Origin: an uncultured Propionivibrio sp.
Lineage (GTDB): Bacteria; Pseudomonadota; Gammaproteobacteria; Burkholderiales; Rhodocyclaceae
Length of the DNA: 64,000 nucleotides
Direction: 5' to 3'
Assembly (NCBI RefSeq): GCF_963666255.1
Contig: NZ_OY762656.1
Location: 744,001 to 808,000 of the forward strand
Shown piece by piece: positions 1-64,000 of the stretch (positions within the stretch are counted from its first letter, which is position 1; each line of letters starts with the position of its first letter). The position numbers and the translations under genes were made by a program. The notes beneath the pieces were generated by a model, which saw nothing but the letters and a program-made list of their open reading frames with translations, ran no database searches and was not told the DNA's origin.

Positions 1-3000
1 CCCCAGCCGATCAAGATCACCAACGCCGAACTCGAAGACGTTGAAGTCGTGATCTCGCCGGACCACCGCTCCTTCGTACACACCAACCCGCTCAAGGGTC
101 TGGCCGAAGGCGGCACCTTCATTCTGCAATCCTCGGGCACGCCCGAGCAGGTCTGGGCCGAACTGCCGGCGCAATTCCGCAAGACAATCCGCGAGAAGAA
201 GATCAACTTCTTCATCATCGACGCCTTTGCCGTCGCCAAACGCAACGCGCCGACACCGGAACTCGCCACCCGCATGATGGGTATCGCCTTCATCGGCGCC
301 GTTGCCGGACACGTCAAGCAGGTCGCCGGTGGTGCCTCGCAAAAAGCCATCCTTGAAAAGGTGCGCAAGCAGATTCAGAAGAAGTTCGGCTCCAAGGGCG
401 ACGCCGTCGTCGCCGGCAACATGCAGGTGATCGAGGAAGGCATCCAGGCAACCCAACGCGTCGACTACAACGCTGCCGCCTTCACCAAGATCGATGCCAA
501 GCCGGCACCGATCGTCCTGCGCAACGTCTCGCTCTCGTCGTCGATGTGCCAGTCGTCGGGTTCCTCGACCTGCGGCCTGTTCGATCGCGAGTATTTCAGC
601 GACATGATCGCCACGCCGTTCAAGGAAGGCACCATCGGCGAAGCGCCGGTCCTGCCAGGCACCGGTCTGTTCATGCCCGCCGGTAGCGCCGGCGCCAAGG
701 ACAAAGGCCTGTTCCGCCGCACCGTGCCGGTCTTCAACGCCGAGGTGTGCACGGGCTGCATGGAGTGCACGCTGGTCTGTCCGGACGCTGCCATCCCGAA
801 CACGGTTCATGACATCCACGAACTGCTCGCCACCGGCATCGCCCAGCTTGACATCACCGAAGCGCAGCGCGAAGCCATGCGCGCGCAGATGATCCCGATG
901 ACCGAGGGCATCCGCGAAACCTATCGCCAGACGAAGGAAGAGCGGGCGTTCCACGAAATCGTCGCGGAAGTCGCCGGCAAGCTGCCGACCAAGCAGGCGA
1001 CGCTGCTCGCCAACTTCACCAAGCTTGTCGATGTGCTCGCCGTCTATCCGGTCTCGAAGACGCGTCCCTTCTTCGACGCGATGGAAAAGGCGACGCCGGG
1101 CACCGGCGGTCTCTTCGCCAGCACAATCGACCCGTGGAAGTGCACGGGCTGTCTCGAATGCGTCGAAGTCTGCGGCCCGGGCGCCCTGAGCGCACAGGAA
1201 CAAGAACCGGCGCTGCTCGAAATGCTGCAGAGCCGCTTTGAATTCATGAGCAAGACGCCGAATACGCCGGAGCGTTTCTACGACACCGCGCTCGAAGGCG
1301 GCGAAGCCAAGCGCCTGCTGCTCGATCGCGGCAATTACTACTCGACGACCGGCGGTCACGGCGGCTGCCGCGGCTGCGGCGAAGTCACCGCGATCCGTCA
1401 GGTGATGGCGACCAACCATGCGATCACCGACAAGCGCAAGGAAGCCCACATCGCCGAACTCGAAGAAACCGTGGCAGCGCTGGAAGCGAAGCTCGCCGCG
1501 CTCGGCAAGAAGGACGCCGCGCGCAGCCAGCGCATCAACACCGCGCTCAAGGCACTCGAGAAGCGCCTGTATCTCTACGAAGGCGGCCCGACCGGCAACG
1601 GCCCGGCCGGCGCGATCATCGCCAACTCGACGGGTTGCAGCAGCGTTTACGCCTCGACCTTCCCGTTCAACGCCTATAACGATCCCTGGGTAAACAGCCT
1701 GTTCCAGGACGCCCAGCCGCTTGCCAAGGGCATCTTCGAGGGCATCGCCGCGCAGGCGCTGACCGACATCCGCGCGCTGCGCACGGCCAAGCTCGAACTG
1801 GCCGACGCCTACGTGCCGGAACAGCATGACGCCGAAATGCGCCTGCTGAGCTCGGACAAGTTCACGAAGGAAGAGCTGGCCCTGTTGCCGACGATCATCA
1901 CCGTCGGCGGCGACGGCGCCACCTACGACATCGGCTTCGGCGCCTTCTCGCGCATTCTGGCGAGCAACACGCCGATCAAGGTCGTCGTGCTCAACACCGG
2001 CGCCTACTCGAACACCGGCGGACAAGCCTCGACCTCGAGCTTCATCGGGCAGGACTCCGACCTTGCCCGCTTTGGCGCCGCGCACAGCGGCAAGTACGAA
2101 GCGCGCAAGGAACTCGGCCTGATCGCCTCGTTCCACTCGAACGTCTTCGTCTGCTCGACGAGCACGGCATTGCAGGGACACTTCCTCAAGAACACGATGG
2201 AATTCCTGACCTATACCGACTCGCCGGCGGTGCTCGACGTCTACACGCCCTGCCAGGGCGAGCACGGCGTCGCCGACAACGTCTCGGCGCAGCAGGCAGC
2301 GCTGGCCGTCAAGAGCCGGATGAACCCGGTCTTCGTGCACGACCCGCGCCGCGGCAAGACGCTGCACGACTGGTTCTCACTCGAAGGCAACCCGGAACCG
2401 AAGGCGACCTGGAGCAAGCAGACGCTTGAATACCTCGACGACAAAGGCGAGCTCAAGCTGATGACCGTGCCGCTGACGCCGGCGAGCTTCGCGCTGACGG
2501 AAATCCGCTTCAAGAAGCAGTTCCGCAAGCTGAAGGCCGATGCCGACAACCAGGTGCCGGTCGAGCAGTTCATCGACCTGCCGGAAGCGCAGCGCAAGGG
2601 CAAGGTGGCCTTCATCTTCGCCACCGACGGCAAGAAGAAGCTCGTCAAGTACGGCGTCTCGGCCTCGATCGTCGCGCTCGTCGAGGAGCGTCGCAAGCAC
2701 TGGCAGCTGCTGCAGTACCTCGATGGCCAGCACGTCTCGAAGATGAGCGACGAGTACAAGAAGGGCATCGCCGCGCTGCAGTCGCAAGTGCAGGAATCGC
2801 TCAAGCAGCGTGACGCGTCGCTCGACGGCATCGCCCGCGCGATGTCCGAGCTGGCCGCCTCGAGCAAGGCCCAGGTCGGCAACGGCGTCGTCATCCCGAT
2901 CGCGCCGGCAGGTGCCGCCCCGGCCGCTGCGCCTGCGGCCGCCGGCGCTGCCACCGCCGTCGCCACGGCGATCGTGACGATGGAAGACTCGAGCAAGTGC

Positions 3001-3189
3001 ACGAACTGCAAGACCTGCTATCAGGACCTCTCGGAAATCTTCGAGAAGACCGTGATGGTGGTCAACGGCGAATCCCGCGAAGTGGCGCGGATCATCCCCG
3101 GCGCGCTCGAGCGCGTGGAAGTCACCCCTGAGCTGAAGGCTCGCATCAAGCGCGTCTCGGCCAATTGCGATGCGGAGATCATTCGATGA
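1..3189 (+). CDS. 2-oxoacid:ferredoxin oxidoreductase (pyruvate/2-oxoglutarate type), 5' partial
   Basis: Iron-sulfur, thiamine-diphosphate enzyme that oxidatively decarboxylates a 2-oxoacid to its acyl-CoA and passes electrons to ferredoxin or to the flavoprotein encoded next. The frame is open from base 1, so the 5' end, expected to hold the alpha domains, is outside the window; 1062 residues are visible. In order I see a gamma-type domain (about 20-160), two ferredoxin motifs (CTGCMEC near 250, CTGCLEC near 381), the TPP-binding beta domain (GGCRGCG near 456, GDGATYDIG near 637), an Ala/Pro linker and a further Cys group CTNCKTC near 1000. A charged, coiled-coil-like insert (about 475-525) and the C-terminal extension are not part of ordinary NifJ. 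The stop overlaps the next start as ATGA. Pyruvate versus 2-oxoglutarate cannot be decided from sequence. Confidence 0.88.
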   Translation, partial: PQPIKITNAELEDVEVVISPDHRSFVHTNPLKGLAEGGTFILQSSGTPEQVWAELPAQFRKTIREKKINFFIIDAFAVAKRNAPTPELATRMMGIAFIGAVAGHVKQVAGGASQKAILEKVRKQIQKKFGSKGDAVVAGNMQVIEEGIQATQRVDYNAAAFTKIDAKPAPIVLRNVSLSSSMCQSSGSSTCGLFDREYFSDMIATPFKEGTIGEAPVLPGTGLFMPAGSAGAKDKGLFRRTVPVFNAEVCTGCMECTLVCPDAAIPNTVHDIHELLATGIAQLDITEAQREAMRAQMIPMTEGIRETYRQTKEERAFHEIVAEVAGKLPTKQATLLANFTKLVDVLAVYPVSKTRPFFDAMEKATPGTGGLFASTIDPWKCTGCLECVEVCGPGALSAQEQEPALLEMLQSRFEFMSKTPNTPERFYDTALEGGEAKRLLLDRGNYYSTTGGHGGCRGCGEVTAIRQVMATNHAITDKRKEAHIAELEETVAALEAKLAALGKKDAARSQRINTALKALEKRLYLYEGGPTGNGPAGAIIANSTGCSSVYASTFPFNAYNDPWVNSLFQDAQPLAKGIFEGIAAQALTDIRALRTAKLELADAYVPEQHDAEMRLLSSDKFTKEELALLPTIITVGGDGATYDIGFGAFSRILASNTPIKVVVLNTGAYSNTGGQASTSSFIGQDSDLARFGAAHSGKYEARKELGLIASFHSNVFVCSTSTALQGHFLKNTMEFLTYTDSPAVLDVYTPCQGEHGVADNVSAQQAALAVKSRMNPVFVHDPRRGKTLHDWFSLEGNPEPKATWSKQTLEYLDDKGELKLMTVPLTPASFALTEIRFKKQFRKLKADADNQVPVEQFIDLPEAQRKGKVAFIFATDGKKKLVKYGVSASIVALVEERRKHWQLLQYLDGQHVSKMSDEYKKGIAALQSQVQESLKQRDASLDGIARAMSELAASSKAQVGNGVVIPIAPAGAAPAAAPAAAGAATAVATAIVTMEDSSKCTNCKTCYQDLSEIFEKTVMVVNGESREVARIIPGALERVEVTPELKARIKRVSANCDAEIIR

Positions 3190-6029
3190 GTCAAGCAACA
3201 CCCAACCCGCAGGACGATCTGTACCGCTACCTCAACGCCAGCGAATCGCTGGAGAGCACGCGGTCGCAGATCGAAGCCCTGGAACAGTCCGACGCGGTGA
3301 ATGCCTTCCATAACCAGATGGAACTCCTGAAGCGCCGACTGCTTCAGGAGCCGCAAGCCTTCCGCGAGATGTTCATCGCCGACGGCGCCAACGCCATCGT
3401 CGGGGAATTCCAGCAGCCCGAGCTTTCCGAAGGCTTCATCAAGACCTTCTGGGAGCTCCTGCTGCGCGACGATGACATCAGCAAGGTGCTGATGCGCTTC
3501 GTCTGGAATGTGCCTCTGGGCCTCAAGCGCAAGTTCGTCAAGGCGCTCGACCAGCATCTGTCCGACCGTTACCCGATGTTCAAGGGGCTGTCGAACGGCT
3601 GGCCGGCGGACAGCTTCATCCCGCCGTATATCCGCTCGCCGGAAGAACGTTCGACCGACTTCGAACTCGTCAACCAGGGCTATCTCGGCTACATGAACAC
3701 CGGCCTCACCGCCCGTGAAGTCGACATGATCGTCTGGCTCGAAGTGCTGCGCGACAAGCAGTGCGAGGAGCGTCCCTGTGAAATCGGCCTGCATGTGGCC
3801 GGCAAGGCCGATCCGAAGGGCGGCTGCCCGGTCAAGATCCACATCCCGCAAGTGCTCAACCTGATGGGCAACGGCCGTTTCCGCGAGGCGATGGAGCTGA
3901 TCGAAAGCTGCAATCCGCTGCCCAACGTCACCGGCCGCGTCTGTCCGCAGGAACTGCAGTGCCAGGGCGTTTGCGCCCACACCAAGCAGCCGATCGAAAT
4001 CGGCCAGCTCGAGTGGTTCCTGCCGCAGCGCGAGAAGGTCGTCAATCCGGATGGCGTCGCCGAGCGTTTCGCCGGCGTGCCCAACCCGTGGGAACAGGCC
4101 GTCAAGCCGCCGATCGCCATCGTCGGCTCCGGCCCGGCCGGCCTCATCAACGCCTATCTGCTGGCGGCCGAAGGCTACCCGGTGACGGTGTTCGAGGCGT
4201 TCCACGCGCTCGGCGGCGTGCTGCGCTATGGCATTCCCGAGTTCCGGCTGCCCAACTCGCTGATCGACGACGTCGTCGCCAAGATCAAGCTGCTCGGCGG
4301 CAAGTTCGTGCAGAACTTCGTCGTCGGCAAGACGGCGACGCTGCAGGACCTCAAGAACGCCGGTTTCTGGCGCATCTTCGTCGGTTCCGGCGCCGGTCTG
4401 CCGCGCTTCATGAACATCCCCGGCGAGCATTTCCTCAACGTGATGTCGGCCAACGAGTTCCTGACCCGCGTGAACCTGATGCAGGGTCTGCGCGAGGACT
4501 ATGAAACACCCTTGCCCGAAACCCGCGGCAAGGAAGTCCTCATCATCGGCGGCGGCAACACCGCGATGGACGCGGCGCGCACGGCACGGCGTCTCGGCGG
4601 CAACGTCACCATCGTTTATCGCCGCACCCGCAGCGAAATGCCGGCGCGCGTCGAGGAACTGCACCACGCGCTCGAAGAAGGCATCCAGCTCAAGGTGCTG
4701 CGCTCGCCCTGCGAGTTCATCGGCGACGACAAGACGCACTTCGTCATGGCGACGACACTCGAAGTCATCGCTCTTGGCGAGCCGGACGCATCCGGACGCC
4801 GCAGCCCGGCGCCGACCGGCGAGAAGGAGACGGTAAAGGCCGATCTCGTCATCATGGCGCTCGGCAACGATCCGAACCCGATCATCCGCGACTCGGAACC
4901 GAGCCTCAAGACGACGCGCGGCGGCTCGATCGAACTCGGCACCAAGGGCTCGATGCAGACCTCGCTCAACGGCATCTACTCGGGCGGTGACGCGGCCCGC
5001 GGCGGTTCGACCGCGATCCGCGCGGCCGGCGACGGCCAGGCGGCGGCGCGCGAGATCGTCGGCGAGATCGACATGTCGGCGGCCGAGATCGCCGGCATGG
5101 TCGAGCAAGCCAAGGCCTACACCGAACTCGGCGCGACGCCGCAGACGATCGTCGACAAGATCGACCTCGCCGGCGGCATCGTCGAGTTCATCGTCAAGGC
5201 GCCGATGATCGCCAAGTCGGCCCGCGCCGGCCAGTTCGTGCGTGTGCTGGCCTGGCCGGACGGCGAACTGATTCCGCTGACGCTCGCAGACTGGGATGAA
5301 AAGGAAGGCACCATCTGCCTCGTCGTCCAGGGCATGGGTACCACCAGCCTCGGCATCAACAAGATGAAGATCGGCGAATCCTTCGCCGGCATCGCCGGCC
5401 CGCTCGGTCTGCCGAGCGAGCTGCATCACTACGATCCGAAGAAGAAGACGGTGGTGTTCACGGCGGGCGGCGTCGGTCTGCCGCCGGTCTATCCGATCGC
5501 GCGCGAGCATCTGCGCCTCGGCAACCACGTCACGCTGATCTCCGGTTTCCGCAGCTCCAGCCTGCTGTTCTGGATCGCGGAAAACGAGCGTGTCGGCAAG
5601 CTCAAGGCCGAATTCGGCGACCAGCTCGACGTCATCTACTGCAGTAACGACGGCAGCTTCGGCATCCACGGCTTCGTCACCACGCCGCTCGAAGAAATGC
5701 TCAAGAACGGCAAGAAGAGCAAGGGCCGCGACATCGCTGAAGTCGTCACCATCGGTCCGCCGCTGATGATGCGCGCAGTCAGCGACCTGACCAAGCCGTA
5801 CGGCGTCAAGACCGTCGCCAGTCTCAACTCGATCATGGTCGATGCCACCGGGATGTGCGGCGCCTGCATGGTGCCGGTCAACCTCGACGGCAGGATGGTG
5901 CGCAAGCACGCCTGCGTCGACGGCCCGGAAATCGACAGCCACATCATCGACTGGGACAAGTTCCTGCCGCGCTTCGGCCTCTTCAAGCCGCAGGAACAGG
6001 CGAGCAAGGCCAAGCACGGGTTTGCCTGA
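3186..6029 (+). CDS. NfnB-NfnA-like fused NAD(P)/FAD iron-sulfur oxidoreductase
   Basis: A 947-residue fusion of a GltD/NfnB-like flavoprotein and a ferredoxin-NADP reductase-like NfnA module, predicted to move electrons between ferredoxin and NAD(P)H. After a helical N-terminal region come Cys-rich Fer4_20 motifs (CPQELQCQGVC near 253), an FAD Rossmann motif VGSGPAGL near 313 and an NAD(P) motif IIGGGNTAMD near 452. From about 650 onward it is FNR-like with AGGVGLPP near 760, and a 2Fe-2S-type group at Cys891, Cys894 and Cys910. ATG at 3186 was chosen because it overlaps the upstream stop as ATGA; an in-frame ATG at 3165 would reach further into the previous gene. The coupling implies a complex with the 2-oxoacid oxidoreductase, recalling the 2-oxoglutarate:NADP oxidoreductases of anaerobic aromatic-degrading betaproteobacteria. 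Confidence 0.87.
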   Translation: MSQATPNPQDDLYRYLNASESLESTRSQIEALEQSDAVNAFHNQMELLKRRLLQEPQAFREMFIADGANAIVGEFQQPELSEGFIKTFWELLLRDDDISKVLMRFVWNVPLGLKRKFVKALDQHLSDRYPMFKGLSNGWPADSFIPPYIRSPEERSTDFELVNQGYLGYMNTGLTAREVDMIVWLEVLRDKQCEERPCEIGLHVAGKADPKGGCPVKIHIPQVLNLMGNGRFREAMELIESCNPLPNVTGRVCPQELQCQGVCAHTKQPIEIGQLEWFLPQREKVVNPDGVAERFAGVPNPWEQAVKPPIAIVGSGPAGLINAYLLAAEGYPVTVFEAFHALGGVLRYGIPEFRLPNSLIDDVVAKIKLLGGKFVQNFVVGKTATLQDLKNAGFWRIFVGSGAGLPRFMNIPGEHFLNVMSANEFLTRVNLMQGLREDYETPLPETRGKEVLIIGGGNTAMDAARTARRLGGNVTIVYRRTRSEMPARVEELHHALEEGIQLKVLRSPCEFIGDDKTHFVMATTLEVIALGEPDASGRRSPAPTGEKETVKADLVIMALGNDPNPIIRDSEPSLKTTRGGSIELGTKGSMQTSLNGIYSGGDAARGGSTAIRAAGDGQAAAREIVGEIDMSAAEIAGMVEQAKAYTELGATPQTIVDKIDLAGGIVEFIVKAPMIAKSARAGQFVRVLAWPDGELIPLTLADWDEKEGTICLVVQGMGTTSLGINKMKIGESFAGIAGPLGLPSELHHYDPKKKTVVFTAGGVGLPPVYPIAREHLRLGNHVTLISGFRSSSLLFWIAENERVGKLKAEFGDQLDVIYCSNDGSFGIHGFVTTPLEEMLKNGKKSKGRDIAEVVTIGPPLMMRAVSDLTKPYGVKTVASLNSIMVDATGMCGACMVPVNLDGRMVRKHACVDGPEIDSHIIDWDKFLPRFGLFKPQEQASKAKHGFA

Positions 6030-6045
6030 CCGGGTTTAGGCCAAC

Positions 6046-6076
6046 AAAAAGGGCGACCTTGCGGTCGCCCTTTTTT
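6046..6076 (+). terminator. Rho-independent terminator of the oxidoreductase operon
   Basis: An 8-bp perfect stem GGGCGACC/GGTCGCCC (6051-6058 and 6063-6070) with a TTGC loop is followed by six T and preceded by an A-run. It lies 17 bases after the stop of the fused flavoprotein gene. Confidence 0.93.
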
Positions 6077-6225
6077 ATTGCGTGCTTTTGCTGTGTGCTA
6101 CGCGTTGTTCAGCGTTCTTTTTGGCGCTTTTTCTAGCGCTCTTCCGCCGCTGTTTCAACGCTGTTCAACGTATTTTTCAGCACTCCCCTACTGACAACGC
6201 GCCAACGCCCTCCCAGACGTTCGTA

Positions 6226-6417
6226 TCAGGCCGGGACGCAGGCGTCGACGTTGCACAGCTGTGCGCACATCGGGCTGTCATAGACGCCGTCGCACTGCGT
6301 GCACTTGTTCGGGTCGATCTTGTATTCCTTGCCGGCGTGGCTGATCGCCCGGTTCGGACATTCCGACTCGCAGGCGCCGCAGGCGTTGCAAAGGTCCAGT
6401 TCAATTTTGAAGGCCAT
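6226..6417 (-). CDS. 2[4Fe-4S] ferredoxin
   Basis: A 63-residue bacterial-type ferredoxin. The first cluster motif is CNACGACESEC and the second is spread out as CTQC...CAQLC, with a six- to seven-residue insertion after CTQCDG, as in Alvin-type ferredoxins of Proteobacteria. A good ribosome-binding site, AGGAGAA, lies just upstream of the ATG at 6417. It is a likely electron carrier for the convergent 2-oxoacid oxidoreductase and could also serve the Fe-S proteins of the island that follows. Low-potential ferredoxins of this size are common and its exact partner cannot be fixed from sequence. Confidence 0.9.
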   Translation of the reverse strand: MAFKIELDLCNACGACESECPNRAISHAGKEYKIDPNKCTQCDGVYDSPMCAQLCNVDACVPA

Positions 6418-6625
6418 GAGTTTCTCCTCGAAGTGTGGCGGTTGCGCCCGGCGGGCAAATCACCGTCCAATTAAAAAATCATACTCGCAATCACGACAAG
6501 CATCACGACAGTGATCGCAACATCGCCGCTTTCCCGCGCTCGCGTGTGTCACGCGACGCGCCCTCCGGGCACGCGAAGCGCGCATGATAGCCATGATCGC
6601 GAAAATTCGCCATGGGACAGTCTCT

Positions 6626-8020
6626 TCAGCGCGTTACTGGAGATGACATCGGTGCGCGATGACAATAGCGTCCGCGGCCGGCCTCGACGCGCAGTTCGCC
6701 ATCGGCCCAGACATGCGCGCCGCGAGCGAGCGTCTGGACAACAACGCCGCGGACCTCGCGCCCTTCCCAGACGGAAAAATCGGTGCGCTGATGCTGCGTC
6801 GCCGCCGACAGCGTTTTCGTGCGCGCCGGATCGAGCACGATCACATCAGCATCGCCGCCGATCTCCAGCCCGCCCTTGCGCGGCCAGAGGCCAAAGGTCT
6901 TCGCCGCATTCGTCGCGGTCAGCGCGACAAATTGCTCGGGCGTGATCCGACCGGCATTGACACCGAGATCCCAGAGCACCGACAGGCGCTCCTCGACACC
7001 GCCACAGCCGTTCGGAATCCTGGTGAAGGCGTCGCGCCCCAGGCGCTTCTGCGCTTTCGTGAAGCAGCAATGATCGGTTCCCGTCGTGCTCAGCGTGCCA
7101 TCCTGAACACCCGCCCAGAGCACGGGCGGGTGCGCGGCCGGGCGATACGGCGGGCTCATGACGTGACCGGCGGCGATATCGAAATCCTCGCTGCGATAAA
7201 CCGAATCGTCGATCGCCAGGAAACCCGGTAGCGTCTCGCCGATCACCGGCACGCCGCGCGCCTGTGCGGCGGCAATCGCCTGCACTGCCTCGGCGGCAGA
7301 AACGTGGACGACATAGAGCGGCACACCGACGGTCTCGGCCAATGCAATCGCCCGGCCGGTCGCCTCGCCCTCGCACAGCGACGGGCGCGACAGCGCGTGA
7401 CCGAGCGGTGCGGTAACGCCCTCGGCCAACAATTTTTCCTGCAGATAGGCAATCAGGTCGCCATTTTCGGCATGAACCTGCGGCAAGGCACCCAACTCAC
7501 GGCAACGCCGGAATCCTTCGATCAGATATTCGTCGGGCAACATCAACCCACCCTTGTAGGCGAGGAAGAATTTGAAGCTGCTGATGCCGTGCGCGCGTAC
7601 AAGCGTCGCCATCTCGTCGGCGAAACGCGCGCCCCACCACGACACGGTCATATGGAAGCCGTAATCGACCACCGACTTCGCCGCCCAGCCCTGCCAGACG
7701 GCGAGCGCCTCCAACGGCGACTGGCCTTTCTCCGGACCGACGAAATCGAGGATCGTCGTCGTTCCACCGGCGGCCGCGGCCGCAGTCCCCGAGCCGAAGT
7801 CGTCGGCGACCACCGTGCCCATCATCGGCAACTGCATGTGCGTGTGCGGGTCGATGCCGCCGGGCATGACGAAACAACCGCCGGCATCGATGATGTCGGC
7901 GCCCTCGGCGGCAAGGTCTGCGCCGATCGCCACAATGCGGCCGTCATGGCAACGCAGGTCGGCGCGCCGACGACCGTCGGCGGTGACCAGCATTCCGCCG
8001 CGAATCAGGACGTCGCGCAT
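6626..8020 (-). CDS. hyuA: Dihydropyrimidinase / D-hydantoinase (HyuA/YgeZ-like)
   Basis: A cyclic-amidase of the amidohydrolase superfamily (464 residues) that opens hydantoin or dihydropyrimidine rings to N-carbamoyl amino acids. Metal ligands are visible as His59 and His61 (DPHTH), the lysine expected to be carbamylated is Lys150 in SSFK, and later ligands appear in HAEN, HVSA and GTDHC. The C-terminal part (GRITPEQF, FGLWPRKG, WEG, AGRGRY) looks closer to E. coli YgeZ/HyuA than to generic DHPase. Its ATG at 8020 lies 16 bases inside the end of the ygfK-like gene, so the two are translationally coupled. This pairing is typical of the selenium-dependent molybdenum hydroxylase clusters. The substrate may be a hydantoin-like purine breakdown product; classical dihydropyrimidine use is the alternative. 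Confidence 0.88.
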   Translation of the reverse strand: MRDVLIRGGMLVTADGRRRADLRCHDGRIVAIGADLAAEGADIIDAGGCFVMPGGIDPHTHMQLPMMGTVVADDFGSGTAAAAAGGTTTILDFVGPEKGQSPLEALAVWQGWAAKSVVDYGFHMTVSWWGARFADEMATLVRAHGISSFKFFLAYKGGLMLPDEYLIEGFRRCRELGALPQVHAENGDLIAYLQEKLLAEGVTAPLGHALSRPSLCEGEATGRAIALAETVGVPLYVVHVSAAEAVQAIAAAQARGVPVIGETLPGFLAIDDSVYRSEDFDIAAGHVMSPPYRPAAHPPVLWAGVQDGTLSTTGTDHCCFTKAQKRLGRDAFTRIPNGCGGVEERLSVLWDLGVNAGRITPEQFVALTATNAAKTFGLWPRKGGLEIGGDADVIVLDPARTKTLSAATQHQRTDFSVWEGREVRGVVVQTLARGAHVWADGELRVEAGRGRYCHRAPMSSPVTR

Positions 8021-10068
8021 GACTCCGCCATTTCCAGGGCGGTCTTGACGTAGTTGCTGGCCTCGGCGTCGATCACGGCAAGACGCAGCAATTCCATGAG
8101 CCGAAGCGGGCGCAGATCGACGGCGGCGTCGGCCTGTCCCTCGACCGATCCGAGCGGGTTGTCGAGGTCGACACGGATATCGAAGCCCTCGCCGACATAG
8201 CGCAGCTTGACGCCCGGCGTGTGTTCGAGCCGTAGTTCCTTGCCCTCGACACGGGCGAACATGGTCAGCGTCTCGCCGTCGCGCACCAGCGCGTAACCGT
8301 CGCGGGTCGGCGCCGCCTGCCAGGCGGCCAGACTGCCGAAGAAGCGCGGCTTGATCAGGCAGGGACTGCGGTTTTCCGGGCAGATCACCTCACAGTTGCC
8401 GCACTCGTTGCAGGCATCGATGAAGTTGCCGATCTGCCAGGGCTTGCGGAATTCGATCGGATCGGTCGCTTCGACCGTCCACCCCGTTGCCGACGGCACC
8501 AGCCGCCCGGTCGAATACGTGCCCGGTTCGATCGCGAGGACGAGGTTGGCGTTGTTCGGGCAGACCGAGATGCACTTGTTACAGTTCACGCAGTCGAACA
8601 TCGCCAGCTGCTTCTTGAGCTTGAGCGGCGCCGGGTCGTGCTTGGCGCGGGTGTAGCGCGGATCGTCGAGCGCGCGCGCCACATAGGTGTCGGTGTTGCG
8701 CAACACGCAGGCCGACACCCAGGCCGGGAAAGCCTCGCCGGCCGCCGCGGCGAGATCGCCGCCATTTTTCAGCGCCGCCCGGCAGGCGTCGACACGCGCC
8801 GCCGACAGGCCGAGGCCATCAAGCGCCGCCTCGCCGTGGCCGAACGCCTTGATAACGAATTCGTCGAGCGTGCGTGCGCCGGTTTCCGTCATGCGCGCTT
8901 CGAGCGCCGTCAGATACGCGGCGCCACGACCGTAACCGCCGGCCTTGAGCAGGTCGGAACAGACCGTCACCGGTTTGAGGGAAAGCGCCACGGCATCGGC
9001 AAAATTCTGTTCGTTGATGCCGGCCGAGAAAGAAACGCGGTAGCGGTCGCCGAATTCGCCGCGGAATTTCCGCACCAGCGCCATCGCCAGCAAATGCAGC
9101 GGCTGGCCCGACATGTACATGTTCGACTCGACCGCCGGGAAGAAATTCTTGTAGTTCTTGACCAGCAGCGTGTTGCAGAACTTGACGCCGAAATCGCGCC
9201 CCTGTTGCGTCGCCAGATCGCCGAGCCGCGTGATGATGCCGACCATGTCCGCCCACGAGGGATCGCCGGCAAAGGCGGAATCCGGAACGATGAGATCGGT
9301 ATAGCCGAGCCGATCATGGAGAATCTCGAAGAGCGTCTCGCGACCGAGCAGCGTCGGATTCAGCTTGACGACGACATTGAGCCCCATGTCGCGCAGCAGG
9401 AAGCTGGCAATCGCCTCGATTTCATCGGGCGGACAGCCGTGGAAAGTCGATAGCGTCAGCGTGTCCGAGATACATGTCCGGAACGGCAGGTCGCGGAACC
9501 GCGCCAGCGCGTCGGGGATCTGCGCACGCAGCCGTTCGACGGTCGCGCGCGCATCCATCAGCCCGGTCAGGAACGCGCGGATCGGCGGCGAACTGATGCC
9601 GGCGAGATCGTAGCCGACGCTCATGTCGAAAACCGTCTCGGCATGGCCGACGGCCAGACCGTCCGCCTTCAGCATCTCGACAAGCATCGACGCCTTGACG
9701 TACTCCTCGAGCGACTGCTCCAGCTTGAGCTCCTGCGACCATTCGACGTTGAAACCGACCGTCTGCATGTCGATGCAGGGCCGCACGATTTTCAGCTCAT
9801 CCATCACCTGGACGGTCTTGAGCTCCATGAAGCGCCCACCGCACAGCCAGGCGAGCACGATGTTCTGCGCCAGTTGCGTGTGCGGACCGGCCGCCGGACC
9901 GAAGGGGGTAGACACCGGACCGCCCGGAAACGACATCGACAGGTCAAGATCGCTGCGGCCGGCATAAAATAGATGGTTCGGCAGATCGAGGGCGCCCTTG
10001 CCGGCGGCCAGATCGGAGAACAGACGCGTGGCAAGGATGTCAAACGGGATCGGAGTCAGGTCGGCCAT
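8005..10068 (-). CDS. ygfK: YgfK-like Fe-S oxidoreductase lacking the flavin domain
   Basis: A 687-residue relative of E. coli YgfK (about 1030 residues), a putative reductase of purine-breakdown clusters. The N-terminal 440 residues are the dihydropyrimidine/dihydroorotate dehydrogenase-like barrel (PAAGPHTQLAQN, ELKTVQ, STFHGCPPDEIE, VKLNPTLLG). The C-terminus has two [4Fe-4S] motifs at Cys493/496/499/503 and Cys553/556/559/563, plus the short family-specific tail. The GltD-like FAD/NAD(P) domain that sits between these parts in E. coli is absent: barrel and ferredoxin part are joined by a short linker (SACVLRNTD). It therefore must take or give electrons through another protein. It heads a two-gene minus-strand operon with the hydantoinase and is divergent from the XdhD-like gene. 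Confidence 0.85.
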   Translation of the reverse strand: MADLTPIPFDILATRLFSDLAAGKGALDLPNHLFYAGRSDLDLSMSFPGGPVSTPFGPAAGPHTQLAQNIVLAWLCGGRFMELKTVQVMDELKIVRPCIDMQTVGFNVEWSQELKLEQSLEEYVKASMLVEMLKADGLAVGHAETVFDMSVGYDLAGISSPPIRAFLTGLMDARATVERLRAQIPDALARFRDLPFRTCISDTLTLSTFHGCPPDEIEAIASFLLRDMGLNVVVKLNPTLLGRETLFEILHDRLGYTDLIVPDSAFAGDPSWADMVGIITRLGDLATQQGRDFGVKFCNTLLVKNYKNFFPAVESNMYMSGQPLHLLAMALVRKFRGEFGDRYRVSFSAGINEQNFADAVALSLKPVTVCSDLLKAGGYGRGAAYLTALEARMTETGARTLDEFVIKAFGHGEAALDGLGLSAARVDACRAALKNGGDLAAAAGEAFPAWVSACVLRNTDTYVARALDDPRYTRAKHDPAPLKLKKQLAMFDCVNCNKCISVCPNNANLVLAIEPGTYSTGRLVPSATGWTVEATDPIEFRKPWQIGNFIDACNECGNCEVICPENRSPCLIKPRFFGSLAAWQAAPTRDGYALVRDGETLTMFARVEGKELRLEHTPGVKLRYVGEGFDIRVDLDNPLGSVEGQADAAVDLRPLRLMELLRLAVIDAEASNYVKTALEMAESCATS

Positions 10069-10182
10069 ATCTTATTCGCCAGGAAACAGAATTGCTCACG
10101 GTAATGACGCAAAAACAACGCAGCTTCTCCAGCAACATGCATGCCAGGGTTGCTGCGTTCGCTCAGTCTGTCATTCGCTTGG

Positions 10183-10211
10183 ATTGAAAGATTGAAATTA
10201 ACATATCACAA
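10183..10211 (-). promoter_or_regulatory. Predicted promoter of ygfK-hyuA
   Basis: On the minus strand TTGTGA (10206-10211) and TTCAAT (10183-10188) are separated by 17 bp, each matching the sigma-70 consensus at four of six positions. The dyad at 10223-10238 lies just upstream. This is a pattern-based guess. Confidence 0.4.
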
Positions 10212-10222
10212 TACGGATGTTT

Positions 10223-10238
10223 TGAAACCATTGTTTCA
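10223..10238. promoter_or_regulatory. Perfect 6-4-6 inverted repeat, probable operator (site A)
   Basis: The sequence TGAAACCATTGTTTCA has perfect 6-bp arms around a 4-bp centre. It lies in the 236-bp region between the divergent ygfK-hyuA and xdhD-ssnA operons. Closely similar dyads are found before the permease, the ABC importer and the carbamoylase genes, so it is likely a shared regulator site. Confidence 0.65.
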
Positions 10239-10304
10239 CATGGCCCGGAATTTGCAAGCCGTTGAACCGGCGCATCCGCCAGACCCACGCAAAGGCAAAC
10301 GCAC

Positions 10305-12947
10305 ATGACCTTGTACCACTTCACGCTCAACGGCACCCCGGTCGAAGCCGAGGCCGAGCCGACGCAATCGTTGCTCGAGATTCTGCGCACGCAGTTCAAG
10401 ATCATCTCGGTCAAGAGCGCCTGCGCCCCGCAGGGCCAATGTGGTGCGTGTCTCGCGCTGATCGACGGCGTGCCGCGCACCTCCTGCAGTCTGGCCATGG
10501 GCAAGATCGAGGGCAAGAAAATCCTGACGCTCGAAGGCGTCAGCGAGGAGGAGCGGGCGCTGTACGCCCAGGCGTTCCAGAAGGCCGCCGGCATGCAGTG
10601 CGGTTTCTGCACGCCCGGCCTCGTGCTGCGCATCAAGTGGCTGACCGACCGCGCCCGCCCGATGTCGCGCCAGGAGATCGCCGAAGCGCTGAACGGACAC
10701 GTCTGCCGCTGCACCGGCTATGTCAAGATCATCGATGCGGTCGAACTCATCTACGCCGCCAAGCACGGCGGCCAGCCGCTCGACGCGCCGGCCGAACAGG
10801 GCCGTGTCGGCGATCCGCTCGGCCGCTATCAGGGCATGGCGCTGGCGCTCGGCCAGCGGCCCTTCGTCGCCGACCTCGATGTTCCCGGCCTGCTGCACGG
10901 CGCGCTGACGCTGTCGCCGCATGCGCGGGCGCGCGTCATTTCGATCGACACCAGCAAGGCCGCGGCGCTGCCCGGCGTCATCCGCGTCGCCACCGCCAAG
11001 GACGTGCCTGGCGACCGCTGGGTTGGCCTGATCTACAAGGACTGGCCCTGCTTCGTCGCCGAGGGTGAGGAAGTCCGCTACGTCGGCGACGTGCTCGCCG
11101 CGGTCGCTGCCGAAACACCACAGATCGCCCGTGCCGCCGCCAAACTCGTCGAGGTCGTGTACGAGCCGCTGCCACCGGTGCTCGATCCGGCCGAAGCGAT
11201 CAGGCCGGGCGCGCCGCAGGTCAATCCGAAGCATGACAACGTGCTGTCGCGCTCGATCCTCCAGCGCGGCGACGTCGATGCCGCGCTCGCCGCCTCGGCC
11301 CACGTCGTCAGCGGCACCTGGCGCACCCAGCGCGTCGAGCACATGTTCCTCGAACCGGAAGCGGCGCTGGCCGTGCCGCTCGATGACGGCCGCGTTCATC
11401 TCTACACGCAGGGCCAGGGTATTTTCGAGGACCGCCATCAGGTTGCCTCGGTGCTCGGCGAACCCGAAACGAATGTCTATGTCGAGCTGGTGCCGAACGG
11501 CGGCGCCTTCGGCGGCAAGGAAGACATGACGGTGCAGGCGCAGACCGCACTGCTCGCCCGCCTGATCGGCCGGCCGGTACGCATCGAACTGACCCGCGAA
11601 GAGTCGGTGCGCATGCATCCAAAGCGCCATCCGATGACGATGGACTACACTGTCGGCTGCGACGCCGAAGGCCGGCTGACTGCCGCGCGCGTCTATGTGC
11701 TCGGCGATTCCGGCGCCTACGCCTCGGTCGGCGGCAAGGTGCTCGAACGCGCCGGCGGCCACGCCTGCGGCGCCTACCGGATTCCCGTCATCGACATCGA
11801 AGCGGTCGCCGCCTACACCAACAACCCGCCCTGCGGCGCCATGCGCGGCTTCGGCGTCAACCAGACCAACTTCGCCATCGAGGGCTGCCTCGACCTGCTC
11901 GCCAAGAAAGTCGGCATCGACGGCTGGGAAATGCGCTGGCGCAACGGCATCCGCGTCGGCGACATGTTCAGCAGCGGCCAGATCCTGGAGAAATCGGTCG
12001 GCCTCGAACGCACGCTGCTGGCGGTCAAGGACAGCTACTACGAAGCCAAGGCGGCCGGACGCGCCGTCGGCATCGCTTGCGGCGTCAAGAACTGCGGCCT
12101 CGGCAACGGCGCGATCGAACGCGGCTACTGTCAGATGGTCGTCGAAGCCGACGGCAGCATCGGGCTGTACTCCGGATTCACCGAAATGGGGCAGGGGCTG
12201 ATGACGATCATCATCCAGTTCGCCGTCGAAGTGACCGGCCTGCCGCCCTCGGTCTTCCGGCCGCAGATCAACAGTCGCTTCGAACTCGCTGGCGGCGCCA
12301 CGACCGGCTCGCGCGGCACGCTGCTCGCCGGCCGCGCCACCATCGACGCGGCCGAGAAACTCAAGGCCGATCTCGACGCCGGCAAGACGCTCGCCGACCT
12401 CGTCGGGCGCAGTTATGCCGGCGAGACGATCATCGACGACACGACAGCGCTCGGCCAGACCAAGAACGGCAAGATCAAGACGCACACCACCTTCGGCTGG
12501 GCCTCGCAAGTCGTCGTGCTCAACGAGGACGGTGCCGTCGATTTCGTACACTCTGCTCAGGACGTCGGCCGCATCATCAATCCGCAGCAATGCGAGGGTC
12601 AGCTCGAAGGCGCCATCCACATGGGTCTCGGCTACGCGCTGACCGAGGAACTGCCGTGCAAGGACGGCATGCCGGTGGCTTACACGATGCGCGACCTCGG
12701 CATCCTGCGCGCCAAGCACATGCCCCGGGTCAAGATCACGCTGGTCGAGGAGAACGAACCCGAAGGCCCGTTCGGCGCCAAGGGTATCGGCGAACTCGGC
12801 CTGGTGCCGACGCCGAGCGCATTGGCCGGCGCGCTGGAAGCCTTCGACGGCACGCGTCACCAGTCGCTGCCGATGCGGGATTCGCCGGCCGCGCGGGCGA
12901 TCGACGTCGGCCAGCTCGACGACGCGGAGCGCGATCAATGGCACTAG
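10305..12947 (+). CDS. xdhD: XdhD-like molybdenum hydroxylase (2Fe-2S and Mo domains fused), probably selenium-dependent
   Basis: An 880-residue purine-hydroxylase-type enzyme. The N-terminal part carries both [2Fe-2S] clusters (Cys40, Cys46, Cys49, Cys61; then Cys99, Cys102, Cys134, Cys136) and is fused directly to the molybdopterin-binding region. The latter shows the GGKED motif and the catalytic Glu830 in KGIGELG. The fusion without an FAD domain is the E. coli XdhD layout; there the FAD subunit YgfM is separate, and no such gene is in this window. The surrounding yqeB, yqeC, mocA, ssnA and ygfK homologues are markers of the selenium-dependent hydroxylase class, so a labile Se at the Mo site is expected. 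The likely substrate is a purine or purine-derived heterocycle. The gene overlaps ssnA by 10 bases. Confidence 0.86.
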   Translation: MTLYHFTLNGTPVEAEAEPTQSLLEILRTQFKIISVKSACAPQGQCGACLALIDGVPRTSCSLAMGKIEGKKILTLEGVSEEERALYAQAFQKAAGMQCGFCTPGLVLRIKWLTDRARPMSRQEIAEALNGHVCRCTGYVKIIDAVELIYAAKHGGQPLDAPAEQGRVGDPLGRYQGMALALGQRPFVADLDVPGLLHGALTLSPHARARVISIDTSKAAALPGVIRVATAKDVPGDRWVGLIYKDWPCFVAEGEEVRYVGDVLAAVAAETPQIARAAAKLVEVVYEPLPPVLDPAEAIRPGAPQVNPKHDNVLSRSILQRGDVDAALAASAHVVSGTWRTQRVEHMFLEPEAALAVPLDDGRVHLYTQGQGIFEDRHQVASVLGEPETNVYVELVPNGGAFGGKEDMTVQAQTALLARLIGRPVRIELTREESVRMHPKRHPMTMDYTVGCDAEGRLTAARVYVLGDSGAYASVGGKVLERAGGHACGAYRIPVIDIEAVAAYTNNPPCGAMRGFGVNQTNFAIEGCLDLLAKKVGIDGWEMRWRNGIRVGDMFSSGQILEKSVGLERTLLAVKDSYYEAKAAGRAVGIACGVKNCGLGNGAIERGYCQMVVEADGSIGLYSGFTEMGQGLMTIIIQFAVEVTGLPPSVFRPQINSRFELAGGATTGSRGTLLAGRATIDAAEKLKADLDAGKTLADLVGRSYAGETIIDDTTALGQTKNGKIKTHTTFGWASQVVVLNEDGAVDFVHSAQDVGRIINPQQCEGQLEGAIHMGLGYALTEELPCKDGMPVAYTMRDLGILRAKHMPRVKITLVEENEPEGPFGAKGIGELGLVPTPSALAGALEAFDGTRHQSLPMRDSPAARAIDVGQLDDAERDQWH

Positions 12948-14131
12948 CATCGGCTCTGCGGGTCGGCCCCGACCGCCACGGTCGCGTCGTCGCCATCGAT
13001 AACGGCCTGGTCGTCGCGACAGCACCCGCCGACGCACAGCACCTACCCTGCCCCGACGGCGAGATCGTCGCCGGCGCCGTCTGCGCCCATACCCATCTGT
13101 ACAGCGGGTTGGCGCCGTATGGCATGCCGCCGGCGTCGCCGCCACCGGAAGATTTCGTGCAGATCCTCGAACGTGTCTGGTGGAAACTCGACCGGGCACT
13201 CGACGCCGACGCCCTCGCCGCCTCGGTGCGCGATTACGTCGCCAAGGCGCTGCTCGCCGGCACGACGACGCTGATCGACCACCACGAGTCGCCGAACCTG
13301 ATCGAAGGTTCGCAGCAGATTATTGCCGATGCCTGCGAGCAACTCGGCATCCGCGCGCTGCTTTGCTATGGCGCCACCGAGCGCAATTTCGGTACCGACG
13401 AAGCCCGGCGTGGCCTTGAAGAATGTCGCCGCATTGCGCCGTCGCCGCTGCGGCGCGGCCTCGTCGGCCTGCATGCGAGCTTCACCGTTTCCGACGAGAC
13501 GATCCGCGCCGCCGGGCAGTTGGCCCGCGAACTCGGCACCGTCATGCACGTTCATGTCGCCGAGGATGCTGCCGACGTCGCCGATGCGCAGGCGCGTGGC
13601 TATGCGGGTCCGCTCGAACGCCTCGAACAACTGGGCGCGCTGCCGCCCGGCTCGATCATCGCCCACGGCGTCCATCTGAGCGAGACGCAGGTCCGGCACT
13701 GCGCCGAGCAGGGCTGGTGGCTCATCCACAATCCGCGCTCGAACGAAGGCAACCGCGTCGGCTATGCCAGCCAACTGCGGCACAGCCCGCGCGTCGCGCT
13801 CGGCTGCGACGGCTGGGATGCCGACATGGCCGTTGAACAGGCGGCGCTGCTGCGCCTGGCCAAGCAACACGGCGACGCCAATGTGGCAGCTCGGCTCGAC
13901 CGCGGGCATGCGCTTGTCGCCGAACGCTTCGGCGCCACCAACGACCCGCTGCAGCCCGGCGCCCTCGGTGATCTCGTCATCCGCCAGGATGGCAAGGTCC
14001 GCCATGTCATCGTCGGCGGCCGTGCCGTCGTCACCGACGGACGGCTGACCGGCGGCGATGTCGACGTCATTGTCGCCGATGCCAGACGAGAGGCCACACG
14101 CTTGTGGCACCGGATGGCCGAAACGGAATAG
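12938..14131 (+). CDS. ssnA: SsnA-family amidohydrolase / aminohydrolase
   Basis: A metal-dependent amidohydrolase (397 residues) related to E. coli SsnA and more distantly to guanine deaminase; it should deaminate or hydrolyse a purine-derived compound. The metal motif HTHLYSG is at His51-His53, followed by family features WWKLDRALD, IDHHESP, MHVHVAEDAADV and NPRSNEGNRVGY. It is about 45 residues shorter than E. coli SsnA, and the shortfall is mainly in the N-terminal strands before the HTH motif. ATG at 12938 overlaps the xdhD stop, giving tight coupling. Exact substrate is unknown for the family; anaerobic purine or urate degradation is the context-based role. Confidence 0.84.
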   Translation: MALASALRVGPDRHGRVVAIDNGLVVATAPADAQHLPCPDGEIVAGAVCAHTHLYSGLAPYGMPPASPPPEDFVQILERVWWKLDRALDADALAASVRDYVAKALLAGTTTLIDHHESPNLIEGSQQIIADACEQLGIRALLCYGATERNFGTDEARRGLEECRRIAPSPLRRGLVGLHASFTVSDETIRAAGQLARELGTVMHVHVAEDAADVADAQARGYAGPLERLEQLGALPPGSIIAHGVHLSETQVRHCAEQGWWLIHNPRSNEGNRVGYASQLRHSPRVALGCDGWDADMAVEQAALLRLAKQHGDANVAARLDRGHALVAERFGATNDPLQPGALGDLVIRQDGKVRHVIVGGRAVVTDGRLTGGDVDVIVADARREATRLWHRMAETE

Positions 14132-14217
14132 AATCTCGCCAGCATAAAAAAGCCGGCCGACGCGAAAACGCAACGACGCAAAAAAAATCAGCGCCACGCG
14201 ATCAGCTGGTACGAACG

Positions 14218-14273
14218 TTGCTCGATTGGAAACATCAGTTTCATAAGCTCCAAATTCAGGAACATTTGTTTCA
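14218..14273 (+). promoter_or_regulatory. Permease promoter region with two operator-like dyads (sites B1, B2)
   Basis: A -35-like TTGCTC (14218-14223) is followed after 4 bp by GGAAACATCAGTTTCA (14228-14243), then AGGAACATTTGTTTCA (14258-14273). The two dyad centres are 30 bp apart, close to three helical turns. Both resemble the 16-bp site A. A dyad directly after the -35 element is typical for repression. Confidence 0.6.
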
Positions 14274-14349
14274 ATTTGGTGCGTTGTGCTGTCGATTGAT
14301 CCCCGTTTTGGTGAATTCGCATCCATCTTCTGTCCAGGGAGACATAACC

Positions 14350-15837
14350 ATGAGTCAAGCAGCATCCATCCATCCCGTCGATCAGACCCTGCCCATGGGT
14401 CAGCTCGCCGTTCTCGGCCTGCAACACGTGCTGGTCATGTACGCGGGCGCCATTGCCGTGCCGTTGATCGTCGGCCGCGCCCTGCAACTCACGCCTGAAC
14501 AGGTGGCGATGCTGATTTCGGCCGACCTATTCTGCTGCGGCCTCGTCACCCTGATCCAATCCTGGGGCGCAACGCAATGGTTCGGCATCCGCCTGCCGGT
14601 GATGATGGGCGTTACCTTCGCCGCCGTCGGACCGATGGTCGCCATCGCCAGCACCATGCCCGGCATGGCCGGCGCACAGGCGATCTTCGGCGCGGTCATC
14701 GGCGCCGGCCTGATTTCGATCCTGATCGCTCCTTATGTCAGCCGCATGCTGCGATTCTTCCCGCCGGTCGTCACCGGGACGATCATCCTGGTTATTGGCC
14801 TCAGCCTCATGCGGGTCGGCATCAGCTGGGTCTTCGGCACGCCGGTCGGTCCGACGGCACCGAGCGTCGTCAATCCGGAACATGCCAAGTGGCTGGCCGA
14901 AATCCGCGCCATGGCCGGCGTCGTACCGGAAGTACCGAAAGGTCTCGCGCTTGCTGCCAGCATCCCGAATCCGAAGTACGCGCCGCTCTCGGGCGTTGCC
15001 ATCTCGGCGCTGGTGCTGGTCTCGATCATGCTGATCGCCAAGTATGCCAAGGGCTTCGTCGCCAACATCTCGGTGCTGCTCGGCATCATCATCGGCGCCG
15101 TCGTCGCCACGGCCACCGGCTTCATGAGCTTCGACAAGGTCGCCAAGGCCGGCTGGTTCGATATCGTGCTGCCCTTCCAATTCGGCATCCCGACCTTTGA
15201 CCCGATTCTGATCCTGACCATGACACTGGTCATGATCGTCGTCATGATCGAATCGAGCGGCATGTTCCTCGCGCTCGGCGAAATGACCGGCAAATCGGTC
15301 GACCAGCCCGACCTCGCACGCGGCCTGCGTACCGACGGTCTTGGCACGCTGCTCGGCGGCATCTTCAACACCTTCCCCTACACCAGCTTCTCACAGAACG
15401 TCGGCCTCGTCGGCGTCACCGGCATCCGCAGCCGCTTCGTCTGCGTCGCCGGCGGCATCATCATGCTGGTCCTCGGCATGTTCCCGAAGATGGCGGCGCT
15501 GGTCGAATCGCTGCCGGCCGTTGTCCTTGGCGGCGCCGGCCTCGTCATGTTCGGCATGGTCGCCGCGACCGGTATCCGCATCCTGACCGCCGTCGATTTC
15601 CAGGCCAACCGCAACAACCTGTTCGTCGTCGCCGTCTCGGTCACGGTCGGCATGATTCCGCTGGTCGCTCCGAACTTCAAGCAGTGGATGCCGCACAGCA
15701 TCCATCCGCTGATCGATTCGGGCATCCTGCTGGCCTCGATCAGCGCCGTAGCACTCAACGGCTTCTTCAACCAGGGTAACGGCGCCAGTCAGAAGGAAAC
15801 CGTCGCCGCCGCCAAGGCCGCCGACATGGCCCACTGA
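14350..15837 (+). CDS. NCS2/NAT-family purine (xanthine/urate) permease
   Basis: A 495-residue inner-membrane proton symporter of the nucleobase-ascorbate transporter family, with the expected dozen or so hydrophobic segments. The NAT signature QNVGLVGVTGIRSR starts at Gln349; the purine-type members such as XanQ and UacT have this pattern, while uracil carriers differ. The start at 14350 is preceded by a GGGAGA ribosome-binding site; a much longer in-frame reading from 14104 would run through the promoter dyads and is unlikely. It lies directly after xdhD-ssnA and before the Mo-hydroxylase maturation genes, as in E. coli, so it probably imports the island's substrate. Xanthine versus urate cannot be settled here. 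Confidence 0.88.
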   Translation: MSQAASIHPVDQTLPMGQLAVLGLQHVLVMYAGAIAVPLIVGRALQLTPEQVAMLISADLFCCGLVTLIQSWGATQWFGIRLPVMMGVTFAAVGPMVAIASTMPGMAGAQAIFGAVIGAGLISILIAPYVSRMLRFFPPVVTGTIILVIGLSLMRVGISWVFGTPVGPTAPSVVNPEHAKWLAEIRAMAGVVPEVPKGLALAASIPNPKYAPLSGVAISALVLVSIMLIAKYAKGFVANISVLLGIIIGAVVATATGFMSFDKVAKAGWFDIVLPFQFGIPTFDPILILTMTLVMIVVMIESSGMFLALGEMTGKSVDQPDLARGLRTDGLGTLLGGIFNTFPYTSFSQNVGLVGVTGIRSRFVCVAGGIIMLVLGMFPKMAALVESLPAVVLGGAGLVMFGMVAATGIRILTAVDFQANRNNLFVVAVSVTVGMIPLVAPNFKQWMPHSIHPLIDSGILLASISAVALNGFFNQGNGASQKETVAAAKAADMAH

Positions 15838-15911
15838 GCGTGGTCAGGCGGTGATGTGCCTTGAACGCGGTACACTGAGCGGTCCGACTGCCAACGCCTG
15901 ACCGCTCCGCT

Positions 15912-16985
15912 ATGGATCACCCCCTTTTCAAGGCCATCACCGACAGTCGCCAGCGCATCACGCTGGCGACAATCATCGACGTCAAGGGTTCGTCGCCCCG
16001 CCACGCCGGCACCAAAATGCTGGTCGGATACGACGGCACCCGGACCGGTACGATCGGCGGCGGCAAAAGCGAAGCGCGCACGCTCGACGCCTGTCGGCAA
16101 AGCCGCGAAAGCGGCCGCAGCCTGCTGCTCGAAACGAAGATGCTCGGCGACGGCACCGCCAGCACCGAAATGATCTGCGGCGGCACCCATCGCGTCCTGA
16201 TCGAAGCCGCCGTCGACCCCGAACCCTACCGCCAGGCACTGAAGTTGCTCGGCCAGGGCAAGCGTGTTGTCTTCGTCAAGCGTCTGGTCGGCACCCCCAA
16301 TGAAACACTCGACGCTGTCGAAACCAGTCTGATCGATGCCGAGGGCAGCATCCTTTGCGGCCCGGCCGGCAGCATCGACATGGGACGCGTGGGACGCGCC
16401 CTGCAATCGGGCGCGCCGAGCTTCGACACCGCCAGCGGCCTCTATTACGAGCCGCTGCTTCCGGAAGAAAAACTGCTGCTGCTTGGCAGCGGCCACGTCG
16501 GCCAGGCCGTCGCCCGCACCGCAGCATCCGCCGGTTTCCGCGTCACGGTCGTGGACGACCGGCCCGAGGTCGTCGACGCTGCCCACTTCGACGCAACCAT
16601 CCAGACCGTCGTCGCGCCCTACGAACAGGCGATCGCCGAATTCGCGTTCGACGCCGCCACCTATGTCGTCATCGTCACGCGCGGCCACCACCTCGACCTG
16701 CAATGCCTGCGCGCCATCCTGACGCGTAATTACCGTTATGCCGGAATCATGGGCAGTCGGCGCAAGACGCGCATCCTGATCGAACAGGCGATCACGGACG
16801 GCTTCGACCCGGAAAAGATCGACGCGCTGTGCACGCCGATCGGCCTCGACATCGGCGCCGAATCACCCGAGGAACTCGCCATCGCCATCGTCGCCGAGAT
16901 GATCGCCTTCCGGCGCAACGCGCGCATCCTGCCGGCGCTTCAGCACGCCCGGAAATCGCAGCGCTCCGCCCCCGCCGCGGACTGA
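15912..16985 (+). CDS. xdhC: XdhC-family molybdenum hydroxylase maturation protein
   Basis: A 357-residue XdhC/CoxI-type factor that binds molybdenum cofactor and inserts it, after sulfuration or here possibly selenation, into the hydroxylase. The N-terminal XdhC part shows TIIDVKGSSPRHAGTKM and TIGGGKSE; the C-terminal Rossmann part has LGSGHVGQAVA near 195 and GIMGSRRKT. It begins the run xdhC-yqeC-yqeB-mocA, all on the plus strand with 11 bp to the next gene and then overlaps. No clear ribosome-binding site precedes the ATG at 15912. It should act on the XdhD-like enzyme. Confidence 0.9.
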   Translation: MDHPLFKAITDSRQRITLATIIDVKGSSPRHAGTKMLVGYDGTRTGTIGGGKSEARTLDACRQSRESGRSLLLETKMLGDGTASTEMICGGTHRVLIEAAVDPEPYRQALKLLGQGKRVVFVKRLVGTPNETLDAVETSLIDAEGSILCGPAGSIDMGRVGRALQSGAPSFDTASGLYYEPLLPEEKLLLLGSGHVGQAVARTAASAGFRVTVVDDRPEVVDAAHFDATIQTVVAPYEQAIAEFAFDAATYVVIVTRGHHLDLQCLRAILTRNYRYAGIMGSRRKTRILIEQAITDGFDPEKIDALCTPIGLDIGAESPEELAIAIVAEMIAFRRNARILPALQHARKSQRSAPAAD

Positions 16986-16996
16986 CGCGCTGATCA

Positions 16997-17851
16997 ATGC
17001 GCGATTCGATACACAACTCGATGCGTTTCTCCGACCTCCTGCGTCCCCTCTTGCCGTCTTCTCCGCCCGGCGGTGTCATCGCGCTGGTCGGCGGCGGTGG
17101 CAAGACGACGGCGATGTTCGCGCTGGCCGAGGAATTTTCTGCCGACGGCCATGACGTGCTCATGACCACGACGACCCACATCGCCGACCCGCGCGACGAA
17201 CCAGGCCGCAACTTCGACCATCTCTGGCTCGATCCGGCGGCCATGGCAGACCTCGCGCACATACCCCAAGCCGCCGGCGGACGCGGACGCCGCTGCGTGC
17301 TCGCCAGCAGCGACGCCGCCGACGCCGGAAAGCTCAAGGGCATCGATCCGGAACAGCTGACGACGCTGCGGCATGCCTGGCCCTTCATCCTCGTCGAGGC
17401 CGACGGCGCCAAGCGCAAGCCAATCAAGGCACCAGCCGTCTATGAACCGGTGCTGCCGGAAACGGCCGATCTCGTCCTCGGCCTGATTGGCCTCGATGCC
17501 CTTGGCCGCCCTTGCAGCGCCGACACGGTTCACCGCCCCGAACACTTCAGCCAGGTCACTGGCTGTCCGCCCGGCGCGCCGATCGGACTCGATCACCTCG
17601 CCCGCCTCGCCACCTCGCCCGACGGGCTGTTCAAGCGGGTGCCGCCGGCGACGCCGCGCATCCTCGTCCTCAACAAGGCCGACCGCTGTCCGCTACCGCT
17701 GCCCGCGGTGCTCGACGCACTCGAGGACCCGGTATCACGCTGCGCCGAGCTGATCGTCATCACGACGCTCGCCGAAGGCGCACCCGAACGGCGGGTCCAT
17801 GCCCAGCGCCCCCTCGTCTGCTGCCATTTCCCCGGAGACCTCGCTTCATGA
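16997..17851 (+). CDS. yqeC: YqeC, selenium-dependent hydroxylase accessory protein
   Basis: A 284-residue P-loop protein of the YqeC family, known only as an accessory factor of selenium-dependent molybdenum hydroxylases. The nucleotide-binding loop GGGGKTT is at about residues 32-38, followed by MTTTTHIADP, LVEADGAKRKPIKAP and LNKADRCP, which are typical family blocks. The first ATG at 16997 and a second at 17021 are both possible starts. The stop overlaps the yqeB start as ATGA. Biochemical role is unknown; a part in selenium or cofactor handling is the usual proposal. Confidence 0.88.
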   Translation: MRDSIHNSMRFSDLLRPLLPSSPPGGVIALVGGGGKTTAMFALAEEFSADGHDVLMTTTTHIADPRDEPGRNFDHLWLDPAAMADLAHIPQAAGGRGRRCVLASSDAADAGKLKGIDPEQLTTLRHAWPFILVEADGAKRKPIKAPAVYEPVLPETADLVLGLIGLDALGRPCSADTVHRPEHFSQVTGCPPGAPIGLDHLARLATSPDGLFKRVPPATPRILVLNKADRCPLPLPAVLDALEDPVSRCAELIVITTLAEGAPERRVHAQRPLVCCHFPGDLAS

Positions 17852-18684
17852 AGCTTCTCAATCAACACACGATCGTCGTGCGCGGCGCCGGCGACCTCGC
17901 CACCGGCGTCATTGCCCGGCTCGTCCACGCCGGCTTTCGCGTCGTCGCGCTCGAATCGCCGACGCCGAGTGCCATCCGGCGCACCGTCTGCCTCTCCGAG
18001 GCGATGTACGAAGGACGCGCGCAGGTCGAGGACATCGAAGCGATCCGCGTCGACACGGTCGACGCCGCGCTGGCCCTGCTCGCCAGCGCCGGCCCGTCCG
18101 GCCCGGTGCCGGTGCTCGCAGACCCGAAAGCAGAGTCGCTGGCGGCAATCAAGCCACTGGCGCTCGTCGACGCCATCATCGCCAAGCGCAATCTCGACAC
18201 GCGTCGGGGCATGGCACCGATCGTCGTCGCGCTGGGCCCCGGCTTCGAGGCCGGTGTCGACGCCGACGCGGTGATCGAAACCAATCGCGGCCATCATCTC
18301 GGCCGCATCCTGCTGAGCGGCCAGGCAGAACCGAACACCGGCGTTCCCGGCATCATCGCCGGCGCCGGTCGCGAACGCGTACTCTACGCGCCGGTCGCCG
18401 GTGTCATCGAAAACCTGACGCAGATCGGCGATCAGGTCGAGGCCGACCAGGCAGTCCTCGCCGTCGTCGGCGACGCCGGTCGCGTGCTCGTCCGCTCGGC
18501 GCTCCAAGGCACGGTTCGCGGCCTTATCCGGCCGGGCTATCCGGCCCACGCCGGGCTCAAGGTCGCCGACGTCGACCCGCGCTGCGTTCGCGAGCATTGC
18601 CACACGATTTCGGACAAGGCGCGCGCGCTCGGCGGCGGCGTTCTCGAAGCCGTGCTCATGCTGGCGGGCCGCATCGGTGCCTGA
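17848..18684 (+). CDS. yqeB: YqeB (EF2563 family), selenium-dependent molybdenum hydroxylase maturation protein
   Basis: A 278-residue YqeB/EF2563-type protein. It starts with VVRGAGDLATGVIARL, a Rossmann-like GxGxxxxG, then RRTVCLSEAMYEG and the block PGFEAGVDADAVIETNRGH. The C-terminal half, GVIENLTQIGDQVEADQ, resembles a biotinyl/lipoyl-like hairpin. In genome surveys this family marks organisms with orphan SelD and selenium-dependent Mo hydroxylases. ATG at 17848 overlaps the yqeC stop. Function at the molecular level is unproven; insertion of labile selenium is the standing proposal. Confidence 0.88.
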   Translation: MKLLNQHTIVVRGAGDLATGVIARLVHAGFRVVALESPTPSAIRRTVCLSEAMYEGRAQVEDIEAIRVDTVDAALALLASAGPSGPVPVLADPKAESLAAIKPLALVDAIIAKRNLDTRRGMAPIVVALGPGFEAGVDADAVIETNRGHHLGRILLSGQAEPNTGVPGIIAGAGRERVLYAPVAGVIENLTQIGDQVEADQAVLAVVGDAGRVLVRSALQGTVRGLIRPGYPAHAGLKVADVDPRCVREHCHTISDKARALGGGVLEAVLMLAGRIGA

Positions 18685-18722
18685 GATTCGGGCTGAAATT
18701 CGTGCCTGAGATCAGAACCCGG

Positions 18723-19322
18723 ATGATCGTTGGCATCCTGCTTGCTGCCGGTGCCGGACGCCGTTTCGGCGGCGACAAGCTGCTCGCCAAAGTGGCCGAC
18801 GGGCTGTGCGTCGCCGAGTTGTCGGCCGCGCGTCTCGCCCCCACCGTCGACCGGTTGATTGCCGTCGTTCGCCCCGGCAACGACGCACTGGCCGAGCGGC
18901 TCGCGCAAGCGGGGGCAGAGGTTATGCCCTGCCCCACGGCGCACGAAGGCATGGGCGCCAGTCTCGCTTTCGGTGTGCGGCAGGCGCCCGACGCGGACGG
19001 CTGGCTGATCGCGCTCGCCGACATGCCGCTCGTCGCCACCGACGACATCCGGCGCGTGGCCGACGCATTGCGCGCCGGCGCCGCCATCGCGCTGCCGGTT
19101 GCCGGTGACCGGCGCGGCCATCCGGTCGGCTTTTCGCGACATTTTTTTGACGAACTGACGGCGCTCGGCGGCGATGCCGGCGCCCGCGCGCTGCTGCAGC
19201 GACACGCGGCAGCGATCACGCCGGTGCCGGTTGCCGATGCTGGCACCTGGCTCGACCTCGACACCGCCGACGATCTCGCGGCCTTACGCCAACAGGCTAG
19301 CGCTCAATCCCCGAAAAAATGA
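18723..19322 (+). CDS. mocA: MocA/YgfJ-like molybdenum cofactor cytidylyltransferase
   Basis: A 199-residue MobA-like nucleotidyltransferase that adds CMP to molybdopterin, making the cytosine dinucleotide form used by hydroxylases. The signature LAAGAGRRFGGDK opens the protein, and ALADMPLVATDDI and HPVGFSRHFF follow. I chose the ATG at 18723 because the nucleotide-binding loop begins within five residues of it; a GTG at 18702 would add seven residues. The 3' end overlaps the convergent PLP gene by 26 bases. It is the last gene of the maturation run. Confidence 0.88.
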   Translation: MIVGILLAAGAGRRFGGDKLLAKVADGLCVAELSAARLAPTVDRLIAVVRPGNDALAERLAQAGAEVMPCPTAHEGMGASLAFGVRQAPDADGWLIALADMPLVATDDIRRVADALRAGAAIALPVAGDRRGHPVGFSRHFFDELTALGGDAGARALLQRHAAAITPVPVADAGTWLDLDTADDLAALRQQASAQSPKK

Positions 19323-20586
19323 TGACAGCATCGCCGCTGGCCGGTGGCGCCGCGATCAGGCCGGCCAGTCCGGCCGTCCCGGTCGCCGACGCGCGGATGC
19401 CGGTCGTCGCCACGCCGACTTCATGGGCGCGCTGCAACACCGTTTCGACCGCCACCACCGGCGCCCCGCCGGATGCGCGCATCGCCGAGACGATCTCGAA
19501 CCAGTCATAAGTCTCGTCGTCGAGAATGCCGCTGGCAACGCTGCTCGGCGCATTTTCCCAGGCCCACATGAACTGCGAGCGCCGCTGCGCCGCCGATTTT
19601 GGATCGCCGCTAGACAGTTGCGCCCAGGCACGCGCCAGCGGCGCACAGGCAGCGGTCTGGACAGCCATCAGGCGCGGCACGGCCGGCACCAGGTCCTGAC
19701 GCGCTGCCAGCGCGAAGCCTTGCGCCAGCCCGCTGGCCAGCGCTCCGCCGCCGATCTGGACATAGAGCGACCCGGGCTGCGCGCCTGTCGCCGCGAAAGT
19801 CTCGGCCATTTCCAGCGCCAGCGTGCGTCCGCCCTCGATCGCCAGGCCGTTCTCGGTCCCCTGCACACCGAACGGAATCGCCCCGGCCGCCACCGCTTCG
19901 CGGAAGCGCAGGAAACACGGATCGCCGCGTTCGCCGGCACGACGTTCGCACAGCGTGATCGTCGCGCCGAGTTCGGTCAGCCGGCGCACGACAGAAGGAC
20001 TCGCGTCGGGCGGAATGAAAACATCGAGCGGCCATTCGGCGGCGCGCGCAATCACCGCCGCCGCCAGCGCGGCATTGCCGCAGGAAGCGATGGCCAGGCG
20101 CCGCGACGACAGCGCGTCGCCGGCCGGCAGACGCGCCGCCTCGAGGACAAGCAGGTAGAGCATGACGCCCATCAAATGCCGCGCCTTGTGCGAGCCCGCG
20201 ACATTACCGGTCTCGTCCTTGACCCAGAGGCGGCCGGAAAAACCAATCGCTTGCGCCAGCCGCGCCTGCTCGCGCAAGGGCGTCAGGCGGAAACCGGTGC
20301 CGTCGGCGGCGATCAGTGCGGCGTCAAGACGGCCGGCAATCTCCGTCCAGACTTCATCCGACAGCCCGGCGCGACGCGCCAGCCGATACGGCGAGAGGAA
20401 ACGGCGATAGCGCACGAAAGGATCGTCGCTCGCCGTATCGATGCCGACAGCATCGGCATCGACCGGTAGCAGCAGGTGATCGATATCGCGGCCATCATCG
20501 GCGTTGGGACAGCGGAACGGCAGGCTGAGCGCGGCATCGACGCGCGCGCCGCAGCCATGACAGACGAATTGCCCGTCGTCGCTCAT
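19297..20586 (-). CDS. Fold-type II PLP enzyme, threonine synthase-like, unknown substrate
   Basis: A 429-residue pyridoxal-phosphate enzyme of the tryptophan synthase beta superfamily. The PLP lysine is Lys134 in [14 protein letters not shown], with a phosphate-binding SCGNAALA and a glycine loop [11 protein letters not shown]. The N-terminus carries a short Cys motif CHGCG plus Cys26, a rudimentary zinc-ribbon-like start seen in some threonine synthase homologues. ATG at 20586 overlaps the upstream PLP gene stop as ATGA, so the two are coupled. In E. coli the equivalent cluster encodes diaminopropionate ammonia-lyase (YgeX), also fold-type II; this gene could fill a similar elimination step, but that is inference. 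Biosynthetic threonine synthase is less likely in this setting. Confidence 0.72.
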
Positions 20587-22076
20587 GCCTTGACGCCGGT
20601 ACGCGCATTGAATTCGGCGATCATCGCATCCCAGGCCGGCACGAGTTCCTGCAGGCCGTCCCAGAACGACTGCTTGGCACGCGCCGTGAAGTCCTCGAGC
20701 GACACGCCCTGCTGCTCGACCCAGGTGAAGTAGCCGAGGTTGAAGATGCGCTGCCGTTCGATATGCGTGAGTTCGAGCAGATGGTCGGTGGTCGTCGCCG
20801 CCAGCGACTGGCCCCAGCACTCGCCGGCGTTGACCGCGTCGAAGCGGCCGCCGAAATAGCGCCGGATCGCCTTGTCGATCTCGCTGCCGTACATCGCCGC
20901 GCCGTCGGTCGCGACGGTGATGATCACGTCATCTTCGCCGAGACCGTAATAACGCGCCGTCTTGATTGCTGCCAGCATATTGCAGAGCGAGGACAAACCG
21001 AAATTGGACAGGCGCTCGACGAGAGCGGCATCGACGCCGCGCCGCTCAACGAGATACTTGCGCCCTTCCGGGGTATTGAAGAGCACCATCAGCTGGTCGG
21101 AGTGCTGATCGCTGACCGCGGCGATCATGTCGGTGTTCATGACGTTGTGGATGTAGGGCACGTGCTTGTCGCCGATACCCTGGATGTTGTGCTCGCCGAA
21201 ACCGTTGTTGAGCAGCGTCGGGCACTCGGCCGCCTCGACGGCGACGATGCGCGCGCCGAATTTTTCCTTGAGATGATCGCCGGCCGCCAGCGTGCCACCC
21301 GACCCCGAGGCCGACACGTAGGCGGCGAGCTTGGCGCCCGGCTTGCCCTGCGTCAGCGATTTGAACAGTGTTTCCAGCGCGGCACCGGTGCAGTTGCGGT
21401 GGACCAGGTAATTCCCGAACTCGCAGAACTGGTTGAAGATGATGTTGGCCGGATCGCGATCGAGCTCGGCGCAGGTGTCGTAGATTTCCTTGACGTTGCT
21501 CTCCGAGCCCGGCGTGCGGACGATGTCGGACGGATCGCTGACCCATTTGTCGAGCCAGTCGAAGCGCTCCTTGCTCATGTTCTCGGGCAGCACGGCCGTG
21601 CCGCGGCAACCGAGGATGCGCGAGATGGCGACGCCGCCGCGACAGTAGTTGCCGGTCGAGGGCCAGACGGCGCGGTGCTTGGTCGGGTCGAACTGGCCGG
21701 TAACGAGCCGTGGCACCAGGCAGCCATAGGCGGCCAGCACCTTGTGCGCATTGATCATCGGGAAGCGGTTGCCGAGCGCCAGCACGATGCGCGCCTTGAC
21801 GCCGGTCAGCGCCGGCGGCAGCTCGATATGCTCGGGCACGTCGGTGAGGCCGGTGCGCGCGCCGTCGTTGAACCAATGGACGCGGAAGAGGTTGAGCGGA
21901 TGCGGGCTGTCCGGGCTGACGTCCTTCAGCTTTTCCCGGATGCTCGCCGGGATCGTGGACGGGTCCTTGAGCTGGCCGATCGTCGGCAGCAGCACGCCGG
22001 CTTCCTTGAAGCGGGCGATCGTATTTTCATAAACCGCGGTGTCGACCACGGTGCGTTCCAGTCCCAGACGAGCCAT
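20583..22076 (-). CDS. Fold-type II PLP enzyme, cysteine synthase-like, unknown substrate
   Basis: A 497-residue PLP enzyme. The probable PLP lysine is Lys112 in [11 protein letters not shown], followed by [10 protein letters not shown] (the substrate loop, compare SGNTG of cysteine synthase) and the phosphate loop GSGGT at about 258-262. It is longer than O-acetylserine sulfhydrylase and carries an extra C-terminal region rich in aromatic residues. A strong GGAAGG ribosome-binding site precedes ATG at 22076. It leads a two-gene operon with the next PLP enzyme and is divergent from the ABC importer. I do not recognise a characterised homologue. A beta-elimination on an amino acid such as a diamino or ureido acid fits the context. 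Confidence 0.72.
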
Positions 22077-22423
22077 TGCAGCCTTCCTTCACAAAATGCG
22101 GCCAGCGCCGCCGTTAAACGACGATGAAAAAGTGTTTCGGTCAGAGGCGTATCCCGACCACCGTTCACAAGCGCGCCGGAACGGCCTTTGTCGACCAAGC
22201 GGAGCATCTCGCCCCAGCCCGGTGCAAAACCCCATTGCCCGGCATTTTCCACCAACGAATCATCGCATTAGATTGCCCATGATTGGTGCATGGTTATTCG
22301 TTTTTGCACCACTTTGGAACGAATTTTTTACGTTTGACATCGTTGAAAATTTCATTTTACAGTGTTTTCGACGGTCTGGAAGACAGACCGAATTTTTCCC
22401 CTTTTTCTCCTCTGGAGATTGCC
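22077..22423. other. 347-bp divergent control region between PLP operon and ABC importer
   Basis: No gene is supported here. It holds the importer promoter (22334-22361), a weaker dyad TGAAAAAGTGTTTCG (22125-22139) about 50 bp upstream of the PLP operon start, and an inverted pair GGTGCAAAA (22221) and TTTTGCACC (ending 22310) about 70 bp apart. The AT-rich stretch 22290-22365 contrasts with the surrounding GC-rich DNA. Confidence 0.6.
22334..22361 (+). promoter_or_regulatory. Importer promoter with operator-like dyad (site C)
   Basis: A perfect -35 TTGACA (22334-22339) is followed after 4 bp by TGAAAATTTCATTTTA (22344-22359), which overlaps a -10-like TTTACA (22356-22361). The layout matches position for position the promoter at 27955. 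The dyad is degenerate compared with site A. Confidence 0.6.
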
Positions 22424-23995
22424 ATGCGCCTGCCCCTCTCGTTCCGCGCCCGCCCGCTTGCCGCCGCCCTTTTTCCGCTTGCCGCCCTCGCCGCCCAGGC
22501 CGGTTTTGCCAGCACTCTGCACATGATCCCGCAGGGCGATCTGAAGATTCTCGACCCGATCCAGAACCCCTCGTACATCACCCGAAACCACGGTTACATG
22601 ATCTACGATACGCTGTTCGCGCAAAATGCGAAGGGCATTATCAAGCCGCAGATGGTCGATAGCTGGAAAGTATCGGCCGACAAGAAGACCTGGAGCTTCA
22701 AACTGCGCGACGGACTCAAGTGGAGCGATGGCACGCCGGTCACCGCCGCCGACTGCGTCGCCTCGCTCAAGCGCTGGGGCGCCCGCGACGTCTCGGGCCG
22801 GCTGCTCTTCGCCGCGGTCGGCGAGATCAAGGCGAGCGACGCCGCCAACTTCACGATCGTGCTCAAGTCGGCTTTCGGCCCCGTGCTCGAAATGCTCGGC
22901 AAGCCCTCGTCGAACGTCCCCTTCATGATGCCCGAACGCGTCGCCGCGACAGACCCGAACGAGCAGATCAAGGATACCGTGGGCTCCGGCCCCTTCATCT
23001 TCAAGCGCGACGAGTGGGTGCCGGGCAGCAAGGTCGTCTACGTCAAGAATCCGAATTACGTGCCGCGCAAGGAACCGGCCGACGGACTCGCCGGCGGCAA
23101 GGTCGTCAAGGTCGACCGCGTCGAATGGAACTACATCCCCGACCAGAACACCGCGCTCGCCGCCTTCAAGAAAGGCGAGATGGACATCTACGAACTGCCG
23201 CCGGCCGACTTCATCCCGGTGCTCTCCGCCGATGCCTCGATCAAGCTCGCCACCGACCCGCTCGGCGACCAGGGCTGGCTGCGTCCGAACCATCTGGCGG
23301 CGCCCTTCGACAATCCGAAAGCCCGGCAAGCGCTGTACTACCTCGTGAACCAGGGCGAATACATGGCCGCTGCCGGCTTCCCCGAAGCCTACCGGCACAA
23401 GCCCTGCATGGCCTACTTCATGTGCGGCAGCGTCAACGAATCGTTCGCCGGCTCGGCGCCGTATGCCGGCGGCAAGGATATCGAAAAAGCCAAAAAGCTC
23501 CTGCAGGAAGCCGGCTACAAGGGCGAGAAGATCGTCGTGCTGACGCCCTCGGAGCCACCGGTACAGGCCGCCGCTGCCATGGTCACGGTGCAGAACCTCA
23601 AGAAGGCCGGCGTCAACGTCGACGCGCAGGCGATGGACTGGAGCACGCTGCTCGCCCGCCGCGCCAAGAAAGACGGCTGGCATATCTTCCACACCTATTC
23701 GGTCGGTACCGATGTCTTCTCGCCGGCGGTCAATGCCTACGCCCAGGCCAACTGCGAGAAGGCGCCGTCGGGCTGGCCGTGCGACGCCAAGCTTGAGCAA
23801 TTGCGCGCCGCCTGGGTGGCCGAAGGCGATGCCGCCAAGCGCAAGAAGATTACCGACGAGTTGCAGGCGCGCATGTACGAGGTCGTGCCCTATGTGAACT
23901 TCGGCCAGTTCTTCCAGCCGATGGCCTATCGCACGAATCTCACCGGCGTGCTCAGCGTCGGCGTGCCGGTGATGTGGAATATCGAGAAGAAATGA
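22424..23995 (+). CDS. Peptide/opine-type ABC transporter substrate-binding protein (DppA-like)
   Basis: A 523-residue periplasmic solute-binding protein of family 5 (SBP_bac_5). The signal peptide is the first 30 residues or so, ending near AGFAS. Family blocks include DGLKWSDGTPVTAAD and GSGPFIFKRDEW. Start 22424 is preceded by a TGGAG ribosome-binding site. It is followed by two permeases and two ATPases, forming a complete importer. Family members carry dipeptides, oligopeptides, nickel or other amides, so the ligand is open; the neighbouring carbamoylase and aminoacylase genes suggest N-substituted amino acids or peptides. Confidence 0.88.
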   Translation: MRLPLSFRARPLAAALFPLAALAAQAGFASTLHMIPQGDLKILDPIQNPSYITRNHGYMIYDTLFAQNAKGIIKPQMVDSWKVSADKKTWSFKLRDGLKWSDGTPVTAADCVASLKRWGARDVSGRLLFAAVGEIKASDAANFTIVLKSAFGPVLEMLGKPSSNVPFMMPERVAATDPNEQIKDTVGSGPFIFKRDEWVPGSKVVYVKNPNYVPRKEPADGLAGGKVVKVDRVEWNYIPDQNTALAAFKKGEMDIYELPPADFIPVLSADASIKLATDPLGDQGWLRPNHLAAPFDNPKARQALYYLVNQGEYMAAAGFPEAYRHKPCMAYFMCGSVNESFAGSAPYAGGKDIEKAKKLLQEAGYKGEKIVVLTPSEPPVQAAAAMVTVQNLKKAGVNVDAQAMDWSTLLARRAKKDGWHIFHTYSVGTDVFSPAVNAYAQANCEKAPSGWPCDAKLEQLRAAWVAEGDAAKRKKITDELQARMYEVVPYVNFGQFFQPMAYRTNLTGVLSVGVPVMWNIEKK

Positions 23996-24056
23996 ACCCC
24001 CGCCGGGCCGGCGCTTTTGCCTTCACGCCGACCGGCCCGGTCATCCTCCTGTCATC

Positions 24057-24995
24057 ATGAACTATCTGCTCAGGCGCTTGCTGGCCGTCATCCCGGTATT
24101 GGCCGTCGTCGCCGTCATCGTCTTCCTGCTCCTGCGCCTCGCCCCCGGCGATCCCGCCGTCATCATCGCCGGCGACACGGCGAGCGCCGAGGATATCGAA
24201 CACATCCGCCAGACACTCGGCCTCAACCGGCCGGTGGTCGAGCAGTTCGTCAGCTGGATCGGCCAGATCCTGCGCGGCGATCTCGGCAACTCGGTGTTCA
24301 CCGGCATGCCGGTCGCCGAGATGATCCGCCAGCGTGTCGAGCCAACCCTGTGGATTTCGGCGCTGACCATGGCCTTCGCCGTCGTCTTCGCCGTACCGAT
24401 GGGCATCATCGCTGCCTGGAAGGCCGGCACCTGGGTCGATCGTGCCGTCTCCGGACTCGCCGTCGCGGCCTTCTCGCTGCCGGTGTTCGTCATCGGTTAC
24501 GGCTTGGTCTACGGTTTCTCGACCCAGCTCGACTGGTTCCCGGTGCAGGGCTTCAAGAGCCTCTCGGACGGCTTCATTCCCTTCATCCACCACCTTGCCC
24601 TGCCGGTCGTCAGCGGCGGACTGATCTACATGGCCTTGCTGGCGCGGATGACGCGCTCGACGATGCTGGAAGTGCTGGCCCAGGACTACATCCGTACCGC
24701 GCGCGCCAAGGGCCTCTCGTCGCAGCGCCTGTTGCTGCGCCACGCGCTCAAGAACGCCGCGGTGCCGATCGTCACGACCATCGGTCTCGGCATCGCCATG
24801 CTGCTTTCCGGCGTCATCGTCACCGAGAGCGTCTTCGCCATCCCCGGCATCGGCCGCCTCACCGTCGACTCGATCCTGCGCCGCGACTACCCGGTGATCC
24901 AGGGCATCGTGCTGGTGACGGCTACGGCCTATGTCCTTATCAACCTGATCACCGACCTGCTCTACGGTCTGTTCGATCCGCGCATCCGCTACTGA
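24057..24995 (+). CDS. ABC transporter permease, DppB-like
   Basis: A 312-residue inner-membrane permease with about six helices, the first at residues 8-28. It has the BPD_transp_1 domain and the EAA loop region ([22 protein letters not shown], split over residues around 215-235). It pairs with the DppC-like permease that follows after 17 bp. Part of the peptide-type importer. Confidence 0.9.
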
Positions 24996-25012
24996 ACCGG
25001 AGACCGCCGCCC

Positions 25013-25900
25013 ATGGACAGCCCGATGATCGCCGCCCTCGAAGCCCGGCTCGAACGACAGCGCCGGCAGCCTCGTATTCTTGTCTTCGCCCGGCGCCATC
25101 CGGTGCTTGTCGCCGGTGCCGCGCTGCTCGCGACGATGGTGCTGCTGGCCCTGCTGGCACCCTGGCTGGCGCCGCACGACCCGACCGAAATGAACGTGCT
25201 GCAGCGCCTGAAACCGCCCTCGGCCGACTACCTGCTCGGCACCGACGCGCTCGGCCGCGACATCCTTTCGCGCACCCTCTACGGCGCGCGCGTCTCGCTG
25301 CTCGTCGGCGTCTCGGTCGCGCTCTTCTCGGCGCTGGTCGGACTCGGCATCGGCACCGTCGCCGGCTTCAACCGCGTTGCCGACCGCATCATCATGCGCA
25401 TCATGGACGGCATGATGGCGATTCCCGGCATCCTGCTCGCCGTCGCGCTGATGACGCTGATCCGCGCCAGCATCGCCACCGTCGTCATCGCCATCGCCAT
25501 GCCCGAGATCCCGCGCGTCGTCCGCCTCGTCCGCTCGCTCGTGCTGACGATCCGCGAGCAGCCCTACATCGAAGCCGCCCGCGCGATGGGAACGCGGCTG
25601 CCGATGATCCTGCTCCGCCACGTCATTCCCAACCTGCTGACGCCGCTGATCGTGCAGGCCAGTTTCATCTGGGCCTCGGCAATGATTTTCGAGGCCTACC
25701 TCTCCTTCCTCGGCGCCGGTACGCCGCCCGAGGTGCCGAGCTGGGGCAACATGATGGCCGAGGGCCGCTCGGTCGTTCAGCTCGCCTTCGGCATCATCCT
25801 GTATCCGGGCATTTTCCTCGGCCTCACCGTGCTCGCCGTCAATCTCGTCGGCGACGGCCTGCGCGACCTGCTCGACCCGCGTATCGGGAGAAAACTGTGA
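25013..25900 (+). CDS. ABC transporter permease, DppC-like
   Basis: A 295-residue second permease. The N-terminal cytoplasmic stretch leads into a helix near 33-52, then the DppC signature [20 protein letters not shown], a set of membrane helices and an EAA loop ([18 protein letters not shown]). The ATG at 25013 was chosen as it follows the dppB-like stop closely; longer in-frame readings would lie inside that gene. The stop overlaps the next start as GTGA. Confidence 0.9.
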
Positions 25901-26910
25901 GCACCCCGATTCTCGAGATCGACGACCTGCGCATCGCCTTCGCCAGTCCCGACGGCATCGTCCGAGCGGTGGACGGCGTCTCCTGGCAGCTGAACGCCGG
26001 CGAAATGCTCGGCATCGTCGGCGAATCCGGCTGCGGCAAAAGCGTCACGGCGATGTCGATCCTGCGCCTCCTGCCCGGACCGCCGGCGATGTTCGCCAGC
26101 GGCGCCATCCGCTTTCGCGGCGAGGACCTGCTCGCCGCCAGCGAAGCGCGGATGCGGGCGCTGCGCGGCAATGCCATCTCGATGATCTTCCAGGACCCGA
26201 TGACCTCGCTCAATCCGGTGCTGACGATCGGAGAGCAGATTGCCGAAGTGCTGATCCTGCACCAGAAGCTGTCCAAACGTGCCGCCTGGACCCGCGCCGG
26301 CGAGATGCTCGATCTCGTCGGCATTCCCGACCCGGCCCGCCGCCTCACCGACTACCCGCACCAGTTCTCGGGCGGCATGCGCCAGCGGGCGATGATCGCG
26401 CTGGCGCTCGCCTGCAATCCGGCCGTGCTGATTGCCGACGAGCCGACCACCGCGCTCGACGTGACGATCCAGGCGCAGATCATGGAACTCCTTGCCCGGC
26501 TGCGCCGCGAGATGGGGACGGCGATCGTGCTGATCACCCACGATCTCGGCGTCGTCGCCGAATGCTGCGACCGCGTCGTCGTCATGTACGCCGGCACCAA
26601 GGTCGAGGAAGCCCGCGTCGATACGCTCTTCGCCCGCCCCAGCCACCCCTACACGCGCGGCCTGCTCGCCGCGATGCCCGAACTCGACACGCCAGGTGAC
26701 GCCAGCCATCGCCGTCTCGCCGAAATCCCGGGCATGGTGCCGTCGCTGAAACAGGCCGCCGTCGGCTGCCGTTTCGCGCCGCGTTGCGCCCTCGCCGACG
26801 AGCGTTGCCGGCAGACGATCCCGGCGCTCGTCCCCGCTGCCGGCGAACATGCGGACCATCTCGCCGCCTGTTTCCGCGCCCACGAACCCCTGCCAGGAAC
26901 CGTCGCATGA
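25897..26910 (+). CDS. ABC transporter ATP-binding protein, DppD-like
   Basis: A 337-residue ATPase with Walker A GESGCGKS, signature SGGMRQR, Walker [13 protein letters not shown] and the oligopeptide-transporter C-terminal domain with its Cys motif (CRFAPRC...C), which in this family can bind a [4Fe-4S] cluster. It starts with GTG at 25897, overlapping the upstream stop, with GGGAG as ribosome-binding site. It works as a heterodimer with the DppF-like ATPase. Confidence 0.9.
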
Positions 26911-27890
26911 GCGTCGTCGCCTTTCCCCGCCCGCTGCTCGAAGTGCGCGACCTCGTCAAGCATTACCCGACCCGCACGTTCTGGCGCGACAGTCCTCCGG
27001 TGAAAGCCGTCGACGGCATTTCGTTCACGCTCGGCGCCGGCGAGACGCTCGGCCTCGTCGGCGAATCCGGATGCGGCAAATCGACGGCGGCGAAAACGCT
27101 GCTGCGGTTGATCGAACCGACTGCCGGCCAGATCCTGTTCGACGGCACCGATATCGCAACGCTCTCGCCGGCCGCCTTTCGTCCCTACCGGCGCGAACTG
27201 CAGATCGTTTTCCAGGATCCCTACGCCTCGCTCAACCCGCGCCTGCGCGCCGGCGAAATCGTCGCCGAACCGCTGCGCAATTTCGGCTGGGACAGCCGCG
27301 ACGGCGAACAACGCGTCGCCGACCTCTTCACCCGCGTCGGCCTCAACACCGACGCCCTGAAAAAATACCCGCACGAGTTTTCCGGCGGGCAGCGCCAGCG
27401 CCTCGGCATCGCCCGCGCCCTGGCGCTGAACCCGCGCCTGATCGTCCTCGACGAACCGGTGTCGGCACTCGACGTCTCGATCCAGGCGCAGGTCATCAAC
27501 CTGCTCGAAGACCTGCAGGCCGACCTCGGCCTCTCCTATATCTTCGTCGCGCACGACCTCGCCGTCGTCCGCCACATCAGCCACCGCGTTGCCGTCATGT
27601 ACCTCGGCCGCATCGTCGAGATCGGCCCGGTCGACACCTTGTTCACCCGTCCGCTGCATCCGTATACGCGTGCGCTGCTGTCGGCCGTGCCGAAAATTTC
27701 GTCGGCCGCGCGCCAGGACCGCGTCCTGCTCAAGGGCGACCTGCCAAGCCCGGCCAATCCGCCCTCCGGTTGCACCTTCCGCACGCGCTGTCCGCAGGCC
27801 CGCCCGGAATGCGCCGAACGTGCGCCGCAACTCGTCGCGCACGGCGACCAGCACCAGGTCTCCTGCCATTTCGCCGGGGCGTCGGCCTGA
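26907..27890 (+). CDS. ABC transporter ATP-binding protein, DppF-like
   Basis: A 327-residue ATPase with Walker A GESGCGKS, signature SGGQRQRLG, Walker [12 protein letters not shown] and the C-terminal oligopeptide domain ([14 protein letters not shown]). The ATG at 26907 overlaps the DppD-like stop as ATGA. It is the last gene of the five-gene importer operon; no clear terminator follows before the next promoter at 27955. Confidence 0.9.
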
Positions 27891-27954
27891 TCGAACGGAA
27901 GTACCATCGGGTCTTCGGACCGGCCAAGCAGCCACTGGAACAATCGTTTTAAAT

Positions 27955-27982
27955 TTGACAAGGATGAAATATTAGTTTTAAA
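27955..27982 (+). promoter_or_regulatory. Promoter of the carbamoylase operon with operator-like dyad (site D)
   Basis: A perfect -35 TTGACA (27955-27960), 4 bp, then TGAAATATTAGTTTTA (27965-27980), overlapping a -10-like TTTAAA (27977-27982). The spacing is identical to the importer promoter at 22334. The dyad lies between the two promoter elements, as expected for a repressor site. Confidence 0.62.
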
Positions 27983-28091
27983 GTGAATTGATCATCATGA
28001 ACGGTCGGACCGGGCCGACATCCCGGCCGATATCCCGCAGCGGGACCGCATCGGTCACCGACCGTCAACCGAACAAATACGAACCACTGCC

Positions 28092-29336
28092 ATGACCACT
28101 GCCAAGACACCCCGGATCGACGGCGAGCGCCTGCTCCGTCGGCTCAACGACCTCGGCGCCATCGGTGCCATCGACGGCGGCGGTTGCGCCCGCCTCGCCC
28201 TGACCGACGCCGACAAGGCCGGACGCGACCTCGTCTGCGGCTGGATGCACGAACTGGGTCTTTCCGTCAGCATCGACGCCATCGGCAACGCCGTCGGCAT
28301 CCGCGCCGGCCGTCGTTCCGGTCCGCCGATCATGGCCGGATCGCACATCGATACCGTCCGCACCGGCGGCCGCTATGACGGCAATCTCGGCGTACTGGCC
28401 GGGCTCGAAGTCGTCGCCGCGCTCAATGATGCCGGCGTCGAAACCGAACACCCGCTGGCGGTCGCCTTCTTCACCAACGAGGAAGGGTCGCGCTTCGCCC
28501 CGGACATGATGGGTAGCCTCGTCTTCACCGGCGAACTGCCACTCGACACCGCGCTCGCCACCGTCGGCATCGACGGCGCCCGCGTCGGCGACGAACTCGC
28601 CCGCATCGGTTATGCCGGCGACACGCCGGTGCCGCGTCCGGCGCCACGCGCCTATGTCGAACTGCATATCGAACAGGGCCCGGTGCTCGACCACGAAAAC
28701 GTGGAGATCGGCGTCGTCGAATCGGTGCAGGGCATTTCCTGGACCGAGATCGAGATCGGCGGTGTCTCCAATCATGCCGGCACGACACCGATGTCGCTGC
28801 GTTGCGACCCCGGCTGGGCCGCCGGGTCGATCATCGCTTTCGTCCGCGACCTGGCGCGCGAGATCGGCGGCAGCCAGGTCGCCACGGTCGGACGGATCGA
28901 ATTTTTCCCGAACCTGATCAACGTCGTGCCTGAACGCGCCGTCCTCACCGTCGACCTGCGCAACACCGACGAGACGACGCTGCGCCAGGCCGAGGCCCGC
29001 CTGCACGCCCATCTGGACACGCTGCGCGCGCAGGAAAAGGTGACGATCACGACGCGCCGGCTGGCGCGCTTCGAACCGGTCCCCTTCGCACCGGAGATGA
29101 CCGCGCTGATCGAACGCCACGCCAAGGCGCAGGGACGCTCGACGCGCCGCTTGCCGAGCGGCGCCGGACACGACGCGCAGATTCTGGCGGCGGTCTGCCC
29201 GGCGGCGATGATTTTCGTCCCGAGTGTCAAGGGCATCAGCCATAACGTCCGGGAGTTCACTCCCCCCGATCAACTCGAAGCCGGCGCCAATGTCCTGCTG
29301 TCGGTTCTGTGCGAACTGGCCGGCGCCGACGCCTGA
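28092..29336 (+). CDS. M20-family N-carbamoyl-amino-acid hydrolase / ureidohydrolase (allantoate amidohydrolase-like)
   Basis: A 414-residue dinuclear zinc hydrolase of the hydantoinase/carbamoylase family; it removes the carbamoyl group from N-carbamoyl amino acids, ureidopropionate or allantoate as CO2 and ammonia. Metal ligands are visible: His85 (GSHIDTV), Asp96 (YDGNLG), Glu130/131 (NEEGSRF), His192 (HIEQG) and His384 (ISHN). It forms a short operon with the aminoacylase-like gene, 21 bp apart. In this island it is the natural partner of the hydantoinase, hydrolysing the ring-opened product. Which ureido compound it uses cannot be read from the sequence. Confidence 0.87.
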   Translation: MTTAKTPRIDGERLLRRLNDLGAIGAIDGGGCARLALTDADKAGRDLVCGWMHELGLSVSIDAIGNAVGIRAGRRSGPPIMAGSHIDTVRTGGRYDGNLGVLAGLEVVAALNDAGVETEHPLAVAFFTNEEGSRFAPDMMGSLVFTGELPLDTALATVGIDGARVGDELARIGYAGDTPVPRPAPRAYVELHIEQGPVLDHENVEIGVVESVQGISWTEIEIGGVSNHAGTTPMSLRCDPGWAAGSIIAFVRDLAREIGGSQVATVGRIEFFPNLINVVPERAVLTVDLRNTDETTLRQAEARLHAHLDTLRAQEKVTITTRRLARFEPVPFAPEMTALIERHAKAQGRSTRRLPSGAGHDAQILAAVCPAAMIFVPSVKGISHNVREFTPPDQLEAGANVLLSVLCELAGADA

Positions 29337-29357
29337 CCGACGCCGCGAAAGAACACC

Positions 29358-30950
29358 GTGAAAACCCTCTTCAAAGATGGCCTGATCATTGACGGCAGCG
29401 GCACCGCCGCCGTCACCGCCGACCTGCTCGTCGTCGATGGCACCATCGCCGCCATCGGACACCTGGCCGCAGAAGCCGGCACGCAGGTCATCGATGCCCG
29501 CGATCGCATCGTCTGCCCCGGCTTCATCGACACCCACACCCACTCGGACCTCGCCGCGATCATCGACCCGGCGCTCTCGGCCAAGATCCGGCAAGGCATC
29601 ACCACCGAACTGCTCGGCCAGGACGGCGTCGCGCTGGCGCCGCTGCCGGAGCAGTACATCACGCCCTGGCGCAAGAACATCGCCGGCCTCGACGGCGACA
29701 CCGACCTGATCGACTGGAAATTCCGCGACACCGACGGCTACCTCGCGCTGCTCGCCGCGCATCGCCCGGCGACCAACCTCAGCTATCTCGTGCCACACGG
29801 CAACGTGCGCATGGAAGCAATGGGACTCGACGGCCGCGCCGCCACCCGCGACGAAGTGACCCGGATGTGCGAGATCCTCGACCGCGAACTGGCCGCCGGC
29901 GCCTACGGCTTCTCCACCGGCCTCATCTACATGCCCTGCGCCTTCGGCGATACGCACGAACTCGTCGAACTGTGCAAGGTCACCGCGCGGCGCGGCGGCA
30001 TCTTCGTCGTGCATCAGCGCAGCGAGGCCGACGACATCCTCGCCTCGACGCAGGAACTCATCGACATCACGCGGGCTTCGGGCGTGCATCTGCACATCTC
30101 GCACATGAAAGTCTGCGGCAAGAAGAACTGGGGGCTGATCGACCCGATGCTCGACATGCTGGAACGCGCCCAGCAGGAAGGCATGAAGATCTCCTACGAT
30201 CAGTATCCCTACGTCGCCGGCAGCACCATGCTCGGCGTCATCCTGCCGCCCTGGGTGCATGCGGGCGGCACCGACAAGTTGCTCGAACGCCTCGCCGATC
30301 CCGCCGCACGCACGCAGATGATCGCCGACATCGAGCGCGGCATCCCCGGCTGGGACAACTTCATCGACTTCGCCGGCCTCGACCAGATCTTCGTCACCAG
30401 CGTCAAGACCGAGCGCAATGCCGACGCCGTCGGCCTCAACCTCGTCCAGCTCGGCGAGCTGCGCGGCAAGGATCCCTACAACGCCACCTTCGACCTGCTC
30501 TACCAGGAAGACAATGCCGTGGGCATGGTCGATTTCTACGGCACCGAGGAGCACGTCATCAAGTTCCTCTGCCGTCCCGAGCAGAACGTCTGTACCGACG
30601 GGCTGATGGGCCGCGGCAAGCCGCATCCGCGCGTCTTCGGCGCCTTCCCGCGCGTGCTCGGCAAGTACGTACGCGAGGAAAAACGCCTGAGCTGGGAAGC
30701 GGCTATCCACAAGATGACCGGTAAGCCGGCCGCCGTGCTCGGTCTTTCCGACCGCGGCCTGCTCCGCCCCGGCTATGCCGCCGACATCGTCATGCTCAAC
30801 CCGGCGACGGTCATCGACAAGGGCAGCTTCATCGAACCCAATCAATATCCGGACGGCGTCGACGCGGTGATGGTCAACGGCGCCTTCGCCTTCGTCGGCG
30901 GCATCGAGACCGGCGCCCGCAGCGGACGGGTATTGCGCAAGGCTTACTGA
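29358..30950 (+). CDS. N-acyl-D-amino-acid deacylase / D-aminoacylase-like amidohydrolase
   Basis: A 530-residue amidohydrolase. The metal motif is DTHTHSD (His60, His62), and HISHMKVCGKKNW and a C-terminal GYAADIVMLNP follow. Characterised D-aminoacylases have a zinc-ligand cysteine in the loop after the GxTT segment; here that loop reads GITTELLGQDG without Cys, so the metal site differs. The start is GTG at 29358. Related enzymes remove acyl or carbamoyl groups from D-amino acids, or act on small cyclic amides. It follows the carbamoylase gene and precedes the regulator gene, suggesting use of N-substituted amino acids brought in by the ABC importer. Confidence 0.82.
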   Translation: MKTLFKDGLIIDGSGTAAVTADLLVVDGTIAAIGHLAAEAGTQVIDARDRIVCPGFIDTHTHSDLAAIIDPALSAKIRQGITTELLGQDGVALAPLPEQYITPWRKNIAGLDGDTDLIDWKFRDTDGYLALLAAHRPATNLSYLVPHGNVRMEAMGLDGRAATRDEVTRMCEILDRELAAGAYGFSTGLIYMPCAFGDTHELVELCKVTARRGGIFVVHQRSEADDILASTQELIDITRASGVHLHISHMKVCGKKNWGLIDPMLDMLERAQQEGMKISYDQYPYVAGSTMLGVILPPWVHAGGTDKLLERLADPAARTQMIADIERGIPGWDNFIDFAGLDQIFVTSVKTERNADAVGLNLVQLGELRGKDPYNATFDLLYQEDNAVGMVDFYGTEEHVIKFLCRPEQNVCTDGLMGRGKPHPRVFGAFPRVLGKYVREEKRLSWEAAIHKMTGKPAAVLGLSDRGLLRPGYAADIVMLNPATVIDKGSFIEPNQYPDGVDAVMVNGAFAFVGGIETGARSGRVLRKAY

Positions 30951-30971
30951 TCCCGCCAGCAGCCGAACCGG

Positions 30972-30977
30972 TATAAT
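30972..30977 (+). promoter_or_regulatory. TATAAT -10 element next to the rpiR-type start
   Basis: A perfect TATAAT lies 8 bp before the ATG at 30986 and no ribosome-binding site is visible between them. Transcription would begin at or near the start codon, so the mRNA may be leaderless. No good -35 element is visible. Confidence 0.5.
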
Positions 30978-30985
30978 CGAGCGCT

Positions 30986-31858
30986 ATGAAAAAGACCGGT
31001 CCGGCCAAGAACAAGAAGGAATTCACGCTGATCGACGAGCGCATCGGGGCGCTCACCGAGACGCTACCCGACTCCGAGCGCAAGCTGGCGGAACTCCTGT
31101 CGTCGCGACAGGTGCTGCTCGCCACGCACTCGGCAACCGAACTCGCGGCCCTCGCCGGCAGCTCCAAAGCGGCCGTCACCCGTTTCATCCAGCGCGTCGG
31201 TTACAAGAGCTTCGCCGAAGCCCGGCGCGAGGCACGCGAAGCGCAATGCTGGGGCGCCCCGGCATTTCAATATGCACCCGACCTGTCGAGCGTCTCCGAA
31301 GACGCCTTCGCCAAACACCTGCAGAGCGACCTCGACAACCTGGCGCGTACCTTTGAGCGGCTCAACCCGAAAACCGTCGAGCGCGCCATCGACGCCATCG
31401 TCAAGGCACGCCGTGTCGCTGTCATCGGCTATCGCAACAGCCATGCGCTGGCCCAGTACCTGGTCCGCCAGCTGGTCCTGCTCAAGGACGCCGTCACGCT
31501 GCTGCCGCAGGCCGGCCAGACGGTCGGCGAGGATCTCGCCGGTTTCACGGCCGACGACATGATCATCGTTCTGGCCTTCCGGCGCCGTGTCCCGGTCGTC
31601 GACCAGATCGTCCAGCACGCCCGCCAGATCGGCCTGCCGGCGCTGATCCTGACCGACGCGGGGACGCCGGCCAATGAAGTGCCCGGCGACTGGCGCATCG
31701 TCTGCGAAACGCGCGGTTCGGCGCAATTCGATTCCTACGCGGCAGCGATGAGCGTGCTCAACCTGCTCGTCTCGACGCTGGCGCTACGCCCCGAGATCGC
31801 CAACAAGCACCGGCTGCTCCAGGCCGAACGCCTGCACAGCGCCTTCAGCGAACTTTAA
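30986..31858 (+). CDS. MurR/RpiR-family transcriptional regulator
   Basis: A 290-residue regulator with an N-terminal helix-turn-helix of the RpiR type (about 10-85, including SDSERKLAELL-like spacing, TELAALAGSSKAAVTRFIQR) and a C-terminal SIS domain (about 120-265, VAVIGYRNSHALAQYLV) that usually binds a phosphorylated or small-molecule ligand. It is the only transcription factor inside the island, so it is the best candidate for binding the repeated TGAAAC-N4-GTTTCA dyads. Related members act as repressors of nearby catabolic operons. It sits downstream of the aminoacylase-like gene with a -10 element of its own. Confidence 0.88.
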   Translation: MKKTGPAKNKKEFTLIDERIGALTETLPDSERKLAELLSSRQVLLATHSATELAALAGSSKAAVTRFIQRVGYKSFAEARREAREAQCWGAPAFQYAPDLSSVSEDAFAKHLQSDLDNLARTFERLNPKTVERAIDAIVKARRVAVIGYRNSHALAQYLVRQLVLLKDAVTLLPQAGQTVGEDLAGFTADDMIIVLAFRRRVPVVDQIVQHARQIGLPALILTDAGTPANEVPGDWRIVCETRGSAQFDSYAAAMSVLNLLVSTLALRPEIANKHRLLQAERLHSAFSEL

Positions 31859-31905
31859 GGGGCAGCGCCGCAATCCTTTTTAACGACCGGAAAGGAGTGC
31901 ATGAC

Positions 31906-32337
31906 ATGACCAACGGCAGCTGGGTTTACTGGGCGCTACTGTCCGCCGTCTTCGCCGCGCTGACCGCGATTTTCGCCAAGATCGGCATCCAGGGCGTCGA
32001 CTCGGACCTCGCCACGCTGGTCCGCACCGGCATCATCATCGTCGTGCTCTCGGCCTTCGTCTGGTTCGCCGGCAAATGGAGCAACCCCTTCGCGCTGCCG
32101 GGCAAGACCTGGCTGTTTCTCACGCTCTCCGGGCTCGCCACCGGCGCGTCCTGGGTCTGTTACTTCCGCGCGCTGCAGATCGGCGAAGCGTCGAAAGTCG
32201 CGCCGATCGACAAGCTGAGCCTCGTGCTGGTCGCCCTCTTCGCCGTCGTCTTCCTCGGCGAACGGCCGTCGGTCAAGGACTGGACCGGCATCGCCATGGT
32301 CGCCGGCGGCGTCCTCGTCCTCGCGCTCAAACGCTAA
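31906..32337 (+). CDS. Small EamA/DMT-family transporter
   Basis: A 143-residue membrane protein with about five helices and a single EamA repeat, half the length of the common ten-helix DMT exporters; such proteins may work as dimers. Typical features are FAKIGIQGVDSDLATLVRT and a C-terminal GVLVLALKR. I chose ATG at 31906 because AAAGGAG lies eight bases before it; an in-frame GTG at 31897 falls inside that site. Substrate unknown. It is the last plus-strand gene of the island. Confidence 0.82.
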   Translation: MTNGSWVYWALLSAVFAALTAIFAKIGIQGVDSDLATLVRTGIIIVVLSAFVWFAGKWSNPFALPGKTWLFLTLSGLATGASWVCYFRALQIGEASKVAPIDKLSLVLVALFAVVFLGERPSVKDWTGIAMVAGGVLVLALKR

Positions 32338-32339
32338 GC

Positions 32340-32375
32340 AAAAAAAGAGGGAGTTCCCCTCGCGGGCAACTCCCT
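32340..32375 (-). terminator. Rho-independent terminator of mce
   Basis: On the minus strand an 8-bp stem AGGGAGTT/AACTCCCT (32368-32375 and 32348-32355) with a 12-base GC-rich loop is followed by TC and seven T. It lies about 70 bases beyond the mce stop and may also slow transcription from the other side. Confidence 0.85.
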
Positions 32376-32445
32376 GGTACTTCCAAAGGCTTTCCCGGGT
32401 CGCGCCGGAGGCGCCCGCCGGGAACAGCCTGCTCTGGTCGTTGTA

Positions 32446-32856
32446 TTACTTTTTCGGATCTTCGCAGAGTTCCATCAGCACGCCGGCCGTGGACTTCGGA
32501 TGCAGGAAGGCGATGTTCAGGCCTTCGGCGCCCTTGCGCGGGGCCTTGTCGATCAGCTGAACGCCCTTGCCGGCGAGCTCGTCGAGGTTCGACTGGAGGC
32601 CTTCGACGGCGAACGCGATGTGCTGGACGCCCTCACCCTTCTTCTCGATGAACTTGCCGATCGGGCCTTCCGGATCGGTCGACTCGAGCAGTTCGATCTT
32701 CGACTGACCGATCTTGAAGAAGGCGGTGCGAACCTTCTGTTCCTTCACTTCTTCGATCGAGTAGCACTTCATGCCGAGTTGCTTCTCCCAGAACGGGATG
32801 GCGTCGTCGAGGCTCTTGACGGCAATGCCGATGTGCTCAATGTGCGTCAGATTCAT
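32446..32856 (-). CDS. mce: Methylmalonyl-CoA epimerase
   Basis: A 136-residue vicinal-oxygen-chelate enzyme that interconverts (R)- and (S)-methylmalonyl-CoA. The two half-repeats start with IEHIGIAVKSLDDA and VQHIAFAVEGLQ; His and Glu metal ligands lie in these and in VLMELCE. Length and sequence fit the standard family. It has its own promoter (32909-32938) and terminator. The enzyme connects B12-dependent methylmalonyl-CoA mutase to propionate metabolism, in keeping with the cobalamin genes at the end of the window. Confidence 0.92.
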   Translation of the reverse strand: MNLTHIEHIGIAVKSLDDAIPFWEKQLGMKCYSIEEVKEQKVRTAFFKIGQSKIELLESTDPEGPIGKFIEKKGEGVQHIAFAVEGLQSNLDELAGKGVQLIDKAPRKGAEGLNIAFLHPKSTAGVLMELCEDPKK

Positions 32857-32908
32857 TTCGATATCCTTATGAAAGGGTGATGGTAAAACGGGAAAAGTCT
32901 AGAAAACC

Positions 32909-32938
32909 ACTATAAACCGGTTTTTCAAAAACAATCAA
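32909..32938 (-). promoter_or_regulatory. Predicted mce promoter
   Basis: On the minus strand TTGATT (32933-32938, overlapping the lgt stop) and TATAGT (32909-32914) are 18 bp apart, five and four matches respectively at the more important positions. It lies about 50 bases before the mce start. Confidence 0.5.
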
Positions 32939-33744
32939 TTTCGGACTTCCGCAGAAAGCGATCGATTTGCGCGGATCAGGAGCACGATGCCGAGGACAAC
33001 CATCGGCAAGGACAACCACTGCCCCATGCTGACGACCTCGGAAAGGCCGAAGATGCCGTCGTCGGGCGAGCGGAAATACTCGGCGATGAAGCGGAAGACA
33101 CCATAACCGAGCAGAAAAGCGCCCGACACCGCCGTGCGTGGACGCGCCTTGCCAGCGTAAATCCAGAGCAAGACGAAGAGCAGCACGCCTTCAAGCCCGG
33201 CCTGATACAGCTGTGACGGATGACGCGGCACCAGGCTGCCGGACTGCGGGAAGACCATCGCCCAGGGCAACGAAGGATCGCAGACGCGCCCCCACAGTTC
33301 GCCGTTGATGAAATTGCCGATGCGCCCGGCGGCGAGCCCAAGCGGTACCAGCGGTGCGATGAAATCGGTGATGTCGAACCAGTGCTGCCCGGTCTTGCGG
33401 GCGTAGAGCGTCATGGCAACGAGCACGCCGAGGAAACCACCGTGGAAGGACATGCCGCCTTTCCAGACCGCCAGGATTTCGGACGGATGCGAGAAGTAAT
33501 AGCCGGGCGCGTAAAACAGCACCTCGCCGAGGCGGCCGCCGAGGACGACGCCAAGCACGCCGTAGAAGAGCAGATCGTCGAGATGCGCCGCCGTCCACCC
33601 GGCCGGCGCCAGCTGCCGGCGGATGCGCACCCGCCCGAGCGCAATGAACTGGAGGAAAGCCGCCAGGTACATCAGTCCGTACCAGTGGATCGCCACCGGT
33701 CCGAGCTGCACCGCGACGGGATTGAACTGGGGATGGATCAACAT
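32935..33744 (-). CDS. lgt: Prolipoprotein diacylglyceryl transferase
   Basis: A 269-residue inner-membrane enzyme that transfers diacylglycerol from phosphatidylglycerol to the lipobox cysteine of prolipoproteins. It has about seven membrane segments and the family signature [14 protein letters not shown], plus [10 protein letters not shown] and a conserved C-terminal HPSQLY. Length is normal. It is divergent from ilvD, a common arrangement in betaproteobacteria. Lipoproteins it would process in this window include the WD40-caspase protein and the 73-residue protein near 53.6 kb. Confidence 0.95.
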
Positions 33745-33833
33745 GTGCTCACCGCTTCATGACAACCGCTTTTGGGCTAGAATCGTCGATTATACCGTCT
33801 CGTATCACCTGTCATCGTTACCTGGAGAGTCCC

Positions 33834-35687
33834 ATGCCTGCCTATCGTTCCCGCACCTCCACCCATGGCCGCAACATGGCCGGCGCCCGCTCGCTGTGGC
33901 GCGCGACCGGCATGAAGGACGGAGATTTCGGGAAGCCCATCATCGCCATCGTCAACTCCTTCACCCAGTTCGTCCCGGGCCACATGCACCTCAAGGACCT
34001 CGGCCAGATGGTCGCACGCGAGGTTGAGGCCGCCGGCGGCGTCGCCAAGGAATTCGACACGATCGCCATCGACGACGGCATCGCCATGGGCCATGACGGC
34101 ATGCTCTACTCGCTGCCCTCGCGCGAACTCATCGCCGACTCGATCGAGTACATGGTCAACGGCCACTGCGCCGACGCGATGATCTGTATCTCAAACTGCG
34201 ACAAGATCACCCCGGGAATGCTGATGGCCTCGATGCGCCTCAACATCCCGACGATCTTCGTCTCCGGCGGCCCGATGGAAGCCGGCAAGGTCCAGATCGG
34301 CGGCAAGATCGTGCGCACCGACCTCATCGACGCGATGATCAAGGCCGCCGACAAGACAATGTCCGACGAGGACGTCGCCAACATCGAACGCTCGGCCTGC
34401 CCGACCTGCGGCTCCTGCTCGGGCATGTTCACCGCCAACTCGATGAACTGCCTGGCCGAAGCGCTCGGCCTCGCCTTCCCCGGCAACGGCACGCTGCTGG
34501 CGACGCACGCCGACCGCAAGGAACTCTTCCTCAAGGCCGGCCGCCAGATCGTCGAACTCTGCCGCCGCTACTACGAGCAGGACGATGCCTCGGTGCTGCC
34601 GCGCAGCATCGCCACGTTCGACGCCTTCGAAAATGCCATGTCGCTCGACGTCGCCATGGGCGGCTCGACCAACACCGTGCTGCACCTCCTGGCCATCGCC
34701 CAGGAAGCCGAAGTCGACTTCACCATGAACGACATCGACCGCATCTCGCGCAAGGTGCCGCACCTGTGCAAGCTGGCCCCCTCGACCGAGCAGTTCCACA
34801 TTGAGGACTGCCACCGCGCCGGCGGCATCTTCGGCATCCTCGGCGAACTCGAGCGCATCGGCCTCATCCATCGCCACACTGGCACCATCCACACCAAGAC
34901 GATGGGCGAAGCCATCGACCTCTGGGACGTCATGCGCACCCATGACATCGACGTGCATACGCTGTATCTCGCCGCGCCAGGCAACGTCCCGAGCGGCGAA
35001 GCCTTCTCGCAGGCCAAGCGCTACCCGGAACTCGACCTCGACCGCACGCACGGCTGCATCCGCGACCGCACCAACGCCTATAGCCAGGACGGCGGCCTCG
35101 CCGTGCTCTTCGGCAACATCGCCGAGGAAGGCTGCATCGTCAAAACTGCCGGCGTCGATGCCAGCATCCTGACCTTCACCGGCAAGGTGCGCGTCTTCGA
35201 AAGCCAGGACGACGCGGTCAACGCCATCCTCGGCGACCAGGTGAAGGCCGGCGACGTCGTGCTGATCCGCTATGAGGGACCGAAGGGCGGTCCGGGCTTC
35301 CAGGAAATGCTCTACCCGACCTCGTACCTCAAGTCGCGCCACCTCGGCAAGCAATGCGCGCTGATCACCGACGGGCGCTTCTCCGGCGGTTCGTCGGGCC
35401 TGTCGATCGGCCACGTCTCGCCGGAAGCGGCGGAAGGCGGCGCCATCGGCCTCGTCGAGGAAGGCGATACGCTCGAAATCGACATCCCGAAGCGCAGCGT
35501 TCGTCTCGCCGTCTCGGACGAAGAACTCCAGCGCCGCCGCGCCGCCATGGAAGCCAAGGGCGACAAGGCCTGGAAGCCGGCCAACCGCAAGCGTGTCGTT
35601 TCCAAGGCGCTGCAGGCCTACGGACTGATGGCGGCCTCGGCCTCGCGCGGTGCCGTGCGCGACCTCGGCCAGCTCAAGCGCCGCTAA
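33834..35687 (+). CDS. ilvD: Dihydroxy-acid dehydratase
   Basis: A 617-residue Fe-S dehydratase of branched-chain amino acid synthesis, turning 2,3-dihydroxy-isovalerate and -methylvalerate into 2-oxoacids. Cluster cysteines occur in [10 protein letters not shown] and [26 protein letters not shown] is near the C-terminus. ATG at 33834 with GGAGAG upstream gives the standard length (E. coli IlvD has 616); a longer frame from 33759 would run into the promoter area. It is the long IlvD form. Confidence 0.96.
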
Positions 35688-35697
35688 GGGCGACGCG

Positions 35698-36315
35698 ATG
35701 GCCCTATCGGTCTGGCTCGGCTTTCTCGTTGCGTCGATCCTGATCGCCGTCTCGCCCGGTCCGGGCGCGGCGGCGTCGATGAGCGCCGGCCTGCGCTTCG
35801 GCTACGGCGGCGCCCTGCGCGTCATCGGCGGCCTGCAGTGCGCGCTAACGATCCAGGTGACCGTCGTCGCCCTCGGCCTCGGCGCGCTGCTGACCGCCTC
35901 GGCGTATGCCTTTGATGTCATCCGTTACGTCGGCGCGGTCTACCTCGTCTGGCTCGGTTTCCAGAAATGGCGGGCACCGGCCGAAGCCTTCGACGCCGGC
36001 GCAACGCCCATCCGGCCCGGCGGCCTGTTCATCGAGGGGCTTCTCGTCAACCTGACCAACCCCAAAGCCATCGTCTTCATCGCCGCGCTGGTACCGCACT
36101 TCATCGACCCGGCCAAGCCGCAATGGCCGCAATTCGTCATCATCGTCCTGACCATGTGCGGCATCGACACCATCGTCATGTCGGGCTACGCGCTGCTGGC
36201 CTCACGGGCGCGCGGCTGGCTGCGCAACCCGCGGCTGATGAAAGCGCAGAATCGTCTTTTCGGCGGCATTTTCGTCGGCGCTGGCGCGCTGCTCGCGACC
36301 TCCGGAGGCCAATAG
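35698..36315 (+). CDS. LysE/RhtB-family amino-acid exporter
   Basis: A 205-residue membrane protein with about six helices and the LysE/RhtB opening pattern AVSPGPGAAASMSAG. It lies 10 bp after ilvD, so both are probably co-transcribed; export of branched-chain or other small amino acids would fit, but the substrate is not predictable. NLTNPKAIVF is a typical family block. Confidence 0.87.
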   Translation: MALSVWLGFLVASILIAVSPGPGAAASMSAGLRFGYGGALRVIGGLQCALTIQVTVVALGLGALLTASAYAFDVIRYVGAVYLVWLGFQKWRAPAEAFDAGATPIRPGGLFIEGLLVNLTNPKAIVFIAALVPHFIDPAKPQWPQFVIIVLTMCGIDTIVMSGYALLASRARGWLRNPRLMKAQNRLFGGIFVGAGALLATSGGQ

Positions 36316-36395
36316 CGAACGCTTTCCCGGAAATGCAGTCTGAGCCGACGCCTAATGATTCCAGCACATCACATTCCACTCACAAGGAGTTCACC

Positions 36396-36734
36396 ATGAA
36401 ATTGCTGTCCGTCTCGCTCGCCGTCGCCGGCCTTCTTCTCGGAACGGCGGCCCAGGCCGACGAAGCGCTGGCCAAGGCCAAGGGCTGCCTCGCCTGCCAC
36501 ACTGTCGACAAAAAGCTGATCGGCCCGATGTACAAGGAAGTGGCGAAGAAATACGCCGGCCAGAAAGACGCCGAAGCGACGATCGCCGGCACCATCGTCA
36601 AGGGCACGCCTGCGCCGACCGGCGTCGGCTGGCAGAAGTCCGGCAACGCCACGCTGCCGTTCATGCCGCCCAACGCCGGCGTCAAGCCCGACGAAGCGGC
36701 CAAACTGGCCAAGTGGATTCTCACGCTCAAGTAA
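36396..36734 (+). CDS. Periplasmic c-type cytochrome (c551/c552-like)
   Basis: A 112-residue monohaem cytochrome c. A signal peptide of about 21 residues ends at AQA; the haem motif CLACH is at Cys31-His35 and the likely axial methionine is Met90 in LPFMPP. It has an AAGGAG ribosome-binding site. Electron donor to a terminal oxidase or nitrite/nitrate-type reductase is the usual role for this family. Confidence 0.92.
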   Translation: MKLLSVSLAVAGLLLGTAAQADEALAKAKGCLACHTVDKKLIGPMYKEVAKKYAGQKDAEATIAGTIVKGTPAPTGVGWQKSGNATLPFMPPNAGVKPDEAAKLAKWILTLK

Positions 36735-36783
36735 GCGTTTCGGGGGCGAAGCCGACGGCCGCCCCCATCCCGGAATAGCGGGC

Positions 36784-37704
36784 TCAGACTCCCCCTGACA
36801 GCCGCTGCCGGGCCAGGTCGACAAAGGCCCGCGCCGCCGGCGACAGGGTCGCCGGATCGCGCGTCGCCAGCAACAGGCGGCGCGACACCGGAACCCCCTC
36901 CAGACGCACCAGCGACAGTCCCATCGAACGCACATGCGGCGCGCCGGCCGCGCGCGGGACAATCGCCGCGCCAATGCCAGCCGAAACCATCCGGCACACC
37001 GCATCGAAATTGCGCACCTGTACCCGTACCTTCAACGCACAGCCGACCGATTCGGCCAGCACGGCGATCTGTCGCATCAAGGACGTCGAGCGATTGAGCC
37101 CGACGAAATCGAGCGCCGCCGCCTCACGGAAGGACACCGCCACCCGGCGGGCCAGGGCGTGCTGCGCGGGCAGCAGCAAGACCAGCTCATCAACATCGCA
37201 GACAAAGCTCGCGAGCCCTTCGAGCGGCGTGTTTTCGCCAATGATCGCCACTTCGGTCGTGCCGGCAACGACGGCTCGTACCGCCTCCTGACTCAGCGTT
37301 TCCTCGAGATCGACCTTGACCGAGGGATGCGCGGCGAGAAAGTGCGCCAGCAAGGTCGGCAGAAAGCCGGCAAAGGCCGAGGGATTAGCCCAGATGCGCA
37401 AGCTGCCGCCGGCGCCGCGCCGATAGTCATCGAGCGTCAGCGCCAGGCGCTCGACTTCGGCGATGACGCGGATCGCCTGGTCGAGCAGCGCCTGCCCGGC
37501 AGCCGTCGGCACCACTCCCTTCTTGCCCCGCAGCAACAGCGCCATGCCGACATGCGTCTCCAGATCGGCAATGCGCTTGCTGGCCGCGGCGACGCTGATA
37601 CCGAAGCGACGGGCACCGGCGCTCAGGCTGCCGCCATCGACGGCGGTAACGAACAGCCGCAACGTCACGAGGTCGAAACGGCTGAGATTGACGGCGGACG
37701 GCAC
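36784..37704 (-). CDS. LysR-family transcriptional regulator
   Basis: A 306-residue LTTR with an N-terminal winged helix (DLVTLRLFVTAVDGGSLSAG, then FGISVAAASKRIADLE) and a LysR substrate domain. It is divergent from the maleate isomerase gene, and an exact T-N11-A palindrome lies between them, so it probably controls that gene and itself. Effector might be maleate or a related dicarboxylate, by context only. Confidence 0.9.
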   Translation of the reverse strand: MPSAVNLSRFDLVTLRLFVTAVDGGSLSAGARRFGISVAAASKRIADLETHVGMALLLRGKKGVVPTAAGQALLDQAIRVIAEVERLALTLDDYRRGAGGSLRIWANPSAFAGFLPTLLAHFLAAHPSVKVDLEETLSQEAVRAVVAGTTEVAIIGENTPLEGLASFVCDVDELVLLLPAQHALARRVAVSFREAAALDFVGLNRSTSLMRQIAVLAESVGCALKVRVQVRNFDAVCRMVSAGIGAAIVPRAAGAPHVRSMGLSLVRLEGVPVSRRLLLATRDPATLSPAARAFVDLARQRLSGGV

Positions 37705-37733
37705 TCTTTAACCTTTTACGATGGATATTTGAA

Positions 37734-37746
37734 TTATTTGCAATAA
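37734..37746. promoter_or_regulatory. LysR-type binding site (T-N11-A)
   Basis: TTATTTGCAATAA is a perfect 5-3-5 dyad with the T-N11-A spacing of LTTR boxes. It lies in the 115-bp gap between the lysR-type gene and the maleate isomerase gene. Confidence 0.65.
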
Positions 37747-37819
37747 CACGAAGGATAGCAGGCACCATACTGAAGGTGAAGCGACATCCATTTCACCCCC
37801 TGAACAGAGGAGTTCCGAC

Positions 37820-38584
37820 ATGAAGCAGACCTACCGGATCGGCCAGATCGTCCCCAGTTCCAACACCACGATGGAAACCGAAATCCCCGCCATGCTGCGC
37901 GCCCGCGAATTGATCGAGGCCGAGCGCTTCACCTTTCATTCAAGCCGCATGCGCATGAAAAAGGTCACCAAGGAAGAACTCGCGGCGATGGACTGCGACT
38001 CCGACCGCTGCGCCATCGAACTCTCCGACGCACGCGTCGACGTCCTCGGCTATGCCTGCCTTGTCGCCATCATGAGCATGGGCAAAGGCTACCACCGCGT
38101 CTCCGAAGCCCGCCTGCACCAGCGCACCGTCGATAACGGCGGCCCGGCGCCGGTGGTAACCAGTGCCGGCGCGCTCGTCGAAGGCCTCAAGGTGATCGGC
38201 GCCAAGAAAATATCGATCCTGGCCCCGTACATGAAGCCATTGACGCAACTCGTCATCGACTACATCGAGAACGAAGGCATCGAAGTCGTCGACAGCCTCT
38301 CGCTCGAAATCCACGACAACCTCGAAGTCGGCGCCCGCGACCCGCGCGCGCCGGCCGAACTCTGGCGCAAGCTCAACACCGCCAATGTCGATGCCATCGT
38401 CGCCTCGGCCTGCGTGCAGATGCCTTCGCTCGCTTCGGTCCCGCTGATCGAGGCAGCAAGCGGCCTGCCGGTCGTCTCCAGCGCCGTCTGTACGACCTAC
38501 CAGATGCTGGCCAAGCTCGGCCTCAAGACGATCGTGCCCGATGCCGGCGCGCTGCTGTCCGGACGCTATCCCGCCGTGCGCTGA
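37820..38584 (+). CDS. maiA: Maleate cis-trans isomerase
   Basis: A 254-residue member of the Asp/Glu racemase superfamily, maleate isomerase branch, converting maleate to fumarate. The characteristic opening PSSNTTMETE is present, with the paired catalytic cysteines at Cys80 (GYACLVAIM) and Cys198 (ASACVQMPS), which correspond to Cys76/Cys194 of the Nocardia enzyme. A GGAG ribosome-binding site precedes the ATG. Arylmalonate decarboxylase is the nearest alternative but lacks the PSSNTTME start. Maleate use is a known trait of Propionivibrio. Confidence 0.88.
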   Translation: MKQTYRIGQIVPSSNTTMETEIPAMLRARELIEAERFTFHSSRMRMKKVTKEELAAMDCDSDRCAIELSDARVDVLGYACLVAIMSMGKGYHRVSEARLHQRTVDNGGPAPVVTSAGALVEGLKVIGAKKISILAPYMKPLTQLVIDYIENEGIEVVDSLSLEIHDNLEVGARDPRAPAELWRKLNTANVDAIVASACVQMPSLASVPLIEAASGLPVVSSAVCTTYQMLAKLGLKTIVPDAGALLSGRYPAVR

Positions 38585-39763
38585 TCACTGCGCCATCGCG
38601 TCGGCGAAGGCCAGCGCCTGCAACTGGGCGCGATTGAAGGACTCCGCCGACAAGCCGAGCTGCCCTGCCAGCTCGGCGATCGCTGCACCGTCCTCGCCTT
38701 CGCTGGTACAGGCAAGATCGAGGAATGGCGCATACAGCCCCCCCTGCCCGAGCAAGGCATCGCAAATCGCCTCGGGCAGGCTCATCGATTCGAGCACTGT
38801 CTCCATGCTGACGCCAAGCAACACGTCGAGCATGGAAAAGGCGCCGGTGATGAACAGATTGTCATACTCCTGTGGATCGATGAGACCATGCCCCAGGCTC
38901 TCCATCAGCCGCGCCCGTGTCAGTGCCGCATGCATCAGCGCCGGCGCCATCGGATCCTTGCTGGCGGTCACCAGCAGAAGCGACAACCACTTGTTAAGCT
39001 TGTCGTAGCCAAGAATCGTCACCGCGTGACGGAAAGACTGGATCTCGCATGACAGCCCGAAACCGGCCGAATTGATGTAGCGCAGCAGTTTGTAGGATAA
39101 GGCCACGTCCTGCTTGAGCGCTGCCTCAACCTCCTTGACATCGGCATTTTTGCGGACGAGGTTCAGCACCCGGACGATCTGCGCCTGCCCCGGATTCAGC
39201 GCCTTCTTCACCGTAAGTGCCGACGGTTGCTTGAAGAACCAGCTGGCGACCGCGTTGATGCCGGCATCAAGGCACGCCATGAAGCCGTCGCGATCGAAGA
39301 CGTTGAGCGCGATGACGATGCCATGAAGCTGCAACTGCGCGGCCAGCGCGCCCAGTCCTGCCGGCGTCATATGCCGCGCATCGAGCGCGAGGAAACGATA
39401 TTGCAAACCGCAGGCCAGTGCAGTCCCTACCTGCGCATCGGCCTTCAGGCAAAGGGCCGGCTGCACCGCCTGCAAGGTGCCGACACATTCGGCGCCGCCC
39501 GGCCCGAGCAAGTCCGCCGAGCCCAACTCGAGCACGGCATTCGCCGGCACTGCCCAATCGCGCACGGCCGCTGCGAGCGGAAAGCCATCGCAGTTAATGA
39601 AAAAAATGCGTTCGCCGTCCGGCCAGACATCCGTCAGTGCAGCCAACGTCTGCGCCGCAGCGTAGGCGTCCATGACACCGCCGGCATGCAGCGTCAGGCG
39701 GGTGGCGATTGCCCGGCTCTGTCCGTTCAGAACCGGTTGCCGCGAAAGAAAGACGCCTGTCAT
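38585..39763 (-). CDS. EAL-HDOD domain signalling protein (degenerate EAL)
   Basis: A 392-residue YuxH-like protein: an N-terminal EAL-type fold (about 1-185) lacking the EAL motif (LELGS in its place), then an HDOD domain (about 195-385, with KQDVALSYKLLRYINSAGFG). Such proteins bind or sense rather than hydrolyse c-di-GMP. Its stop directly abuts the maiA stop (TGA then TCA), with no bases between. The ferredoxin-reductase gene lies just upstream, 5 bp apart. Confidence 0.87.
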   Translation of the reverse strand: MTGVFLSRQPVLNGQSRAIATRLTLHAGGVMDAYAAAQTLAALTDVWPDGERIFFINCDGFPLAAAVRDWAVPANAVLELGSADLLGPGGAECVGTLQAVQPALCLKADAQVGTALACGLQYRFLALDARHMTPAGLGALAAQLQLHGIVIALNVFDRDGFMACLDAGINAVASWFFKQPSALTVKKALNPGQAQIVRVLNLVRKNADVKEVEAALKQDVALSYKLLRYINSAGFGLSCEIQSFRHAVTILGYDKLNKWLSLLLVTASKDPMAPALMHAALTRARLMESLGHGLIDPQEYDNLFITGAFSMLDVLLGVSMETVLESMSLPEAICDALLGQGGLYAPFLDLACTSEGEDGAAIAELAGQLGLSAESFNRAQLQALAFADAMAQ

Positions 39764-39768
39764 ACGTT

Positions 39769-40821
39769 CTACTCCGCTTCGACGGGCACGCCCGAGCGCT
39801 GTCGCGCCAAGTCACCCGAAAATGCAAATGCATCGGCAAGGAATGCCGATGCCGGCAGGCCGCCTGCATCGAGCAAGCGCTCGCGCATTGCCGTCACCAG
39901 CGACGGCGACCCGCAGGCATAGACCTCGCACCCGGAAAGATCCGGAAAATCGGCCAGCACCGCCGCGTCGAGCGTCCCGGTACGCCCCGTCCACGTATCC
40001 GCTTCGACCGGCGCCGACAGCACCGGCACATAGCGGAAGGCCGGATGCGCGGCCGCCCAGTCGCGGACCAGCGTGTCGAAATAGAGGTCCTGACGCTGTC
40101 GCCCGCCCCGGTAAAGATGGACCTCACGCCGCAGCCCACGCGCCAGTTCGGCTTCGAGGATCGCTTTGACCGGCGCGAAGCCGGTGCCGCGAACGACAAA
40201 AATCGCCGGTTTGCCGGACGCTTCGCTCAAGCCGAAATTGCCGTGCGGTCCATGGATGCGGACGAGATCGCGGAGTTTCATTCCGTCGAAGACATGGCCG
40301 GTGAATTCGCCGCCGCGGATTCGGCGGATATGCAATTCGAGCGTCGCCCCGCCGGGCGCGCTCGCCAGCGAAAAAGCCCGCCGGCGTCCGCCGCTGAGCA
40401 GGATATCGACATACTGGCCCGGCCGGAAGGAAAACACCTCGCTGCCGGGGAGCTTCAATTCAACGAGCATGACATCGGGCGCGACGCGTTCGAGTCGTTC
40501 GACGCGCGCCGGCAGCAGGCGCGGCGGCTGATCGCTCGCTGGCGTCGCCATGCGCGCCTCGATGCGCAGGTCGCTACGCGGCTGCGCGCAGCAGAACAGG
40601 GCCTGCCCCTGCGCGCGCTCGGCCTCGCCAAGGACAAACGGTGACGTCTCGCCGTGATCGACCTCGCCCGCCAACACGCGTCCGCGGCAGGCGCCGCAAT
40701 GGCCGGTACGACAACCGTAAGGCAAGGCAATGCCGGCCCGCAGGGCAGCGGTGAGAATCGGTTCATTCTCGTCGCCGTCGAACGTCTGACCACCCGGTTC
40801 AAGCCTGATGCGAAAAACCAT
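39769..40821 (-). CDS. 2Fe-2S ferredoxin-type FAD/NAD(P)H reductase (CDP-6-deoxyglucoseen reductase-like)
   Basis: A 350-residue electron-transfer flavoprotein with an N-terminal plant-type [2Fe-2S] domain (CRTGHCGAC, last ligand in ALFCCAQP), an FAD-binding domain (RRAFSLAS) and an NAD(P)-binding domain (GTGFAPVKAIL, ACGSPSLV). Proteins with this layout are often annotated as CDP-6-deoxy-delta-3,4-glucoseen reductase, but no sugar genes lie nearby, so the partner is unknown. ATG at 40821 is preferred over one at 40842 as AGGGAG lies a proper distance upstream of it. Confidence 0.85.
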   Translation of the reverse strand: MVFRIRLEPGGQTFDGDENEPILTAALRAGIALPYGCRTGHCGACRGRVLAGEVDHGETSPFVLGEAERAQGQALFCCAQPRSDLRIEARMATPASDQPPRLLPARVERLERVAPDVMLVELKLPGSEVFSFRPGQYVDILLSGGRRRAFSLASAPGGATLELHIRRIRGGEFTGHVFDGMKLRDLVRIHGPHGNFGLSEASGKPAIFVVRGTGFAPVKAILEAELARGLRREVHLYRGGRQRQDLYFDTLVRDWAAAHPAFRYVPVLSAPVEADTWTGRTGTLDAAVLADFPDLSGCEVYACGSPSLVTAMRERLLDAGGLPASAFLADAFAFSGDLARQRSGVPVEAE

Positions 40822-40846
40822 CGAAACTCCCTGCGAGTCCATCCGG

Positions 40847-40852
40847 TAAAAT
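40847..40852 (+). promoter_or_regulatory. TAAAAT -10 element next to a GTG start
   Basis: TAAAAT ends 6 bp before the GTG at 40859, with no ribosome-binding site between. Transcription would start at about the start codon. It sits within the 37-bp gap between divergent genes. Confidence 0.4.
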
Positions 40853-40858
40853 CACGCC

Positions 40859-41761
40859 GTGAATTCTTGGCACACACACTTGCAGAAACTACTGATCATC
40901 GGCGGCGGCGACGTCGCCCGCCGCACTGCACACCACCTGCGCGGCCGATATCGGCTCTACGTCCTGCTCCGCGATACGACCCAGGCGGCGTTCTGGCGCG
41001 CTCAGGGCGCCCGCGCGATCCTGGGCGATCTCGACCGGCCCGAGAGCCTGACGCGACTCGCCGGCCTCGCCAACATCGTGCTGCATTTTGCGCCGCCGCC
41101 AGACCGCGGCACGCACGACACGCGCACACGCCACCTGATCGCCGCCTTGAGACTGGGAAAAAGTCTACCACAGCGCTTCATCTACATTAGCACCAGCGGC
41201 ATCTACGGCGACTGCGGCGGCGCGCGCATCGACGAGACACGGCCGCCGGCCCCGGTCACGGCGCGCGCGCGGCGACGCGTTGACGCAGAACACCAGTTAC
41301 GTCAATTCGGACAACGCTCGTCGGTCAGCGTCAGCATCTTGCGCGCGCCCGGCATCTACGCCGCCGACCGGCTACCGATCGAACGCCTGCAGCGCGGCGT
41401 CGCCGCGCTCTCGCCCGAAGACGACGTCTTCACCAACCACATCCACGCCGACGACCTCGCCCTGCTGGTCCGCGCCGCCCTGCGTCGCGGACGCAGTAAC
41501 CGCTGCTACAACGCCAGCGACGATTCGGCCCTGCGCATGGGCGAGTATTTCGATCTCGTCGCCGACAATTTCGACCTGCCGCGCCCGCCGCGCATCTCGC
41601 GCGACGAAGCGAAAAAAACGCTTTCGCCGGTGCAACTCTCGTTCATGAGCGAATCGCGGCGGCTCGACAACCGGCGCATCCGCCGCGAATTGCGCGCACA
41701 ATTGCGCTATCCTCAAGTGGCGGACGGCATCGCCGCCGCCAAGACCGACCTCTCTCTCTAG
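40859..41761 (+). CDS. NAD-dependent epimerase/dehydratase-family protein (extended SDR)
   Basis: A 300-residue SDR-like protein. It has the nucleotide-binding IIGGGDVARR near 13, the YISTSGIYGD region that holds the SDR tyrosine, and ILRAPGIY. The N-terminal motif is GGGD rather than the usual GxxGxxG. Substrate unknown. The start is GTG at 40859, close behind a possible -10 element. It is 9 bp before the rRNA methyltransferase gene, so both are likely co-transcribed. Confidence 0.82.
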   Translation: MNSWHTHLQKLLIIGGGDVARRTAHHLRGRYRLYVLLRDTTQAAFWRAQGARAILGDLDRPESLTRLAGLANIVLHFAPPPDRGTHDTRTRHLIAALRLGKSLPQRFIYISTSGIYGDCGGARIDETRPPAPVTARARRRVDAEHQLRQFGQRSSVSVSILRAPGIYAADRLPIERLQRGVAALSPEDDVFTNHIHADDLALLVRAALRRGRSNRCYNASDDSALRMGEYFDLVADNFDLPRPPRISRDEAKKTLSPVQLSFMSESRRLDNRRIRRELRAQLRYPQVADGIAAAKTDLSL

Positions 41762-41770
41762 GACACTCGT

Positions 41771-42913
41771 TTGGAACACTTCTTCGCCACCTGCCCGCGC
41801 GGGCTCGAACCCCTGCTCGCCGAAGACCTGGCTGCCGCCAACGCGCACGATATCCGCAACGTCCCCGGCGGCGTCCATTTCGCCGGCGACTGGGCGTGCT
41901 GCTACGCCGCCAACCTGCACTCGCGGATTGCCACGCGCATCCTCTGGCGTGTCGCCGAAGGCCCGTATGCACGCGAGGACGACATCTACCGGCTGGCCTA
42001 CGATACGCCCTGGTCGCGCTGGTTCGGCGCGGCGCAGACACTCCGTGTCGACGTCACGGCGATCAAGAGCCCGCTGAAGAGCCTCGAATTCATCACGCTG
42101 CGCATCAAGGATGCGGTCTGTGACCGCTTCCGTGCCGATTCGGGCCAGCGCCCGAGCGTCGACACGCGCACACCGGACGTCCGCGTCCAGGCCTTCATCA
42201 CTGCCGAACGCTGCACGCTCTACATCGACACCTCCGGCGCACCGCTCTATCAGCGCGGCCTGCGGCAGAAGACCGTCGAAGCGCCGCTCAAGGAGAACCT
42301 CGCCGCCGGCATCCTGCGCCTGAGCGGCTGGCAGCCGGGAACGCCGCTGCTTGACCCGATGTGCGGCAGCGGCACTTTCCTCGTCGAAGCTGCCCAGATG
42401 GCGCTCGGCATCGCTCCCGGATCAGGCGGTCGCAGCTTCGGTTTCCAGCGTCTCAAGAATTTCCGCCTCGAAACCTGGAAGAACCTGCTGGACACCGCCC
42501 AGGACGCCGAAAAGCCCGCAAAGCCCATGCAAATTTATGGCAGCGACATTTCCCCGGTATCGGTCCGCGCCGCGCTTGCCAACCTCGATCGCGCCGGCCT
42601 GCTGCCCGCGGTGAGCCTGTCGTCCGGCGACATCCGCGAGATCGCGGCGCCGGCGGCGTCGGGGGTCCTGGTCGCCAACCCGCCCTACGGCGAACGCCTG
42701 TCGGAGCAGGAGGAACTTGCCGCCTTCTATCCCGAACTCGGCAGCGCCCTGAAACGCAACTTCGCCGGCTGGACCTGCCACCTGCTCACTGCCGATCTGC
42801 GTCTGCCGAAACTGATGCGCCTGACGCCAAGCAAGAAGACGCCACTGTTCAACGGCGCCATCGAGTGTCGGCTGTTTGAATTCAGGATGGTCGCCGGCAG
42901 CAACCGTAAGTAA
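41771..42913 (+). CDS. rlmL: THUMP-domain class I rRNA methyltransferase (RlmL-like)
   Basis: A 380-residue 23S rRNA guanine N2-methyltransferase of the RlmL (YcbY) N-terminal type, aimed at G2445. It has a THUMP domain (about 45-155), the SAM motif LLDPMCGSGTFLVEAA and the catalytic NPPYGER. The start is TTG at 41771, giving the standard opening MEHFFATCPRGLEPLL. It lacks the second methyltransferase domain (RlmK) of E. coli RlmKL, as usual in betaproteobacteria. Confidence 0.88.
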   Translation: MEHFFATCPRGLEPLLAEDLAAANAHDIRNVPGGVHFAGDWACCYAANLHSRIATRILWRVAEGPYAREDDIYRLAYDTPWSRWFGAAQTLRVDVTAIKSPLKSLEFITLRIKDAVCDRFRADSGQRPSVDTRTPDVRVQAFITAERCTLYIDTSGAPLYQRGLRQKTVEAPLKENLAAGILRLSGWQPGTPLLDPMCGSGTFLVEAAQMALGIAPGSGGRSFGFQRLKNFRLETWKNLLDTAQDAEKPAKPMQIYGSDISPVSVRAALANLDRAGLLPAVSLSSGDIREIAAPAASGVLVANPPYGERLSEQEELAAFYPELGSALKRNFAGWTCHLLTADLRLPKLMRLTPSKKTPLFNGAIECRLFEFRMVAGSNRK

Positions 42914-42955
42914 TCGTCATTGCAGCGCACAGAATCCGCAGCATCAACCGACAGC

Positions 42956-42976
42956 CCCCCGGTCTTCACCCGGGGG
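42956..42976. terminator. GC-rich hairpin between convergent genes
   Basis: A 7-bp stem CCCCCGG/CCGGGGG with a 7-base loop lies between the rlmL-like stop and the caspase-like stop. No T-run follows on either strand, so its role as terminator is uncertain. Confidence 0.35.
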
Positions 42977-42990
42977 CCATCGGTGCGGGT

Positions 42991-45396
42991 TTAACGCGTC
43001 CGCACCAGCGGGAATCCCTGCCCGGTCGGCGACACGATCGGGTACTGCTTATGCTGGAAAACTTTCTCGGCCAGTTCCGGCACCATGTTATCGACATAAT
43101 CGGCGAGTTCCAGCGTCTTGACGAAGCCGTCGCGATCGGTATCGGCCGCGCCGTTCAAACCCTCGACGATGACGTAGGTGAACAGCCCCTGCCCCTTGTA
43201 GCCTTCGAGCGCCTCCTGCACCGAAGTCGCCGCCGACAGGACCGTTGAACCGACCGCCCGCGACAATACCTTCATCGCCGTGTCATCGCTCATGCCGCGC
43301 GTCAGCATCGCCACCTGCAGAGCGTCGCCGAGCTGACCGGCGCTGCAGGTATCGAGCACGATCAGCTTTTTCGACGCCGGAATGTTCGAGATCAGTTCCT
43401 TGAGCGCTTCCTGGGTCAGCGCGTCCTGCTTGAGTCGCGCCGAGGCCGTCGACCCGACGTTCGACGTGATCAGCAGATACTGGCCGTCATCGACGGTGCC
43501 GTGACTGGCGACGTAGAAGACGAACAGGTCGTCCGGCCCGACGTCGCGCTGCGCCTGCTTGAGCGCCGCGACGATTGCCGTCTTGGTCGTGTCGGCGGGC
43601 GTCACCAGAGTGCGAACATTCACTGACGAGAAAAGACTCCGGGACTTGCTGCCAAGCGTCGATGCGAACAGCTTCGCGTCTGATACCGTATATTTCAGTG
43701 CCAGGCGCGGATTGGAAAAATCCTTGATGCCGATGACGATCGCATGCATCGCCGGCGGCCGCGCGACGATATTGGCCTGCACGCTGATCGCCGCGTCGGC
43801 GCTCTGCATGCTGTTGTCGGCGTTGAAGACAATCGCGCGAATGGCATTGGGACCCGGCTCGAGCGGAATGTCATAGGGCAGGATGACGCCTTCGGCGCCC
43901 GCCTCCGGCGATACCGTCCGATTCCTGTCGAGGACGACGGCCGTGCCATTGCGATACAGACGAACGTCGCCGATACCACCGCCCTGATCCTTGACGCGCA
44001 GACGGACCGACACCTGCCGCGCATCGGTCGCGAGCGGCGTCTCGACGATCGCCACCGATGGTGGCGGCTTGATGTCGGCAACACGTTTGAACTCGCTCAG
44101 CGTCCCGCCCGACAAGGCCACCTTGACGAGATCGGGCCGATAGAAGGATTCGCGCAACTGCGCGATCGAGAACGGCTGCCCACCGACGGAAACCTCAAGA
44201 TACTGGTCCCCCTTGTCCGAGGCGTTGTAATAGCCGCTCGGCGTCGACACCAGCCATTCGCCATCATCGAAAGCGATCATCGCAGCGACTTCCTCGCCGC
44301 TGGTGGCGTTGAAGACGCGCACCGACGCTGCCGAGGTGATCGCCAGCAGGCGGCCGTTGGGCGAGAACTCGGCAAAGGCCGGGCTCATGTCGAGGATCAT
44401 TTTCTCGTCCGGCCGCTTCAATGCGAGGATCAGCTGACCATCGGCGAGATTCCACATGCGGTAGTCACCTTTGTTGTTACCGCTGACGAAACGGCTCCCG
44501 TCGGGCGCGGCAACCAGAAACTTGATCTGCGCGTTGTCCTTGTCCGATGCCAGGAACGTACTCGGCTCATCATAACGCAGGAGTTCCTTGACCGGAAAAC
44601 CGGTACTGGCATCGCGCAAGGTCACCGAAATCGTCATGCTCGATCCCAGCGCACCGTGGTATTCGGAATGCGAGGTCAGCAAATGGCGTCCATCCGGCGT
44701 AAATGCCACGCCGTCGACACCACGATCGCTCACCTGCCACAACTGCGCACCGGTCTGCACGTCGACCAGGGCCAGCCCTTTCCGGCCCTGCCCCATCAAA
44801 GCGATACGGCGGCCATCCGAGGACATCGCGCCGATCTGAAGCTGGCGGAAGGTCCGAATCGTCGCACCGGAACTCAGATCAACCTGCAGGGTGTTGAAGT
44901 ACGGTACGTCGAAGAGATTACCGATCTTGAATTCGGAACCAAATAGGTAACGCCCATCCGGCGTTGTGAACAGCCGACTGAGGAACTGACCAGGAATGTC
45001 ACGGATCTTCTTGCCGCTTTCGACATCCCATTGCGCCGTAAAGCTGTCGCCGAACAAACCGGTCATGCCGGTGGCGAACAGCGATTTGCCGTCGCGTGCG
45101 AAGGCCAGTCCAACGACGCCGTAAGACGCTTCGATCGGGATCGCCAGCTGCCCGCGCGCCGACGCGACATCCCAGACGCGAATCGCCGGCGCCACGCCGG
45201 ACGATATCAATTGCCGCCCATCGGGCGAATAGGCAAGGCTGCCCACCGCCAGCACCTTGCTCTTCACTGCCACCTGCCGATCCCCTGAGCGCGTCCCCAA
45301 CTGCGGCGTCACCGCCATCATTTCGACACATCCGGTCACCAGCATGCTGAGCGCCAGCGCAATGCCCCATCCGATATTTGCACGCATGACCCGCAC
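42991..45396 (-). CDS. WD40-repeat lipoprotein with caspase-like (peptidase C14) domain
   Basis: An 801-residue protein. Its signal peptide ends in a lipobox LVTGC (Cys23), so it is probably membrane-anchored outside the cytoplasm. Residues 50-400 hold repeats of the WD40 kind (SPDGRQLISSG, SPNGRLLAITS, TPDGRHLLTS). Residues about 555-800 form a caspase-like domain with the catalytic pair His632 (YVASHGTV) and Cys684 (VLDTCSAG). It is thus a bacterial orthocaspase-type protease whose sensor part is a beta-propeller. The substrate is unknown. A second distant caspase-clan protein (TPR-CHAT) is encoded 5 kb away. Confidence 0.87.
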   Translation of the reverse strand: MRVMRANIGWGIALALSMLVTGCVEMMAVTPQLGTRSGDRQVAVKSKVLAVGSLAYSPDGRQLISSGVAPAIRVWDVASARGQLAIPIEASYGVVGLAFARDGKSLFATGMTGLFGDSFTAQWDVESGKKIRDIPGQFLSRLFTTPDGRYLFGSEFKIGNLFDVPYFNTLQVDLSSGATIRTFRQLQIGAMSSDGRRIALMGQGRKGLALVDVQTGAQLWQVSDRGVDGVAFTPDGRHLLTSHSEYHGALGSSMTISVTLRDASTGFPVKELLRYDEPSTFLASDKDNAQIKFLVAAPDGSRFVSGNNKGDYRMWNLADGQLILALKRPDEKMILDMSPAFAEFSPNGRLLAITSAASVRVFNATSGEEVAAMIAFDDGEWLVSTPSGYYNASDKGDQYLEVSVGGQPFSIAQLRESFYRPDLVKVALSGGTLSEFKRVADIKPPPSVAIVETPLATDARQVSVRLRVKDQGGGIGDVRLYRNGTAVVLDRNRTVSPEAGAEGVILPYDIPLEPGPNAIRAIVFNADNSMQSADAAISVQANIVARPPAMHAIVIGIKDFSNPRLALKYTVSDAKLFASTLGSKSRSLFSSVNVRTLVTPADTTKTAIVAALKQAQRDVGPDDLFVFYVASHGTVDDGQYLLITSNVGSTASARLKQDALTQEALKELISNIPASKKLIVLDTCSAGQLGDALQVAMLTRGMSDDTAMKVLSRAVGSTVLSAATSVQEALEGYKGQGLFTYVIVEGLNGAADTDRDGFVKTLELADYVDNMVPELAEKVFQHKQYPIVSPTGQGFPLVRTR

Positions 45397-45432
45397 TCCC
45401 TCGTCTTGTCGCGGGTCGCGGTCAACGCAAAT

Positions 45433-45465
45433 CGGCCCGCCTATTCACAAAGAATATGCGGGCCG
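45433..45465 (-). terminator. Probable terminator of the acyl-CoA ligase gene
   Basis: CGGCCCGC (45433-45440) pairs with GCGGGCCG (45458-45465), and inside it TATTC pairs with GAATA, giving a long hairpin with an ACAAA loop. On the minus strand only a short T-run (ATTTG) follows. It lies 60 bases after the ligase stop. Confidence 0.55.
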
Positions 45466-45527
45466 ACGAAAAATACCAGAAATCAGCCGCTGCGCACCGC
45501 CCCCGGCGGCACGCCGACGACCCCGGC

Positions 45528-47180
45528 TTAGAGCGTGTCGAGCGATTCGCGCATGGCGCGCTTGTTGATCTTGCCGACACTGGTCTTGAGCAGCGCCTTG
45601 ACGAAACGCACCTGCAGCAGGACACCGTGACGCGAAATGCCGGTCTTCTCGATCAGCGTCGCCGAAGCGTTGCGAATGGCATGCTCGCTGACCTTGCCCT
45701 CGAACTCGGGCTTGAGCACGACCAGCGCCAGCGGGCGCTCGCCCCATTTCTCGTCGGGCAAGCCGATCACCGCCACTTCCTGGACGGCCTCGTGCGCACC
45801 GACCACATCCTCAAGCTGCAACGACGACGCCCACTCGCCGGCCGTCTTGATCACGTCCTTGATCCGGTCGGTGATCTTGAGATAGCCACGGGCGTCGATA
45901 TTGCCAATGTCCTGAGTGTGCAGATATCCGCCCGCCCACAACTCTTGCGAAGGCTGCTGCGCGTCGAGATAGCCCTGCGTCAGCCACGGCGAACGCACGA
46001 CGACCTCGCCGGTGACGTTGCCGTCATGGGCGACATCCTTCATTTCCGCTGTGACGATGCGCAGATCAACGAGCGGCAGCGGCAGGCCGGTCTTGCAACG
46101 CAAGTTCACCTGCGTCTCTTCCGGCGCGTCGAGGTCGGCGGCGGTCAGGTGAGCGATAGTCAGCACCGGACAGGTTTCCGACATGCCGTAGCCAGTAAAG
46201 GCATCGACACCCTTCTTCAGCGCTGCGGCGGCGAGGGCCTGCGACATCGCCGACCCGCCGATCACCACTTTCCAGCGCGACAGATCCGTCTTGGCGAAAT
46301 CCGGATGGGCGAACAGCATCTGCAGGATAGAGGGAACACAGTGCGAGAACGTCACCTTTTCGTCGCGCAGGAGTTGCAGCAACGCCCCCGGCAGGTACTT
46401 GCCCGGATAGACCTGCTTGACGCCGAGCAGCGTCGCCACGTACGGAAAACCCCAGGCATGCACGTGGAACATCGGCGTGATCGGCATATAGACGTCTTCG
46501 CGGTGCATGCGCCCATGCACCGACGCCGTGCCGACGTTCGTCGCCACGCCGAGCGTATGCAGGACGAGCTGGCGGTGGCTGAAGTAGACGCCTTTGGGCA
46601 AGCCCGTCGTCCCGGTGGTGTAGAACACCGTCGCCTGCGCGTTCTCGTCGAAATCGGGGAAATCGTAGTCGGGACTCGACACCGACAGCAGCTGCTCGTA
46701 TTCCGATGCGAACACGACCGGCACATCGACGGGACCGCCCTCGTCGTCGATCAGGACAAAGCGTTGCAGGCGCTCAAGCCGCGGTGCGATCGCCGCGACG
46801 ATCGGCAGGAACTCGCGGTTGACCAGCAGCACATCCGCCTTGGCATGGTTCAACGTGTAGAGGATCTGTTCGGCGCTGAGACGCACGTTCACGGTCTGCA
46901 GGATGGCGCCCATCATCGGCACCGCGAAGAAACATTCCAGATAGCGATGGCTGTCCCAGTCCATCACCGCTACCGTATTCCCCGCCTCGACGCCCAGCGC
47001 GGCCAGACCGCTGGCCAGACGGCCGATGCGTTCGCGCAGCGTCCGGTAAGAGAAGCGCAGTTTCCCCTGATAACAGATTTCCTGGTCCGGCGACGTCGTC
47101 AGCGGCGTATGCAGCAGATGTTTGATCAACAGCGGATACGCATACGCTGACGGCGCGGACTGGATGATTTTGACGGGCAT
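45528..47180 (-). CDS. Medium/long-chain fatty-acid-CoA ligase (AMP-forming)
   Basis: A 550-residue acyl-adenylating enzyme that activates a carboxylic acid to its CoA thioester through an acyl-AMP. Motifs are YTTGTTGLPKG (A3), GYGMSETCP (A5), HTQDIGNIDARGY (A7) and the catalytic lysine in SVGKINKRA. The AlkK-like length and sequence point to medium- or long-chain fatty acids. ATG at 47180 has GGAG in front; upstream in-frame codons would extend it without similarity. Confidence 0.9.
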   Translation of the reverse strand: MPVKIIQSAPSAYAYPLLIKHLLHTPLTTSPDQEICYQGKLRFSYRTLRERIGRLASGLAALGVEAGNTVAVMDWDSHRYLECFFAVPMMGAILQTVNVRLSAEQILYTLNHAKADVLLVNREFLPIVAAIAPRLERLQRFVLIDDEGGPVDVPVVFASEYEQLLSVSSPDYDFPDFDENAQATVFYTTGTTGLPKGVYFSHRQLVLHTLGVATNVGTASVHGRMHREDVYMPITPMFHVHAWGFPYVATLLGVKQVYPGKYLPGALLQLLRDEKVTFSHCVPSILQMLFAHPDFAKTDLSRWKVVIGGSAMSQALAAAALKKGVDAFTGYGMSETCPVLTIAHLTAADLDAPEETQVNLRCKTGLPLPLVDLRIVTAEMKDVAHDGNVTGEVVVRSPWLTQGYLDAQQPSQELWAGGYLHTQDIGNIDARGYLKITDRIKDVIKTAGEWASSLQLEDVVGAHEAVQEVAVIGLPDEKWGERPLALVVLKPEFEGKVSEHAIRNASATLIEKTGISRHGVLLQVRFVKALLKTSVGKINKRAMRESLDTL

Positions 47181-47501
47181 GATCGCTCCACGATTCGAGT
47201 GATGACAAGAACATCGAAAAAGCCGATCGGGACGATTCATTCTCGTTAACAACGGGCATCCCGGACGGCTGAATTGGCGGGGTACCGCCACCGGGCAAGC
47301 AGTATAGCGATCAAAGTGCACCGCATACAACACGGAGAGGACAATACCGTTCCGCCGGGATCGCTTCCCGGCACGCCGGGCACTTCGGCGACATTCAGCG
47401 TCGGCAGAGGCAAATGGGCGCGCGACACAGCATCGCATTCAGATTTTGATGGCATACCAAGAGGCCCAGGCGACAAACGCTGCAAGGGCGTCCGCTGCCG
47501 T
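47181..47501. other. 321-bp intergenic region upstream of the acyl-CoA ligase
   Basis: I see no convincing gene. A -10-like TATACT on the minus strand (47301-47306) may belong to the ligase promoter. The rest is ordinary GC-rich DNA; a 79-codon open frame at 47246-47485 has no recognisable features. Confidence 0.4.
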
Positions 47502-48332
47502 CTATTTCATCGCCCGCTTCGGATAAATGTCGAAACGGCTCGATTTTCCTTCGAGCGCATAGCCCGGCGGCGTACCGGCGATTGCCGGCGCCTTGCGTGG
47601 ACGCTTGACGACAACGCGATGCGAGGCGAGCACCAGCGCTGCTTCGAGCAAGGCCGGTGCGTCATCGTCATCACCGGCAAGCGGTCGGAACAGGCGCATC
47701 TCCTTTTTCACTTGCGCACTCTTGTCGCGGTGCGGAAACATCGGATCCAGGTAGATCACTTGTGGCTGGCCGCCCGCCCAGGCCTGCATCAGCGCAATGG
47801 CATCGCCGCAGACCAGGCGCATCCTGCCAATAATGGCGGCGCAATCGGGATCGGCGAGCGCTCGCGCCAACCCATCCTCGAGCAAGGCGGCAATGATCGG
47901 CTGGCGCTCGATCAGCGTCATCGTGCAGCCCAGTTGCGCCAGGACGAAAGCATCCCGGCCAAGTCCTGCGGTCGCGTCGAGAACCGTCGGCCGCACGCCG
48001 GGCTGGACACCGACCGCCTTGGCGATCATCTGACCACTGCCGCCACCGAACTGCCGGCGATGGGCGACTGCGCCGGAAAGGAAATCGACCCGGATCGGGC
48101 CGGGTGCCTGCGGCCCCAATTCGGCAAACTGCACGCCATCGCGACCGAGCTGCACGGCATAGGCCGCCTCGCCACCGAGCGGCAAACCCAAGCGCTGCGC
48201 CAGGGCCTCGGCCGCTTCGTCGCAACCGGCGTCAAGCGCCTCAACCCGGATCTCCGGCGTGATGGTCGATATTGCCGATTCGCTCACGCGCACCTCAAGC
48301 GGCCGGCTGCCGGACGAGGCTGAACGGACCAT
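47502..48332 (-). CDS. rsmJ: 16S rRNA (guanine-1516 N2) methyltransferase
   Basis: A 276-residue RsmJ (YhiQ) methyltransferase acting on G1516 of 16S rRNA. The SAM site is [15 protein letters not shown] and the catalytic region [19 protein letters not shown] is characteristic. The start is uncertain: ATG at 48332 would overlap the SDR gene by 38 bases, while GTG codons at 48293 or 48287, just after the SDR stop, give a protein nearer the usual 250-260 residues. Confidence 0.9.
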
Positions 48333-49053
48333 AGCCCTGACACGTCGGCATCAACTCCAACTGATTGATATTGACATGAGGCGGCAGGGACGCCACCCAA
48401 TAAACGGCTTCGGCAATATCGTCGGCGGTGAGCGGCGTCGTGCCTTCGTAGACTTTCGCCGCTGCGGCGCTGTCACCGTGCAGTCGCACCTGCGAAAACT
48501 CCGTGCCGCCGCAGAGACCCGGCGCGATGTTGGTTGAGCGCACGCCGGTGCCGACCAGATCGGCACGCAGATTGCGGGTGAATTGCTCGACGAAGGCCTT
48601 CGTCGCGCCATACACATTGCCGCCCGGATACGGTGTTTCACCGGCGGTCGAACCGATATTGACGATCGTGCCACGACCACGCGCAACCATTCCCGGCAGC
48701 AGCGCATGCGTGAGCGTCACCAGCCCGCGCACATTGGTATCGATCATCGTTTCCCAATCGCTCAGCAGTGCCTTCTGTGCCGGCGCGACGCCGAGCGCAA
48801 GTCCGGCGTTATTGACGAGCACATCGATCGGCATCCATTCGGCCGGCAAGCCGGCCAGCATCGCCTCGATCTCCGACTTGTCGGTAACATCGAGCGATAC
48901 GGGCAGGAGCGCCGGTCCAAGTTCTGTCTGCAGAGCGAGCAGGCGCTCGCGACGGCGTGCCGCGGCAATGACGCGATGACCTTCCCTGACGAAACGACGC
49001 GCCATGGCTTCGCCAAAACCCGAACTGGCGCCGGTAATCAATACATTCATCAT
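48295..49053 (-). CDS. SDR-family oxidoreductase (YdfG-like 3-hydroxy acid dehydrogenase)
   Basis: A 252-residue short-chain dehydrogenase: TGASSGFG cofactor motif at the N-terminus, NNAGLALG, catalytic Ser in NIGSTAG and YGATKAF (Tyr-x-x-x-Lys). It resembles E. coli YdfG, an NADP-dependent serine/3-hydroxypropionate dehydrogenase. AGGAG lies 7 bases before the ATG at 49053. It overlaps or abuts rsmJ and is likely co-transcribed with it. Confidence 0.88.
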
Positions 49054-49161
49054 CTTTTCTCCTGAGTCAGCTGACGCGCCCCCACATGGACGGGCGCCGC
49101 AGGTAAGAAGCCGACCACGCGCGTACCGAAACACACGAGTTGCCGGTCCGACCGAATGCCC

Positions 49162-49254
49162 TCACGTATCGGATACTCGCACGTCGTCGGCATCGAGATG
49201 CCGGTCACGAAGCACCGCATTGCGCAAGGTCAGCGCTTCGAATACATGTGTCAT
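49162..49254 (-). pseudogene. Possible remnant of an Old Yellow Enzyme-type reductase
   Basis: A 30-codon frame with a good GAGGAA ribosome-binding site. Its opening, THVFEALTLRNAVLRDR, looks like the N-terminus of NADH:flavin oxidoreductases (LF-PLTLRN-x-LRNR), after which the similarity is lost and a stop follows. The remainder of the 284-bp gap holds nothing recognisable. It may be a decayed gene fragment; chance similarity is possible. Confidence 0.4.
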
Positions 49255-49337
49255 GAGGTCGGTTCCTCAATCTGGCTGCACAGTTTATCATTCCGGCCAG
49301 TTCCTCCCCGCCTGCTCATCCCACCCCGGAGACGCTC

Positions 49338-50123
49338 ATGCGCCTGATCCGCACACTGCTCCTCGTATTCGCCGGCCTTTGCCTCAGCCTCACGGCCACA
49401 GCAGAAAGCAATCGCCTCGACGACATCCTTGCGCGCGGCACCCTGCGCGTCGGCACGACCGGCGACTACAAGCCCTTCAGTTATCGCCCGGCGGCATCGC
49501 CCGAATTCCTCGGCCTCGACGTCGAACTTGCCGGACAACTCGCCAAGGCGCTCGGCGTCAAGCTCGAACTCGTACCGACTTCATGGCCGACGCTGATGAA
49601 GGATCTCGGCGAAGATCGCTTCGACATCGCCATGAGCGGCGTTTCGATCAGCCTCGAGCGGCAGAAAAAAGCGTTCTACTCGATTCCCTACCTGCGCGAC
49701 GGCAAGACGCCGATCACCCGCTGCGAAAACAAGGACCGCTTCCAGACGCTGGCCCAGATCGACCAAGCCGGCGTCCGTCTCATCGTCAATCCCGGCGGCA
49801 CCAACGAACGCTTCGCCCGCGCCAATATCAAGCAGGCATCAATCGCCGTCCATGCGGATAACGTGACGATCTTCGACCAGATCGTCGCCGGCCGTGCCGA
49901 CCTGATGATTACCGATGCCATCGAAACGCGCCTGCAGGCCAAGCTCAAGCCGCAACTCTGCGCCCTGCACCCGGAGACACCATTCGATTTTTCGGAAAAG
50001 GCCTACCTGCTGCCGCGCGATATCGTCTGGAAAACCTACGTCGACCAGTGGTTGCACCAGACCCTCGCCAGCGGCGCCTTCACACCGCTGCTCGACAAAT
50101 GGCTGGCGCACCCCTGGCCGTGA
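49338..50123 (+). CDS. pheC: Periplasmic cyclohexadienyl (prephenate/arogenate) dehydratase
   Basis: A 261-residue protein with a 22-residue signal peptide and the fold of amino-acid-binding proteins. Blocks such as TTGDYKPFSYR, FDIAMSGVSISLERQ, IPYLRDGKTPITRC and NPGGTNERFARAN match Pseudomonas PheC closely. PheC converts prephenate to phenylpyruvate, or arogenate to phenylalanine, outside the cytoplasm. An ABC-transporter binding protein is the usual misreading, but the DGKTPI and GGTNERFARAN segments favour the enzyme. Confidence 0.85.
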   Translation: MRLIRTLLLVFAGLCLSLTATAESNRLDDILARGTLRVGTTGDYKPFSYRPAASPEFLGLDVELAGQLAKALGVKLELVPTSWPTLMKDLGEDRFDIAMSGVSISLERQKKAFYSIPYLRDGKTPITRCENKDRFQTLAQIDQAGVRLIVNPGGTNERFARANIKQASIAVHADNVTIFDQIVAGRADLMITDAIETRLQAKLKPQLCALHPETPFDFSEKAYLLPRDIVWKTYVDQWLHQTLASGAFTPLLDKWLAHPWP

Positions 50124-50137
50124 CGCACTGATCCGGC

Positions 50138-53116
50138 TCAGCGACCGCCGTCGCCGACCAGCGAATACGGCGCCCAGAACATCGGGTGCGCGTAGCTGTA
50201 ATCCTTGCCCGCACTTTTCTGCATCAAGGCCAGCGACGACTGTTGCAGCGCCCGCGCCCGGGACATCGCCGGATCGGCGCTCTGGCGACGGAAAGCTTCT
50301 GTCGTCAGCAGTCTTGCCGACTCGGTCTCGACAGCCCAATTGGTGACCAGCAGTGCCCGCGCGCCGGCGTAAAAGAATGCCCGGCCCAATCCCGATACCG
50401 ACTCGCTCGACTGCCCACTCGCCGCCGCCGTATTACAAGCTGACAGCACAACCCAATCGGCGCGCAGCTTGAGTCCGAGGATTTCCTCCATCGTCAGCAT
50501 GCCGTCCTCGCCGTCGCCGGTGATCGCCGGATTGGACAGCGCCAGCGCCGGCTGGAACAGTCCCGGCATCTCGTCCCCCATCAGGCCGTGCGTCGCGAAC
50601 ATGACGACACGATAACCATCAAGCGCGGTGTGCTTGACCACCGCCTCGCTCGCCCGTTCGTGCAGGAAGATGTCGCGGGCGGCATCGGCACCCAGGACGG
50701 CAGCGACTTCCTCGACCTCCTGTGCCGTCTCCGGCAATGGCGGCAGGAGCGTGAAATCGACCGGTACGCCCAGCGAGGTGGCGGATGCGGTCCCCGTCAC
50801 GCCACGATCGTCGGCGCGCAAGGACGCGCGCCAGCGCCCGCCGCGCGTCGTCGCGCCGCTGTCGGCCGCCCCGGCAGCGGCCACGAAGACCGGATCGCCG
50901 AAGCCGACGAAAGGTCGTGCCGCCGGTTTGGGCGATCCGTGGCCGCGCAGCGCCGTCAGCGCCACAACCGCCGGCAGTTGCGAAATACCGACGCGCTTGA
51001 TGAGCCAGGGCGCCTCCGCCATTTCGGCATACGGCAGACGCGCCGCCGGCGCCTTCCACGACTCGGTCAGAAGCACGCCAAACGGCAGCAAGCCAAGACG
51101 TCCCTGCGGTACGATGATGAGTTCCTGCGCCTCGCGCCAGCCACCCTCGACGCTGCCAAGCAGCTGTGCATACAACTCGTGCGCCACGTCCAGATCATAT
51201 TTCGGCAAGCGTCCGCTCGCATCGGCATTGGGATCAAGCCCCCGGCGCAATGTGTCCACCTTGGCTTCGAGTTGGGCCTGGCCCATTGGCACGACGGCAA
51301 ACTGCGCTTCGCCGTTTGCCGGAATCGCCCAGACGAAAGTTTGCGCGCTGCCAGGGTAAATCGACACCAACGCCTCGCCTGTGCGCAGCAGCTTCTGGAT
51401 CGCCGCAATGCCAAGCGGTTTCGGGTTGAGCAATCCGGCGTAGTCGGGGAAACGTCGCTCGATCTCACGCAGCGCCTGCGTCTGCTCGTTACGCAGGCGC
51501 GTCAGCGTTGTCCGCATCTGCGCGACGACCTGATCCTGCTCCGCCACCCGGCCACGCGCCAGCAGGTTGCCGAGCGATTCGGCGAGCGCACTGATTTCGC
51601 GCTGCAGGTCCTGTTCACGCCGGGCGAGATCGGCGAGCGCGGGATCGGCGATCGTTGCCCGCGATGCCGACACTGACAACGCACGCTGAACGGTACTGCC
51701 GCGCGCCAGGTCGGCGAGCCGGAACGCCTCGTCGCGCGCCCGGGTCGCATCGGCACCGCCCGCCGCCGCACGGGAAGCCAGCAAGGCCAGATAACCGTCG
51801 AGCATCCAGTTGAAGCGGGCGTTGCGCAAAACGCCGGCATCGACCGACGAGCGTTCGCCATTGGCAAGATCCAGATATTTGGGAACGGCGCTGCGCAGCG
51901 TCTGCAGCGCATCGTCGGCGCGCCCGTTGGCGGCCAGCGCGAGTCCGTAGAATGCCTCGGCCTCCCAGCGATGCAGCGACGCGTCGTCCTGTTGCCGACG
52001 CGCATCGACGATGCGTTCCATCATCGCCAGCGCCGGGGCCGGATTACCCAGCCGCTGCAGCGTGTAGGCATACTCGATCGATCCGGACGCCACCCGACCG
52101 CGCTCCGCCCCCAAGCCCAGCAGCGCCGCTTCGCGTTGCCGGTGCCATTCGAGCGCCTGCGGCCATTGTCCGAGCAGCATATGGGTCCGCGCCAGCTGAA
52201 GGCGCAGATCGGCCGCACGCAGGGACGCCTCCGACGAATCGCTGGCGCGCAGGGAATCGAGCCCTTCCTCGAAAACGCGCCGCGCCAGTTCCACTTTCCC
52301 CTGCTCCAGCGCCAGGCGCCCCATGCTTTGCTTGACGCGCACATGGACAGCCGGCCGCTTCTTGATTTCGACAGCCTGATCGGCGACCATCCGAAGTTGA
52401 TCGGCGGTCACCCCGGCCGCGGCCAGTTGTCCTGTGGCAATCTGGACTTCCATCAGGCCGCGCACGCATTCCATGATTTGAACGCTGCCTTCGATGTCCG
52501 GATTGTCACGCAAGGCCGCCGATGCCGAAGCGACGCAAGCCTTCAGTGCATCCTCGGCCTCGGCCAGATGTCCCGAGCGCAGGTACACCGACGCCTTCGC
52601 CCGCGCCAGCCCGGCCTGCCACCAGGGGCCGCGCGAGAACCAGCGTCTCGAACGGCGCAAGCTATCCATCGTACGTTCGAGCTGGGCCATTGCCGCCGAT
52701 GCCTTGTCCAGCTGATGCAGGGCGGCATACTGGTTGACCTGGGCAACCAGGACGTTGTGCTCCTGCCCGGGGCCGCTGACCACACGCAATTGTCGCTCGC
52801 CAACCTCGATGGCCCGGGCGAACAGGCCGCGGTCGGCATAGTTGTGCCGCAGGCGCTCATACGCCTGATAGGCCGCCGGATTTTGCGGACCGATCAACCG
52901 GATCGCCTCTTCCAGCAACTCACGTTCGCGTTCAACGGCGCCCTCTTCGCGCGCCCGCTCGGCTTCAAGAAAAACCGGTCGCGCCGTTTCGGGAATCGGC
53001 GGCGGAACGTTGGCATTCTGGGCAGACGCCCACGAAGCCAGGCCTAGCAGGCAAGCCGATACAAGACAGCGCCATCGGCGCGACAAGTGAATTCCGCTAC
53101 TGAGCGGGCGGCTCAT
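50138..53116 (-). CDS. Exported TPR protein with CHAT (caspase-like) protease domain
   Basis: A 992-residue protein. An N-terminal hydrophobic stretch (CLVSACLLGLASWASAQ) is a likely signal peptide. Residues about 40-560 are helical TPR-like repeats, and the C-terminal 350 residues are a CHAT domain with the catalytic pair His843 (MFATHG) and Cys894 (LSACNTA). Such proteins are presumed proteases or signalling parts, usually uncharacterised. ATG at 53116 was chosen because it yields a signal peptide; the frame stays open upstream without similarity. It overlaps the preceding membrane-protein gene by 20 bases. No CRISPR genes are near, unlike TPR-CHAT of type III-E. Confidence 0.85.
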   Translation of the reverse strand: MSRPLSSGIHLSRRWRCLVSACLLGLASWASAQNANVPPPIPETARPVFLEAERAREEGAVERERELLEEAIRLIGPQNPAAYQAYERLRHNYADRGLFARAIEVGERQLRVVSGPGQEHNVLVAQVNQYAALHQLDKASAAMAQLERTMDSLRRSRRWFSRGPWWQAGLARAKASVYLRSGHLAEAEDALKACVASASAALRDNPDIEGSVQIMECVRGLMEVQIATGQLAAAGVTADQLRMVADQAVEIKKRPAVHVRVKQSMGRLALEQGKVELARRVFEEGLDSLRASDSSEASLRAADLRLQLARTHMLLGQWPQALEWHRQREAALLGLGAERGRVASGSIEYAYTLQRLGNPAPALAMMERIVDARRQQDDASLHRWEAEAFYGLALAANGRADDALQTLRSAVPKYLDLANGERSSVDAGVLRNARFNWMLDGYLALLASRAAAGGADATRARDEAFRLADLARGSTVQRALSVSASRATIADPALADLARREQDLQREISALAESLGNLLARGRVAEQDQVVAQMRTTLTRLRNEQTQALREIERRFPDYAGLLNPKPLGIAAIQKLLRTGEALVSIYPGSAQTFVWAIPANGEAQFAVVPMGQAQLEAKVDTLRRGLDPNADASGRLPKYDLDVAHELYAQLLGSVEGGWREAQELIIVPQGRLGLLPFGVLLTESWKAPAARLPYAEMAEAPWLIKRVGISQLPAVVALTALRGHGSPKPAARPFVGFGDPVFVAAAGAADSGATTRGGRWRASLRADDRGVTGTASATSLGVPVDFTLLPPLPETAQEVEEVAAVLGADAARDIFLHERASEAVVKHTALDGYRVVMFATHGLMGDEMPGLFQPALALSNPAITGDGEDGMLTMEEILGLKLRADWVVLSACNTAAASGQSSESVSGLGRAFFYAGARALLVTNWAVETESARLLTTEAFRRQSADPAMSRARALQQSSLALMQKSAGKDYSYAHPMFWAPYSLVGDGGR

Positions 53117-53480
53117 CGGGCGGCGGCAGATCCTGCGCGCGGCCAAAGCGGACAACGCCAAAGGCGATGACAATCGAGAATAGAGCGACGATGATTGCAA
53201 GACGCCGTCCCTTCCAAAGACTGGAGAACCACCGGTTGAGATCGTCGGCGAAAATCGCCGCCTTGCCGCCGAAGCGCTCAAGTTCGCGGCGATACAGTTT
53301 CGAATCGCCCGGATCGACCACATAAACCGCGCCATCGACGAATTCATATGACAAGCCCTCATCCGGCAGGTTTCCGGCACGGTGGTAGATCACACCGGCA
53401 ATCAGCAGACCGACGAGCAGAATCAGGGCGCCGGCGACATCACAGGCCATTCGCAGTAAACGTCGATCCCTGAACATCAT
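53097..53480 (-). CDS. Two-helix membrane protein of unknown function
   Basis: A 127-residue protein with hydrophobic segments at about 12-32 and 93-111 and a soluble loop in between (YEFVDGAVYVVDPGDSKLYRRELERFGG). The C-terminus is proline-rich. I do not recognise the family. Its overlap with the TPR-CHAT gene suggests the two are made together, perhaps as a membrane partner. Confidence 0.65.
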   Translation of the reverse strand: MMFRDRRLLRMACDVAGALILLVGLLIAGVIYHRAGNLPDEGLSYEFVDGAVYVVDPGDSKLYRRELERFGGKAAIFADDLNRWFSSLWKGRRLAIIVALFSIVIAFGVVRFGRAQDLPPPDEPPAQ

Positions 53481-53546
53481 CCAATCATCACCATCAAAAC
53501 CCCTTTTGGAATCGGCAACTGACGCAGGCAGACAAAATGTGGCCGC

Positions 53547-53768
53547 TCACAGCCCGTACTTGTCCACTTTCTTCTCGTAGCCCTTGGCAGCCATGCATTT
53601 GTCCATCGCCTCGGTGGCGTCATCGCCGATCTGTCGCGCCATTTCGGTCTTGCACTCGACGAGCGCATCCTGCAACGCATCGGCATTACCGTCCTTGACA
53701 TAGGTATAGGTATTCGAACAGGCCGAGACCACGAAACACAGCAGCGCGGAAACATGGATCGCTTTCAT
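53547..53768 (-). CDS. Small lipoprotein of unknown function
   Basis: A 73-residue protein with a signal peptide and lipobox VVSAC (Cys17) and a short acidic, helical mature part with two further cysteines (VECKTE, DKCMAAKGY). AGGAGG precedes ATG at 53768; a second ATG seven codons earlier overlaps that site and is unlikely. It may form an operon with the membrane protein and TPR-CHAT genes downstream. Confidence 0.7.
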   Translation of the reverse strand: MKAIHVSALLCFVVSACSNTYTYVKDGNADALQDALVECKTEMARQIGDDATEAMDKCMAAKGYEKKVDKYGL

Positions 53769-53985
53769 CGGACGCCTCCTGAGGACCATGACATATTGAT
53801 GCTACTTCCGGTGCCCCCCGATAGCAAGAATCGGCACCTTCGATATCTTACAAACCGTTACGCAATCGCCGCAGTGCGCCCACAGACAGGCGCCGCCCGC
53901 AAACGTACACTGCAGTCATTGCTTCAGCATCCCCTGCTGACAATGTTTGACCCTCCCTGACTCATCGCAATGATGAGATTTATGT

Positions 53986-54015
53986 CCCGTGTCACACCGA
54001 CACGGGATTTTTTTT
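53986..54015 (+). terminator. Strong plus-strand terminator without a plus-strand gene
   Basis: CCCGTGTC (53986-53993) pairs with GACACGGG (53999-54006) over an ACACC loop and is followed by A and eight T. A second hairpin CTCATC-GCAAT-GATGAG lies just before it, at about 53960-53976. No protein gene on the plus strand ends here, so a small RNA is possible. On the minus strand no T-run follows. Confidence 0.75.
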
Positions 54016-54030
54016 GCCATCGTTCGCCCC

Positions 54031-54930
54031 TCAGGCGTCCGCAGGTACTTTCTCAAGCAAACGTACCAGCGCATGCAAGACGCGATTGGCGGGGGTCGCA
54101 ATACCCAACGCCTGTCCGCGACGCACGACATACCCGTTCAAATGATCGATTTCGCTGGGCTTGCCGCGCATCAGGTCCTGCGCGGTGGAGGAACGCTGAG
54201 TCGGCATGGTATCGATGATTCCCTGCACCGCCGCGCGCGAATCGGCCGCAATCGTGATGCCATCGGCACGCGCCACGGCCAGGCACTCATCCAGCACGTC
54301 GTCGATGACCTCAGCAACTCCTGCGCCCTGCGCCAAGACGCCATAGGGCTGGCGGGTAATCGCCGACAGCGCATTCAGGGCGCAATTGACGATCAGCTTT
54401 TCCCACAAGGTTGCCATGACATCCGCCGACACACGGACCGGAACGCCGGCAGCGGTGAACAGCGTCGACAAGGACTCGGCCTCGGTGGAGGCGCCGATCA
54501 CCAGATCGCCGCGCCCGTGATGGCGCACATGGCCCGGCCCTGCCATCTCGGCAGCGACATACACGGCGACGGGCTGCACCTTTCGACCGAGGCAGGCCGA
54601 CAGGCGTGCCGCGTTATCGACGCCGTTCTGCAGGCTGAGTACGGTCGTCGTCGCCCCGAGGTGGGGTGCCATCGCGGCGCCAGCGCGCTCGGAGTCTCCC
54701 GACTTGACACAACACAGTACCAATGCCGCACCAGCAATCGCACTGGCATCACTGGCGGCTGCAAGTGTAATTACACCTGAGAATGCCGCCGCCTCGAAAC
54801 GCAGGCCCTGCGTCCGAATGGCTTCGACATGCGCGGGGCGACCGATCAGAACGACCTCGTGCCCGGCCCGCGCCAACATGCCGCCGTAGTAACAGCCGAC
54901 GGCGCCCGCCCCCATCACCGCGATCTTCAT
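54031..54930 (-). CDS. panE: 2-dehydropantoate 2-reductase (ketopantoate reductase family)
   Basis: A 299-residue NADPH-dependent reductase making pantoate for CoA synthesis, or a close relative acting on another 2-oxoacid. It has the Rossmann motif GAGAVGCYYGG at the start, LQNGVDN, and EKLIVNCALNALSAI with the conserved active-site lysine. Length is standard. The MFS gene lies 40 bp upstream on the same strand. Confidence 0.87.
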   Translation of the reverse strand: MKIAVMGAGAVGCYYGGMLARAGHEVVLIGRPAHVEAIRTQGLRFEAAAFSGVITLAAASDASAIAGAALVLCCVKSGDSERAGAAMAPHLGATTTVLSLQNGVDNAARLSACLGRKVQPVAVYVAAEMAGPGHVRHHGRGDLVIGASTEAESLSTLFTAAGVPVRVSADVMATLWEKLIVNCALNALSAITRQPYGVLAQGAGVAEVIDDVLDECLAVARADGITIAADSRAAVQGIIDTMPTQRSSTAQDLMRGKPSEIDHLNGYVVRRGQALGIATPANRVLHALVRLLEKVPADA

Positions 54931-54970
54931 GGCAATCTGCTCCTGTCGGCGGCACCTCGCCCAAACCGGC

Positions 54971-56194
54971 TCATGGCGCCGATTTCGCCTGTGCGGCGAC
55001 GATCCGATGATGCAGCTTCACGCGCCAGGAAAAAACGGCGCCCAACACCGGAATCAGCGCCGCCGCCACGAAAAATAGCGTTTCGGCGCCGAGGTTCGAA
55101 AAAATGTGCGAGGAAATGAAGACACCGAGCGACTGCCCCAGGAAGAATGCCGACGCGAACAGGGAGACAGCGGTACCGCGCACGCTGGGCGCCATCTGGG
55201 TGGCATTGGTCTGCAGCGTATTGTGCAACTGGTAAAAACCGAGACCGGCCAGGAAGGTCAGGAACGGCGTCCACGCCCAGTGGTTTTCAGTCGCAAGGAT
55301 CAGCCAGGCAAGGGCCAGCATGACGCCGCCGACCCCGGCAAGCCCGGGCTCGCCGAGACGACGGACAAAATGCCGCGCGAATACGATGTAGAGAAAACCG
55401 CCGGCACCGAAAGCCATCATCATCACACCGGCCGTCGTCAGCGCCACGGAAAACCGGGTGTGCAGGAAAGTCGGAACAAAAGCCATCGGACCGAACACCA
55501 GCATCCCCTCGATGAACACAGTGATGAGCACGACGCGCGCCCACGGCGTCGCCAAAACCACGCCCACCTGCGTCAGGATCGAGGCGCGGACCAGAGGGTG
55601 CGCGGCGACATGCTGCGCCGAAGGATTGTTGCGCGCTTCCTGCAGCACGCGCCAACCGACGCCGAGAAAGATTGTCGCGAGAAAGGCAAAGGCCCAACGC
55701 CAACCGAAAGTATCGGTAAATACGCCGCTGATGAACTGGCCGCTGACCAGACCCAGAATCTGTCCGCCCAGGAATCGGGCCAGCGTTGCCTGCCGATGCT
55801 CGTAGGCGACCGTATCACCAATCCACGCCATCGACAGCGGAATGATGCCGGCGGCCGTCATGCCGGACAAGAAACGCGCGACCACCAGCCAATCGAGCGA
55901 CCCGGCGAAGGCAGCCGCCAGCGTCCCCGCCGTCGACGCCAGCGTGCAATAGGCGATCAACCGATACTTGCCGATGCGATCGCCGAGCGTTCCGAAAAAA
56001 GCCTGCAGCAGCCCGTAGGCGATTGCAAAAAAGGAGACAACATGACTCGCCTCGACCGTACTCGTCGAAAAATGCTCCGCCAGCGCCGGCAGCATCGCAT
56101 CGCAAATCCGCATGGAGGCGGCACTGGCAAACGCGGCCATGGATAGCAACAGAATGGCCCGCGCACGGTGCGGATCGGAAAAGGGCGTCGTCAC
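54971..56194 (-). CDS. MFS-family transporter (drug-efflux type)
   Basis: A 407-residue membrane protein with about 12 helices. The loop after helix 2 has GDRIGKYRL, a typical MFS motif A. GTG at 56194 gives a start close to the first helix; the frame extends upstream without similarity. Substrate unknown. A perfect 18-bp palindrome about 140 bp upstream may be a regulator site. Confidence 0.83.
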   Translation of the reverse strand: MTTPFSDPHRARAILLLSMAAFASAASMRICDAMLPALAEHFSTSTVEASHVVSFFAIAYGLLQAFFGTLGDRIGKYRLIAYCTLASTAGTLAAAFAGSLDWLVVARFLSGMTAAGIIPLSMAWIGDTVAYEHRQATLARFLGGQILGLVSGQFISGVFTDTFGWRWAFAFLATIFLGVGWRVLQEARNNPSAQHVAAHPLVRASILTQVGVVLATPWARVVLITVFIEGMLVFGPMAFVPTFLHTRFSVALTTAGVMMMAFGAGGFLYIVFARHFVRRLGEPGLAGVGGVMLALAWLILATENHWAWTPFLTFLAGLGFYQLHNTLQTNATQMAPSVRGTAVSLFASAFFLGQSLGVFISSHIFSNLGAETLFFVAAALIPVLGAVFSWRVKLHHRIVAAQAKSAP

Positions 56195-56330
56195 GAAAAA
56201 ATTCCGGTCGAAAATGGATCGGCATGCATTATGCGCGATGTCACCCACCGTCGCGCAAGCTTTGCCGAAACCGGAACGACTGCTCCCGACCACTTGGCAA
56301 CACGCGTAACGAATTTGCTGCTAAAAACGA

Positions 56331-56348
56331 AAAGCGAGCGCTCGCTTT
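56331..56348. promoter_or_regulatory. Perfect 18-bp palindrome
   Basis: AAAGCGAGCGCTCGCTTT reads the same on both strands. It lies between the divergent MFS gene and the 59-residue protein gene. It could be an operator for a TetR-like regulator, but no such gene is in the window. Confidence 0.5.
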
Positions 56349-56470
56349 CGCCAAAAGACCGGCCTGACCATCTCACAAAACCGGCTACTACTTTAGTGGT
56401 ACCCATGCTAGAATTCGACGCCTTAAATTTCGACCACTCTCCCCTTTGGCCCACTCAAGGAGACCATTCG

Positions 56471-56650
56471 ATGAAAATGGAACACCTGCTCCCCGAACAA
56501 GCGCGCGCCTTTCTGGACAGCGCGAGTTATCTTGAACCTGTCATTCAGCAAGGCGAAGAAGCCGTGCACTTTGGCATCGACAACGTCGGGCGCGAATTCG
56601 TCATGATTGCGTCGATGATCGGCGACGTCTTCAAGCTCGGTTTCCTCTGA
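56471..56650 (+). CDS. Small conserved-looking protein, 59 residues, unknown function
   Basis: A short protein starting MKMEHLLPEQARAFLDSAS, with a hydrophobic C-terminal segment (FVMIASMIGDVFKLGFL). AAGGAG lies 8 bases before ATG at 56471, and TAGAAT at 56409-56414 may be its -10 element. The strong start signals support a real gene. No family is recognised. Confidence 0.6.
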   Translation: MKMEHLLPEQARAFLDSASYLEPVIQQGEEAVHFGIDNVGREFVMIASMIGDVFKLGFL

Positions 56651-56837
56651 GCGTTGCGGTGTCCGCGGAATCGGCGACATCCTCCGGTTCCACCTGTTCA
56701 TGACTTGACGCAACCGACGACGCGCCTGCAGACGCCGGCGTGCAGGATTCCGGCATACCCAGCGTCGGCGGCCGTCCACAAGCAACGCAATAGCCGCGCT
56801 TGTCGATGATGCAGTAGCCCAAACAGGGATAACGCAC
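56631..56837 (-). CDS. DUF1289-like small cysteine protein
   Basis: A small protein opening with YPCLGYCIIDKRGYCVACGR, which fits the DUF1289 pattern (PCxGxC...CxGCGR). The C-terminal tail is low-complexity. The start is unclear: GTG at 56837 places the motif at the N-terminus; TTG at 56861 would add eight residues. It ends inside the last 20 bases of the convergent 59-residue gene. Confidence 0.6.
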   Translation of the reverse strand: MRYPCLGYCIIDKRGYCVACGRPPTLGMPESCTPASAGASSVASSHEQVEPEDVADSADTATLRGNRA

Positions 56838-56884
56838 TGCCCCCCCACTATCGCCCGCCAACCGATGCGGGCACCGGTGGCCGC

Positions 56885-57112
56885 CTAGGCGTCATTTTTC
56901 GCTTCGACGGCATCGGCATCGGCCGGCGTTTCGTCGTCGACATCAAACCCCCAGTCGCCGTGACGATACCAGTCTTCGCCGAGCAGTTCGGCCGGATGCT
57001 GGGTGCGTCCGGAGCCATTGCCGCAGCCAAGCGAATCCCAGGGACAATAACGGTCGCAGCCCCAGCAGATACGCTCCGGGTGTTTGGGGTTCAGAGGGAA
57101 TTTCTTTGCCAT
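56885..57112 (-). CDS. DUF3079 domain protein
   Basis: A 75-residue protein starting MAKKFPLNPKHPERICWGC, then DRYCPWDSLGCGNGS and RTQHPAELLGEDW, which matches the DUF3079 family of betaproteobacteria. The conserved cysteines suggest metal or Fe-S binding; function is unknown. An acidic tail follows. Confidence 0.85.
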   Translation of the reverse strand: MAKKFPLNPKHPERICWGCDRYCPWDSLGCGNGSGRTQHPAELLGEDWYRHGDWGFDVDDETPADADAVEAKNDA

Positions 57113-57316
57113 GACTCGCTCTCAATCGGACAGCGACTGCCTTGACGCAGAAGCCCGTCCACACACCGCATAGAGTCGTTGCCAGACCAACAGGTTCCCC
57201 GGCGGCACGAACTGGCGACCAGTGATACACTACGAATCGTAAGGGGGTCGTCGTCATGCAAACCCCGGTTTGCAACCGCGTCGGCCCGGATTCAGCGCCA
57301 CCACAGGAGCGACAAC

Positions 57317-57736
57317 ATGGGCATTACAGAACAGGTCAAGAACAACCTCGAGCAAGGCAAGGAACTCGTCAAGAACAATATCGAATACGGCAAGGAACTC
57401 GTCGAGTCAGGCCTTGAAGGCGCCAAGGAAGCCCGCCGTGCGGTGCTCGAAGCCGAAGAGACCTCCGACATCCTGGCCGTGGCCGCTGAGCAGTCCTGGC
57501 AAGCCGCCAGCTTCGGCGTGCTGACCGGCGCCGTGCTCGGCGCGCTGGCCGACGACCGCAAGCCGGTGCGCGGCGTCATCGCCGGTGGCATTCTCGGTGC
57601 CGTGCTCGGTTTCGGCGCCAGCTTCGCCTGGAAGACCCGTCCGCTGACCGCTGCGATGGCACGTGAAGCCGGCAAGCGCATCGGCACCACGCGCGACAAA
57701 CACTGGCTGTCGAAGCACCCGATCAACTACGGCTGA
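57317..57736 (+). CDS. Membrane-associated protein with glycine-zipper segment, unknown function
   Basis: A 139-residue protein. The N-terminus has two imperfect repeats (EQGKELVKNN, EYGKELVESG) that look amphipathic. Residues about 70-110 are glycine-rich and hydrophobic (GVLTGAVLGALAD, GGILGAVLGFGASFAW), likely one or two membrane spans. AGGAG precedes ATG at 57317. Similar proteins occur as stress or cell-envelope proteins, but I assign no function. Confidence 0.72.
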   Translation: MGITEQVKNNLEQGKELVKNNIEYGKELVESGLEGAKEARRAVLEAEETSDILAVAAEQSWQAASFGVLTGAVLGALADDRKPVRGVIAGGILGAVLGFGASFAWKTRPLTAAMAREAGKRIGTTRDKHWLSKHPINYG

Positions 57737-57766
57737 TCGTCACTCGGCGCTTTCCAGATACACCCT

Positions 57767-57792
57767 CGTCTGCCGGAGAAATCCGGCAGACG
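57767..57792. terminator. 11-bp perfect hairpin between convergent genes
   Basis: CGTCTGCCGGA pairs perfectly with TCCGGCAGACG over a GAAA tetraloop. It lies between the ends of the glycine-zipper gene and cobQ. No T-run follows, so it may stall transcription or protect 3' ends rather than act as a classical terminator. Confidence 0.5.
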
Positions 57793-57802
57793 CTTATGGG
57801 CC

Positions 57803-59293
57803 TCAGGCAGGCGTCTTGTTCGGCCGGATACACGGGAACCACTCAGCCAGCCGCGCCAGGTCCATGTGCTCCTCGACGGCATCGGCCAGACGATCGAGGT
57901 CGCGCTCGCGCCTTTCGACCGGATCGAAACGCGCACCCGGCGTATGCCCCGCCCAGGCGATCAGCGCATTGAGCGCATCGGGCTGGTCGAACAATCCATG
58001 GCAGTAGGTCGCCAGCACCTGGCCATCTTCCGAAATCGCGCCTTCGGGCGATCCGCCCAACTGCGTCGACGGCCGTGACAGCGCCGGACCGTGCGTCACA
58101 CCCATGTGGATCCGGTAGCCCTCAATCGCTGGCGTCCCCGGCAGGGTCAATGTTCCGCGGACGTTTTCCAGCCGCTTCTCGGCGGCCAGCGTCGTCTCGA
58201 AATCAAGCAGGCCGAGCCCCGGCGCGCTGCCGGGCGCGCCTTCCAGCCCTTGCGGGTCGTTCAGCTGACGGCCAAGCATCTGCAACCCACCGCAGATACC
58301 GATCAGCTTGCCGCCGTAGCGCAGATGACGCTGGATCGCTTCTTCCCAGCCCATTTCACGCAGCCAGTCGAGGTCGGCCTGGACCGCCTTTGAACCGCCG
58401 AGCACGATCAGATCGCAGGGTGGCACCGGGTCGTGCGCGCCGACGATGGTGAAATCGACTTCCGGGTGATAGCGCAGCGGGTCGAAATCGTTGTGGTTCG
58501 ACAGGCGCGGATACGCCGGCGCGACCACCTTGAGCTTGGCGTTTTCCTTTTCGAGCTTGCCGCGCGGCAGCGCGTCCTCGGCATCGAGATACAGCCCGTG
58601 CAGATACGGCAGCACACCGAGCACCGGCTTGCCGGTCCTTTCTTCGAGCCAGCGCAAGCCGGGTTCAAGCAGCGACATGTCGCCGCGGAAGCGGTTGATG
58701 ACGAAGCCCTTGACGCGCGCCTGCTCGCTCGGCGACAGCAGTTCCAGCGTGCCGACGAGATGGGCGAAGACGCCGCCACGATCGATGTCGGCGACGATGA
58801 TCACCGGACAATCGACCACTTCGGCGAAGCCCATGTTGGCGATGTCACGGGCACGCAGATTGATCTCGGCCGGACTGCCGGCGCCTTCGACGACGATGCA
58901 GTCGTAGGCTTCGTTGAGACGTTGCCAGGAGTCAAGCACGGCCTTCATCGCCCGCGGCTTGTACTCGTGGTAATCGCGGGCGTTCAGGTCGGCATGCGCC
59001 TTGCCCTGGATGATCACCTGCGCATGCCGGTCGGTCGAGGGCTTGAGCAGGATCGGATTGAAATCGATATGCGCCGGCACGCGCGCGGCCAGGGCTTGCA
59101 ACGCCTGGGCACGGCCGATTTCGCCGCCATCGACGGTGACGGCCGAATTGAGCGCCATATTCTGCGGTTTGAACGGTGCGACGCGCAGCCCGCGACGGGC
59201 CAGAACGCGGCAGATGGCGGCCGCCAGCACCGATTTTCCGGCGTCGGACGTGCAGCCCTGGATCATCAGGGAGGGAACAGTTTTTTGTGACAT
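57803..59293 (-). CDS. cobQ: Cobyric acid synthase
   Basis: A 496-residue glutamine-dependent amidotransferase that amidates four side chains of adenosylcobyrinic acid a,c-diamide. The N-terminal synthetase domain has [15 protein letters not shown] and [10 protein letters not shown]; the C-terminal glutaminase domain has the catalytic Cys in [10 protein letters not shown] and His in TYCHGLFD. Length is standard. It is divergent from cbiB, 56 bp apart. Confidence 0.95.
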
Positions 59294-59349
59294 GGTTAGC
59301 GGTTTTTCAAGGTAAGTCGTAGAATTGCGTCCTTTTCCGCCATTCTCTC

Positions 59350-60306
59350 ATGCTTGCCCCGTTTTCACTCGACCTGCCGTTCGCGGGCGTTCCATCGACG
59401 CTGTGGCTGCCCCTCGCGGCGCTCGCGGCGGTGGTCCTTGACCGCCTGCTCGGCGAAATGCGGCACGCACATCCGCTGGTCGGCTTCGGGAACCTGGCGA
59501 GCGCCGTCGAACACCGGCTGAATGGCGGCCGAGCCCGCATCCTGCGTGGCGCCCTTGCCTGGATGCTCGTCGTCCTGCCCTGGGTCGCCCTCGCCGTCTG
59601 GGCCAAACGTTACGATTTCATCGGCTGGCTGACCGATGTCGCACTGCTCTATCTCGCCCTCGGCGGCCGCGCCCTGCACGAACACGCCGAGCACGTCGGC
59701 GCCGACCTCGCCGCCGGCGACCTCGCCAGCGCCCGCAAGCATGTCGGCTGGATCGTCTCGCGCAACACCGAAGAACTGGACGAATCGGGCGTCGCCAAGG
59801 CCTGCATCGAATCTACGCTCGAAAACGGCAACGACGCGATCTTCGGCGCGCTCTTCTGGTTCATGCTCTTCGGCGGCGCCGGCGCCGTGCTCTTCCGCCT
59901 GGCCAACACGCTCGACGCGATGTGGGGCTACCGCACCCCGCGCTTCCTCGAATTCGGCCGCGTCGCCGCCCGCCTCGACGACGCCCTCAACTATTTCCCG
60001 GCGCGCCTGACGGCGCTCTCCTACGCCCTGATGGGACAGACCGCCCGCGCCCTGCGCTGCTGGCGCGCGCAGGCGCCGATCTGGGACAGCCCCAACGCCG
60101 GGCCGGTGATGTCGTCCGGCGCCGGCAGCCTCGGCCTCGCCCTTGGCGGCGCCGCGATCTACCACGGCCAACTGGAAGAACGTCCGGTGCTCGGTGAAGG
60201 TCGCCCCGCCCGCGGCGAAGACATCCCGCGCGCGCTGGCGCTGGTACGCCGCAGCCTGGCGCTGTGGCTCGTCATATACCTCATGCTGGGAGCCGCCTGT
60301 GCTTGA
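59350..60306 (+). CDS. cbiB: Adenosylcobinamide-phosphate synthase
   Basis: A 318-residue inner-membrane protein (CbiB/CobD family) that attaches aminopropanol phosphate to cobyric acid. Family blocks include LDRLLGEMRHAHPLVGFG, GWIVSRNTEELDESG, ESTLENGNDAIFGALFW and the C-terminal GPVMSSGAGSLGLALGG. It overlaps the next gene by 8 bases. Confidence 0.93.
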   Translation: MLAPFSLDLPFAGVPSTLWLPLAALAAVVLDRLLGEMRHAHPLVGFGNLASAVEHRLNGGRARILRGALAWMLVVLPWVALAVWAKRYDFIGWLTDVALLYLALGGRALHEHAEHVGADLAAGDLASARKHVGWIVSRNTEELDESGVAKACIESTLENGNDAIFGALFWFMLFGGAGAVLFRLANTLDAMWGYRTPRFLEFGRVAARLDDALNYFPARLTALSYALMGQTARALRCWRAQAPIWDSPNAGPVMSSGAGSLGLALGGAAIYHGQLEERPVLGEGRPARGEDIPRALALVRRSLALWLVIYLMLGAACA

Positions 60307-61297
60307 ACATGGTGGACGCCTGCTGGCTGCGGCCAAGGCACACAACATCCCGGTCGAGCGCTGGGTCGACCTGTCGACCGGCATCAACCCCGAGACCTAC
60401 CCGATCCCGGCCATCGATCCGGCCTGCTGGAATCGCCTGCCCGAAGACAACGACGGACTCGAAGAGGCTGCCTCCGCCTACTTCGGCAACGATCGCCTGC
60501 TCGCGCTGTCCGGTTCGCAGGCGGCGATCCAGACGCTGCCGCTGTTCTTCGCCCCGCAGGTGATCGCCTGCGTCGCACCGATCTACGAGGAACACCCGCA
60601 CGCCTGGGAGCGCGCCGGCCATCGCGTGCGGCGACTGCCGACGCTCGCCCGCGCGCTCGCGGCGGCGACACCGCTGGTCCTCATCTGCAACCCGAACAAC
60701 CCGACCGGCAACGCGACACCGCACGACGTTGTTATCGACGCCGCCGACCAGTTGCGGCGGCGCGGCGGCTGGCTGATCGTCGACGAAGCCTTCGGCGACG
60801 CCAGTCCGCAGGACAATGTCGTCGATCTGGCCGGCAGCGAGGCCGCGCCGAACCTGATCGTTCTGCGCTCGCTCGGCAAGTTCTTCGGCCTCGCCGGCGC
60901 CCGCGTCGGCTTCGTCTTCGGCGTCGCCGAAAAACTCGACGCCCTGCGCGAAAAACTCGGCCCCTGGCCGCTCTCCCACCCGGCGCGCTTCGTCGCGCGC
61001 CACGCGCTTGCCGATACGGCCTGGCAGGAGGGTGCGCGGCAACGCCTGATGGCCGCTTCGGTCCGCCTCGAACTGGCGCTCGCGCCGCTGGGCGAGGTTC
61101 AGCGCACGGCCCTGTTCTGCACCGTCAAGACGGCACAGGCCAGCGCACTCGCCGAGCATTTCGCCCGCCATGCCATCCTCGTGCGACGTTTCGACGCGCA
61201 CGGGCTGATCCGCTTCGGCCTGCCCGGCAACGAAAGCGAATGGGAACGGCTTGATGCCGCGCTGGCGCAGCTGAGCGCCGCCTTGACGCTGTCCTGA
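60299..61297 (+). CDS. cobC: Threonine-phosphate decarboxylase (B12 synthesis)
   Basis: A 332-residue PLP enzyme of the aminotransferase class I fold that makes (R)-1-amino-2-propanol phosphate for cobinamide. It begins with HGGRLLAAA and LSTGINP, and contains ICNPNNPTGN and the PLP lysine in RSLGKFFGLAGARVGF. GTG at 60299 overlaps the cbiB stop. The gene is called cobD or cobC depending on the organism; the reaction is the same. Confidence 0.9.
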   Translation: MLEHGGRLLAAAKAHNIPVERWVDLSTGINPETYPIPAIDPACWNRLPEDNDGLEEAASAYFGNDRLLALSGSQAAIQTLPLFFAPQVIACVAPIYEEHPHAWERAGHRVRRLPTLARALAAATPLVLICNPNNPTGNATPHDVVIDAADQLRRRGGWLIVDEAFGDASPQDNVVDLAGSEAAPNLIVLRSLGKFFGLAGARVGFVFGVAEKLDALREKLGPWPLSHPARFVARHALADTAWQEGARQRLMAASVRLELALAPLGEVQRTALFCTVKTAQASALAEHFARHAILVRRFDAHGLIRFGLPGNESEWERLDAALAQLSAALTLS

Positions 61298-61324
61298 CAA
61301 CAACGGGATAATTCGCGTTCCGTT

Positions 61325-61482
61325 CGGTTCGATGAAACGGAACACGGTGAAAATCCGTGGCGGGCCCGCCGCTGTATCCGGGGACGAATGCTGCACGGTC
61401 ACACGACCAGCCACTGGGGGATATGCCTTCGGGAAGGCGCAGCAATTCGGTTGATCCGGGAGCCAGAAGACGTCTCGAACCG
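61325..61482 (+). promoter_or_regulatory. Cobalamin riboswitch
   Basis: A B12 aptamer with the conserved blocks AACACGGTGAAAATCCGTGG, GCCACTGGG, CTTCGGGAAGGC and a B12-box variant GAGCCAGAAGAC. The closing stem is CGGTTCGA (61325-61332) with TCGAACCG (61475-61482), a perfect 8-bp match. It lies in the 282-bp leader of the small-peptide gene, so it likely shuts off the peptide, radical SAM and cobT genes when cobalamin is plentiful. Whether it acts on transcription or translation is not clear; the ribosome-binding site is 85 bases further on. Confidence 0.93.
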
Positions 61483-61579
61483 TGCAGAACAAGAAAGAAG
61501 CCGCATCCCCGCCGGCCGTCGCCGTGCGCCTGCGCGCCTCTTGTCCTGATGACCCATGCACTGTCCCGAGGAGAGGATC

Positions 61580-61729
61580 ATGTCGCCACAACAGCCCGCC
61601 CAGCCGGCCAACCAGGCCACTTCCCCAACGACCGCCCCCGTCGCGAGCATCGCGATGCGCAAGCGTTGCCATCCCGATGGCATCGGCCTGTCGCATTACG
61701 TACTGATGGACCGGAAAGCGGCCAAGTAA
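61580..61729 (+). CDS. Putative modified-peptide precursor (CbpA-like), 49 residues
   Basis: A 49-residue peptide with a low-complexity Gln/Pro/Ala/Thr-rich N-terminal half and a distinct C-terminal core of which RKRCHPDGIGLSHYV is the centre; a single Cys is at position 30, and KAAK ends the peptide. GAGGAGAGG precedes ATG at 61580 and the stop is directly followed by the radical SAM start (TAA then ATG). The location after a cobalamin riboswitch and before a SPASM radical SAM enzyme fits the predicted CbpA peptides known from genome mining; that assignment is from memory and untested. Confidence 0.72.
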   Translation: MSPQQPAQPANQATSPTTAPVASIAMRKRCHPDGIGLSHYVLMDRKAAK

Positions 61730-63106
61730 ATGAAAGTTGCCGAACTGACGCGGGCCGCGGGCCCGCTTTTGGCCGTCGACATCGAACACGGAACCCATGC
61801 CGCTGTCATTGAGCCGAATTCGGCTTTCTGGATGCTGGTCGACAAGCACCGCATCGACGAAGCCACTGCCGATCACCTGCCAATGATGCAGGCCTGGCGC
61901 GATCAGGCCGACGATTTCGCCCGCGAAATGCAGGCCCTGCGTTTCGGCCTGACGCCCTCCGGCGTCTACCTGAACCCGACCGAGCGTTGCAACCTCGATT
62001 GCAGCTATTGCTATCTGCCGCGTTCGCAACGACGCGATGGCCAGCGCATGACGACCGACCGGTTGCTCGGCGCGCTCGAACGCCTGCGCGACTACTTCCG
62101 CACGGTGATGCCGTCGGGCCGCCTGCCGCGAGCGATTTTCCATGGCGCCGAGCCGCTGATGAACCGCGACGCCGTCTTCGCCGCGATCGACGCCTTCGGC
62201 GCCGACTTCGACTTCGGCGTGCAGACCAACGCCACCCTGCTCGATGACAGTGCCATCGAATTCCTGACGGCGCGCAACGTCAGCATCGGCCTCTCGCTCG
62301 ACGGGCCGCTCGCCGGCATCACCGACGCCACGCGCAAAACCTGGGCAGGCAAAAGCGTTCATGACAAAGTGCTGGATGCGATGGCACGCCTGCGCGGCTA
62401 CGGTTCTTGGAGCGTGATCGCCACCTGCACGACGGAAAACCTGCCGCATCTCAACGCGCTCGTCGATCTTTTCTACGCCGCCGAAGTGCCGACTTGCATG
62501 CTCAATGCATTGCGCTGCACGCTGCCCGACGCCCGCACGGTGAAGCCCGATGATACGACGATGGCGAGCGCCTTCATCGCCGCGCTCGAGCATTCGCACG
62601 CGCTGTTCCGCGAGACCGGCCGCAAGCTCGTCGTCGCCAACTTCGCCAACATCCTGATCGGCATCCTCGCGCCGACGGCGCGACGGCTGATGTGCGACCT
62701 CTCGCCCTGCGGCGGCGGCCGCGCCTTCTTCGCGCTCGCCGCCGACGGCAGCCTCTATCCGTGCAGCGAATTCATCGGCCTGCCGCGCTTCAACGGCGGC
62801 AACCTGTTCGATGACCGTGGCATCGAGACGGCACTCGCTTCCGAAGCGTTCCGCAGCGTCACCGCGCGCAACGTCGATACCTTCGCGCCGTGCAACGACT
62901 GTCCGATCCGGCACTTCTGCGGCTCGCCCTGCCCGGCCGAAGCGCACGAAATGAACGGCGGCATGGACCGCACCGGCGCCTTCTGCGGCTTCTACAAGGC
63001 GCAGGTCCGTTACGCGCTGCGCCTGATCGCCGACGGCAGGGCCGACGATTTTCTCTGGGACGGCTGGGACGACGCCACGGAAACCGTCTTCAGCCATTTC
63101 GGATAA
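61730..63106 (+). CDS. Peptide-modifying radical SAM/SPASM enzyme (CbpB-like)
   Basis: A 458-residue radical SAM enzyme. The N-terminal 80 residues may bind the peptide; the [4Fe-4S]-SAM motif CNLDCSYC is at Cys87, Cys91 and Cys94. A SPASM-type C-terminus holds many cysteines between about 323 and 419 ([35 protein letters not shown]) for auxiliary clusters, as in peptide maturases and sulfatase maturases. It begins immediately after the stop of the 49-residue peptide. It probably installs a modification on that peptide; a link to cobalamin or cobalt handling is inferred from the riboswitch and neighbours. Confidence 0.86.
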
Positions 63107-63132
63107 CCCGCATTCCTCAGGATTCCATCATC

Positions 63133-64000
63133 ATGACTTCCCCCTTATTCTCGCTCGCCGCCCCCGATCGCGCCCTCGGCGCCGCGCTGCAGCACAAAAT
63201 CGACCGCAAGACCAAGCCGCTCGGCGCGCTCGGACAACTCGAAACGATGGCGCGGCAGATCGGCCTGATCCAGCAAACCGCGACGCCCCGCCTCACGCAT
63301 CCGCAGATCCTGGTCTTCGCCGGTGACCACGGCGCCGCCAAGGCCGGTGTCTCCGCCTATCCGCAGGAAGTGACCTGGCAGATGGTCGAGAATTTCCTCG
63401 CCGGCGGCGCCGGCATCAACGTCTTCGCCCGCCAGAACGGCATCGGCCTGACCGTCGTCGATGCCGGCGTCGCCCACGATTTCGGCGTCCGTGACGGCCT
63501 CGTCGACGCCAAGATCGCCCCGGGAACACGCAACTACATCGAGGAACCGGCGATGACCGACGCCGAGTGCGACGCGGCGCTGGAACGCGGCGCCGCGCTC
63601 GTCCGCGCGCTCGCCGCCGAGGGCTGCAACGTCATCGGCTTCGGCGAGATGGGCATCGGCAACACCGCCTCGGCCTCACTCATTACCCACTGTCTGACCG
63701 GCGTGCCGTTGGCCGAATGCATCGGTCGCGGCACCGGCCTCGACGACGCCGGGCTGCAACGCAAGCGCGCGCTGCTCGACCAGGCGCTCGCCCGCACCGG
63801 CCGCATCACCGATCCGCTCGCCGCGCTGACCGAGTTCGGCGGCTACGAGATCGCCATGATGGCCGGCGCCATGCTGGCTGCCGCGCAGGCCGGCATGGTC
63901 CTGCTGATCGACGGCTTCATCGTCAGTTCGGCCGCGCTCGTCGCCGCCAAGCTGGCGCCCCATTTCACCGAGTACTGCATTTTCTGCCACCACTCGGCCG
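63133..64000 (+). CDS. cobT: Nicotinate-nucleotide:dimethylbenzimidazole phosphoribosyltransferase, 3' partial
   Basis: The first 289 residues of CobT, which makes alpha-ribazole phosphate for the lower ligand of B12. Recognisable blocks are [53 protein letters not shown] and, at the window end, EYCIFCHHS. The catalytic glutamate region is beyond the end. ATG at 63133 follows the radical SAM gene by 26 bp, so they are likely in one riboswitch-controlled operon. Confidence 0.94.

Follow-up and report, generated by a model that had tools for sequence, protein, structure and literature searches.

The reductive urate pathway was elucidated in 2025 for E. coli and C. difficile (PMC12507026). A second described system, the selenium-dependent molybdenum hydroxylase trait, has YqeB, YqeC, MocA, selD and a TIGR03311 enzyme in common with the genome analyzed here (PMC2276186, PMC11448449); EF2570 is reported to be selenium-dependent, and C. 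difficile to need selD and yqeB for good growth on xanthine and urate (PMC11448449). Here we compare these systems with a gene island in a 64,000-nt stretch of DNA (the window, to which the island positions refer) from a likely Propionivibrio. The island probably encodes a variant form of the anaerobic, reductive breakdown of urate in which several steps are taken over by substitute enzymes. Its genes, their families, their recurring co-location and the swapping of modules are established observations.

Island content and the closest urate clusters

Family calls were made by bit score against the curated cut-off of each TIGR or PRK model. Neighborhoods were counted in 80 loci around relatives of the island hydroxylase in other bacteria (XdhD loci), and selD, YqeB, YgeX and TIGR03313 were counted in 43 other genomes carrying an island-type hydroxylase. 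As the original prediction stated, homologues of XdhD, SsnA, YgfK, HyuA, YqeB, YqeC, MocA and a purine permease stand together, all within 6626-32337.

The UacT-like NCS2 permease (14350..15837, plus strand; TIGR03173, 504 vs 414 bits) is closer to UacT (50%) than to XanQ (25%) and is predicted from its sequence to take up urate. Both ring-opening enzymes of the reductive urate cluster are present, HyuA above its cut-off and SsnA below. HyuA, a D-hydantoinase (6626..8020, minus strand; TIGR02033, 563.5 vs 393 bits; 41% to E. coli HyuA), is predicted to open ureidomethyl-hydantoin to 2,3-diureidopropionate. The SsnA aminohydrolase (12938..14131, plus strand; 34% to E. coli SsnA) has TIGR03314 as its best model, yet reaches 246.5 vs 455.5 bits; it is a clear homologue despite this score, as is the MocA-like molybdenum cofactor cytidylyltransferase (18723..19322, plus strand; TIGR03310, 106 vs 186 bits).

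The ring reductase is represented by a short YgfK (8005..10068, minus strand), a flavin/Fe-S reductase with Fer4 domains and no GltD-like NAD(P)H domain. It is 687 aa long (the E. coli protein has 1032) and corresponds to the N-terminal half plus the Fe-S region: it is 39% identical to E. coli YgfK residues 5-407, with an additional 4Fe-4S match, and its best TIGR03315 stretch spans positions 4-399 of the 1012 in the profile (378 vs 835 bits), so that the island gene is not a full-length YgfK. YgfK is likewise short in 38 of 38 XdhD loci at a coverage of at least 80%. YgfK was found in 42/80 XdhD loci and SsnA in 47/80; many of the 33 loci in which SsnA was unseen are short.

The single E. coli YqeB is divided here between two plus-strand genes. 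An XdhC-like maturation factor for molybdenum hydroxylases (15912..16985; XdhC_C and XdhC_CoxI domains) represents the N-terminal half, with 31% and 34% identity to two stretches within E. coli YqeB 19-254, and the selenium-cofactor marker YqeB (17848..18684; TIGR03309, 328.9 vs 220 bits) represents the C-terminal half, with 46% identity to residues 254-526. YqeC lies between them (16997..17851, plus strand; TIGR03172, 183.5 vs 73 bits).

The island thus resembles the E. coli K-12 cluster (PMC12507026) in its XdhD-like molybdenum hydroxylase, YgfK, SsnA, HyuA, YqeB, YqeC, MocA and UacT-type permease. It differs in that its hydroxylase is 27% identical to XdhD, its YgfK is half-length and an XdhD-YgfM pair lies off the island; YgeW, YqeA, YgeY and YgeX are missing from it, and it has instead an M20 amidase (carb), a D-aminoacylase (dac) and two PLP enzymes (PLP2/PLP1). 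Compared by description rather than by sequence, the C. difficile UacX/UacY variant (PMC12507026) also has a hydroxylase without a flavin subunit, a D-aminoacylase in place of YgeW and a ring reductase without an NAD domain; however, the island has a YgfK-type rather than a UacX ring reductase, a carbamoylase for YgeY and the PLP pair for YgeX. Similarly, Pleomorphomonas-type islands (L057-L061, L063, L064, L068) share XdhD (66-68%), SsnA, short YgfK, carb and RpiR, but contain YgeX instead of PLP2/PLP1 and a nitrilase-family protein instead of dac, and none of the eight genomes yielded a selD match.

Two molybdenum hydroxylases and the question of selenium

The XDH-family molybdenum hydroxylase expected of a reductive urate cluster is present, as a fused Mo/Fe-S enzyme of the EF2570 type (10305..12947, plus strand; TIGR03311, 883.6 vs 830 bits) with no flavin subunit next to it. 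This protein was ruled out as the E. coli XdhD orthologue, given the low identity noted above and a TIGR03313 score of 226 vs 1102 bits. The true orthologue is elsewhere in the genome (G000:C1:950232-953108; 72.6% over 956 aa; TIGR03313, 1790 bits against the cut-off of 1102), adjoined by a YgfM homologue.

The original prediction called the system selenium-dependent. The presence of selD, YqeB and YqeC, by which that trait is recognized, agrees with this claim. The suggested search for selD without selA/selB did recover selD, but also selB (458 bits) and a selenouridine synthase (ybbB, 371 bits); because these two are present, selD cannot decide the matter here. Furthermore, the enzyme type is not limited to selD genomes: selD was matched in 23 of the 43, and six of the genomes without it are isolates by title, although its absence from MAGs may reflect incompleteness. 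All ten scored relatives of the island hydroxylase exceed the TIGR03311 cut-off, five of them from genomes without selD. The locus departs from the trait (PMC2276186, PMC11448449) in that the enzyme type also occurs elsewhere without selD or YqeB and selD here is explicable by selB and ybbB. Selenium dependence of the island enzyme as a family trait is not supported.

YqeB exceeded its cut-off in one of the 43 genomes, the same single genome in which E. coli-type XdhD (TIGR03313) did so, the latter count covering the 15 top candidates of any genome that had more; YqeB-like matches below the cut-off (149-155 bits) appeared in two of the 43, one of these without selD. This coincidence suggests that the off-island XdhD-YgfM may be the enzyme served by the YqeB/YqeC cassette, an addition observed in no other genus. 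The alternative, that the island hydroxylase is itself selenium-dependent, matured by the adjoining YqeB, YqeC and MocA with selenophosphate from SelD, is conceivable but doubtful: its TIGR03311 score, the cassette directly downstream, the presence of selD and the reports on EF2570 and C. difficile (PMC11448449) have to be set against relatives at 66-76% identity that work, if they do, without selD or YqeB, against the company that YqeB keeps with the off-island type of XdhD-YgfM in that one genome of 43 (best 15 candidates per genome), and against selB and ybbB, which alone account for selD.

The division of labor between the two hydroxylases must also be considered. Residues E350, Q371, R514 and E830 of the island enzyme are conserved in the 16 relatives listed and are those usual in xanthine dehydrogenases, whereas E. 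coli XdhD differs, with Q at the R514 position; conversion of urate to yanthine by the island enzyme is therefore not certain. These residues would fit an enzyme that oxidizes hypoxanthine or xanthine to urate, leaving urate to yanthine to the off-island XdhD-YgfM alone, and the same genome does hold that 72.6% orthologue, which retains the residue aligned with E606, beside YgfM. We nevertheless consider this arrangement rather unlikely. E. coli-type XdhD was not found in 42 of the 43 genomes (best 15 candidates per genome), where the island-type enzyme would need to reduce urate if the pathway runs.

Predicted ureido hydrolases, the PLP pair and the adjoining genes

Two hydrolases occupy the place of YgeW/YgeY in the island. 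The first, carb (28092..29336, plus strand; TIGR01879, 409 vs 204 bits), is an M20 protein (PF01546) of the hydantoinase/carbamoylase amidase family; its best model is PRK09290.1-3 (463 vs 452 bits), against 18 vs 321 bits for the YgeY model PRK13004, and its sequence predicts cleavage of the 3-ureido group. The second, dac (29358..30950, plus strand; PF07969; best solved relatives 3gip/3giq), is a UacY-like D-aminoacylase, one of the two enzyme types, with YgeW, known for the 2-ureido step. Relatives of carb (58-69% identity) occur in 21/80 XdhD loci, in none of the 80 together with YgeW/YqeA and in none with YgeY. In the eight of 80 loci with dac, carb is always alongside, while the 11 with a nitrilase all contain carb and never dac. 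On the XdhD tree, the two ureido modules changed at least five and at least four times.

No protein in the genome reaches the cut-off for YgeX (TIGR01747; top score 41 vs 274 bits), and an unusual PLP pair sits where the lyase would be expected. PLP1 (19297..20586) and PLP2 (20583..22076) are coupled minus-strand genes whose coding regions overlap by 4 bases, and they match only PF00291 (118 and 45 bits); PLP1 scores 19 vs 276 bits against PRK08206. PLP1 is a threonine-synthase-like fold-type-II enzyme (model pLDDT 90.9, best match 2zsj) with K134 invariant in 22 sequences and C9, C12 and C26 conserved. PLP2 is CysK-like and of the same fold type, with extra N- and C-terminal parts (model pLDDT 90.8, matching CysK) and K112 invariant in 24 sequences. 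PLP2 and YgeX share none of the 80 XdhD loci; YgeX exceeded the cut-off in 1/26 genomes with PLP2 in the locus vs 10/17 without. This exclusion is a single switch on the tree (Fisher p 0.046, uncorrected for kinship), and one cluster holds a PLP1-like gene together with YgeX.

A peptide/nickel-type ABC importer (22424..27890, plus strand; SBP_bac_5 and Opp/Nik/Dpp models) comprises a binding protein (22424-23995), permeases (24057-24995, 25013-25900) and ATPases (25897-26910, 26907-27890). It does not recur, its binding protein matching only L045 among the XdhD loci, and its membership in a urate pathway is uncertain. The RpiR-type regulator (30986..31858, plus strand; HTH_6 and SIS domains) has matches in 19/80 XdhD loci.

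The importer's absence from other islands and the strand switch past MocA could indicate that 6626-19322 is a purine unit by itself and that the PLP enzymes, importer, carbamoylase, D-aminoacylase and RpiR of 19297-31858 form another, scavenging imported D-amino-acid or N-carbamoyl compounds. The window's dac, just 30-33% identical to that of other islands, has its nearest relative (68%) in a Telmatospirillum MAG, within a cluster of YgeX, an M20 hydrolase and MFS away from XdhD. Such a split is nonetheless improbable, because other lineages also have carb, PLP2, PLP1 and RpiR next to XdhD, and in several proteobacterial loci PLP2 comes immediately after SsnA.

Proposed pathway and its implications

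Involvement in purine or urate breakdown, as originally predicted, is well supported by the joint presence of the UacT-like permease, YgfK, SsnA, HyuA, UacY-like D-aminoacylase and EF2570-type hydroxylase, several of which recur around hydroxylase relatives. The accompanying remark that this version of the pathway was not known to be described is fair for the combination of tail enzymes, but outdated for the pathway itself (PMC12507026).

In the following scheme, in which each reaction, the source of electrons and the molybdenum ligand are inferred, urate would enter through the UacT-like permease and lose an oxygen to the island's EF2570-type hydroxylase, giving 2,8-dioxopurine (yanthine), which the off-island XdhD-YgfM may also, or instead, make in this genome. 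The short YgfK would reduce the ring, SsnA and HyuA would open the two rings to give 2,3-diureidopropionate, dac and carb would remove the 2-ureido and 3-ureido groups, respectively, and PLP2/PLP1 would deaminate diaminopropionate to pyruvate at the end, the YgeX step in E. coli. Since neither redox enzyme of the island has flavin/NAD domains or subunits, reduced ferredoxin would be their likely donor, as suggested likewise for C. difficile.

We tentatively advance a linked pair of ideas: that the TIGR03311 family takes selenium or sulfur at molybdenum according to the maturation genes of each lineage, and that PLP2 plus PLP1 form a new two-enzyme last step that stands in for diaminopropionate ammonia-lyase in several phyla and has been overlooked to date, since a survey by domain (PF00291) scores the pair as YgeX. 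If so, this island and its selD-less relatives would constitute a natural paired experiment. If the main urate reading is right, the automatic “selenium-dependent” label of TIGR03311 enzymes is called into question, and close relatives with and without selD are at hand for a direct test of selenium use. The reductive urate pathway would then be modular, the last step and both ureido cleavages each having more than one enzyme solution, and judged by record titles would extend past those bacteria already studied to Alpha- and Betaproteobacteria, Planctomycetota, Ignavibacteria and others.

Action of the island hydroxylase on an N-heterocycle of an unrelated kind, for example nicotinate, to which the selenium enzyme nicotinate dehydrogenase 3hrd points as third best solved relative, is highly implausible beside a UacT-like permease, SsnA, YgfK and HyuA all together. 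The urate reading, if right, also suggests that counting YgeX by its PALP domain can conceal a distinct enzyme pair.

Gene content and probable correspondence with reductive urate breakdown

Every gene named in the original prediction for the island (6626-32337), namely XdhD, SsnA, YgfK, HyuA, YqeB, YqeC, MocA and a purine permease, was confirmed as a homologue. HyuA, the EF2570-type molybdenum hydroxylase, the permease, YqeC and YqeB exceed their curated cut-offs; SsnA, MocA and YgfK fall below theirs, yet are clear homologues. The island hydroxylase (10305-12947, plus strand), referred to here as the island XdhD, scores 883.6 bits with TIGR03311, against a cut-off of 830, and 226 bits with TIGR03313, which models E. 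coli XdhD; it shares 27% identity with that E. coli protein. The E. coli YqeB is represented by two separate genes, and the permease resembles UacT (50% identity) more closely than XanQ (25%). The genome comprises 3.99 Mb in four contigs. Identity between its island XdhD and the XdhD of Propionivibrio dicarboxylicus DSM 5885 is 99%, and the remaining island proteins covered by the DSM 5885 locus show 90-98% identity in the tblastn table, which makes the strain most probably a Propionivibrio. No tRNA was found anywhere in the 64-kb window, the island edge included.

PMC12507026 describes a series of in vitro reactions in which urate is reduced to yanthine by E. coli XdhD-YgfM, YgfK and SsnA convert yanthine mainly to ureidomethyl-hydantoin, and HyuA opens the ring to give diureidopropionate. 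The 2-amino group is then freed by YgeW or the D-aminoacylase UacY and the 3-amino group by YgeY, and pyruvate release is the YgeX step. The paper also names 3giq as a template for UacY, counts YgeX in genome neighborhoods through domain PF00291, and suggests ferredoxin for the C. difficile enzymes, which are without flavin/NAD domains. Judging from sequence, the island maps onto this pathway with four changes, the reactions being those expected of the homologues. First, its YgfK (687 residues) is a short form without the GltD-like half; in all 38 XdhD loci where a match covers at least 80% of it, the frame between the start of the match and the stop is 589-697 aa long, which makes the short form standard for XdhD loci of the island type. 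Second, it carries a UacY-like D-aminoacylase (29358-30950) whose best solved relatives are 3gip and 3giq. Third, an M20 hydantoinase/carbamoylase-family amidase is present (TIGR01879; 28092-29336). Fourth, two fold-type-II PLP enzymes, PLP2 (20583-22076) and PLP1 (19297-20586), occupy the expected place of YgeX; they lie on the minus strand with a four-base overlap, PLP2 first. In the titles and abstract beginnings of the open-licence PMC articles listed, we found no earlier description of the PLP pair or of a Propionivibrio urate island.

Module exchange among XdhD loci and the PLP pair

A scan of genome contigs with XdhD as the query gave 80 named loci, the best 80 of 122 relatives, in which gene presence was taken from a tblastn table and a tally; absences are weak because many loci are short. 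Among these best 80 loci, SsnA was present in 47, YgfK in 42, HyuA in 15, the carbamoylase in 21, the D-aminoacylase in 8, YgeW in 22, YqeA in 20, YgeY in 19, YgeX in 8, RpiR in 19, the permease in 5 and YqeC in 1. PLP2, scored at a coverage of 30% or more, was present in 29, including L072 (36%), L080 (two pieces) and the doubtful L081 (28% identity, 52% coverage) and excluding L117 (10% coverage, contig end), while the 24 loci with PLP1 include matches of about 25% identity.

The carbamoylase never co-occurs with YgeW/YqeA (Fisher p 2.7e-5) or with YgeY (p 0.002) in the best 80 loci, and PLP2 never with YgeX (p 0.046), all p-values being uncorrected for kinship. We placed these patterns on a quick XdhD tree (LG+G4, 23 open branches) of 79 rows, comprising the window and 78 of the 80 loci; two loci with less than 80% of XdhD were omitted. 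The 2-ureido module (D-aminoacylase, nitrilase or YgeW/YqeA) changes at least five times on this tree and the 3-ureido module (carbamoylase or YgeY) at least four times. PLP2/YgeX changes a single time, and their mutual exclusion is therefore only suggestive. A nitrilase-family protein, scoring 116 vs 410 bits with the N-carbamoylputrescine amidase model, occurs in 11 of the best 80 loci, all with the carbamoylase and none with the D-aminoacylase. At L060:7022-7936 and in ten further loci, it adjoins the carbamoylase gene, at the place held elsewhere by the D-aminoacylase. On the same tree, the XdhD of L089, a contig titled Alphaproteobacteria, is placed among Phycisphaerae, and this MAG may be mislabelled or mixed.

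Genome-wide searches for YgeX, selD, YqeB and TIGR03313 covered 43 hand-picked genomes of the 80 loci. YgeX exceeded its cut-off in 11 of them: 1 of the 26 whose locus has PLP2 vs 10 of the 17 whose locus does not. The window's own genome has no YgeX above the cut-off (best 41 bits vs 274). Neither PLP enzyme matched YgeX by blastp at 1e-3, and the general PALP domain is the sole domain of each. PLP2 is strongly conserved, with a mean column identity of 61% across 24 of 27 available relatives (identity down to 45%); PLP1 is less so, with 39% across 22 of 23. An invariant lysine, K112 in all 24 PLP2 and K134 in all 22 PLP1 sequences, is presumably, by its motif, the Schiff-base lysine. Both predicted structures have high confidence (mean pLDDT 90.8 for PLP2 and 90.9 for PLP1). 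The PLP2 model, of 497 residues, matches CysK structures over approximately 320-375 alignment columns; threonine synthase is the first match of the PLP1 model, and diaminopropionate ammonia-lyase 5ygr ranks 21st. As to why two enzymes would be needed, one guess is a lyase plus a racemase; another, equally a guess, is that the 3-amino group is replaced before a serine-type deamination.

PLP2 as a general Pseudomonadota gene was rejected: only 2 of 398 genomes, the window's own included, have it at E 1e-60 (best three candidates per genome scored). In the second genome, the match lies in an open frame (L129:8540-11269) that passes from a stretch resembling, by eye, an outer-membrane protein into a PLP2 fragment at the contig end, and is probably an assembly chimera.

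Selenium genes and a second molybdenum hydroxylase

The original prediction tied the island to selenium and proposed selD, with selA/selB lacking, as a check. A selD gene is indeed present (424 bits), but so are selB and the selenouridine synthase gene ybbB, so selD does not decide the matter in this genome. PMC11448449 reports EF2570 to be a selenium-dependent XDH, and finds that selD and yqeB are important for growth of C. difficile on xanthine and urate, whereas yqeC is not. Across the 43 genomes bearing the island enzyme, selD was found in 23; judged by their titles, six of the 20 selD-less genomes come from isolates, five of them Pleomorphomonas and the sixth Telmatospirillum siberiense. 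All ten relatives scored with TIGR03311, drawn from the best 80 XdhD proteins, passed it, five of them from selD-less genomes. The selD state requires at least eight changes on the XdhD tree (42 rows). Across 200 shuffles the mean was 14.6 and the lowest value 10, which indicates that the selD state follows kinship in part. Of the 26 selD places listed, 12 contain a single in-frame TGA, the pattern expected when SelD itself contains selenocysteine.

YqeB exceeded its cut-off of 220 bits in one of the 43 genomes, P. dicarboxylicus; two further genomes have YqeB-like matches of 149-155 bits. It did so in only 2 of 398 Pseudomonadota genomes, the window's own included (at most the best six candidates per genome scored). 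The other genome (loci L140 and L141) has an E. coli-like cluster, with no XdhD match in the 34 kb examined. Locus L142, with the third match, below the cut-off, has no island gene except YqeB.

A MoCoBD_1 search of the window's own genome found two such enzymes, the island hydroxylase and an E. coli-type XdhD on another contig (G000:C1:950232-953108, equivalent to L136:7233-10109, minus strand on L136). The latter scores 1790 bits with TIGR03313 and shares 72.6% identity with E. coli XdhD across 956 aa. It is adjoined by a YgfM homologue (L136:10111-10926, minus strand; TIGR03312 331 vs 241 bits, 53% identity). A clpB gene neighbours this pair, which lies apart from the other urate genes. The residue aligned to E606 (PMC12507026) is E in this off-island XdhD; for the island hydroxylase, MAFFT places K there in a stretch that aligns poorly with the E. 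coli enzyme, and we give this argument no weight. Among the 43 genomes, P. dicarboxylicus alone has an E. coli-type XdhD by TIGR03313 (at most the best 15 candidates per genome scored). A simple reading, drawn from one genus, has the XdhC-YqeC-YqeB-MocA cassette entering the genus along with XdhD-YgfM and the two belonging together functionally. However, the cassette adjoins the island hydroxylase, and both hydroxylases may use it.

Distribution and flanking genes

Among 250 genomes of the order, only the window's own passes the TIGR03311 cut-off (best three candidates per genome scored), and 24 have matches at E 1e-100 or better; the seven other listed genomes of the same family have none at that level. 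This rarity would fit acquisition by transfer.

Directly before the island lie genes for a pyruvate:ferredoxin-oxidoreductase-like protein (49-3189) and a fused GltD/DHOD-B-like, NfnAB-like protein (3186-6029; PRK12779, 1769 vs 1519 bits). We rejected both as island parts: among the best 80 loci they matched L045 alone, save for a partial GltD match of 28% in L105. A possible role is redox supply for ferredoxin, but outside this genus the genes were not seen next to XdhD. Farther upstream (L126) are a TPP-enzyme protein and a GltD-like protein.

The peptide/nickel-type ABC importer (22424-27890) likewise recurs only in L045 among the best 80 loci. The window's D-aminoacylase is 68% identical to a protein adjoining YgeX in a Telmatospirillum MAG and 30-33% identical to those of other islands. 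Because the importer is non-recurrent and the D-aminoacylase belongs to an odd subfamily, a wider role of 22424-30950 is possible. The Telmatospirillum cluster (L131:2852-11970), separate from the XdhD locus of that MAG (L054), encodes a sigma-54 activator, YgeX, an M20 hydrolase, the D-aminoacylase, an MFS transporter and a PLP1-like enzyme. Outside the island, 37820-38584 encodes a protein whose matches to EutA and to arylmalonate decarboxylase indicate a relationship but fall below cut-off.
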